Source of the DNA: Comamonadaceae bacterium | GTDB lineage: Bacteria; Pseudomonadota; Gammaproteobacteria; Burkholderiales; Burkholderiaceae_C | Length of the DNA: 33,330 nt | NCBI GenBank assembly: GCA_013823485.1 | Contig: PNMF01000019.1 | Coordinates: 1 to 33,330, forward strand | Reading direction: 5' to 3' | Shown: one piece after another, positions 1-33,330 of the stretch | How the letters are laid out: every line of letters begins with the position of its first letter | How positions within the stretch are numbered: position 1 is the first letter of the stretch | Notes under the pieces: model-generated | What the model was told of the DNA's origin: nothing | Databases searched by the model: none | The model's input: the letters and a program-made list of their open reading frames with translations, nothing else | Program-made: the position numbers and the translations under genes

Positions 1-2309
1 ATGACGCCGGTGCCGCCCACGCCGGCCACGATCACGCCCCAGGCCTCGTCGGCCAGCACCGGCAGCGCCGGGTGGGGCAGGGTGCCGCCGGTCCATTCGG
101 CGCCCACACCCTTGTTGTCCTTCTTGCGCAGCTGGCCGCCTTCGACCGTGACGAAGCTCGGGCAGAAGCCCTGGGTGCACGAAAAGTCCTTGTTGCAGCT
201 GCTCTGGTTGATCTGCCGCTTGCGGCCGAACTCGGTCTCCAGCGGCTCCACGCTCAGGCAGTTGGACTGCACGCCGCAGTCACCGCAGCCCTCGCACACC
301 GCCTCGTTGATGACCACCCGCTTCGCCGGGTCGACCAGGGTGCCGCGCTTGCGGCGGCGGCGCTTTTCGGTGGCGCAGGTCTGGTCGTAGATGATGACCG
401 TGGTGCCCTCGATCTCCCGGAAGGCGCGCTGCACCGCGTCCAGCGTGTCGCGGTGCTGGATGGCGATGCCCTCGGGCAGGCCGGTGACGCCCTGGTACTT
501 CTCGGGCTCGTCGGTCACGATGGTGATGCGCTTCGCCCCCTCGGCCCGCATGCTCTGCGCGATCTGCACCACGCTGTGGCCCTCGGGCCGCTCGCCGACC
601 TGCTGACCGCCGGTCATGGCCACCGCGTCGTTGTAGAGCACCTTGTAGGTGATGTTCACCCCCGCCGCGATGCTCTGGCGGATGGCCAGGATGCCGCTGT
701 GGAAGTAGGTGCCGTCGCCCAGGTTGGCGAACATGTGGCGGTCGTGGCTGAACGGCTGCTGGCCGACCCAGGGCACGCCCTCGCCGCCCATCTGGGTGAA
801 GCCCACGGTGGCGCGGTCCATCCAGATGCTCATGAAATGGCAGCCGATGCCGGCCATGGCGCGCGAGCCCTCGGGCACTTTCGTGCTGGTGTTGTGCGGG
901 CAGCCGGAACAGAACCAGGGCTGGCGCTCGGCGCCCTGCACGCCTTGCGTCAGCAGGGTCTGCATCGAGCGTTCCTGGGCATCGAGGATGGCCAGGTGGG
1001 CGTCGATGCGGGCCATCACGTCGTCCGGCATCTGGCCCAGCTTCTTCAGGCGGCGGGCCAGCGCGCGGGCGATGATGGCCGGGGTCAGGTCGGCCTTGGC
1101 GCGCAGCAGCGTGTTGGCGCTCGGGTTGGGGCGCGACCATTCGCCACCGCTGAAGTCGCCTTCGTCCTCATCGAACTTGCCCAGCACATTGGGGCGCACA
1201 TCGGTGCGCCAGTTGTAGAGCTCTTCCTTGAGCTGGTATTCGATGACCTGGCGCTTTTCCTCCACCACCAGAATTTCGCGCAGGCCGGTGGCGAAGTCGC
1301 GGGTGATCTGCGCCTCCAGCGGCCAGACCACCGCCACCTTGTGCAGGCGCAGGCCGATGCGGCGGCAGGTGGCGTCGTCCAGGCCCAGGTCGATCAGGGC
1401 CTGGCGGGTGTCGTTGAAGGCCTTGCCGCTGGCGATCACGCCGAAGCGGTCGTTCGGGCCGGCGATCACGTTGTGATTGAGGCGGTTGGCCCGCACATAG
1501 GCCAGCGCGGCGTACCACTTGTGGTCGAACAGCCGGGCTTCCTGGTCCAGCGCATGGTCGGGCCAGCGGATGTGCAGGCCGCCCGGGGGCATGTCGAATT
1601 CGGGCACCACGATCTGCACCCGGTGCGGGTCGATCAGCGCGGTGGCGCTGCTCTCCACGATCTCCTGGATGGTCTTCATGCTGGTCCAGACGCCGGCAAA
1701 ACGGCTCATGGCAAAGGCATGCAGGCCCAGATCGAGGATGTCCTGCACGCTCGCCGGAAAGAACACCGGCAGGCCGCAGGCCTTGAAGATGTGGTCGCTC
1801 TGGTGGGCGGCCGTGCTGCTCTTGGCCACATGGTCGTCGCCGGCCACCGCCACCACGCCGCCCCAGGGCGTGGTGCCGGCCATGTTGGCGTGCTTGAACA
1901 CATCGGAACACCGGTCCACGCCCGGGCCCTTGCCGTACCAGATGCCGAACACGCCGTCGAACTTGTTGCTGCCCTGGGGCGCAAAACCCAGCTGCTGCGT
2001 GCCCCAGAGCGCGGTCGCCGCCAGCTCCTCATTCACGCCGGGCTGGAACACGATGTTCTGCGCCTGGAGGTGGGGCGCCGCCTTCTGCAGCGCCTGGTCG
2101 TAGCCCCCCAGCGGCGAGCCCCGGTAACCGCTGATGAAACCCGCCGTGTTCTTGCCGGCCAGCGCGTCGCGCTGGCGCTGCAGCATGGGCAGCCGCACCA
2201 GGGCCTGCACCCCGCTCATGAAAGCCCGCCCGTGATCGAGCGTGTACTTGTCGTCCAGGGTGACCGATTCGAGGGCCTGGCGGATGGACTCGGGCAGGGG
2301 CGCATTCAT
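1..2309 (-). CDS. Indolepyruvate ferredoxin oxidoreductase, fused IorA-IorB type (C-terminus beyond window)
   Basis: This enzyme oxidatively decarboxylates aryl-pyruvates (indolepyruvate, phenylpyruvate) to acyl-CoA with ferredoxin as acceptor, in aromatic amino-acid catabolism in the cytoplasm. The 769 visible residues start with the pyrimidine-binding domain (SGYRGSPLGGYD near residue 55). A C-terminal thiamine-diphosphate domain follows, with CSGCPHNTS, GGEGVPW and NLGDGTYFHSG (about residues 470-560). Next is a 4Fe-4S ferredoxin-like segment (CEGCGDCGVQSNC, about 690-702) with further cysteines just after. The last visible residues, VAGVGGTGV, begin the Rossmann-like gamma (IorB) domain, so the remaining ~400 residues lie left of the window. 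The ATG at 2309 has a GGAG ribosome site 8 nt upstream. The gene is divergent from an Lrp-type regulator. The family is clear; the preferred substrate is inferred. Confidence 0.93.
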   Translation of the reverse strand, partial: MNAPLPESIRQALESVTLDDKYTLDHGRAFMSGVQALVRLPMLQRQRDALAGKNTAGFISGYRGSPLGGYDQALQKAAPHLQAQNIVFQPGVNEELAATALWGTQQLGFAPQGSNKFDGVFGIWYGKGPGVDRCSDVFKHANMAGTTPWGGVVAVAGDDHVAKSSTAAHQSDHIFKACGLPVFFPASVQDILDLGLHAFAMSRFAGVWTSMKTIQEIVESSATALIDPHRVQIVVPEFDMPPGGLHIRWPDHALDQEARLFDHKWYAALAYVRANRLNHNVIAGPNDRFGVIASGKAFNDTRQALIDLGLDDATCRRIGLRLHKVAVVWPLEAQITRDFATGLREILVVEEKRQVIEYQLKEELYNWRTDVRPNVLGKFDEDEGDFSGGEWSRPNPSANTLLRAKADLTPAIIARALARRLKKLGQMPDDVMARIDAHLAILDAQERSMQTLLTQGVQGAERQPWFCSGCPHNTSTKVPEGSRAMAGIGCHFMSIWMDRATVGFTQMGGEGVPWVGQQPFSHDRHMFANLGDGTYFHSGILAIRQSIAAGVNITYKVLYNDAVAMTGGQQVGERPEGHSVVQIAQSMRAEGAKRITIVTDEPEKYQGVTGLPEGIAIQHRDTLDAVQRAFREIEGTTVIIYDQTCATEKRRRRKRGTLVDPAKRVVINEAVCEGCGDCGVQSNCLSVEPLETEFGRKRQINQSSCNKDFSCTQGFCPSFVTVEGGQLRKKDNKGVGAEWTGGTLPHPALPVLADEAWGVIVAGVGGTGV

Positions 2310-2415
2310 GGTTGTGTCTCCGGTGTGCCCCGTCGGGGCCATCAGACAGCGAGTGTAGGAGGACGCTACCGAGAGGTGTTTGCGTTTCATGCCCGATTGC
2401 AGACCCGAATCGGAT

Positions 2416-2451
2416 GATCGTTTCTGTAAAGTCCATTTTCAAGAAACAATC
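2416..2451. promoter_or_regulatory. Candidate operator in the ior/Lrp divergent region
   Basis: An imperfect inverted repeat, GATCGTTTCT (2416-2425) and AGAAACAATC (2442-2451), matches at 9 of 10 positions around a 16-bp AT-rich spacer. It lies 20-odd bases before the regulator's ATG, inside the 171-bp gap between two divergent genes. Lrp/AsnC regulators usually bind such dyads and often control themselves and the divergent gene. Its role as an operator here is inferred from position and symmetry. Confidence 0.4.
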
Positions 2452-2480
2452 GTTCCCGAATGCCGACACAGGAGCACGCC

Positions 2481-2969
2481 ATGGACAGTCTGGACAAGTT
2501 CGACATCGCCATCCTGCAGGAGCTGCAGGCCGACGGCCGCCTCACCAACGCCGAACTCGCACAACGGGTGGGCCTGTCGGCCGCGCCCTGCTGGCGCCGG
2601 GTGCGCGCGCTGGAAGAAGCCGGCTACATCCGCGGCTACCGGGCCGAGATCGACCGCGAGAAGGTGGGGCTGGGCGTGCTGGCCTTCGTGCGGCTGGACG
2701 CCGACCGCAACAGCGGCGACGTCACCCGCAGCCTGGAAGCCGCCATCCGCCAGGTGCCCGAGGTGGTGTCCTGCCACTACATCAGCGGCTCCGGCACCTT
2801 CGAGCTGCAGGTGGTCAGCCGCGACCTGAACCATTTCAGCCGGCTGGCCCGCGAGGTGCTGATCAACCTGCCCAATGTGAAAGACCTGCACACCAGCTTT
2901 TCGCTCGGCGAGGTGAAGGCGGCGGCGGCGCTGCCGCTGTCGCACCTGCTGGATCGGCACGGCACCTGA
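2481..2969 (+). CDS. Lrp/AsnC family transcriptional regulator
   Basis: This 162-residue DNA-binding protein has the standard Lrp/AsnC size and layout. An N-terminal winged helix-turn-helix (about residues 3-60) contains the family signature LDKFDIAILQELQADGR and the recognition region RVGLSAAPCWRRVRALE. A C-terminal ligand-binding RAM domain (about 65-150) follows. I chose the ATG at 2481 because GGAG stands six bases upstream at 2471; an in-frame ATG at 2460 would add seven residues but lacks a good site. The gene is divergent from the indolepyruvate oxidoreductase gene, so a local role sensing an aromatic amino acid and controlling that gene is likely but inferred. Confidence 0.9.
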   Translation: MDSLDKFDIAILQELQADGRLTNAELAQRVGLSAAPCWRRVRALEEAGYIRGYRAEIDREKVGLGVLAFVRLDADRNSGDVTRSLEAAIRQVPEVVSCHYISGSGTFELQVVSRDLNHFSRLAREVLINLPNVKDLHTSFSLGEVKAAAALPLSHLLDRHGT

Positions 2970-2975
2970 AGCTTC

Positions 2976-3007
2976 CCCGGCTTCCGTGCGGTGTTCCACG
3001 GGCCGGG
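2976..3007 (+). terminator. Hairpin after the Lrp-type gene, possible terminator
   Basis: Two nested stems share an axis: CCCGG (2976-2980) with CCGGG (3003-3007), and CCGTG (2984-2988) with CACGG (2997-3001), around an 8-nt loop. The hairpin begins seven bases after the stop codon. No T-run follows, so intrinsic termination would be weak; it may instead be an mRNA 3'-end structure. Confidence 0.35.
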
Positions 3008-3076
3008 ACCCCAGCGGTCAATGGGGCTGAGCGGGCGGCGTTGTCGGGAGAGATCGCGGTCGATAGAGTACGAAAC

Positions 3077-3117
3077 ACTTACTTTCCATAACAGGTAAGT
3101 ATCTTGTTAGTACTTTC
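3077..3117 (+). promoter_or_regulatory. AT-rich patch with inverted and direct repeats upstream of the coat-U gene
   Basis: In a locally AT-rich stretch, ACTTAC (3077-3082) and GTAAGT (3095-3100) form an inverted repeat with a 12-nt spacer. TACTTTC is directly repeated at 3080-3086 and 3111-3117. The patch ends 13 bases before the start codon at 3131. It probably holds the promoter and operator of that gene; no clear -35/-10 pair can be assigned. Confidence 0.35.
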
Positions 3118-3130
3118 AAAGGACTCGATC

Positions 3131-3949
3131 ATGAAAACCTCCATCTCCCGCACCCTCGTCGGCCTGCTGGCCGCTGCCGGCCTGGTTGGCGCTTCGGTGA
3201 ATGCCCAGGCACCCTGACCTACCGCATCGTGGCGGGCGATGGCAACCACCTCAATGGAGCGCAGCGGCGGGTCAGGCGCGAGCTGACCATCAACAACTTC
3301 CTGAACTACGGACTGGTGCGTGCCACCGCGGCCGGTAATGCCCCCACCTGCTCCGCCACCACCAACTGGCGCGGTACGGGGGCCAACGTGATCTCGGGCA
3401 CGCTGAATTTCGGTACCGCCCTGGGCCAGTCCGTCACCTGGAACTACTGCATTCGAGCGGCCGCGTCGAGCTTTGCGAATGCCGGCATCTACACCGATTC
3501 CGTGCTGCTCACACTCAGGTACCCGAACACCGGGGCAGGTCAACTCGTCACGGCGCCCCTGGACATCCAGGTGGGGGTGCAGACCTCCTGCCTGCTGGAC
3601 AAACCACTGCCCGGCCTGACGGTGGCCTACACGTCGCTGCAGTCCATGGCGGCCATCCTGAACACGTCGGTGCTGTTGCGCTGCAGCACCGGACACCCCT
3701 GGACCGCCGGCCTGCTGCCCGACCCCGCCTCGGCCGCGGCGCCGGTCACCACACTCACCAACCAGAGCCTGCTGGGTCTGACCTACAGCGTGCAGGTGTC
3801 GCCGGCGTCCGGCACGGGCACCGGCAATGCCGCCGGCGGCGGGCAGGCCGTGACCCTCGGCGTCACGGTACCGGGGGGGGCAGGCAGGCATTTGCAGCAT
3901 GGGCAGCTGCACCGCCAGCAACACCCATGTGCTGGTCATCACCTTCTGA
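3131..3949 (+). pseudogene. Spore coat protein U (SCPU) domain protein, two frame lesions
   Basis: SCPU-domain proteins are exported Csu-type chaperone-usher pilin-like subunits. The ATG at 3131 encodes a signal peptide (MKTSISRTLVGLLAAAG...VNAQA) that meets a TGA at 3214 after 28 codons. The neighbouring frame then runs on from about 3208 with two SCPU-like domains. The first ends near 3525 in TDSVLLTLRY. The second starts near 3570 and carries the typical SCLLDKPLPG and LRCSTGHPW. At a run of eight Gs (3873-3880) the frame is lost again; with seven Gs it continues through QAGICSMGSCTASNTHVLVITF to the TGA at 3947. One missing base near 3210 and one extra G together break the gene. It could be a true pseudogene, a G-tract phase-variable gene, or two assembly errors. 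No usher or chaperone gene is nearby. The gene ends 9 bp from convergent mltA. Confidence 0.75.
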
Positions 3950-3958
3950 CCGGGCCGA

Positions 3959-5128
3959 TCAGGGCGGCAGCGCCCCGCCCCAGGGCCACAGCACCCACAT
4001 CTGCAGCGGCTGCTTGAGCGCCGCGGCCAGGAGGTAGGCATCGCCCTGGCTGTCGCCCCAGCCGGTGAACAGGTCGGCCCGCACCGCACCGACGATGGCG
4101 CCGCCGGTGTCCTGGGCCATCACCAGCCGGGCGGTGTTGAGCGTGGGGCCCTGGGTGGCGAGCCACACCGGGGTGCCGTACGGAATGCTCTGCGGGTCGA
4201 CCGCGATGGAGCGGCCCGGGGTGAGCGGCACGCCCTGCGCCCCGCGCGGGCCGAAGCGGGCGTCCAGTTCGTTCAGGGCCTCTTCGCGGAAGAACACGGT
4301 GCGCGGGTTGGCCCACAGCATCTCGTTCAGGCGCCCCGGGTTCTGCGCCACCCAGGCCTTGATCGACTCCCACGAGGCCTCGCGGATGGCGCCCTGGTCC
4401 AGCAGCCAGCGGCCCACGCTCTGGTAGGGCTGGCCGTTGTGGGCGGCAAAGGCCAGGCGCACGGTGCGTTCGGTGCCGTCCACCTCGCGCACCAGCAGCC
4501 GGCCCGAACCCTGGATCTGCAGGATCAGCGCGTCGATCGGGTCGGCCAGCCAGGCGATGGCGCGGCCCGCCAGCGCGGCCTGCGCGGCGGGCAGGGTGTC
4601 GATCTGCTGGCGGCTGTACCAGACCTGGCCGTTCTGCAACCCGGCTGGGGTGGCGTGCAGCGGCACCCGGAAGGTGGGCGTGGCCACCCGGCTGGCGCGC
4701 AGGATGGGTTCGTAATAGCCGGTGAGCAGGCCGTCGGGCAGGCGGCCGTCGGCCTCGGTCACGCGGTAGGGCTGGAAGCGGCTCACCACCCAGGCGACCT
4801 GTTCGGCCGGCGTGGCGATGCTGCGCTGCCGCACCTCGGCGCACAGCGCCGCATGGCCGGCCACCGGGCGCTCGCAGCCGCGCACCCAGGCGTTCCAGAC
4901 CTCGTGCAGGCTGTCGTTGCCCCAGCCCGGCAGCTCGGCCCAGCGCACCGGCACCCAGCGGCTTTTGCTGCGCTGCACCGGCGGCGGCAGGGCGGCGGTG
5001 TCGGCCGGGGCGGCGGCCGGCGGGGGGGTGGCCACCGGTGCGCCGGCCGGCGCCGGCACGGTGGTGACCCCGGGGGAGAAGGCACACGACGCCAGCAGGA
5101 AGCACAGGCTTCCTAGAATGCCGGCCAT
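3959..5128 (-). CDS. mltA: Membrane-bound lytic murein transglycosylase A
   Basis: MltA is an outer-membrane lipoprotein that cleaves peptidoglycan glycan strands, leaving 1,6-anhydromuropeptides. From the chosen ATG (5128) the protein has 389 residues. It opens with a lipoprotein signal whose lipobox LASC places the lipidated cysteine at residue 15, followed by a Pro/Ala-rich linker. The MltA core has LLTGYYEP, the insert domain with ILQIQGSGRL, and the C-terminal 3D-type region with AVDPQSIPYGTPVW and MAQDTGGAIVGAVRADLF, which carries the conserved aspartates. An in-frame start at 5212 would add 28 residues with no signal character and overlap the divergent small gene, so I rejected it. The start codon overlaps the ATG of the opposite-strand gene at 5127. 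Confidence 0.92.
   Translation of the reverse strand: MAGILGSLCFLLASCAFSPGVTTVPAPAGAPVATPPPAAAPADTAALPPPVQRSKSRWVPVRWAELPGWGNDSLHEVWNAWVRGCERPVAGHAALCAEVRQRSIATPAEQVAWVVSRFQPYRVTEADGRLPDGLLTGYYEPILRASRVATPTFRVPLHATPAGLQNGQVWYSRQQIDTLPAAQAALAGRAIAWLADPIDALILQIQGSGRLLVREVDGTERTVRLAFAAHNGQPYQSVGRWLLDQGAIREASWESIKAWVAQNPGRLNEMLWANPRTVFFREEALNELDARFGPRGAQGVPLTPGRSIAVDPQSIPYGTPVWLATQGPTLNTARLVMAQDTGGAIVGAVRADLFTGWGDSQGDAYLLAAALKQPLQMWVLWPWGGALPP
5114..5119 (+). promoter_or_regulatory. -10 box (TAGAAT) for the small membrane gene
   Basis: TAGAAT stands seven bases before the ATG at 5127, so transcription would start at or beside the A of the start codon and give a leaderless mRNA. No convincing -35 is visible. 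The absence of a Shine-Dalgarno sequence before this ATG agrees with that reading. Confidence 0.45.
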
Positions 5129-5330
5129 GACCCTGCTGTTGCTTGAAGCGCTCGGTGCGCTGCTGTTGCTCATCTTCATCGTGTGGTGGACCATGTTCTC
5201 GGGCCGCCGCAAGGGGGAGTTGCCGGAATCGGTGGAAGCGGAAAAACAGGCCGCCGTGCGCCAGACCGAAGCGCCTCGCGGCGCCGGGCCCGACGGCAGC
5301 GACCGGGGTGATGGATCAGGTCCGCGCTGA
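5127..5330 (+). CDS. Small single-pass membrane protein, unknown function
   Basis: This encodes 67 residues. A hydrophobic N-terminal segment (MTLLLLEALGALLLLIFIVWW, about residues 2-22) is followed by a short basic stretch (SGRRKG), which predicts an inner-membrane anchor with N-out, C-in topology. The tail is charged, Gly/Pro-rich and probably disordered. I do not recognise a named family, although similar short proteins beside mltA in Burkholderiales seem familiar. Support comes from a TAGAAT box seven bases before the ATG, the head-to-head fit with mltA, and a stop that exactly abuts the stop of the convergent response-regulator gene. Function cannot be assigned. Confidence 0.55.
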   Translation: MTLLLLEALGALLLLIFIVWWTMFSGRRKGELPESVEAEKQAAVRQTEAPRGAGPDGSDRGDGSGPR

Positions 5331-5957
5331 TCACGTTCCCCGCAGGATGTTGGCCAGCTCCACGGCCGACTTCACACCCATCTTGTCGAACACGCGCGAG
5401 CGGTGGACCTCCACCGTGCGCACGCTGATCTGGAGCTGGTCGGCGACCAGCTTGTTCGGCAGGCCGGCCACCACCAGGTCCATGACGTCGCGCTCGCGGT
5501 CGGTCAGGCTGTCGAGCCGCTGCTGCAGGTCGCGCCGCACCCGGCGCTGGGCAATGACCTGCGCCGACTGGGCCAGCGCCTGCTCGACCCGGTCGACCAG
5601 GGCGTTGTCGGAGAACGGCTTCTCGCAGAAGTCGAAGGCCCCGCGCTTGACCGCATCGACCGCCGTGGGCACGTCGGCATGGCCGGAGAGGAAGATCACC
5701 GGCAGCGCGGCCTGCCAGGGCTGGGCCAGCAGCCGCTCGAACAGCGCCAGACCGCTCATGCCGGGCATGCGCACATCGAGCAGGACACAACTGGGCACCA
5801 GGGGTTCGGCCGCCCAGGCCGGGCTGGCCATGAAAGCCTCGGCGCTGTCGTAGGCGTCGCTCACCAGCCGGCGGGTGCGCAGCAGCCAGGCCAGCGCCTC
5901 GCGGACGCCGGCATCGTCGTCGACCAGGTGGATGCGGGCGTCGGGGAACGGCGTCAT
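5331..5957 (-). CDS. FixJ/LuxR-type response regulator (DctR-like)
   Basis: This 208-residue cytoplasmic regulator is the output half of a two-component pair. The receiver domain (about residues 8-125) has the acidic pocket VDDD, phospho-acceptor Asp61 in LLDVRMPG, and the conserved Lys in FCEKPF. A LuxR/GerE helix-turn-helix (about 145-200) contains LTDRERDVMDLVVAGLPNK and VRTVEVHRSRVFDKMGV. The ATG overlaps the TGA of the kinase gene by four bases, so the pair is translationally coupled. The organisation matches the FixJ, TodT and DctR group. DctR-like control of C4-dicarboxylate uptake is the nearest known parallel, but no dctPQM genes lie here, so the target is unknown. Confidence 0.9.
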   Translation of the reverse strand: MTPFPDARIHLVDDDAGVREALAWLLRTRRLVSDAYDSAEAFMASPAWAAEPLVPSCVLLDVRMPGMSGLALFERLLAQPWQAALPVIFLSGHADVPTAVDAVKRGAFDFCEKPFSDNALVDRVEQALAQSAQVIAQRRVRRDLQQRLDSLTDRERDVMDLVVAGLPNKLVADQLQISVRTVEVHRSRVFDKMGVKSAVELANILRGT

Positions 5958-7987
5958 GGCGCGATGATAGGTGAGCCCTGCCCGTCGGTCGGACGCTGGG
6001 CCACCGGCAGCCGGAACCGGAAGGTGGTGCCGCGCGGCCGGGCCGGCTCGAAGCTCAGGCCGCTGCCGTGCTGCTCGATGACGGTGCGGCACAGGCTCAG
6101 ACCGAGCCCCATGCCTTCGGCCTTGGTGGTGAAGAACGGCGTGCCCAGGTGCTGCTGCACGTCGTCGCTCAGGCCCTGGCCATGGTCGGTCACCTCGAAG
6201 GCGACCCAGGCCGGATCGGTGTCCGGCGCGGCGGCGATGCGCAGGCGCCGCAGGCCGCTGTCCATGGGCGGGTCGCCGGGCGGCATGGCCTGCATGCCGT
6301 TGCGCGCCAGGTTGAGCAGCACCTGCTCGATCATGGTGCGGTCGCACTGCACGGCCGGCACGTCGGGGTCGATGGCCACCTGCAGCCGGATGCCGTCCTT
6401 CTTGGCCTGCAGCACCAGCAGCGGCTGGATGGCGGCCACCAGACTGGCCGGCGACACCGCTTCGCGCACCTGGTCGCGCCGGCGCACGAAATCGGCCACG
6501 CTCTTGATGACCCGCCCGGCCCGGTCGGCCTGCTCGGCCACCCGCTCGATGACGCGGCGCAGGTCGGCCGGCGGCAGCGGCCCGGCGGCCTCGTCGCGCA
6601 GCATGTTGAGGGTGCCGTTGGCATAGCTGGCAATGGCGGCCAGCGGCTGGTTGAGTTCGTGGCTGATGAGCGAGGCCATCTCGCCCACGGTGGCCAGGCG
6701 CGCGGTGGCCTGCAGCCGTTCCTGCGAGGCGCGGTTGAGGTCCTCCACCCGGCGCTGTTCGGTGAGGTCGAGCACCGCGCTCATGTAGCCGGTCTGCTGG
6801 CCCTGGGCGTCGATCAGCGGGGCTTCGATGATGAGCACCGGCACGCGGGTGCCGTCGGTGCGCTGGAACACCGACTCGAAGCCTTCGCGCGGCAACGTCT
6901 TGCCGGCCAGCCGCACCGCCTGGCGCTGCTGGTATTCGTCCACCAGCTCGGGCGGCCACCAGGGTGCGGGCAGGCCGGTGCCGACCAGTTCTTCCGAGGT
7001 GCGGCCGACCAGCTGGCAGAAGGCCGGGTTCACATAGGTGATGCGGCCGTTCATGTCGCGCGCCCGCAGGCCGGTGACCAGCGAGTCCTCCATGGCCTTG
7101 CGGAAGGCCAGCGCATCGGCCAGCTCCTGCTCGGCGCGCTGGCGGCGGCGGATGTCGCGCCCCAGCAGGGCCAGCACCGCCAGCAGGGCCAGGCACAAGG
7201 CCCCGACCACCGCCGTGAGCACATTGGGGAACAGCCCCAGGGCGCGGCGCTGGGCTTCGAGCTGCAGGATCAGGGTGTGGCCGGGCAGGTCCAGCACGGT
7301 GACCGAGCGCAGGTTGCGCCGCCCGCCCTGCAGGCTGCTGTGCACCGCCAGGCGGGTGCCGTCGGCATCGTTGAAGGCCAGTCCGCGGTTGCGCAGCAGG
7401 TCGCGGTTGGTCAGCTCCGACAGCAGCCCGGTCAGGGAGTAGGTGGCCACCAGCGCACCGGCGGGTTCGCCGGCCTGGAACAGGGGCAGGCACATCTCGA
7501 TGAGCTCGAGCCCGGTGCCTTCGCGCACCGGCCAGAAATAGCTGCGCGAATAGGCGGGCCCGGAGAGTCGCCGGGCGTTGTCGCAGGCCAGCCTTGCCTC
7601 GGGCTCGGCCTCGCCGCGCGCCATGAAGCCGAACACCGGGCGCAGGTAGGGGGTTTCGGCATGTGCGCGGATGCCGCCGTCGCGTCGGGGCGAACGCCAT
7701 TCAATGCGGACCAGCTCGCGGCGCAGGGCCAGCACGCCCCCCGCGCGGGCCGCCCAGGCCTCGTCGGCCAGGGGAGTGACGTGCAGCGACTGCAGGGTCT
7801 GCACATTGCGCAGCAGGGCGCTGCGGATGTCGCTGGCCAGGGCGGCGGCGTCCTGGTCGAGCTCGGCCTGGTCACTGGCCTCTTCGTACTCGGCGGCCAG
7901 GAACACCAGCACCGTCAGCAGCACGCCGACCAGCAGCAGCAGCACGGCCCACAGCAGCCAGCGCGGAGACTTCACGTTGCGGGCCAC
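5954..7987 (-). CDS. PAS-domain sensor histidine kinase (DctS/FixL-like)
   Basis: This 677-residue inner-membrane kinase is predicted to phosphorylate the regulator encoded directly downstream. A membrane segment lies at about residues 10-32 and a second at about 256-276, enclosing a periplasmic sensor domain of roughly 220 residues. A PAS domain (about 295-410) precedes the transmitter. The H-box is SLISHELNQPL with His443. The ATPase domain shows an N-box (EQVLLNLARNGMQAM), a G1 motif (VTDHGQGL), an F-box (FFTTK) and a G2 motif (GMGLGLS). This fits the DctS/FixL class. The start is GTG at 7987, 15 nt after the nitrilase stop, with a weak ribosome site, so a slightly later start is possible. 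The ligand is not evident. Confidence 0.9.
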   Translation of the reverse strand: MARNVKSPRWLLWAVLLLLVGVLLTVLVFLAAEYEEASDQAELDQDAAALASDIRSALLRNVQTLQSLHVTPLADEAWAARAGGVLALRRELVRIEWRSPRRDGGIRAHAETPYLRPVFGFMARGEAEPEARLACDNARRLSGPAYSRSYFWPVREGTGLELIEMCLPLFQAGEPAGALVATYSLTGLLSELTNRDLLRNRGLAFNDADGTRLAVHSSLQGGRRNLRSVTVLDLPGHTLILQLEAQRRALGLFPNVLTAVVGALCLALLAVLALLGRDIRRRQRAEQELADALAFRKAMEDSLVTGLRARDMNGRITYVNPAFCQLVGRTSEELVGTGLPAPWWPPELVDEYQQRQAVRLAGKTLPREGFESVFQRTDGTRVPVLIIEAPLIDAQGQQTGYMSAVLDLTEQRRVEDLNRASQERLQATARLATVGEMASLISHELNQPLAAIASYANGTLNMLRDEAAGPLPPADLRRVIERVAEQADRAGRVIKSVADFVRRRDQVREAVSPASLVAAIQPLLVLQAKKDGIRLQVAIDPDVPAVQCDRTMIEQVLLNLARNGMQAMPPGDPPMDSGLRRLRIAAAPDTDPAWVAFEVTDHGQGLSDDVQQHLGTPFFTTKAEGMGLGLSLCRTVIEQHGSGLSFEPARPRGTTFRFRLPVAQRPTDGQGSPIIAP

Positions 7988-8002
7988 CCGGGCGTGCGCC
8001 GC

Positions 8003-8809
8003 TCAGAGCCGGCGGTGCTGCAGCGACGGCAGCTGGGTACGGACCGACTGCAGGAAGGCGCGGTCGATGTCGGCCAGCACCACGCCCGGGCCTTCGGCCT
8101 GCAGGGCCATGACCTGGCCCCACGGGTCGATGACCATGCTGTGGCCCCAGGTGCGCCGGCCGTTCTCGTGCACGCCGCCCTGGGCGCTGGCGATCACATA
8201 GGCCTGGTTCTCGATGGCGCGGGCCCGCAGCAGCACTTCCCAGTGGGCCTGGCCGGTGGTGTGGGTGAAGGCCGCCGGCATGAGCAGAACGTCGGCGGCC
8301 AGGGCGCGGTACAGCTCGGCAAAACGCATGTCGTAGCAGATGCTCTGCCCGACCCGCCAGACATCGCCGCCCTTGCCGGTGCAGTCGAACGTGGTGGGGG
8401 TGTCGCCGGCCTGCAGCACGGCGGCTTCGTCGTAGCGCTCGCGGCCGTTGTCGTAGCGGAACAGGTGGATCTTGTCGTAGCGGCTGACCTGGTGCCCGCG
8501 CGGGTCGTAGACCATGGAGGCGTTGGCGGCGTGCGCCGGGTCGTCGGTGGCCATGGGCAGGGTGCCGCCGACCAGCCAGAGGTGCAGGTCGCGGGCGGTG
8601 TCGCTCAGGAAGTCCTGCACCTTGCCCAGACCGGGCGTTTCGGCCAGCACCAGCTTGTCTTCGTCGCGGGCGCCCATGAAGCAGAAGTACTCCGGCAGCA
8701 CCGCCAGTTCGGCGCCGGCCGCAGCGGCCTGGCGCAGCAGGCGCAGGGCCTCGCTGAGGTTGGCGTCCAGGCCGATGCCCGAGACCATCTGGATGGCGGC
8801 GACTCTCAT
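8003..8809 (-). CDS. Carbon-nitrogen hydrolase (nitrilase superfamily, Nit1/Nit2-like amidase)
   Basis: This 268-residue cytoplasmic amidohydrolase has the complete nitrilase catalytic triad: Glu40 in VLPEYF, Lys113 in RYDKIHLF and Cys158 in SICYDMRF. The residues around the cysteine and the overall length fit the Nit1/Nit2 branch, whose characterised members hydrolyse deaminated glutathione (a metabolite-repair reaction) or omega-amides. That substrate is inferred from family resemblance. The ATG at 8809 has GGGAG eight bases upstream. The gene follows yhdP by 38 bp and precedes the histidine kinase by 15 bp on the same strand. I know the pairing with yhdP from related betaproteobacteria. 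Confidence 0.9.
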   Translation of the reverse strand: MRVAAIQMVSGIGLDANLSEALRLLRQAAAAGAELAVLPEYFCFMGARDEDKLVLAETPGLGKVQDFLSDTARDLHLWLVGGTLPMATDDPAHAANASMVYDPRGHQVSRYDKIHLFRYDNGRERYDEAAVLQAGDTPTTFDCTGKGGDVWRVGQSICYDMRFAELYRALAADVLLMPAAFTHTTGQAHWEVLLRARAIENQAYVIASAQGGVHENGRRTWGHSMVIDPWGQVMALQAEGPGVVLADIDRAFLQSVRTQLPSLQHRRL

Positions 8810-8847
8810 GGTGTTTCTCCCTCATCGAACAAAAGGCGCGGTCGAGC

Positions 8848-11800
8848 TTACTGCAGTGGCGTGGCCGGCTCGGTCGCCGGTGCCGCCAGCGACCGGTCCA
8901 GCTTCTGCACCTGCGGATCGGCCCAGCTGCCGGTGACCCGGAACTCCTGGGTGGTGACCGAGCGCAGCGGCTGGCGCAGCACCAGCTGGGCCAGCAGCGT
9001 GCCGATGCCCACCACCGGGTTGACGGTGGCCGCCAGCAGCGAGGCCGCGCCGGCATTGATCTCGGGCACCACAAAGACCTGCAGGTCCTGGGTTTCGCGC
9101 ACCAGGTCGGCCGAGCCTTCCATCATCACGGCCGCGTTAACGCCCTTCATCTGCAGGTTGCGGGTCGAGAGCACGCCTTGTTCGATCTGGCCCTGCCCGC
9201 GGAAGAAGTCGAAGGCGAAGCCCTGCGAGAACACATCGCGGAAGTCCAGCACCAGCCGGCGCGGCAGCGACTGCAGGCTCAACACCCCCAGCAAGCGGCC
9301 GGCGCCGGGCTCGATCTGCAGGAACTGGCCGCGCTCGATGTCCACCGAAAGCTGGCCGGAGAGGGTGGACAGGTCGGGCGACAGCGGCGAGCCGATCCAG
9401 CCCACATTGCCCTCCAGTCGGCCTTGACCGCCGCGCACCGTGCCCTCGCGGCCGAGCCGCTCCAGCAGGCGGCCGGCATCGTCCACCGCGAGCTGGAACC
9501 CGATGGCGGTGCGGCGCTGGCCACCGCCGCCCGCACCTTGGGCATTGCCCAGCGGCACCCAGTTGCCGGAGGCGGTGAGCCGGGCTTCGGGCACGGTGGC
9601 GTTGAGCCGGGTCAGGCGCCATTCCGGCTGGCGCAGCGGAGCGCCCCGGTTCACCGCCTGCAGCTCGATGCGGCCCAGCGACCGGCTGCCCCAGCGCAGG
9701 TCATCGATGCTCAGGTCCAGGGCGGGCACGCTGTTGGGCTGGTCCAGCAGGCGCTCGACCTCGCTGCGCGCCTCCCGGGCCAGGATCAGCCGGCTCAGCC
9801 GGGCCGTGACCTGGCCCGGGTTGCGCGCGGTGCCGGGCCGGTACTCGACCCGCCCGGCCACTTCATCGGACTGCACCGTGGCGCGCCACAGCGTGCTGTC
9901 GCGGCTGGCATCGAGCTGCAGGCGCTGGAAGTCGCGCCCGCCGGCCCGCAGGCGTTCGGTCTGCAGTTCCAGGCGGTCGGGCAGCCAGGCGTCGGCGTCG
10001 GCCACGGCCGGCTCGCGCGCTTCGCCAGCGCCGGGCCAGATGCCGGTCAGGGCGGTCTGCCATGCGTCCAGGTCGAGCTGGGGCAGCTGCAGGCGGGCCA
10101 GCACCCCTTGCTCCGGCAGGGCGCCGGGTTCACCGGCGGTGGTGCCGGCGGCCACCACGCCGCGCCGGACCGCCCAGCCGGCGCCGCTGCGCTGGCGTTC
10201 GATGCGCGCATCGAGCAAGGGGCCGGCGGGGGACTGCCAGCGCAGGGCCAGCCGGTCGGCCAGGGCGCGGCCGGCGCCTGGCGCGGCGGCACCGGCCACC
10301 TCGGTCACCGCCAGATCGACCCGCAACGGCCAGCTGGACTCGGCCGCCTTGGCCAGGGGCGCCGGCAAGGACAGCGCCAGACCCTGCAGGTTGCTGCTGA
10401 ACTGCAGTTCGGGCGCACCGCCCCGCCAGCCGACCTGGGCGGTGTAGGCCAGGCCGCCGGCGGCCGACCCGGCCAGCTTCGACAACGGCCCCAGCCCGGC
10501 ACCGCGCAAGGCCTCGGCCGTCAGGTTGCCCTGGCCGCGCAGCGCCAGACGGGAACCGCCCTGGGGGTCGGGCCGCAAGCCGCCGTTGAAGGTGACATCG
10601 CCACCCAGCAACCGGGCCTGGGCAGTGGGCACGTTGAAACCGGTCTCGGTGAACTCCAGCTGCCCGCGCAGGCGGCCCAGCGAAGGCAGGTCGGGCGAGA
10701 GCTGCAGATCGTTGCCGGCCAGCTTCACCTGACCCTGCACCCGGGTGGCTTGCGCGTTGTCCAGCGGCAGGGTGAGCTGGAAACGGGTCTGGGCGGTGCC
10801 GGTGATGCGGGCACCATCCAGCGCCCCCTGCATCAACCCCGCCAGCGGCGAGCGCTGCACAAAGCCGAGCTGGGCCGGCGCCGGCCCCTGCACATCGGCC
10901 TGGGCGGTGAGCACGCCGTCCGTGGCCAGCCGGTCGATCGCCAGCCGACCACGCTGGAGCTGGACGCCGGCGCTGTCCTGCACCGTCCCGGACATCTGCT
11001 CGATGCGCAGCGCCAGCCGGTCCAGCACCAGATCGCCGCTCATGCGCCGCAGCCCCGGCCAGGCCGGTGTGCCGGCGTCCTGCAGGAAGGCGGGCAGGTA
11101 GTCGATGTCCAGACCCTGCAGCCGGGCGCTGATGCGGAAGGTGCCGGGACCGGCCTCGAAGGGCGCGCGGTCGACCTCACCCTGGACCCGGAAGTTCACC
11201 GCGCTGCCGGTGCCGGCGCGCACCGCCTCGCGCAGGTACCGCCGGGCGTCCACCCCGACGGTGAGGGGCAGGTAGCGGTGCACCCGGGTCAGGTCGGCCT
11301 GTTCGAGTGTGGCGGACAGGTCCAGCACGCCGGGGAAGCGGGCCGCTCCCTGCGCACCGGGCAAGGTGGTCCAGCGGGCCTTGAGCTTGCCGCGCGCATC
11401 CGCGTTGGCCACCGGGGATTCGTCCAGATCGACCTCGATGCGCTCGCCATCGATGCGCCAGCGGGCCTGGGCGTCGAGCCGGGTCAGTGGCAGCCGGGGG
11501 TCTTCGAACACGCCGGGCAGCCAGAGCGCGCCGTCCTGCACCGACAGGCGCGCCGAGCCCCGGTCGCGCTGCAGATCGAAGCTGATGGTCGCGCCCTCGA
11601 TGCCGGGCCGGCCGGGAGTGGCCGATGCGGCGTCGGCGGCCGGCGTGGCCCCGGCCAGCGACAGGCCCTGGACCTGGCCGCTGGCCTTGAGCCCGGCCAG
11701 ATCCGGACCCTCCCAGCGCGCGTCGAGGCTCTGCACCCGGCCAGCCGGCTGCAGCGTCTGCACCCAGTGGTGCACCCGGCCCGGCAGCGGGATCCGTTCG

Positions 11801-13020
11801 GCCAGTGCCGCCACCGCCGCCAGCTCGATGCCGCCGGCCGACAGTTCGGTGTGCGCCGAAGCGGTCCGGCCGCGGGCCGGCGGGCCGGCAGGCACCTGCG
11901 CCAGGCTGATCCGCCCGCCGCTCCAGGCAACCCCCTCGCGGGTCAGGAAGCGCAGGTCGTCGGTGGACAGGCGCCAGGCCGCACTGGACCACTGCGCCTG
12001 CAGCCGACCGGTGATGTAGGACAGGGCCAGCGGCGGCAGGTCGGCCGCGAGCTGCGCATCGACCGAGCGCAGGTCGACGTCGGCCTGCACCCCGCTCAAG
12101 CGACCATCCTGCACATCGGCCCACAACTGCAGCTGGCCGCGACCACCCCGCACCACCAGGCCGGGCAGGGCGGGCAGGTCGGCCGGCAGGTAGGGCTGCA
12201 GGCGCTGCACATCCACCCGGGGCAGCGCGGCATGCAGCTCGCCGCTCCAGCGGGCCCAGGGCAGCTCGCCCGGCTGGCGGCCAGCGGTCAGCAGCGGCGC
12301 GCGCAGCTGACCCTGCAGGGTGAAGCGGTCGCCCCATTCGGTCGGGGGGCTGGCGTCGAGCCGCCAGCGGTGCTCGCGGGCGCGGTTGCGCACCACCAGA
12401 TCGACCGCCGACAAGGCCAGCGGCGGCGCCGCGCGGAGCTCGTCGGTCCAGCGCAGCGTGCCGCCCCGCACGGCGAATTCGGTCTGGTCGAAGAACCAGT
12501 CGGCGCCGCCACCGGCACCGGCAGACCCGCCCAGTGACAGACCGGCCACCTCGATCCGGCCGTCGCGGGTGCGCCGCACATCCAGCACCGGCGCGTCGAT
12601 CACGATCTGCTCGAAGCCCAGCCGCCACAACGAACGCACCGACACCGAGGCCTGAACCCGGGGCAGCTCCAGCGCAGGACGGCCCTGCGCATCGAGCAGC
12701 CGCACTCCCGAGAGTTCGAAGGCCGGCATGAACGGGGGCAGGCCGAAAGGGGTGTCGGGGCGGTTGGTGGCGCGGATGTCGGCGATGGTCACCGGAACTC
12801 CCAGCGCGTCGCTGGCCCACCGTTGCAGCTCGGGGCGCCAGCTGTCGATTCGCGGCACAATGACCGCGTTCAGGGTCACCCAGGTCAACAGGCCGAGACC
12901 CCACAGCGCCACCACCAGCCAGAGCAGCCACCGGGTCGCGCGGGCCCACAGCCGCAGCCCCCGGGAGGCGGGTGCATCCGAAGAGAAGACCGCACCGGGC
13001 GCCTGACTACTGTGATTCAT
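8848..13020 (-). CDS. yhdP: YhdP family AsmA-like envelope protein
   Basis: YhdP proteins are very large, inner-membrane-anchored AsmA-like proteins. With TamB and YdbH they are implicated in moving phospholipids to the outer membrane through a long hydrophobic groove. The product is about 1390 residues, close to the family norm of ~1270-1400. One N-terminal membrane helix (about residues 25-50) is followed by a huge beta-rich periplasmic region of repeating AsmA/DUF3971-type strands. The conserved C-terminus includes LQMKGVNAAVMMEGSADL and PVVGIGTLLAQLVL. I chose the ATG at 13020; an in-frame GTG at 13026 is the alternative. The gene is divergent from glnE with only 14 bp between starts and leads a probable operon with the nitrilase and the two-component genes. 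Confidence 0.93.
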   Translation of the reverse strand: MNHSSQAPGAVFSSDAPASRGLRLWARATRWLLWLVVALWGLGLLTWVTLNAVIVPRIDSWRPELQRWASDALGVPVTIADIRATNRPDTPFGLPPFMPAFELSGVRLLDAQGRPALELPRVQASVSVRSLWRLGFEQIVIDAPVLDVRRTRDGRIEVAGLSLGGSAGAGGGADWFFDQTEFAVRGGTLRWTDELRAAPPLALSAVDLVVRNRAREHRWRLDASPPTEWGDRFTLQGQLRAPLLTAGRQPGELPWARWSGELHAALPRVDVQRLQPYLPADLPALPGLVVRGGRGQLQLWADVQDGRLSGVQADVDLRSVDAQLAADLPPLALSYITGRLQAQWSSAAWRLSTDDLRFLTREGVAWSGGRISLAQVPAGPPARGRTASAHTELSAGGIELAAVAALAERIPLPGRVHHWVQTLQPAGRVQSLDARWEGPDLAGLKASGQVQGLSLAGATPAADAASATPGRPGIEGATISFDLQRDRGSARLSVQDGALWLPGVFEDPRLPLTRLDAQARWRIDGERIEVDLDESPVANADARGKLKARWTTLPGAQGAARFPGVLDLSATLEQADLTRVHRYLPLTVGVDARRYLREAVRAGTGSAVNFRVQGEVDRAPFEAGPGTFRISARLQGLDIDYLPAFLQDAGTPAWPGLRRMSGDLVLDRLALRIEQMSGTVQDSAGVQLQRGRLAIDRLATDGVLTAQADVQGPAPAQLGFVQRSPLAGLMQGALDGARITGTAQTRFQLTLPLDNAQATRVQGQVKLAGNDLQLSPDLPSLGRLRGQLEFTETGFNVPTAQARLLGGDVTFNGGLRPDPQGGSRLALRGQGNLTAEALRGAGLGPLSKLAGSAAGGLAYTAQVGWRGGAPELQFSSNLQGLALSLPAPLAKAAESSWPLRVDLAVTEVAGAAAPGAGRALADRLALRWQSPAGPLLDARIERQRSGAGWAVRRGVVAAGTTAGEPGALPEQGVLARLQLPQLDLDAWQTALTGIWPGAGEAREPAVADADAWLPDRLELQTERLRAGGRDFQRLQLDASRDSTLWRATVQSDEVAGRVEYRPGTARNPGQVTARLSRLILAREARSEVERLLDQPNSVPALDLSIDDLRWGSRSLGRIELQAVNRGAPLRQPEWRLTRLNATVPEARLTASGNWVPLGNAQGAGGGGQRRTAIGFQLAVDDAGRLLERLGREGTVRGGQGRLEGNVGWIGSPLSPDLSTLSGQLSVDIERGQFLQIEPGAGRLLGVLSLQSLPRRLVLDFRDVFSQGFAFDFFRGQGQIEQGVLSTRNLQMKGVNAAVMMEGSADLVRETQDLQVFVVPEINAGAASLLAATVNPVVGIGTLLAQLVLRQPLRSVTTQEFRVTGSWADPQVQKLDRSLAAPATEPATPLQ

Positions 13021-13031
13021 GTCCACTGCAA

Positions 13032-13037
13032 ATTATG
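13032..13037 (-). promoter_or_regulatory. Candidate -10 box of yhdP overlapping the glnE start codon
   Basis: Read on the minus strand this is CATAAT. It ends five bases before the alternative GTG (13026) and 11 bases before the ATG (13020) of yhdP. On the plus strand the same bases contain the ATG of glnE (13035-13037). RNA polymerase at one gene would therefore occlude the start of the other. No -35 matches well, so this is a positional inference. Confidence 0.35.
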
Positions 13038-15833
13038 ACGGCCCGTCATCTCCCCGGTTCCTCTCTTGATGCTGCTGCACTGTCAGCGGCTGTAACACCC
13101 GGCCGCGCTGGCGCCGCCGGCTGCGACGCCGCGCACAGCCGGTTCGTGCAGCGGGTGCGGCGCCGTTACCCGGCCGAACTCGGCTGCCTGGCGCCCGGCA
13201 TGCCGCGCCGCGCCGCCATGGAAGACGCGCTGCAGGCCCTGACCCGGCTCGGGCACCCCCGCACCAGCGCCCTGCGCGTGCTGCGCCAGCTGGTGCTGGA
13301 GCGGCTGGCGGTGCTGGATTGCGAGCAGATGGCGCCGCTGGCCGATGTCACGCTGGCCGTCACCGAACTGGCGGAGCTGGCGCTGGACCAGGCCTGCGAA
13401 CTGGCCTTTGCCGACCTGGACGCGCTGCACGGCGCCCCGCTGATGGCCGATGGCCAGCGCGCCCAGCTGTGGGTGATCGGCATGGGCAAGCTCGGCGCGC
13501 GCGAGCTCAATGTCTCCAGCGACATCGACCTGATCTATGTCTACGAACAGGACGGCGAGACCGCCGGCAACGCCGAGGGGCGCAACCGGGTCAGCCACCA
13601 CGAGTATTTCGGCAAGGCCGTCCGCCACATCTACAACACCATCGGCGAGACCACCGAGCATGGCCAGGTGTTCCGGGTCGATCTGGCGCTGCGGCCCAAC
13701 GGCAACTCCGGGCCGAGCGCGGTGTCGCTGGGCGCGCTGGAGGAGTACTTCATGGTCCAGGGGCGCGAGTGGGAGCGCTTCGCCTGGCTCAAGAGCCGGG
13801 TGATCGCCCCGCGCAGCGCCATCACCGGCGGCAGCGCCCAGTCGCTGCGGGGTGTGGTGCTGCCGTTCGTGTTCCGCCGCTACCTCGACTACGGCGTGTT
13901 CGAGGCGCTGCGCGCGCTGCACCGGCAGATCCGCGACCACGCGGCCAAGCGGGCCGCCGGCCACCCGGGCCGTGCCAACGACGTCAAGCTCTCGCGCGGC
14001 GGCATCCGGGAAATCGAGTTCACCGTGCAGTTGCTGCAGGTGGTGCGCGGCGGGCAGTTCCCCGAGCTGCGCACCCGGCCCACGCTGGACGCCCTGCAGC
14101 GCGTGGCCAAGGCCGGCCTGATGCCGGCCACCACCGCACAGGCGCTGACCGAGGCCTACAGCTTCCTGCGCCGGGTGGAGCACCGCATCCAGTACCTGGA
14201 CGACCAGCAGACCCATGTGCTGCCCACCCGCGACGACGACCTGGCCTGGCTGGCCGCCAGCATGGGCTACCCCACGGTGGCCGGCTTCCTGCACGCGCTG
14301 GACGCCCACCGCGAGGCCGTGGCCGAAGAATTCGACATCCTGCTCGGCGGGCCGGCCAAGGGCCAGTGCAGCGGCAAGGGCTGTGCCGGCAACCGCACGG
14401 ACGGCGCCAGCCCGGGCACCGATCTGCAGGCGGTGCTGCCCTCCCTGCCGCGCGAGCTGGCCGAACGGGTGGCGCGGTGGAGCACTCACCCGCGGGTGCT
14501 GGCCCTGCGCGAAGACACCCGCAGCCGGCTGGTGCGGCTGGTGCAGCGCACCGGTGCCTGGATCGACGAAGGCCGGGTGACCGAGCAGGCCGCCCTGCGC
14601 ATGGCCGACTGGATCGAGCCCCTGCTGCGCCGCGAAAGCTACCTGGCCCTGCTGCAGGAACGCCCCTCGGTGCACGAGCGCCTGCTGCGCCTGCTGGGCG
14701 CCGCCCGCTGGCCGGCGCGCTACCTGCTGCAGCACCCGGGCGTGATCGACGAGCTGGCCAGCCAGCAGCTGCTGGCCGAGCGCTTCGATGCCCAGCAGTT
14801 CGAGGCCGACCTGGAAGACCGCCGGGCCTCGTTGCACCGCACCGGCGAGGACGACGAGGAAGCCCTGCTCAACCTGCTGCGCCGGGCCCACCATGCCGAG
14901 GTGTTCCGCACCCTGGCACGCGACCTGGAAGGCGTGCTGACGGTCGAGCAGGTGGCCGACGACCTCTCCGCCCTGGCCGACACCATGCTGGCGCTGACCG
15001 CGCGCTGGTGCTGGCAGCGCCTGAAGAACCGCCACCGCGAGGAACCGTCGATGGCGGTCATCGGCTACGGCAAGCTCGGCGGCAAGGAGCTCGGTTACGG
15101 CAGCGACCTGGACATCGTCTTCGTGTACGACGACCCGCACGAGAACGCGGGCGAGATCTACGCCGGCTTCGTGCGCAAGATGATCAACTGGATGACGGTC
15201 AAGACCGGCGAGGGCGACCTCTACGAGATCGACACCGCCCTGCGCCCCAACGGCAACTCGGGCCTGCTGGTGACCAGCCTGGAGGCCTATGCCCAGTACC
15301 AGCAGCAGCGCGGCAGCAACGCCGCCTGGACCTGGGAACACCAGGCCATGACGCGCGCCCGCTGCGTGCTCGGCAGCCCGGCCATGCACCAGCGCTTCGA
15401 CCAGGTGCGGGAGGCGGTCATCACCGCGCCGCGCGAGGCGGCCGATCTGGCGCGCGAGATCGTGAGCATGCGGGCCAAGGTGCGGGCCGCCCACCCGGTG
15501 CGCGGCGGCGGCTTCGACGTCAAGCACAGTCCGGGCGGCATGGTCGACGTGGAGTTCGTGGTGCAGTACCTGGTGCTGCTGCACGCCAGCACGCACCCCG
15601 AGCTGCGGCTGAACACCGGCAACATCCACCTGCTGCGCCGCGCCGAAGCGGTCGGCCTGCTGCCGGTCGGCATGGGCGCTGCTGCGGCCGATGCCTACCG
15701 CGAGCTGCGCCAGATCCAGCACCGCGCCCGGCTGGACGAGACCACCACCCAGGTCGACCCGGCCAGCGCCGCGTCGGCCGCCGCCGCGGTGCGCGGGCTG
15801 TGGCAACAGGTGCTGGGGCACGTGCACCCATGA
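13035..15833 (+). CDS. glnE: Bifunctional glutamine synthetase adenylyltransferase/adenylyl-removing enzyme
   Basis: GlnE adenylylates and deadenylylates glutamine synthetase in response to PII and glutamine, tuning nitrogen assimilation. The 932-residue product has the expected length (E. coli ~946) and two nucleotidyltransferase halves. The N-terminal, adenylyl-removing half has GMGKLGARELNVSSDIDLI at about residues 150-170. The C-terminal, adenylylating half has GYGKLGGKELGYGSDLDIVF at about 677-695. Each is followed by its conserved ALRPNGNSG and EFxVQxL elements. The start at 13035 places HSRFVQRVRRRYP at residues ~35-47, where the family begins to align. There is no Shine-Dalgarno sequence, so initiation may be near-leaderless. 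The stop overlaps the next gene's ATG by four bases. Confidence 0.95.
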   Translation: MTARHLPGSSLDAAALSAAVTPGRAGAAGCDAAHSRFVQRVRRRYPAELGCLAPGMPRRAAMEDALQALTRLGHPRTSALRVLRQLVLERLAVLDCEQMAPLADVTLAVTELAELALDQACELAFADLDALHGAPLMADGQRAQLWVIGMGKLGARELNVSSDIDLIYVYEQDGETAGNAEGRNRVSHHEYFGKAVRHIYNTIGETTEHGQVFRVDLALRPNGNSGPSAVSLGALEEYFMVQGREWERFAWLKSRVIAPRSAITGGSAQSLRGVVLPFVFRRYLDYGVFEALRALHRQIRDHAAKRAAGHPGRANDVKLSRGGIREIEFTVQLLQVVRGGQFPELRTRPTLDALQRVAKAGLMPATTAQALTEAYSFLRRVEHRIQYLDDQQTHVLPTRDDDLAWLAASMGYPTVAGFLHALDAHREAVAEEFDILLGGPAKGQCSGKGCAGNRTDGASPGTDLQAVLPSLPRELAERVARWSTHPRVLALREDTRSRLVRLVQRTGAWIDEGRVTEQAALRMADWIEPLLRRESYLALLQERPSVHERLLRLLGAARWPARYLLQHPGVIDELASQQLLAERFDAQQFEADLEDRRASLHRTGEDDEEALLNLLRRAHHAEVFRTLARDLEGVLTVEQVADDLSALADTMLALTARWCWQRLKNRHREEPSMAVIGYGKLGGKELGYGSDLDIVFVYDDPHENAGEIYAGFVRKMINWMTVKTGEGDLYEIDTALRPNGNSGLLVTSLEAYAQYQQQRGSNAAWTWEHQAMTRARCVLGSPAMHQRFDQVREAVITAPREAADLAREIVSMRAKVRAAHPVRGGGFDVKHSPGGMVDVEFVVQYLVLLHASTHPELRLNTGNIHLLRRAEAVGLLPVGMGAAAADAYRELRQIQHRARLDETTTQVDPASAASAAAAVRGLWQQVLGHVHP

Positions 15834-16453
15834 AGGCTTCGCGCGGCTGGCTGCTGCTGTGCGCGGTGCACGGCGTGGCCAGCATGCTGCTGTGGTGGGC
15901 GCGCGAGCCGGCGCTGGCGGCACTCACCTGGCAGGCCGACGCCTGGGACCGCCACCCCTGGACGCTCTGGACCAGCGCCTGGGTGCGCGCTTCCACGCCG
16001 GAGCTGATCACGCATCAGGTCGGCCTGGGCATGCTCGCCCTGCTGGCCTGGGTGCTGCGGCCGCCGCGTGCCGCCACCGCCGCGTGGCTGCTGTGCTGGC
16101 CGCTGATTCCGCTCTGCCTGCCCTTGTGGCCCCATGTGGACCATGCCGGCGGACTGTCCGGCGTGCTGCACGCCGGGGCGCTGGTGATCGCGGTGATGCT
16201 GCTGGCCCGGCGCATCGCCGTGCCGAAAGCGCGCCGCTGGGGCGCCTTGCTGCTGCTGGCGATGCTGGCCAAGCTGGCGCTGGAGCGGCCCTGGATGTAC
16301 CCGGTGGTCTGGGACCCGGGCAACGAAACCTCGGTGGTGCAGGCGGCCCACCTGGTGGGCGCCGCCTGGGGCCTGCTGTTGGGGCTGCTGGCCAGCGTCA
16401 GCTGGCGGCGGCGGGCGCCGCGGGCGCGGCCAGCGACTTCCGGAACCGGTTGA
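15830..16453 (+). CDS. rrtA: Rhombosortase-type rhomboid intramembrane serine protease
   Basis: This 207-residue polytopic membrane protein has about five or six hydrophobic segments. It shows the rhomboid catalytic pair in the rhombosortase arrangement: Ser110 in HAGGLSGVLHAG, and His174 in AAHLVGAAWG within the last membrane helix. Rhombosortases cleave the C-terminal GlyGly-CTERM sorting tail of secreted proteins. The GLSGVLH form, rather than GASG, favours this subfamily. Translation is coupled to glnE by a four-base ATGA overlap. The last 56 bp overlap, tail to tail, the 3' end of the ferritin-like gene on the other strand. No protein with a GlyGly-CTERM tail is encoded in the window. 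A generic rhomboid is the alternative. Confidence 0.8.
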   Translation: MKASRGWLLLCAVHGVASMLLWWAREPALAALTWQADAWDRHPWTLWTSAWVRASTPELITHQVGLGMLALLAWVLRPPRAATAAWLLCWPLIPLCLPLWPHVDHAGGLSGVLHAGALVIAVMLLARRIAVPKARRWGALLLLAMLAKLALERPWMYPVVWDPGNETSVVQAAHLVGAAWGLLLGLLASVSWRRRAPRARPATSGTG

Positions 16454-17246
16454 GCTCCTGCACCGTCTTGAAGCTGCTGTCCATCAGCAGGCTCATGTTG
16501 TGCAGGATGCGCTCGACCACCTTGTTCTCCCAGACCGCATCGAAATCGATCTGCTTGTCCAGCCAGTGCTCCAGCCACTCGGGGTCGGGCAGGCGGCTCT
16601 GGATGGTGTCGTTGGGGAACAGCGCCTTGTTGACGTGCAGGTTGGTCGGATGCAGCGCCTGCGCGGTGCGGCGGGCGCTGGCCATGAGCACGCCCACCTT
16701 GGCGAACGACGAACGCGCCTCGTCGCCGAACTTGGCAATGGCCCGCTTCATGTAGCGCAGGTAGGCGCCGCCGTGGCGGGCTTCGTCCTGGCTGAGGGTC
16801 TGGTAGATGTGCTTGATGACCGGCTCGGTGTGCCATTCGCTGGCGCGGCGGTACCAGTGGTTCAGCCGGATCTCGCCGCAGAAGTGCAGCATGAGCGTCT
16901 CGAGTGCCGGGGCCGGATCGAACTCGAAGCGGATCTGGTGCAGCTCTTCCTCGGTCGGCACCAGCTCGGGCCGGAAGCGGCGCAGGTACTCCATCAGCAC
17001 CAGCGAGTGCTTCTGTTCCTCGAAGAACCAGATCGACATGAAGGCCGAGAAGTCGGAGTCGTCGCGGTTGTCGCGCAGGAACATCTCGGTGGCCGGCAGC
17101 GCCGCCCACTCGGTGATGGCGTTCATCTTGATGGTCTGTGCCTGTTCGTCGGTGAGCAGGCTGGCGTCAAACCGGTCCCAGGGGATGTCCTTGTCCATGT
17201 CCCAGCGGACCGATTCGAGTTGCTTGAAGAGTTCGGGGTACAGCAT
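16398..17246 (-). CDS. Ferritin-like diiron protein (acyl-ACP-desaturase-like)
   Basis: This encodes a 282-residue soluble, mostly helical protein with the ligand pattern of a ferritin-like dimetal carboxylate site. There is a first Glu in ATEMFLRDN, an ExxH in FFEEQKHSLVL, a Glu in CGEIRLNHWY, and a second D/ExxH in QDEARHGGAY. The spacing resembles fatty-acid desaturase type 2 (acyl-ACP desaturase) enzymes, so an O2-dependent desaturase, oxygenase or oxidase role on a lipid is plausible but unproven. I chose the ATG at 17246 because AAGGA lies five bases before it; the ATG at 17252 leaves no spacing. It is last in the regulator-DUF2256-photolyase run, 53 bp after the photolyase stop, and its 3' end overlaps rrtA. 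Confidence 0.82.
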   Translation of the reverse strand: MLYPELFKQLESVRWDMDKDIPWDRFDASLLTDEQAQTIKMNAITEWAALPATEMFLRDNRDDSDFSAFMSIWFFEEQKHSLVLMEYLRRFRPELVPTEEELHQIRFEFDPAPALETLMLHFCGEIRLNHWYRRASEWHTEPVIKHIYQTLSQDEARHGGAYLRYMKRAIAKFGDEARSSFAKVGVLMASARRTAQALHPTNLHVNKALFPNDTIQSRLPDPEWLEHWLDKQIDFDAVWENKVVERILHNMSLLMDSSFKTVQELNRFRKSLAAPAAPAAAS

Positions 17247-17270
17247 GTTCATCCTTCGAAAACCGCCACA

Positions 17271-17276
17271 ATTTTA
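17271..17276 (-). promoter_or_regulatory. Possible internal -10 box (TAAAAT) before the ferritin-like gene
   Basis: Read on the minus strand the bases are TAAAAT, 24 bases upstream of the chosen start, in the 53-bp gap after the photolyase gene. A fitting -35 is not clear. If active it would let the diiron gene be expressed apart from the photolyase operon. Confidence 0.3.
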
Positions 17277-17299
17277 GGCGTTTGCCTGTGTCAGCGGTC

Positions 17300-18853
17300 T
17301 TAAAGCGTGTCGAGGTGGTCCAGCAGGTACGCGGCATGCGTCCGGATGGATGCGCGGGTGGGCTCGTCGAGCTTCTGCAGGTTTTTCACCATGAGGGCGG
17401 TGCGCGGGCTGGCGGCCAGTTCGGTTTCGTGCCGGTCCAGAAAGTTCCAGTACAGGGTGGTGACCGGGCAGGCACCCTCGCCGCTGCGCTGCGCCGGCGC
17501 ATAGGCGCAGCCCTTGCAGTAGTTGCTCATGCGGTCGATGTACTGGCCGCTGGCCACATAGGGCTTGCTGGTGAAGCGCCCGCCATTGGCAAACAACGCC
17601 ATGCCCGCCACATTGGGCAGCTCGACCCATTCGATGGCGTCCACATAGACCGCCAGGTACCAGTCGGCCACCTGCTGCGGCGAGAGCTCGGCCAGCAGCG
17701 CGAACTGCCCGGTGACCATGAGCCGCTGGATGTGGTGCGCGTAGCCGTGCTTGAGCGTCTGGCCGACGGTGTCGCGCATGCAGGCCATGCGGGTGTTGCC
17801 GGTCCAGTACCAGGCCGGCAGCTTGCGCTGGTGGCCGTAGTGGTTGGCCTCGCGCAGGCCGGGCATGTCGAGCCAGTAGACGCCGCGGATGAATTCGCGC
17901 CAGCCCAGGATCTGGCGGATGAAGCCCTCCACCGCGGCCAGCGGCAGGCCGCGTTCGCGCCAGGCCGTCTCGGCGGCGGCCACCACCTCGCGCGGGTCGA
18001 TCAGGTGCAGGTTGAGCGCCACCGACAGCAGCGAATGCCAGCCGAAGGGGGTGTCGGTCCACATGGCGTCCTGGTAGGCGCCGAAGGCGATCAGGCGGTC
18101 GTCGATGAAGCGCTGCAGTGCCTCGCGGGCCTGTGCCGGCGTGACCGGCCAGCCGAACTCGGCCAGCGAGCCCGGGTGGTCGGGGAACCGCCGCTGCACC
18201 AGCGCCAGGACCTCGCGGGTGATGGCGTCGGGCTCGAAGCGGGCCGGTTCGGGTATCCAGCCCGGGCCGGCCTTGGGGAAGCTCTTGCGGTTGTCGGCAT
18301 CGAAGTTCCACTGGCCGCCCGCCGGCTCCTTGCCCTCCATCAGCACCCCGTGTTCGCGGCGCATCTCGCGGTAGAAGAACTCCATGCGCCATTCCTTGCG
18401 GCCGTGGGCCCAACGCGCAAAGCGCTCGCGGCTGCACAGGAAATGGGTGTCCGGGTGCCAGTGCAGGGGCACGGCGGCCTGCGTGGCGGCGGCCTCGATG
18501 TCCTGCTGCAGCCGCCATTCCCCGGCCTCACACACCTGCAGGCCGGCCGGCCGCAGGGCTTTCAGTTCGGCCAGCAGCCGGTCGGCCAGGGCGGGGCGGT
18601 CGGCATGGGCCGGGTCGTCCAGCTCGATGTAGGTCAGCGGCCAGCCCCGGGCCCGCAGGTCGGCCCGGAAGTGGCGCATGGCCGACAGGAACAGGGCGAT
18701 GCGCGCCGGATGGCTCCAGACCGCGGTGGCCTCGCCGGGGGCTTCGATCACCAGCACCCGGTCCTGCGCCGGGTCAAAGCCGGCCAGTGCGGGGTTGCCC
18801 GACCAGAGCTGGTCGCCCAGCACCAGCACCAGGTGGCGGATCGGGCCGCTCAT
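17300..18853 (-). CDS. Iron-sulfur bacterial cryptochrome/(6-4) photolyase (FeS-BCP, CryPro)
   Basis: This 517-residue flavoprotein belongs to the prokaryotic (6-4) photolyase group (PhrB-like), which repairs UV (6-4) photoproducts with light or acts as a blue-light receptor. The N-terminal Rossmann domain begins [10 protein letters not shown]. The C-terminal FAD domain includes [11 protein letters not shown] and [16 protein letters not shown]. Four cysteines can bind the 4Fe-4S cluster: Cys358, Cys446, Cys449 and Cys462. Their spacing exactly matches the cluster cysteines I recall for Agrobacterium PhrB (350, 438, 441, 454), shifted by eight. The ATG overlaps the DUF2256 stop by four bases, and the gene sits in an operon with a B12-type photosensor, so light induction is likely. 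Confidence 0.95.
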
Positions 18854-19020
18854 GGCGCGGGGCGGCGGGCCGCGTCGGCCCGGCAGCGGTCACTGCAGTA
18901 CTTGACCTGTTCCCAGGTGCGCTCCCATTTTTTCCGCCAGGTCATGGGGCGGCCGCAGGCCTGACAGGGCTTGCTCGGCAGGCTGGCCTTGTTGCCCCGG
19001 AAACCGCCGTCGCGGCTCAT
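18850..19020 (-). CDS. DUF2256 small zinc-ribbon-like protein
   Basis: This encodes a 56-residue basic protein with two CxxC-type pairs, [10 protein letters not shown] and [10 protein letters not shown], and the conserved central [18 protein letters not shown] typical of DUF2256. The cysteine pairs suggest a small zinc-binding fold. Family members often lie beside cryptochrome or photolyase genes, as here. The ATG at 19020 overlaps the regulator stop and the TGA overlaps the photolyase start, each by four bases, so the three genes are translationally coupled. Molecular function is unknown; a helper role for the photolyase (for example nucleic-acid binding or folding) is only a guess. Confidence 0.88.
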
Positions 19021-20024
19021 GCGGGCTGTCCGGCTTCGGCGCGCCAGCGCGAGACCGCCAGCGGAATGTCCTGCAGGCGGCCCAGCGGCCAGAAGGCACG
19101 GCCGCGCGCGGAGGCGCCGGTGCGGCCGCGCACCGGTTTGTAGAGCGCCGGGCAGGCGCCGCCAGCCCAGATTTCCACCTCCGGCGGCAACAGTTCGCGC
19201 AACTGGTCCAGCGCGGCGCGCACGTCGCGCGGGTTCTGGGCGGCGGTGAAACTGAGCGCCACCACATCGGCCTGGGCCGCCGCTACGGCGTTGACCAGAT
19301 CGGGGATGGGGGTCTGCACCCCCAGCGGCACGGTGTTGCAGCCTTCCAGCACCATGAAGCATTCGGCCATCAGCAGCCCCAGACCGTGCTGCTCGCCCGG
19401 CAGGGTGGTCAGCAGGACCCGGGGCGGCCGGGCCGGCGGCTGCAGGGCCACCATGGCGTGGCGCAGCGTGCCCTGGACCACCTCGGTGTAGAGGTGTTCC
19501 TCGTGCACCGCCAGCCGGCCTTCCAGCCACGACTGCCCGACCAGCACGTTCATGGGGGAGATACCCTCGATCAGGGTGCGCGCCAGCCCCCGTTCATTGA
19601 TCATGCGCACCAGCGCGTGCCGCAGCCCGCCCGCGTCCTGGCGCCGCAGCAGGTCGAGCCAGGGGTGGACATCCTCGGTCTCCGAAGGGGATTCCCCGCC
19701 CGGCTGCATCTGGCGCGCCGGTTGCGGCGTAGTGGCAGAAGACAGCGCGAGCAGGCGTTCCAGCGGCAGCGGAACAATCTGGCCAGGCCGGTGTCCGGCG
19801 TCGATCAGCCGGCGGATGTGCCGCAGCCGGGTGAGGTCGTCGTCGGTATAGCGGCGCTCGCCCTGCGCGTCGCGCCGGGGTTGCGGAAACCCGTAGCGGC
19901 GCTCCCACACCCGCAAGGTGTCCTTGCCCAGGCTGGTGTCGCGCTCGACATCGGCAATGGTGTGGGGGGCGGCGGGTGATGGGCTTGTATTTGTCATGGA
20001 CAACCGATCCAATCGGTCGCGCAT
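19017..20024 (-). CDS. MerR-family B12-dependent photoreceptor regulator (CarH/LitR type)
   Basis: CarH/LitR proteins hold adenosylcobalamin, bind operators as tetramers in the dark and let go when light breaks the cofactor's Co-C bond. This 335-residue protein has an N-terminal MerR winged helix ([26 protein letters not shown] in two parts, about residues 22-47). A four-helix cobalamin cap carries the signature W-x9-E-H, with Trp166, Glu176 and His177. A Rossmann B12 domain carries the ExHxxG lower-ligand motif Glu211-Gln-His213 through Gly216. All hallmarks of the light-sensing class are therefore present. The start is 20024, or possibly the ATG at 19997. It is first in the DUF2256-photolyase run and divergent from the peroxidase and lipid genes, its likely targets. 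Confidence 0.9.
19991..20016. promoter_or_regulatory. Two abutting palindromes between the photoreceptor and peroxidase genes
   Basis: TTGTCATGGACAA (19991-20003) and CCGATCCAATCGG (20004-20016) are perfect 5-bp-arm dyads with 3-bp centres that touch end to end. The second extends to ACCGAT/ATCGGT. They overlap the 5' end of the regulator gene (its ATG at 19997 lies inside the first) and stand 24 bases before the peroxidase start. They are good candidates for autoregulatory MerR-type operators, based on symmetry and position only. Confidence 0.45.
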
Positions 20025-20039
20025 TATGGAGGTCTCAAG

Positions 20040-20693
20040 ATGAAATCACGGAATGACGGTCTGCAAACCCGAGCGCAGCACCCCTGCATGCCCGCCCTCG
20101 GCCTGTTTGCGCTGCTGACGCTGGGCGCGCTGGCATGGACCCCTGCGGCCAGCGCCCAGACCCGCCCCGCAGCGCCGGCCACGGCAGCCCCGGCCCCGGC
20201 CGACAATTGCCCCGCCCTGCTGCAGCACCGCTTCGACCGCCTGCAGGACGAAAAACCGCAGTCCCTCTGCCAGTACGCCGGCCGGGTGACCCTGGTGGTC
20301 AACACCGCCAGCTTCTGCGGCTTCACCCAGCAGTACGGCGCACTGGAGGCGCTCTACAGCCGCTACAAGGACCGCGGCCTGGTGGTGCTGGGCTTTCCCA
20401 CCAACGACTTCGGCCGCCAGGAGCCCGGCAGCAACGCCTCGATCGCGGCCTTCTGCGAAAGCACCTTCGGCGTCAAATTTCCGATGTTCGCCAAGACCAC
20501 GGTGGTCGGCAGCGGCACCAACCCGCTGTACCAGCAGCTCGCCCAGCGCACCGGCGAGCGGCCACAGTGGAACTTCCACAAGTACCTGATCGACCGCTCC
20601 GGCCGCGTGGTGCGGAGCTATGCCAGCTCGGTTGACCCCAAAGACCCTTCGCTCGTGAAGGATATCGAGCGAATGTTGTCGGAAAAATCGTGA
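20040..20693 (+). CDS. Glutathione peroxidase family protein, exported
   Basis: This thiol peroxidase reduces hydroperoxides, including lipid hydroperoxides, using glutathione or more probably thioredoxin-like donors. The 217-residue product has an unusually long N-terminus with a signal peptide (hydrophobic core about 18-33, cleavage near ASAQ at 40) and an Ala/Pro-rich linker, so it is predicted to be periplasmic. The catalytic set is intact: Cys93 in NTASFCGFT (TGC, not selenocysteine), Gln127 in FGRQEPG, and Trp177-Asn178 in QWNFHKYL. Cys139 in AAFCESTFG is a plausible resolving cysteine. GGAGG at 20028-20032 is well placed. It is divergent from the photoreceptor gene and precedes the lipid operon, consistent with photo-oxidative defence. 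Confidence 0.93.
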   Translation: MKSRNDGLQTRAQHPCMPALGLFALLTLGALAWTPAASAQTRPAAPATAAPAPADNCPALLQHRFDRLQDEKPQSLCQYAGRVTLVVNTASFCGFTQQYGALEALYSRYKDRGLVVLGFPTNDFGRQEPGSNASIAAFCESTFGVKFPMFAKTTVVGSGTNPLYQQLAQRTGERPQWNFHKYLIDRSGRVVRSYASSVDPKDPSLVKDIERMLSEKS

Positions 20694-20728
20694 CTGGTCA
20701 GTCACAATGAGACTGTTCAGTTTAAATA
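20691..20728 (+). promoter_or_regulatory. Tandem 12-bp dyads plus AT-rich -10-like box upstream of the lipid operon
   Basis: GACTGGTCAGTC (20692-20703, extending to TGACTG-GT-CAGTCA) and GACTGTTCAGTT (20711-20722) are two copies of one palindromic element, spaced 19 bp centre to centre. The second runs into TTTAAATA (20721-20728), the most AT-rich box in the region and a plausible -10. The first copy overlaps the peroxidase stop codon. Two near-identical dyads just before a long operon beside a MerR-type regulator make a strong operator candidate, though binding by that regulator is inferred. Confidence 0.5.
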
Positions 20729-21038
20729 CACCCACATCCGGCTGCAGATTGCCCCGCAGTTTCGGGACAGATTCAGGAGTCTTTTGCATGGTCTTCAGCA
20801 TCTGGCGGAACTTCCGTTCCCGCACGGCACTCCATGCCGGTGTGGGTGGACAGCCGGTTGGCGACCACTCCCCGTTTTCCGAACTGCGAAGTCTGACGGC
20901 CCTCCCCGGCCGGGCTGAAATCCCGAGGCGTTTCTCCTCCTCCTCCCTCCCTCCCTTGTTCGTTTCGGGGCGCTTCGCAGTTCTTTCTTATTCCGGGCAC
21001 CGCAGCGCGGTCGCCCTCGGGGCCAGCCGGTGACTGCC
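20694..21038 (+). other. 345-bp leader between the peroxidase and amine-oxidase-like genes
   Basis: This is by far the longest gap inside the cluster, where other genes overlap. It holds the tandem dyads and -10-like box, a possible small ORF at 20788, and a 10-bp palindrome CCCGGCCGGG (20905-20914). It also has a 27-nt pure pyrimidine tract (20931-20957) made of TCC/TCCC units. Its second half is less GC-biased than the genes. An untranslated regulatory leader is likely. Confidence 0.5.
20788..21033 (+). CDS. Possible small ORF ahead of the lipid operon
   Basis: This is an 81-codon open frame beginning MVFSIWRNFRSRTALHAG. AGGAG stands eight bases before its ATG and its stop comes five bases before the amine-oxidase-like start, positions that would suit a translated leader coupled to the operon. 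Against it, I recognise no family. Codon use in the second half (TCC repeats, TAT, CTT, GTT) is unlike the neighbours and follows the pyrimidine tract. It may be a short leader peptide, a relic, or chance. Confidence 0.25.
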   Translation: MVFSIWRNFRSRTALHAGVGGQPVGDHSPFSELRSLTALPGRAEIPRRFSSSSLPPLFVSGRFAVLSYSGHRSAVALGASR

Positions 21039-22442
21039 ATGTACCGCGACGCCCCTTCTTCCCCCGCCCGCCCCATGCCACGTGTTGCCATCGTGGGCTC
21101 CGGCATCTCGGGCCTGGCGGTGGCCCACACGCTGCAGGGCCTGGCCGACCTGACCCTGTTCGAGGCCAACGACTACTTCGGCGGCCACACCCACACGGTG
21201 GACATGACGCTGCCCGACGCCCAGGGCCGCCCGACCACCTTCGGCGTGGACACCGGCTTCCTGGTGCTCAACGAACGCACCTACCCCAACCTGCTGGCGC
21301 TCTTCTCGCAGCTGGGGGTTGAGATTGCGCCTTCCGACATGTCGTTCTCGGTCCAGGCGCCGGGCGCGGCGCCCGGGGGTGGTGCGCTCGAATGGAGCGG
21401 CTCCAGCCTGTCGACCGTGTTCTCGCAGCGCCGCAACCTGCTGAACCCGCGCTTCTGGCGCATGCTGGCCGACATCCTGCGTTTCAACCGCATCACCACC
21501 CGCCTGGCCGAGCGCGGCGACGACCTGGGCGAGAACAGCCCGCTGCTGCAGCCGCTGGGCGATTTCCTGCGCGAGCAAGGCTTCTCGGACGAATTCCGCG
21601 ACTGGTACTTCCTGCCCATGATGGGCTGCATCTGGAGCTGCCCGACCGACCAGATGCTGGCCTTCCCGGTCGCCACCATGGTCCGCTTCTGCCACAACCA
21701 CGGCCTCATCCAGGTGAGCAACCGGCCGCAGTGGTACACGGTGCGCGGCGGTGCCCGGCACTACGTCGACAAGATCGTGGCCGAGGTGCCGGATGCCCGC
21801 CTGTCCACCCCGGTGCGCCAGGTGCTGCGCGACAGCCAGGGCGTGCGCATCGTCACCGACCGGGGCGTCGACCGCTTCGACGCGGTGGTGATGGCCTGCC
21901 ACACCGACCAGACGCTGCGCCTGCTGGGCGGCGAGGCCTCGGCCAACGAACGCGAGGTGCTCGGCGCCATCCGCTACCAGGCCAACCGCGCCGTGCTGCA
22001 CACCGACGCCCGGGTGCTGCCCGCCAGCCGCCGCGCCTGGGCGGCCTGGAACTACGAACGTGCCCCCAGCGCGAGCCGCGAATCGGCCCAGGTCTGCCTG
22101 CACTACCTGCTCAACCAGCTGCAGCCGCTGCCGGTGGAGCAACCGGTGGTGGTGTCGCTCAACCCGCAACGCCCGATCGAGGACCGGTTCGTGGTCGGCG
22201 CCTGGGACTACGACCACCCGGTGTTCGACCTGGCCGCCATCCGCGCGCAGGCCCGCGTGCCGGCGCTGCAGGGACACCTGGCCACCTTCTACGCCGGTGC
22301 CTGGTGCGGTTACGGCTTCCACGAAGATGGGCTGAAGTCCGGTCTGCGGGCCGCACGCTCGCTCATCGAGTACCTCGGCCTGGTGCCGGTGACCGACGAC
22401 CAGACCGCGCGCCGCGCTGCCCTGCCCGGGGTGTTTGCATGA
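21039..22442 (+). CDS. FAD/NAD(P)-binding amine-oxidase-like oxidoreductase
   Basis: This 467-residue flavoprotein of the amine oxidase/CrtI-like fold has an N-terminal FAD-binding motif VAIVGSGISGLAVAH (about residues 17-30), followed by FEANDYFGGHTHT. The C-terminal flavin motif is AGAWCGYGFHEDGLKSGLRAA (in two parts). Relatives sit beside CFA-synthase-like genes and act, or are predicted to act, on fatty-acyl or isoprenoid chains; a desaturase role in methylated or furan fatty-acid synthesis is my inference. The ATG at 21039 has GGTGA five bases upstream; a later ATG at 21075 has no ribosome site. The TGA overlaps the DUF1365 ATG by four bases. Confidence 0.88.
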   Translation: MYRDAPSSPARPMPRVAIVGSGISGLAVAHTLQGLADLTLFEANDYFGGHTHTVDMTLPDAQGRPTTFGVDTGFLVLNERTYPNLLALFSQLGVEIAPSDMSFSVQAPGAAPGGGALEWSGSSLSTVFSQRRNLLNPRFWRMLADILRFNRITTRLAERGDDLGENSPLLQPLGDFLREQGFSDEFRDWYFLPMMGCIWSCPTDQMLAFPVATMVRFCHNHGLIQVSNRPQWYTVRGGARHYVDKIVAEVPDARLSTPVRQVLRDSQGVRIVTDRGVDRFDAVVMACHTDQTLRLLGGEASANEREVLGAIRYQANRAVLHTDARVLPASRRAWAAWNYERAPSASRESAQVCLHYLLNQLQPLPVEQPVVVSLNPQRPIEDRFVVGAWDYDHPVFDLAAIRAQARVPALQGHLATFYAGAWCGYGFHEDGLKSGLRAARSLIEYLGLVPVTDDQTARRAALPGVFA

Positions 22443-23248
22443 ATGCGGTGGCGCAGATCGGCTTCGGCCAGGTGCGCCACACGCGGCACCGCCCGCGCCG
22501 CAATGCCTTCGCCTACCCGACCTACTTCCTGATGCTGCCGATGCGCAGCCTGCGCCGCGACGGCCCGGGCGCGCTGGCCCGCAACCGCCGCTCGGCCCTG
22601 TCGTTCCACGACCGCGACCACGGCGACGGCCGCGACGACGCGCTGGCCTGGCTCGAATCGGTGCTGGCCGAGCACGGCATCGGCGATGCCGACGGCGAGG
22701 TCTGGCTGCACACCTACCCGCGCGTGCTGGGCTACACCTTCAAGCCGGTGAGCTTCTGGTACTGCCACCGGGCCGACGGCTCGCTGCGGGCGGTGCTGGC
22801 CGAGGTGAACAACACCTTCGGCGAGCGCCATTGCTACCTGCTCGACGAACCCCGCTTCGGGGTGCCGTGCGAAGCCGCCAAGGTGTTCCATGTCTCGCCG
22901 TTCTGCCCGGTCCAGGGGCGCTACCGCTTCGTCTTCATGCGCACCGCGCAGGCCGGCCGGGAACGCACCGTGGTCCGCATCGACTACCACGACGATGAAC
23001 GCCCCGGCTCGCCGGTGCTGCTCAACACCAGCGTCTGTGGCGACCTGCTCCCGCTCACCGGCCAGACCCGCCGGCGCGCGCTCTGGAGCCACCCGGTCAT
23101 GACCCTGGGCGTCATGGCCCGCATCCACTGGCAGGCCGTGCGCCTGTGGCTGCGCAAAGCCCCGTTTTTCCGCCAGCCGCCCGCTCCGGGCGACTTCGTG
23201 ACCACCGCGCCGGCCCAGCAGCCGGGCGCCGAACCCCGTCCTACATGA
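22439..23248 (+). CDS. DUF1365 family protein
   Basis: This 269-residue protein has typical DUF1365 features. It opens QVRHTRHRPRRNAFAYPTY and continues with LPMRSLRRDGP, then the diagnostic PRVLGYTFKPVSFWYCHR (about residues 97-114) and EVNNTFGERHCYLL. Family genes almost always stand between an amine-oxidase-like gene and a CFA-synthase-like gene, exactly as here. The biochemical function is not established to my knowledge; a partner in fatty-acyl modification, perhaps in the oxygen-requiring step of furan fatty-acid formation, is a hypothesis. There is no signal peptide; the C-terminus is basic and Pro-rich. Four-base overlaps at both ends indicate strict co-expression. Confidence 0.9.
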   Translation: MNAVAQIGFGQVRHTRHRPRRNAFAYPTYFLMLPMRSLRRDGPGALARNRRSALSFHDRDHGDGRDDALAWLESVLAEHGIGDADGEVWLHTYPRVLGYTFKPVSFWYCHRADGSLRAVLAEVNNTFGERHCYLLDEPRFGVPCEAAKVFHVSPFCPVQGRYRFVFMRTAQAGRERTVVRIDYHDDERPGSPVLLNTSVCGDLLPLTGQTRRRALWSHPVMTLGVMARIHWQAVRLWLRKAPFFRQPPAPGDFVTTAPAQQPGAEPRPT

Positions 23249-24474
23249 ACAGCACCACCGCCACCCGACAGCCCGCCGGCTTCGCGCTGCCGCGCAATGC
23301 ACCCGCCGCCGCCCGCACCACCCTGCAACTGCTGCAGCGCCTGGTGCACGGCAGCCTCACGCTGACCCTGCCCGACGGCTCGGTGCAACGCTTCGGCAGC
23401 ACCGAAGGCCCGCACGCCAGCATGAAGCTGCACAACTGGAACGTGTGCAGCGCCGCGCTCAAATCGGGCGACATCGGCTTTGCCGAGAGCTTCATTGCCG
23501 GCGACTGGACCACGCCCAACCTGACCACCCTGCTGGAGCTGATGATCGCCAACCGCCGCGAGGTGGAAGACGTCATCTACGGCTCCTGGTTCGGCCGCCT
23601 GGCCTACCGCATCAAGCACCTGCTCAACCGCAACAGCAAGACCAACAGCCGCAAGAACATCCATGCCCACTACGACCTGGGCAACCCGTTCTACCGGCTC
23701 TGGCTGGACGAGACGATGAACTATTCATCGGCCTGGTTCGAGACCCCCGGCCAGGACATGGCGGCCGCCCAGCACGCCAAGGTGCGGCGGGCCCTGCGCA
23801 TGGCTGGCGTGCAGCCGGGTCACCGGGTGCTGGAGATCGGCTGCGGCTGGGGCGCGCTGGCCGAGAAGGCCACGCTGGAGTTCGACGCCAGCATCACCGG
23901 CGTGACCCTCTCCACCGAGCAGCTCGACTTCGCCCGCGAACGCATGGCCAGCATCGGCCGGGCCGATCGCGCCGACCTGCGCCTGCAGGACTACCGCGAC
24001 ATCCGCGACGAACCCTTCGACGCCGTCTGCTCGATCGAGATGATCGAAGCCGTGGGCCGCGAGTACTGGCCGACCTACTTCCAGAGCGTGGCCCGCCTGC
24101 TCAAGCCGGGTGGCCGCGCCTGCATCCAGAGCATCGTGATCGAGGACGCCCTGTTCGACCGCTACATCAAGGGCACCGACTTCATCCAGCAATACATCTT
24201 CCCCGGCGGCTGCCTGCCGTGCCCGACCGAGTTCCGCGCGCAGGCCCGCGCCGCCGGACTGGAGGTGGTGGACGAATTCCCCTTCGGCCTGGACTATGCC
24301 GAGACGCTGGCCCAGTGGCGCGATCGCTTCCTGCACGAGCACGACCGGGTGCTGGCACTCGGCTTCGACCAGCGCTTCATGCGCATCTGGGAGTTCTACC
24401 TCGCCTACTGCGAGGCCGGCTTCCGGGGCGGCAACATCGACGTCGTGCAGTACACCCTGCGCAAGCCCGCCTGA
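23245..24474 (+). CDS. SAM-dependent cyclopropane-fatty-acyl-phospholipid synthase family methyltransferase
   Basis: This family transfers a one-carbon unit from S-adenosylmethionine to the double bond of an unsaturated phospholipid acyl chain, giving cyclopropane or methyl-branched products. The 409-residue protein has an N-terminal lipid-binding domain (about 1-130). The catalytic domain contains HAHYDLGNPFYRLWLDETMNYS (in two parts, about 140-161), the SAM-binding loop VLEIGCGWGAL (195-205), CSIEMIEAVG and the conserved YIFPGGCLP. Its place with DUF1365 and an amine-oxidase-like gene is typical of the branch that includes the UfaM methylase of furan-fatty-acid synthesis, rather than the housekeeping Cfa. 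The ATG overlaps the DUF1365 stop. Confidence 0.93.
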   Translation: MNSTTATRQPAGFALPRNAPAAARTTLQLLQRLVHGSLTLTLPDGSVQRFGSTEGPHASMKLHNWNVCSAALKSGDIGFAESFIAGDWTTPNLTTLLELMIANRREVEDVIYGSWFGRLAYRIKHLLNRNSKTNSRKNIHAHYDLGNPFYRLWLDETMNYSSAWFETPGQDMAAAQHAKVRRALRMAGVQPGHRVLEIGCGWGALAEKATLEFDASITGVTLSTEQLDFARERMASIGRADRADLRLQDYRDIRDEPFDAVCSIEMIEAVGREYWPTYFQSVARLLKPGGRACIQSIVIEDALFDRYIKGTDFIQQYIFPGGCLPCPTEFRAQARAAGLEVVDEFPFGLDYAETLAQWRDRFLHEHDRVLALGFDQRFMRIWEFYLAYCEAGFRGGNIDVVQYTLRKPA

Positions 24475-24494
24475 CCCCACCACGGAGGACCGGC

Positions 24495-25070
24495 ATGAAA
24501 CCACGCACCCCCTCGCTGCTGGCCTCACTGGTCTGTGCGGCCGCCCTGGTCGGCGCACTGCCGGCCCGGGCCAACCCGCCGGAACCCACCCTGACGGCCG
24601 CGCTGCAGGACAAGACCAGCGTCGGCCAGGCGCGCCTGAAGGTCTGGGGCTTCGATGTCTACGACGCCACCCTGTTCGCCCGCAGCGGCTTCGACCCGGC
24701 GCGCTACGGCGAACAGCGCTTTGCGCTCGAACTGGCCTACCTGCGCAACTTTGAAGGGGCCGACATCGCCGAGCGGTCCATCGAGGAAATGCGCCGGGTC
24801 GCGCCGTTCGACGACGCCCGGGCCGCCACCTGGCTCAAGGCCATGACCGACCTGTTCCCCGACGTGAAGAAGGGCGACCGCATCACCGGCGTGCACGTGC
24901 CCGGCAGCGGCGCCCGGTTCTACCTGAACGGCCGTCTGCTGGGCGAAGTGGCGGACGACGCCTTCTCGCGCCAGTTCTTCGGCATCTGGCTCTCGCCCCG
25001 CACCTCGCAGCCCCGCATGCGCGAGACGCTGCTGCAATCGGTCGCGGGCGTGTCGCCGCGCAACCCATGA
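24495..25070 (+). CDS. Chalcone-isomerase-like exported protein
   Basis: This 191-residue protein has a clear Sec signal peptide (MKPRTPSLLASLVCAAALVG, cleaved near ARA at about residue 26). A chalcone-isomerase-like fold follows: GQARLKVWGFDVYDATLF (about 43-60), ELAYLRNFEGADIAERSIEEM in two parts, and the C-terminal FYLNGRLLGEV and FGIWL. Eukaryotic members of this fold bind fatty acids or isomerise flavonoids; bacterial exported ones have no settled role. In this operon a periplasmic fatty-acid or lipid-binding role is reasonable but inferred. GGAGG lies six bases before the ATG at 24495, and the stop overlaps the transporter ATG by four bases. Confidence 0.85.
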   Translation: MKPRTPSLLASLVCAAALVGALPARANPPEPTLTAALQDKTSVGQARLKVWGFDVYDATLFARSGFDPARYGEQRFALELAYLRNFEGADIAERSIEEMRRVAPFDDARAATWLKAMTDLFPDVKKGDRITGVHVPGSGARFYLNGRLLGEVADDAFSRQFFGIWLSPRTSQPRMRETLLQSVAGVSPRNP

Positions 25071-26383
25071 ACCCGACACAGGACCCGGCAGCACGTTTCA
25101 TCGGTCCAGGCGCCTGGCGCCACGGTCTGAGCTACGGTCTGCTGGGCCTGCCGCTGGCCTTCGTGGCCCTGCCGCTGTATGTGGTGCTGCCCAACCACTA
25201 CGCACGCGAATTCGGCGCGCCGCTGGCCGCCCTGGGCGCGGTGCTGCTGGCCGCGCGGCTGGTGGACGCGGTGCTCGACCCCATCATCGGGCGCTGGTGC
25301 GACCGGCTGGCCGCGCGCTCGCCGGGCGCGGTGCTCGGCGTCAGCGGCTTCGCGGCCGTGCTGCTGGCACTGGGCCTGTGGGCGCTGTTTTTCCCCCCGG
25401 CCGCCGTGCGCGACGGCAGCACCCTGCTGCTGGGCTGGGCCGGGCTGGTGATGGCGCTGAGCTACACCGTGTTCAGCGTCATGAGCGTGGCGCACCAGGC
25501 CTGGGGCGCCCGACTGGGCGGCAACGAAGCGCAGCGCAGCCGCGTGGTGGCCTGGCGCGAGGCGCTCGGTCTGTGCGGCGTGCTGACCGCTGCGGTGCTG
25601 CCCGGCACGCTCGGGCTGGGCGCCATGGTGGGCAGCTTCGCAGTGCTGCTGGCCCTGGGCTGGTGGGCCTGGACCCGCAGCCTGCGCCCGGCGGCGTCGA
25701 TCGACCTTGCGCACGACGCTGCGCCGCAAGGCCCGTCGCCGCTGCGCCAGCCGGCCTTCGTGCGGCTGCTGGCGGTGTTCATCATCAACGGCACGGCCAG
25801 CGCGGTGCCCGCCACCCTGGTGCTGTTCTTCGTGCAGGACCGGCTGCAGGCACCGACCTCGATCGAACCGGCCTTCCTGGGCACCTATTTCCTGTGCGCG
25901 GCGCTCTCGATGCCGCTGTGGGTGCGCGCCGTGGCCCGCTTCGGGCTGGCCCGCAGCTGGCTGCTGGGCATGGGCCTGTCGGTGGCGGTGTTCGTGTGGG
26001 CGGCCACGCTGGGCACCGGCGACATAGTGCCCTTCATCGTGGTCTGCGCGCTCTCCGGCATGGCCCTGGGGGCCGACCTCACCGTGCCCGGCGCCCTGCT
26101 GGCCGGCCTGATCGGCGACCTGGGCGAGCGCGGACGGCGCGAAGGCGCCTACTTCGGCTGGTGGAACTTCGCCGCCAAGCTCAACCTGGCGCTGGCCGCC
26201 GGCCTGGCGCTGCCGGTGCTGGCCTGGCTGGGCTACGAGCCGGGCTCGCGTGACCCGCATGCCCTCATGACCCTGACCGCCGCCTACTGCCTGCTGCCCT
26301 GCGTGCTCAAGCTGATCGCCGGTGGCGCGCTGCACTGGCTGGTGATCCGCCGGCCGGCGCAGAGCGCCATCCAACCTGTCTGA
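25067..26383 (+). CDS. MFS transporter, GPH (MelB-like) family
   Basis: This is a 438-residue inner-membrane protein with about 12 hydrophobic segments. The N-terminal half has features of the glycoside-pentoside-hexuronide:cation symporter family: FGAPLAALGAVLLAARLVDAVLDPIIGRWCDR in pieces (about residues 46-77), with the family's conserved Asp residues in helix 2. A later loop has GERGRREGAYFGWWNFAAKL (about 347-366). Similar transporters recur in the homologous singlet-oxygen-response gene set of Rhodobacter, where annotation as a sugar symporter is probably only nominal. The substrate is unknown; a lipid-linked or membrane-related cargo would fit the operon. The ATG overlaps the previous stop; the next gene starts 26 bp downstream. 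Confidence 0.88.
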   Translation: MNPTQDPAARFIGPGAWRHGLSYGLLGLPLAFVALPLYVVLPNHYAREFGAPLAALGAVLLAARLVDAVLDPIIGRWCDRLAARSPGAVLGVSGFAAVLLALGLWALFFPPAAVRDGSTLLLGWAGLVMALSYTVFSVMSVAHQAWGARLGGNEAQRSRVVAWREALGLCGVLTAAVLPGTLGLGAMVGSFAVLLALGWWAWTRSLRPAASIDLAHDAAPQGPSPLRQPAFVRLLAVFIINGTASAVPATLVLFFVQDRLQAPTSIEPAFLGTYFLCAALSMPLWVRAVARFGLARSWLLGMGLSVAVFVWAATLGTGDIVPFIVVCALSGMALGADLTVPGALLAGLIGDLGERGRREGAYFGWWNFAAKLNLALAAGLALPVLAWLGYEPGSRDPHALMTLTAAYCLLPCVLKLIAGGALHWLVIRRPAQSAIQPV

Positions 26384-26409
26384 AACCCTTGCTGAAACGG
26401 AACCCCACC

Positions 26410-26949
26410 ATGCAACGACGTCTCCTGCTGGCGGCCGGTCTGACCGGTGCCGCCACCCTGGCCGGCTGCGCCGGCCCCCAGATCGCGCAGTACGCCAGCG
26501 AAAAGCCGGTGCTGGACCTGCGCCAGTACTTCAACGGCACGCTGGACGCCTACGGCATCTTCACCGACCGCTCCGGCGCGGTGGTCAAGCGCTTCACCGT
26601 GGTCATGCGCTGCAGCTGGAACGGCGAGGAAGGCGTGCTCGACGAAGACTTCGTCTACTCCGACGGCACCACCCAGAAACGCATCTGGCGCCTCAAGCAC
26701 CTGGGCGATGGCCGCTATGTCGGCCAGGCCGACGACGTGGTCGGCGAAGCACTGGGCGAGACCCGGGGCAACGCCTTCCGCTGGGGCTACACGCTGGCGC
26801 TGCCGGTGGACGGCAAGGTGTGGGAGGTGCAGTTCGACGACTGGATGTACCTCATGGACGACCGCGTCATGCTCAACAAGGCCGAGATGAGCAAGTTCGG
26901 CATCCGGCTGGGTGAAGTCACGCTGACCTTCGTGAAGCGGGCGCCATGA
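26410..26949 (+). CDS. DUF3833 family lipoprotein
   Basis: This 179-residue protein starts with a lipoprotein signal (MQRRLLLAAGLTGAATLAGC) whose lipobox LAGC places the lipidated cysteine at residue 20. The rest fits DUF3833: LDLRQYFNGTLDAYGIFTD, DEDFVYSDGTTQKRIWRL and a lipocalin-like run of beta strands ending in VMLNKAEMSKFGIRLGEVTL in pieces. Asp-Trp in QFDDWMYLMDDR is conserved. The function is unknown; the beta-rich fold and envelope location suggest lipid binding or delivery. I chose the ATG at 26410 (GGAAC ten bases before) over an ATG at 26389 that would spoil the signal sequence. The TGA overlaps the dehydrogenase start. Confidence 0.88.
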   Translation: MQRRLLLAAGLTGAATLAGCAGPQIAQYASEKPVLDLRQYFNGTLDAYGIFTDRSGAVVKRFTVVMRCSWNGEEGVLDEDFVYSDGTTQKRIWRLKHLGDGRYVGQADDVVGEALGETRGNAFRWGYTLALPVDGKVWEVQFDDWMYLMDDRVMLNKAEMSKFGIRLGEVTLTFVKRAP

Positions 26950-27719
26950 ACCCGCGCCTGACCGATTGGACCGGCCGGCGCGTCTGGCTGGTGGGCGCCT
27001 CCAGCGGCATCGGCGAGGCATGCGCCCATGCGCTGCACGCGCGCGGCGCCCAGGTGCTGGTGTCGGCGCGCGGCGCGGCCGCCCTGGAAGCGTTTGCGGC
27101 CCGCCACGGCGGCAGCCACCCGGCGCAGGCCTGGCCACTGGATGTGACCGACCCGGGCGCGGTGACCGCCACGGCCCACGCCATCCTGGCCGACGGGCCG
27201 CTGGACCTGGTCGTGTACTGCGCCGGCCACTACCGCGAAATGCGGGCCACCGCCATCGACATGGCCGACCTCAACCGCCACTGGGCCATCAACTACCAGG
27301 GCGCCCTGCATGTGCTGGACGCCGTCGTGCCGGCCATGCTGGCGCGCCGGGCCGGGCACATCAGCCTGATCAGCAGCGTGGCCGGCTTCCGGGGCCTGCC
27401 GAAGAGTCTGGCCTATGGCCCGACCAAGGCGGCGCTGACCAACCTGGCCGAAAACCTCTACCTCGACCTCGGACCCCACGGCATCGGCGTGAGCGTGGTG
27501 CACCCGGGCTTCGTGCAGACGCCGCTGACCGCGCAGAACCAGTTCGAGATGCCGGCCCTGATCACGCCCGAGGAGGCCGCCGAAGCCATGCTGGCCGACT
27601 GGGCGCGTGGCGCGTTCGAGATCCATTACCCCAAGCGCTTCACCCATTTCATGAAGCTGCTGCGGCTGCTGCCCTACCGGCTGTTCTTTCCGGTGGTGCG
27701 GCGCTTCACCGGGCTCTGA
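26946..27719 (+). CDS. Short-chain dehydrogenase/reductase (SDR)
   Basis: This 257-residue NAD(P)-dependent oxidoreductase of the classical SDR type has the cofactor loop GASSGIG (residues 17-23), the YCAG element at 91-94, catalytic Ser near 143-144 in LISSVAG, and Tyr157 and Lys161 in YGPTK. The C-terminal part is basic and hydrophobic (FMKLLRLLPYRLFFPVVRR), which could attach the protein to the membrane and suits a lipid or fatty-acyl substrate. The ATG overlaps the DUF3833 stop by four bases, and the next gene starts three bases after its stop. A dehydrogenase in the same position occurs in the related Rhodobacter gene set. The precise substrate is unknown. Confidence 0.92.
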   Translation: MNPRLTDWTGRRVWLVGASSGIGEACAHALHARGAQVLVSARGAAALEAFAARHGGSHPAQAWPLDVTDPGAVTATAHAILADGPLDLVVYCAGHYREMRATAIDMADLNRHWAINYQGALHVLDAVVPAMLARRAGHISLISSVAGFRGLPKSLAYGPTKAALTNLAENLYLDLGPHGIGVSVVHPGFVQTPLTAQNQFEMPALITPEEAAEAMLADWARGAFEIHYPKRFTHFMKLLRLLPYRLFFPVVRRFTGL

Positions 27720-27722
27720 ACC

Positions 27723-28172
27723 ATGGCCATCGACACCGCCGCCGCGCGCGCCGCGACCGAGCGCATCTGCCATTACTTCGAGCACCTGTCGCCCGCCTCG
27801 CTGGGCGAGATCGACCGGCTCTACACCCCGCTGGCCCGGTTCAAGGACCCGTTCAACGAGGTGCACGGCACAGCGGCCATCCGCGGCATCTTCGAGCACA
27901 TGTACGCCTCGCTGCACGAGCCGCGGTTCGTGGTGACGCAACGCATCGTCGACGGGGCGCAGGTGTTCCTGGCCTGGGAGTTCCACTTCCGCTTCCAGCG
28001 CTTCGACCCGCAGCAGCCACGCGTGATCCGGGGCGGATCGCACCTGCAGCTCGACGACGACGGCCGCATCGCCGACCACCGCGACTACTGGGACGCCGCC
28101 GAGGAGCTGTACGAGAAGCTGCCGCTGGTGGGCGGCCTGATGCGCTGGCTGAAGAAAAAAGCCGGGCAGTGA
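27723..28172 (+). CDS. NTF2/SnoaL-like fold protein
   Basis: This 149-residue soluble protein has the cone-shaped NTF2/SnoaL pattern. It has N-terminal helices with LYTPLARFKDPFNEVHG (about residues 38-54), a middle strand run AQVFLAWEFHFRFQRF, and DGRIADHRDYWDAAEELYEKLP near the end (in pieces). Such folds serve as isomerases, hydratases or binding proteins for hydrophobic ligands. As the last gene of the lipid cluster, three bases after the dehydrogenase, it may act on or carry the same product. Its stop codon directly abuts that of the convergent GST-like gene, leaving no room for a terminator between them. Confidence 0.87.
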   Translation: MAIDTAAARAATERICHYFEHLSPASLGEIDRLYTPLARFKDPFNEVHGTAAIRGIFEHMYASLHEPRFVVTQRIVDGAQVFLAWEFHFRFQRFDPQQPRVIRGGSHLQLDDDGRIADHRDYWDAAEELYEKLPLVGGLMRWLKKKAGQ

Positions 28173-28787
28173 TCAGACCGGGCGGGTGTCGATGAAGCTC
28201 TGGCGCTGGTTGAGCTTCTCGGCCAGACGCGACAGGTTGGGGTACGGGTCGCGCCAGTTGATCACCGGGAAGCGGAAGTCCAGGTAACCCAGGGCACAGC
28301 CCACCGCCAGATCGGACAGCGAGAGGTGGTTGCCGGAACAGAACGGCTTCTCGCCCAGCCCCTGGCTCATGGACTTCAGGCTGGCCTCGATCTTGCCGAT
28401 CTGCCGGTCGATCCAGGCCTTGCTGCGCTGCTGGTCGGTCCGGCCGGCCCAGGTGGCCTCCAGACGGGCCAGCACGGCGGCGTCCAGCAGACCATCGGCC
28501 AGCGCCTCCCAGGTCTTGACCTCGGCGCGCTCGCGGCCGCCGGCCGGAATCAGCTTGCCCACCGGGGAGAGGGTGTCGAGGTATTCGACGATCACCCGCG
28601 AGTCGAACACGGCCTCGCCGCCTTCCATGACCAGACAGGGCACCTTGCCCAGGGGGTTGGAGGCGGTGATGGTGGTGTCTGCCGACCAGACGTCTTCCTG
28701 CACGAACTGGTAGTCGAGCTTCTTCTCGGCCATGACGACGCGAACCTTGCGCACGTAAGGGCTGGTGACGGCTCCGATGAGTTTCAT
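28173..28787 (-). CDS. Glutathione S-transferase family protein
   Basis: This 204-residue cytoplasmic protein has the GST two-domain layout. The thioredoxin-like N-terminal domain includes TSPYVRKVRVVMAEKKLDY (about residues 8-26, with a candidate active Ser9), NPLGKVPCLVMEGG with the cis-proline, and the glutathione-contacting DSRVIVEYLD. The all-helical C-terminal domain has HLSLSDLAVGCALGYLDF. It transfers glutathione to electrophiles or acts as a peroxidase; the substrate is unknown. It is divergent from purB and convergent, with zero spacing, with the end of the lipid operon, so its membership of the photo-oxidative group is possible but not shown. Confidence 0.92.
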   Translation of the reverse strand: MKLIGAVTSPYVRKVRVVMAEKKLDYQFVQEDVWSADTTITASNPLGKVPCLVMEGGEAVFDSRVIVEYLDTLSPVGKLIPAGGRERAEVKTWEALADGLLDAAVLARLEATWAGRTDQQRSKAWIDRQIGKIEASLKSMSQGLGEKPFCSGNHLSLSDLAVGCALGYLDFRFPVINWRDPYPNLSRLAEKLNQRQSFIDTRPV

Positions 28788-28820
28788 GTTGGACGGTAGG
28801 GAGTATTGATACGACGAACG

Positions 28821-28826
28821 ATTCTA
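28821..28826 (-). promoter_or_regulatory. Candidate -10 box (TAGAAT) of the GST-like gene
   Basis: On the minus strand the bases read TAGAAT within CTAGAATC, 33 bases upstream of the start codon, giving a leader of about 25-30 nt. No strong -35 is present. It belongs to the same TAG/CAAT style of box found before other genes in this window. Confidence 0.4.
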
Positions 28827-28851
28827 GCGACGCACCCCCCGACGACGCTGA

Positions 28852-30300
<1,449 letters not shown>

Positions 30301-30304
30301 GGCG

Positions 30305-30321
30305 CCCCGTCCTGCACGGGG
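30305..30321. terminator. Hairpin between convergent purB and DUF1289 genes
   Basis: CCCCGT (30305-30310) and ACGGGG (30316-30321) form a perfect 6-bp stem with a 5-nt loop. It fills most of the 24 bases between the two stop codons and reads the same from both strands, so it could end both transcripts. There is no T-run on either side. Confidence 0.5.
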
Positions 30322-30324
30322 ACG

Positions 30325-30732
30325 TCAGTTGCCGCGTGCGCGCTCGGCGTAGCGGTTGAAGCGCCAGGCATCGCCCTCCAGGGTGATGCGCCGCCAGGTG
30401 GCGCGCTTTTCGCCCGGCGTCATCTCGGTCCAGCGCTGCACCTCGTCGAACGAGCGGCCGCAGCCCTTGCACATCTCGTCGCCCTGGCTGGTCGAGCAGA
30501 TGGCGATGCAGGGCGTGTCCGGCGTGCTGGCGTACCAGGCCAGCCAGGCCTCGCGGGCGGCCGCCGGCAGGGTGTGCTCGTCGGCCTCGGTCTCCCGGAA
30601 ATACACCAGCAGCGCGTACACCTCGGCCAGTGCGCGCAGGGGCACCGCCAGCGACACGCCGTCGGGCGAAGGTGAGCGCTCACGCCAGTGGTTGATCGCG
30701 GCCTCGATGTCGGAAATGTGGATGCCGGCCAT
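30325..30732 (-). CDS. DUF3717 + DUF1289 fusion protein
   Basis: This 135-residue protein joins two small domains. Residues about 4-40 match DUF3717 (ISDIEAAINHWRERSPS, then a helical segment LRALAEVYALLVYF). Residues about 78-125 match DUF1289, with DTPCIAICSTSQGDEMCKGCGRSFDEVQRW (in pieces) followed by MTPGEKRATWRRI. The four cysteines (PCIAIC and CKGC) look like a metal or Fe-S site. Functions are unknown for both domains. I chose the ATG at 30732; an ATG 93 bases further upstream only adds residues lacking family similarity. It is divergent from the terC-family gene and convergent with purB. Confidence 0.85.
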   Translation of the reverse strand: MAGIHISDIEAAINHWRERSPSPDGVSLAVPLRALAEVYALLVYFRETEADEHTLPAAAREAWLAWYASTPDTPCIAICSTSQGDEMCKGCGRSFDEVQRWTEMTPGEKRATWRRITLEGDAWRFNRYAERARGN

Positions 30733-30840
30733 GGGGGGTATCTGAAAGGGAGGCCGATCATAGCCACCCGGCCATGTCCGAGGCGACCGGAGGCCCAACC
30801 CCCTGCGGCAATTGCGTACACCCAAAAATGGTGCGGCCGA

Positions 30841-30846
30841 TAGAAT
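30841..30846 (+). promoter_or_regulatory. Candidate -10 box (TAGAAT) of the terC-family gene
   Basis: TAGAAT lies 77 bases before the start codon, placing the transcript start near 30853 and giving a leader of about 70 nt. No convincing -35 is visible. It is the only box of this kind in the 191-bp gap between the divergent DUF1289 and terC-family genes. Confidence 0.4.
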
Positions 30847-30852
30847 CGTGGG

Positions 30853-30923
30853 CTTTGCCGAGGGAGGGGGAGTCCGCGACCGCGACGGGCAGAACCTTCG
30901 GCCACAACCCCTGGAGAACCCGC
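30853..30923 (+). promoter_or_regulatory. Potentially structured 5' leader of the terC-family gene
   Basis: GCCGAGGG (30857-30864) can pair with CCTTCGGC (30895-30902) in an 8-bp stem (one G-U) closing a 30-nt loop. The loop starts AGGGGGAGTC and ends GGGCAGAA. TerC-family genes are frequently preceded by the Mn2+-sensing yybP-ykoY riboswitch, whose ends carry GGGGAGUA and a purine-rich ACC/CUU strand like this one. The second conserved arm of that riboswitch is not visible, so this is at best a reduced or different element. GGAG for translation follows at 30913-30916. Confidence 0.35.
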
Positions 30924-31631
30924 ATGGAATTCATGTCCGCCGCCTGGTGGTCAGCGCTGCTGGCCATCATCCTGATCGACCTGGTGCTCGCTGGCGACAA
31001 CGCCATCGTGATCGCGCTGGCCGCCCGCAACCTGCCCAAGGAGCACCAGAAGAAAGCCATCATCTGGGGCACGGTGGGCGCCATCGTGGTCCGTTCGGCC
31101 ATGACCCTGGCCGTGGTCTGGCTGCTCAAGATCCCCGGCCTCATGCTGGTCGGCGGCGCCGCCCTGGTGTGGATCGCCTACAAGCTGGTGGCCGAAGACG
31201 AGGGTGACGGCGAGGAGCACGGCGCCGGCGCCACCACCTTTTGGGGCGCCATGAAGACCATCATCATTGCCGACGCCGTCATGGGCATCGACAACGTGCT
31301 GGGCGTGGCCGGCGCAGCCCAGGGCTCCTTCGACCTGGTGGTCATCGGCCTGCTGGTGAGCATTCCCATCGTGGTGTTCGGCAGCACCATCGTGCTGAAG
31401 CTGGTCGAGCGCTTCCCCTCGATCATGTACATCGGCGCCGGTGTGCTGGCCTTCACCGCCGGCAAGATGATGGTCAACGAGAAGCTGCTCTCCGACTGGT
31501 TCAAGCCGGAAGGCTCCGCCAACGTCCTGTACTGGGCCGTGGTGGCGGTGGTCATCGTCGGCGTGCTGGCCGCCGGCTGGCTGCACAACCGCCGCGCTGC
31601 CGCGCGCGCCGCCACCGCCGGCCAGGCCTGA
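30924..31631 (+). CDS. TerC family integral membrane protein
   Basis: This 235-residue inner-membrane protein has about seven hydrophobic segments and the two TerC acidic motifs, ILIDLVLAGDNAIVIALA (about residues 16-33) and ADAVMGIDNVLGVAGAA (about 115-131). TerC relatives (Alx, YceF, MeeY) export manganese or support metal loading of exported proteins. Tellurite resistance, the source of the name, is not implied. An acidic loop (EDEGDGEEHG) lies in the middle and a basic tail at the C-terminus. The ATG at 30924 has GGAG seven bases upstream. A four-base gap separates it from the next membrane-protein gene, so they are probably one operon. Confidence 0.92.
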   Translation: MEFMSAAWWSALLAIILIDLVLAGDNAIVIALAARNLPKEHQKKAIIWGTVGAIVVRSAMTLAVVWLLKIPGLMLVGGAALVWIAYKLVAEDEGDGEEHGAGATTFWGAMKTIIIADAVMGIDNVLGVAGAAQGSFDLVVIGLLVSIPIVVFGSTIVLKLVERFPSIMYIGAGVLAFTAGKMMVNEKLLSDWFKPEGSANVLYWAVVAVVIVGVLAAGWLHNRRAAARAATAGQA

Positions 31632-31635
31632 TGCC

Positions 31636-31995
31636 ATGGGCCGCCTGATCGTCCGGTGGCTGCTGGCGGCCTGTGCGCTGCTGGCGGTGACCTACCTCTA
31701 CAGCGGCGTGGAAGTCCGCAGCTTCGGCTCGGCCCTGCTGGCCGCGGCCGTCATCGGGCTGTTCAATGCCACGCTGCGGCCGGTGCTGGTCATCCTCACG
31801 CTGCCGGTGACGGTGGTCACCCTCGGCCTGTTCCTGTTCGTCATCAACGCCCTGCTGTTCTGGGCAGCGGCCAGCGTGCTGGACGGCTTCTTCGTCGCCG
31901 GGTTCGGCGCGGCCCTGCTGGGCTCGCTGATCTATTCGGTGCTGATGCTCCTCATCGACCAGGCCATGCGCGGCCTGTTCGGGCGCCGGGCCTGA
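31636..31995 (+). CDS. Phage-holin-family (PF04020/YvlD-like) membrane protein
   Basis: This 119-residue protein has four hydrophobic helices and the features of the four-TM 'phage holin' family PF04020, including the central GLFNATLRPVLVILTLPVTV (about residues 40-59). Despite the family title, members such as YvlD are chromosomal membrane proteins of unknown role and not lysis proteins, and no phage genes are near. The gene starts four bases after the terC-family stop and is probably co-transcribed. Its stop lies 16 bp from that of the convergent M48 protease gene. Confidence 0.88.
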   Translation: MGRLIVRWLLAACALLAVTYLYSGVEVRSFGSALLAAAVIGLFNATLRPVLVILTLPVTVVTLGLFLFVINALLFWAAASVLDGFFVAGFGAALLGSLIYSVLMLLIDQAMRGLFGRRA

Positions 31996-32015
31996 GCGCC
32001 CGCGCGGGCACTCAG
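31992..32015. terminator. Symmetric hairpin spanning two convergent stop codons
   Basis: CTGAG (31992-31996) pairs with CTCAG (32011-32015), and inside it GCCCGCGCGGGC (31998-32009) is a perfect palindrome, with one C-A mismatch between the two stems. The outer arms include the TGA of the holin-family gene and the TGA, on the other strand, of the protease gene. It is a plausible bidirectional terminator, though without a T-run. Confidence 0.55.
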
Positions 32016-33330
32016 TCCTCGCGCATCGATTCCTTCAACAGCAGCTCCACGTCGCGCCGACGGCTGTCCACGATGGCCAGCTCGATCGGGTCGGCGTTGC
32101 GCTGGGCCGGCGGCAGCGCCTGCGCAGCCTTCAGCCGCTCCAGTGCCCCGCTGAAATCCCGCTGAGCCACCCGGGCCTCGGCATCGGCCCGCACCGACCG
32201 CAACACCTGCCCCTGGGTCTGGTGAGCGCGCGACAGCAGCTGCCAGGCCTGCGCATCGCGGGGCCGCGACACCACCCATTCCTGCAGCCGGCCCACCGCC
32301 CGCGCCGGCTCGCCGGTGGCCAGCGCGGCTTGCGCCCCCAGCAGCAAAGAAGTGCGGGAACCGCCGGACAACGCGGCGTCGCGCAACTCGGCCAGCCGCG
32401 GCGTGTGATTGGGCGACAGCTGCCCCGGGGCCAGCAAGATCTCCAGCAGCAGGGCATCGGCCCACGGACGACCATCGGCCGGCACCTGGCGACGCAGCTG
32501 TTCGGCCAGTTCGATGGCGCGGTCGCGCTGGCCGAGCCGCAGCGCGGACAGCGCGGCCGCATAACGAGGCCCCACGCCGGCATCGGCCCCTTGCCCTGCG
32601 GCCAGCAGGGCGCGCCAGCGGTCCGGGCTTTTTTCGGACATCACCCGCGCGCGGGCCGACACCTGGGCATGGAAGGCGATCGAGGGGTGGCCGGGCCGTG
32701 GAGCCGCCGAGGCCAGCGGGCCGGCCGGCAGACGCAGCCGCATGTCGGCGATGCGCTCGCCGGTGAGCGGGTGGCTGCGCAGGTAGGGAAAGGCGCCGTC
32801 GTCGTTCAGGCGCGACGCCTGCTGCAGCTTGTCGAACATGGTGACGAAGCCCTGCGCGTCGAACCCCGCATCGGTCAGCACGCTGAAGCCGATCCGGTCG
32901 GCCTCGCGCTCCATGTCGCGCGAGAAGTTCAGGGCGTTCTGGGCCGCCACCGCCGAGCCGCCGATGATGGCCGCCCCCGCCGCCTGCGGGTTGGAGCCGG
33001 CGGCCAACGCGCCCAGGATCATGGCGCCCAGCATCCACGGCGCCATCCGCTCGTCGTTCTCGATCAGCCGCGAAATGTGCCGCTGCGACACATGGCTGAG
33101 CTCGTGCGCCAGCACCGATGCCACCTCTTCCGGTCGCTCGGTCAGGGCCAGCAGCCCCAGGTTCACCCCCAGATAACCCCCCGGCAATGCGAAGGCGTTG
33201 ACGCTGCGCTCGCGCGAAATCATCAGCTCCCAGGCCAACCGCTCGGACTGCTCGGGGGTGATCTCGCCCCGCTGCCGGGCAGCGGTCATGAGCGGTCGCC
33301 ACAGGGCTTCCAGGTAATCCCCGACGACCG
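32012..33330 (-). CDS. M48 family metalloprotease with TPR-like tail, BepA-like (N-terminus beyond window)
   Basis: BepA-type proteins are periplasmic zinc metalloproteases that help assemble or degrade outer-membrane proteins, including LptD. The frame stays open to the right edge (visible first residues VVGDYLEALWRPL), so the signal peptide lies outside and the ATG at 33289 is internal. The zinc motif is AHELSHVSQRH (near 33076-33109), and the third ligand lies in SRDMEREAD (near 32900-32925). SHPLTGERIADMRLRLP ends the protease domain. The remaining ~230 residues are Ala/Leu/Arg-rich helical repeats of TPR type, as in BepA. About 440 residues are visible of an expected ~490-550. Confidence 0.92.
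   Translation of the reverse strand, partial: VVGDYLEALWRPLMTAARQRGEITPEQSERLAWELMISRERSVNAFALPGGYLGVNLGLLALTERPEEVASVLAHELSHVSQRHISRLIENDERMAPWMLGAMILGALAAGSNPQAAGAAIIGGSAVAAQNALNFSRDMEREADRIGFSVLTDAGFDAQGFVTMFDKLQQASRLNDDGAFPYLRSHPLTGERIADMRLRLPAGPLASAAPRPGHPSIAFHAQVSARARVMSEKSPDRWRALLAAGQGADAGVGPRYAAALSALRLGQRDRAIELAEQLRRQVPADGRPWADALLLEILLAPGQLSPNHTPRLAELRDAALSGGSRTSLLLGAQAALATGEPARAVGRLQEWVVSRPRDAQAWQLLSRAHQTQGQVLRSVRADAEARVAQRDFSGALERLKAAQALPPAQRNADPIELAIVDSRRRDVELLLKESMRED

What the first reader, a model, noticed from the sequence alone, without database searches (positions are those of the whole stretch)
16398..28172. A B12-photoreceptor-centred module joining photorepair, peroxide defence and membrane-lipid modification
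Seen: a CarH/LitR-type regulator with W-x9-EH and ExHxxG motifs is coupled by 4-bp overlaps to DUF2256 and an FeS-type photolyase, followed by a diiron protein. Divergently lie an exported glutathione peroxidase and eight closely spaced genes (amine-oxidase-like, DUF1365, CFA-like methyltransferase, chalcone-isomerase-like, GPH transporter, DUF3833 lipoprotein, SDR, NTF2-like). Known, from memory: comparable genes form part of the RpoE-ChrR singlet-oxygen regulon in Rhodobacter, and LitR proteins control photolyase and CFA-like genes in some proteobacteria. Inference: here light sensing by adenosylcobalamin has taken over control of the whole lipid branch, in a presumably non-phototrophic betaproteobacterium. 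The coordinated set, with several domains of unknown function, is the best candidate for an under-described system.
Basis: partly seen in the sequence, partly recalled or inferred. Interest (0 to 1): 0.85.

Follow-up and report, generated by a model that had tools for sequence, protein, structure and literature searches.

The report
Light-sensor, furan-lipid and small-RNA stress island
A probably phototrophic Hydrogenophaga keeps a vitamin-B12 light sensor, DNA repair, peroxide defence and a known furan-lipid pathway side by side, and between them lies an undescribed, strongly conserved RNA element that may help control the lipid genes.

Summary
The genes are real and at the stated coordinates. 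The "lipid branch" is not unknown: its first three genes match UfaD, UfaO (DUF1365) and UfaM, the methylated furan fatty acid pathway. The host is Hydrogenophaga-like and encodes PufL, PufM, PufC, BchC and BchY, so "non-phototrophic" is very probably wrong.

The LitR keeps the CarH B12 motifs. A candidate operator, TTGTCnnnGACAA, sits at the litR/gpx divergent promoter. In named ufaD loci it occurs within 2 kb of ufaD in 15 of 17 with LitR and 0 of 57 without. It also lies 180-200 bp before iscR in 13 of 24 genus genomes. So LitR control is well supported for litR/gpx, not for "the whole lipid branch": most family clusters have no adjacent LitR, and other elements stand before ufaD.

The main new item is an RNA element at 20884-20990, between gpx and ufaD. 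It has strong covariation, a conserved CU-rich (anti-Shine-Dalgarno) stretch, a U-rich end and a GGAACTT (sigma-E-type) box. It occurs once in 144 of 200 family genomes, matches no Rfam family, and lies just before ufaD or stays when ufaD is gone.

No transcript, binding or light response was tested.

The parts
16398..17252 (-). ferritin-like diiron protein (two ExxH motifs), distant relative of acyl-ACP desaturases
   Evidence: PF03405 27.1 bits over cut-off 22.7; 71-94% identical in 9 relatives; fold nearest acyl-ACP desaturases, top TM (query) 0.47-0.58, model pLDDT 78
17300..18853 (-). FeS-type bacterial (6-4) photolyase / CryB family
   Evidence: PF04244 E 1e-79; PDB relatives E to 5e-155
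18850..19020 (-). DUF2256 small protein, ATGA overlaps on both sides
   Evidence: PF10013 E 2e-21; coordinates
19017..20024 (-). LitR/CarH-family MerR regulator with B12-binding domains (alternative start at 19997)
   Evidence: Pfam; CarH structures E 2e-26 with W-x9-EH and ExHxxG conserved
19990..20004 (+). candidate LitR operator TTTGTCATGGACAAC at the litR/gpx divergent promoter (inside the litR frame if the longer start is used)
20040..20693 (+). glutathione peroxidase with signal-peptide-like N-terminus (by eye)
   Evidence: PF00255 E 1e-32; recurrent position
20690..20705 (.). palindrome GTGACTGGTCAGTCAC, candidate operator of the ufa operon (regulator unknown)
   Evidence: element of this type in 22 of 62 RNA-element loci with ufaD and 0 of 17 without (strict palindromes, mostly Hydrogenophaga)
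20807..20835 (+). GGAACTT-N17-TCCAT, sigma-E (RpoE)-type promoter-like box of the RNA element
   Evidence: 1 match in window, 0 expected; GGAACTT in all 17 genus sequences caught; 54 of 79 relatives carry GGAAC-N-TC within 140 nt versus 0.9 in mononucleotide shuffles
20884..20990 (+). structured RNA element: 9-bp closing stem, variable hairpin, predicted 10-bp stem around a 30-nt CU-rich anti-Shine-Dalgarno stretch, U-rich 3' end (possible sRNA and ufaD leader)
   Evidence: covariation; distribution; no Rfam match
21030..22442 (+). UfaD-like flavoprotein desaturase
   Evidence: PF01593 E 1e-18; description of UfaD in PMC7380195
22439..23248 (+). UfaO-like protein (DUF1365)
   Evidence: PF07103 E 8e-80; UfaO = DUF1365 (PMC7380195)
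23245..24474 (+). UfaM-like SAM-dependent fatty acyl methylase
   Evidence: PF02353 E 3e-86
24495..25070 (+). chalcone-isomerase-like protein
   Evidence: PF16036 E 3e-14
25067..26383 (+). GPH/MFS_2 transporter
   Evidence: PF13347 E 7e-49
26389..26949 (+). DUF3833 protein
   Evidence: PF12915 E 3e-70
26946..27719 (+). short-chain dehydrogenase
   Evidence: PF00106 E 9e-40
27723..28172 (+). SnoaL/NTF2-like protein
   Evidence: PF12680 E 2e-16

Best explanation
This is a photo-oxidative-stress island of a probably anoxygenic-phototrophic Hydrogenophaga. In the dark, LitR with adenosylcobalamin most likely sits on TTTGTC-N3-GACAAA at the litR/gpx divergent promoter and represses litR-DUF2256-photolyase on one side and gpx on the other. 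Light breaks the cofactor and opens the promoter. Relatives carry the same site before iscR, so LitR probably also raises Fe-S cluster supply. The eight genes downstream make methylated furan fatty acids (UfaM, UfaD, UfaO) plus accessory proteins that protect the membrane from singlet oxygen. Their expression is not LitR's alone. A conserved RNA element between gpx and ufaD has its own sigma-E-type promoter-like box and a terminator-like end. It is predicted to act twice: as a small RNA whose CU-rich stretch pairs with Shine-Dalgarno sequences, and as the leader that RNA polymerase must read through to reach ufaD. Shown here: gene families, conservation, co-occurrence of operator and LitR, RNA covariation, positions, phototrophy genes. 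Inferred: cofactor, repression, light response, sigma-E control, termination, targets, lipid product.
For: LitR: B12 domains and CarH motifs. Operator within 2 kb upstream of ufaD in 15 of 17 LitR+ and 0 of 57 LitR- named loci; of four control palindromes one has a single match (1 of 17 LitR+) and none matches a LitR- locus. In 8 LitR+ loci without gpx the nearest operator lies 45-136 bp before the ufaD match. An operator lies 180-200 bp upstream of iscR in 13 genus genomes. Enzymes. RNA: 7 of 27 pairs with double changes on the 18-sequence MAFFT alignment, covariation score reached by 0 of 500 shuffles; 20 of 27 pairs on 76 distinct sequences (alignment fitted to the model); 144 of 200 family genomes, one copy each; just upstream of ufaD in 38 of 80 named loci, with one more match cut at a contig start; kept where ufaD is not beside it. 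Phototrophy. No ChrR over cut-off in 40 relatives.
Against: No expression, binding or lipid data. No LitR beside 57 of the 74 named ufaD clusters with enough upstream sequence. Some LitR-less genomes keep the RNA element and the ufa genes, most with gpx, so LitR is dispensable for the set. Two LitR+ loci lack the operator (L298, L330). The window's own match to TTTGTCNNNGACAAA has one mismatch, and 16 of 100 shuffles give a match within 2 mismatches; genome-wide the looser TTGTCNWNGACAA has 56 sites in 24 genomes against 24 for the reversed control. The weight rests on conserved position. A sigma-E factor was not searched for, and GGAACTT-N16/17-TCNNA did not match the window's box (fifth -10 letter is T) nor exceed its control in the own genome. 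The single-sequence fold is not exceptional (z -1.24). RNAalifold's own consensus leaves out the inner stem and pairs parts of the CU-rich stretch instead, so the unpaired loop is a prediction; on the 18-sequence alignment that inner stem has no double change. The assembly is 88.8% complete, so absences there are weak.
Confidence: 0.65

Rival explanations
1. One reading: LitR directly controls the entire divergent gene set from the litR/gpx promoter as one light-induced operon, and the gpx-ufaD gap is just spacer.
For: Operator at litR/gpx. In loci without gpx the operator stands directly before ufaD. Tight gene spacing with 4-bp overlaps.
Against: A conserved terminator-like RNA element, a GGAACTT box and a palindrome that goes with ufaD lie between gpx and ufaD. 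The operon and these elements persist in LitR-less genomes.
Confidence: 0.2
2. The element at 20884-20990 is only a cis-acting leader (attenuator) of ufaD, not a trans-acting small RNA.
For: In all 38 full-length matches among the 80 named ufaD loci it ends within 90 nt of the ufaD match or, in L330, overlaps its first 9 nt. Start codons lie 11-58 nt after the core in 20 of 29 loci examined.
Against: It persists where no ufaD follows, as in G002, G005, G007, G016 and other genera, with a GGAAC box in 14 of 17 such loci.
Confidence: 0.25
3. The conserved stretch is coding: a small peptide (..IPRRFSSSSLPPLFVSGRFA..) upstream of ufaD.
For: The frame is mostly open and the peptide looks conserved (in which two of 17 rows were printed in a wrong frame). 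First codon positions are the most conserved (0.907, 0.835, 0.857 for positions 1, 2, 3).
Against: Third positions are no less conserved than second ones. Compensatory changes maintain stems. One relative (G005) is shifted inside the CU run.
Confidence: 0.05
4. Envelope-stress sigma-E, not light, is the main regulator of the RNA element and lipid genes, and LitR only sets the level of gpx and photolyase.
For: GGAACTT box in all 17 genus sequences caught, in LitR+ and LitR- genomes alike. RpoE promoters in Shewanella read GAACTT-16/17-TCCAAA (PMC4336711, passages).
Against: The factor was not looked for here. The box lies upstream of a terminator-like end, so it may serve only the small RNA. 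In some LitR+ loci the LitR operator is right at ufaD.
Confidence: 0.25

Closest known systems
PmlR1/PmlR2 (class II LitR) light-inducible cluster of Pseudomonas mendocina and PplR of P. putida (PMC9758184, part 1 of 8 and passages)
   Same: LitR-family regulator near photolyase, SDR, FAD oxidoreductase and ufaM; light-induced set in a proteobacterium
   Different: Class II LitR lacks a working B12 domain and is switched by a LOV protein; operator TGTACA-N12-TGTACA, not found in the window; no such RNA element in the passages read
RpoE-ChrR (ECF11) singlet-oxygen regulon of Rhodobacter and Shewanella (PMC6852236, PMC4336711, passages)
   Same: Same target functions: furan fatty acid genes, photolyase; periplasmic glutathione peroxidase in Shewanella
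   Different: No ChrR over cut-off in 40 relatives and no TGATC-N-CGTA box in the window. In the same family ChrR goes with a different, 40-46% identical ufaD cluster in 9 of 10 loci
Methylated furan fatty acid pathway UfaM-UfaD-UfaO (PMC7380195, passages)
   Same: All three enzyme families, adjacent and in the order D-O-M
   Different: Product not shown here; in R. sphaeroides ufaM (RSP2144) is not part of the RSP1091-1087 operon
Class I LitR/CarH B12 photoreceptors (Thermus, Bacillus, Myxococcus)
   Same: MerR HTH plus both B12 domains and the ligand motifs
   Different: Those are known for carotenoid genes (PMC9758184); here photolyase/gpx and probably isc; 119.6 bits against NCBIfam's CarH cut-off of 400
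RF02278 double-hairpin 'toxic small RNAs' (ncS27 etc.) of Burkholderia (PMC5688073, passages)
   Same: CU-rich stretches complementary to ribosome-binding sites
   Different: No Rfam match up to E 5; single copy; three-helix architecture; fixed chromosomal place
UTR-derived sRNAs CcsR1-4 and UpsM of Rhodobacter (PMC8625941, passages)
   Same: sRNAs tied to a neighbouring mRNA; CcsR1-4 are oxidative-stress induced
   Different: Different class of bacteria; no sequence relation tested beyond Rfam; UpsM's origin by 5'-UTR attenuation is partly recalled

Membership tests
Class I LitR/CarH | MerR HTH + B12-binding_2 + B12-binding domains | tested here: met
   Pfam; CarH structures E 2e-26
Class I LitR/CarH | W-x9-EH and ExHxxG cobalamin motifs | tested here: met
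   alignment (motif roles recalled)
Class I LitR/CarH | NCBIfam CarH equivalog cut-off (400 bits) | tested here: not met
   119.6 bits; so family member, not CarH equivalog
Class I LitR/CarH | AdoCbl-dependent dark DNA binding, released by light | not testable with these tools
   needs protein and DNA
Class II LitR (PplR/PmlR) regulon | operator TGTACA-N12-TGTACA | tested here: not met
   0 matches with up to 2 mismatches
Furan fatty acid (Ufa) pathway | UfaM (CMAS), UfaD (FAD desaturase), UfaO (DUF1365) together | tested here: met
   by family; direct alignment to the R. sphaeroides proteins not made
Furan fatty acid (Ufa) pathway | furan fatty acids in phospholipids | not testable with these tools
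   needs lipid analysis
RpoE-ChrR (ECF11) regulon | ChrR in the genome | tested here: not met
   0 of 40 over cut-off incl. own genome (88.8% complete)
RpoE-ChrR (ECF11) regulon | TGATC-N-CGTA promoters | tested here: not met
   none in window; 1 of 80 named loci within 1.5 kb of ufaD
FeS-type photolyase (PhrB/CryB) | DPRP domain and near full-length match to PhrB/CryB | tested here: met
Rfam RNA families (all 4227) | covariance-model match | tested here: not met
   0 at gathering, 0 up to E 5 for 20600-21100
sigma-E (RpoE)-dependent promoter | -35 GGAACTT and -10 TC-rich box at 16-17 nt | tested here: inconclusive
   window GGAACTT-N17-TCCAT; 54 of 79 relatives; strict pattern uninformative in own genome; factor and start site not determined
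Anti-Shine-Dalgarno sRNA | unpaired CCUCC-rich stretch, own promoter, intrinsic terminator, trans targets | tested here: inconclusive
   CU-rich stretch and promoter-like box seen; its being unpaired is predicted and tested as a structure but not given by RNAalifold; one search did not score the element as a terminator; targets not tested

The most novel reading that the evidence does not exclude
The element at 20884-20990 founds a new RNA family of the Comamonadaceae. It is a single-copy, sigma-E-started, CU-rich anti-Shine-Dalgarno small RNA that is also the leader of the furan-fatty-acid operon. One short RNA would thus couple translational braking to membrane photoprotection, and a B12 light sensor has been spliced in upstream (and onto the isc operon) in some lineages.
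Probability: 0.43. Interest if true: 0.78.

Novelty: new variant of a known kind. Interest (0 to 1): 0.6.

Why it matters
It suggests how phototrophic Hydrogenophaga without a recognised ChrR could switch on singlet-oxygen protection. It offers a natural regulatory contrast (LitR versus ChrR, each with its own ufa cluster type) inside one bacterial family. It predicts that a B12 photoreceptor controls Fe-S cluster assembly. And it exposes a family-wide RNA that no Rfam model covers, which one northern blot can test.

Tried and rejected
ChrR in the own genome: Cupin_7 hits at G000:C75 are two tandem cupin domains in one frame, below the ChrR cut-off, so not taken as ChrR. Peptide-coding reading of the gap: see rivals. 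The hairpin of the single-sequence fold (cols 14-18/25-29) gave no covariation above shuffles; RNAalifold's hairpin did, and that helix was chosen on the same alignment it was then counted on. RNAalifold did not give the inner stem; I took it from the single-sequence fold. Sigma-70 promoter and simple terminator scan of 19900-21100: 0 promoters, 1 terminator-like site not above shuffles and not at the element. GGAACTT-N16/17-TCNNA in the own genome: 4 forward matches, control 5 and 4, none at the window, so uninformative. Other operator-like sites (L242, L237 before a coxM-like gene; L244 before a lipocalin near a photolyase; L241 before a PAS chemoreceptor; L246-L250 mostly inside genes, judged by eye) are single or double cases and not claimed as regulon; not every site was opened. 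Diiron function: the fold search only gives acyl-ACP-desaturase-like and other ferritin-like relatives. A first count of the palindrome (21 of 44 with ufaD) left out 18 of the 79 loci, all with ufaD; the full count is 22 of 62, and my odds for the novel case and best explanation were lowered slightly for this and for the RNAalifold result. Literature: in the listings (10 of 10 searches) I saw no paper on this RNA element or on a B12-LitR-ufa-isc regulon; the library lacks most subscription papers, and the P. putida PplR and B. multivorans LitR papers cited in PMC9758184 did not show up.

Papers seen: PMC9758184 (part 1 of 8 plus passages), PMC5241685, PMC7380195, PMC4336711, PMC6852236, PMC5688073, PMC8625941, PMC11229431 (passages); others only in search listings.

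Full report
What is there. Coordinates, frames and families in the finding check out. LitR overlaps DUF2256 by ATGA at 19017-19020, and DUF2256 overlaps the photolyase at 18850-18853. The eight plus-strand genes run from 21030 to 28172 with 4-bp overlaps at four junctions. Beyond them lie a GST-like gene (28173-28787, -) and purB (28855-30300, +); upstream is glnE.

Host. Named relatives put the window in or near Hydrogenophaga, Comamonadaceae (UfaD 92% to Hydrogenophaga sp. IBVHS2). The own assembly (G000, 218 contigs, 88.8% complete) carries adjacent reaction-centre genes at C5:37484-39164; 11 of 24 genus genomes have such genes. NCBIfam names PufL, PufM, PufC, BchC, BchY and PuhE above cut-off, a phytoene-desaturase-family protein above cut-off, and a CrtB-like protein below its cut-off. 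The host is therefore very probably an anoxygenic phototroph, which makes singlet oxygen a first-hand problem. Passages of PMC11229431 name Hydrogenophaga in lake communities of aerobic anoxygenic phototrophs.

Lipid genes. R. sphaeroides UfaM, UfaD and UfaO turn vaccenate into 9M5-furan fatty acid, and UfaO is a DUF1365 protein (PMC7380195, passages). UfaD is described there as an NAD/FAD-binding protein related to phytoene dehydrogenases. The window's amine-oxidase-like, DUF1365 and CMAS genes match these by family; no direct alignment to the R. sphaeroides proteins was made. The accessory genes (chalcone-isomerase-like, transporter, DUF3833, SDR, SnoaL) have no assigned step; deletion of RSP1087-1089 did not change the R. 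sphaeroides fatty acid profile.

LitR and its operator. The regulator aligns with CarH of Thermus over both halves, with W-x9-EH and ExHxxG kept, but is far below the CarH equivalog cut-off (119.6 versus 400 bits). The divergent litR/gpx region of relatives shows a palindrome, TTGTCATGGACAA (in G019 the first T is C, G005 has TTGTCCTAGACAA and TTGTCCAGGACAA, G022 lacks it), at 19991-20003 in the window. I tested it on 80 named ufaD loci, of which 17 have an adjacent LitR. After dropping 6 LitR- loci with under 1.5 kb upstream (L261, L266, L276, L283, L292, L301), the palindrome is within 2 kb upstream of ufaD in 15 of 17 LitR+ loci and 0 of 57 LitR- loci. With the same length rule for both groups it is 14 of 16 and 0 of 57, and with at least 4 kb upstream 13 of 14 and 0 of 50. 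Four control palindromes of the same composition give one match in 17 (one palindrome only) and 0 in 57. In the 8 LitR+ loci without an intervening gpx the nearest site is 45-136 bp from the ufaD match, which supports LitR control of ufa there. The Pseudomonas class II site TGTACA-N12-TGTACA is absent from the window.

A wider regulon. In the genus the palindrome stands 180-200 bp before iscR in 13 genomes (G000, G001, G006, G009, G010, G013, G014, G017, G018, G019, G020, G022, G023). Eleven of these have an intact near full-length LitR hit; G006's LitR has one in-frame TGA, and G020 (59% complete) shows only weak hits. In two further genomes with LitR no iscR site was seen: G004 (its single site is at litR) and G005 (four of seven sites were opened). 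The LitR-less G002, G003, G011 and G016 have no match of TTGTCNWNGACAA anywhere; G007, G008, G012, G015 and G021 have one to three, of which G012's and one of G021's were opened and are not near iscR. Over the 24 genomes there are 56 sites against 24 for the reversed control; for the strict 15-mer, 20 against 1 in another set of 24. A link between a light sensor and Fe-S assembly makes sense beside an FeS photolyase, but it is a prediction.

LitR versus ChrR. No ChrR passes the cut-off in 40 relatives; 20 of 200 family genomes have one. I fetched ChrR loci from 10 of these 20. 9 of 10 carry a ufaM-ufaO-ufaD set whose UfaD is only 40-46% identical to the window's, with at least one TGATC-N-CGTA box in each. 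No chance control was run for that box in these loci, and the sigma gene beside ChrR was not tested; the 33-kb window has none. Among the 80 window-type loci one has such a box within 1.5 kb upstream of ufaD, 688 nt away. So in this sample the two regulators go with two cluster types.

The RNA element. The gap between gpx and ufaD contains a block of about 107 nt that is visibly more conserved than its flanks. On 18 genus sequences aligned by MAFFT, the three-helix structure has 94.4% of cells paired and a covariation score that 0 of 500 shuffles reach; 7 of 27 pairs have changes on both sides (26 cells; 5 of 500 shuffles reach 7 pairs, 0 reach 26 cells). The closing stem and the hairpin are in RNAalifold's consensus of the same alignment; the inner stem is not, and RNAalifold instead pairs parts of the CU-rich stretch. 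The inner stem comes from the window's own fold; it is 97.2% paired on the 18 sequences with no double change, and on 76 distinct sequences aligned to the model it has double changes in 7 of 10 pairs. Over all helices that larger set shows double changes in 20 of 27 pairs and 193 cells against 55 in shuffles; that alignment leans towards the model. If the inner stem forms, it leaves about 30 nt of mostly C and U unpaired; all 79 cores hold TCCTCC, though they were found with a model that contains it. Rfam has no match.

Its distribution. blastn finds one copy in 19 of 24 genus genomes; the five misses are 59-84% complete (a further listed hit, G026, is a 19-nt match that I do not count). The model finds it in 11 of 399 order genomes, all in the host's family, where 11 of 12 listed family genomes have it (368 genomes without a match are not listed). 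It finds it in 144 of 200 family genomes, 104 of 141 genera, one match each (filters there lose some weak matches). In 38 of 80 named ufaD loci it is right upstream of ufaD, and one further match is cut at a contig start. Start codons lie 11-58 nt after the core in 20 of 29 such loci examined (29 of the 38); 7 gave no in-frame start near the match, one only starts 80 nt or further off, and L273 only a TTG at 11 nt. Where ufaD is not beside it, the element remains between gpx, or glnE and its neighbour, and the GST-purB pair. It is therefore neither plain spacer nor only a ufaD leader.

Its promoter region. GGAACTT lies upstream in all 17 genus sequences that the script caught (G016 and G022, missed by the script, show it by eye). 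Across 79 relatives GGAAC-N-TC is found within 140 nt in 54 against 0.9 in mononucleotide shuffles and 0 antisense, at distances that vary. RpoE promoters of Shewanella read GAACTT-16/17-TCCAAA (PMC4336711). A second element, of the type GTGACYGATCRGTCAC just after gpx, behaves differently: within 330 nt upstream it is present in 22 of 62 loci with ufaD and 0 of 17 without, while GGAAC[TC][TG] is in 56 of 62 and 14 of 17. The strict palindrome is mainly a Hydrogenophaga feature. So the GGAAC box seems to belong to the RNA and the palindrome to the ufa operon. Both occur in LitR+ and LitR- Hydrogenophaga.

Mechanism. LitR most likely represses litR-DUF2256-photolyase and gpx in the dark. Transcripts entering the gap from gpx, from the palindrome region or from the GGAACTT box meet the element. 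Part of them would end at its U-run and give a small RNA; the rest would read into ufaD. Rhodobacter has a 5'-UTR-derived sRNA, UpsM (named in PMC8625941; its attenuation mechanism is recalled). CU-rich sRNAs that pair with ribosome-binding sites are proposed in Burkholderia (PMC5688073). None of these steps was measured here.

Verdict. The module is ordinary in its enzymes and a new variant in its wiring: a B12-type LitR with a distinct candidate operator, a likely isc link, and an undescribed RNA element shared by most sampled genomes of the family.

Noticed in passing
G000:C79:11474-11488 (L170 3975-3989) and 12 relatives: LitR-type palindrome 180-200 bp upstream of iscR in 13 genus genomes: possible light control of Fe-S cluster assembly.
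   Followed up: partly
G000:C5:37484-39164 (L340): Photosynthesis genes (bchC, bchY, pufL, pufM, pufC, puhE, crtI-family and crtB-like) in the window's own genome.
   Followed up: yes
window 20690-20705: Palindrome GTGACTGGTCAGTCAC just after gpx; this type goes with ufaD (22 of 62 versus 0 of 17); regulator unknown.
   Followed up: partly
L341-L348, L350: A second, 40-46% identical ufaDOM cluster near chrR with TGATC-N-CGTA boxes in 9 of 10 ChrR-bearing family members looked at.
   Followed up: partly
window 16398-17252: Diiron protein is among the most conserved proteins of the island (81-98% in the named loci that hold it); function unknown, fold like acyl-ACP desaturases.
   Followed up: partly
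L244 about 4047 (G018) and L179 1099 (G026): LitR-type palindrome before a lipocalin gene near a photolyase, and before an SDR-photolyase pair.
   Followed up: partly
L242 about 4009 and L237 about 4034 (G006, G019): LitR-type palindrome before a CO-dehydrogenase/xanthine-dehydrogenase-like FAD subunit gene (Pfam run on L242 only; L237 judged by sequence likeness).
   Followed up: no
L241 4017-4029 (G000:C1:72416): LitR-type palindrome about 170 bp before a PAS-domain chemoreceptor gene in the own genome.
   Followed up: no
L334: A record titled Singulisphaera sp. GP187 carries a Comamonadaceae-type glnE-gpx-ufaDOM stretch; probably a misnamed or contaminated bin.
   Followed up: no
window 15830-16453: Membrane-protein-like gene between glnE and the island; I called it rrtA (rhombosortase-like) from memory, not tested by family search.
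   Followed up: no
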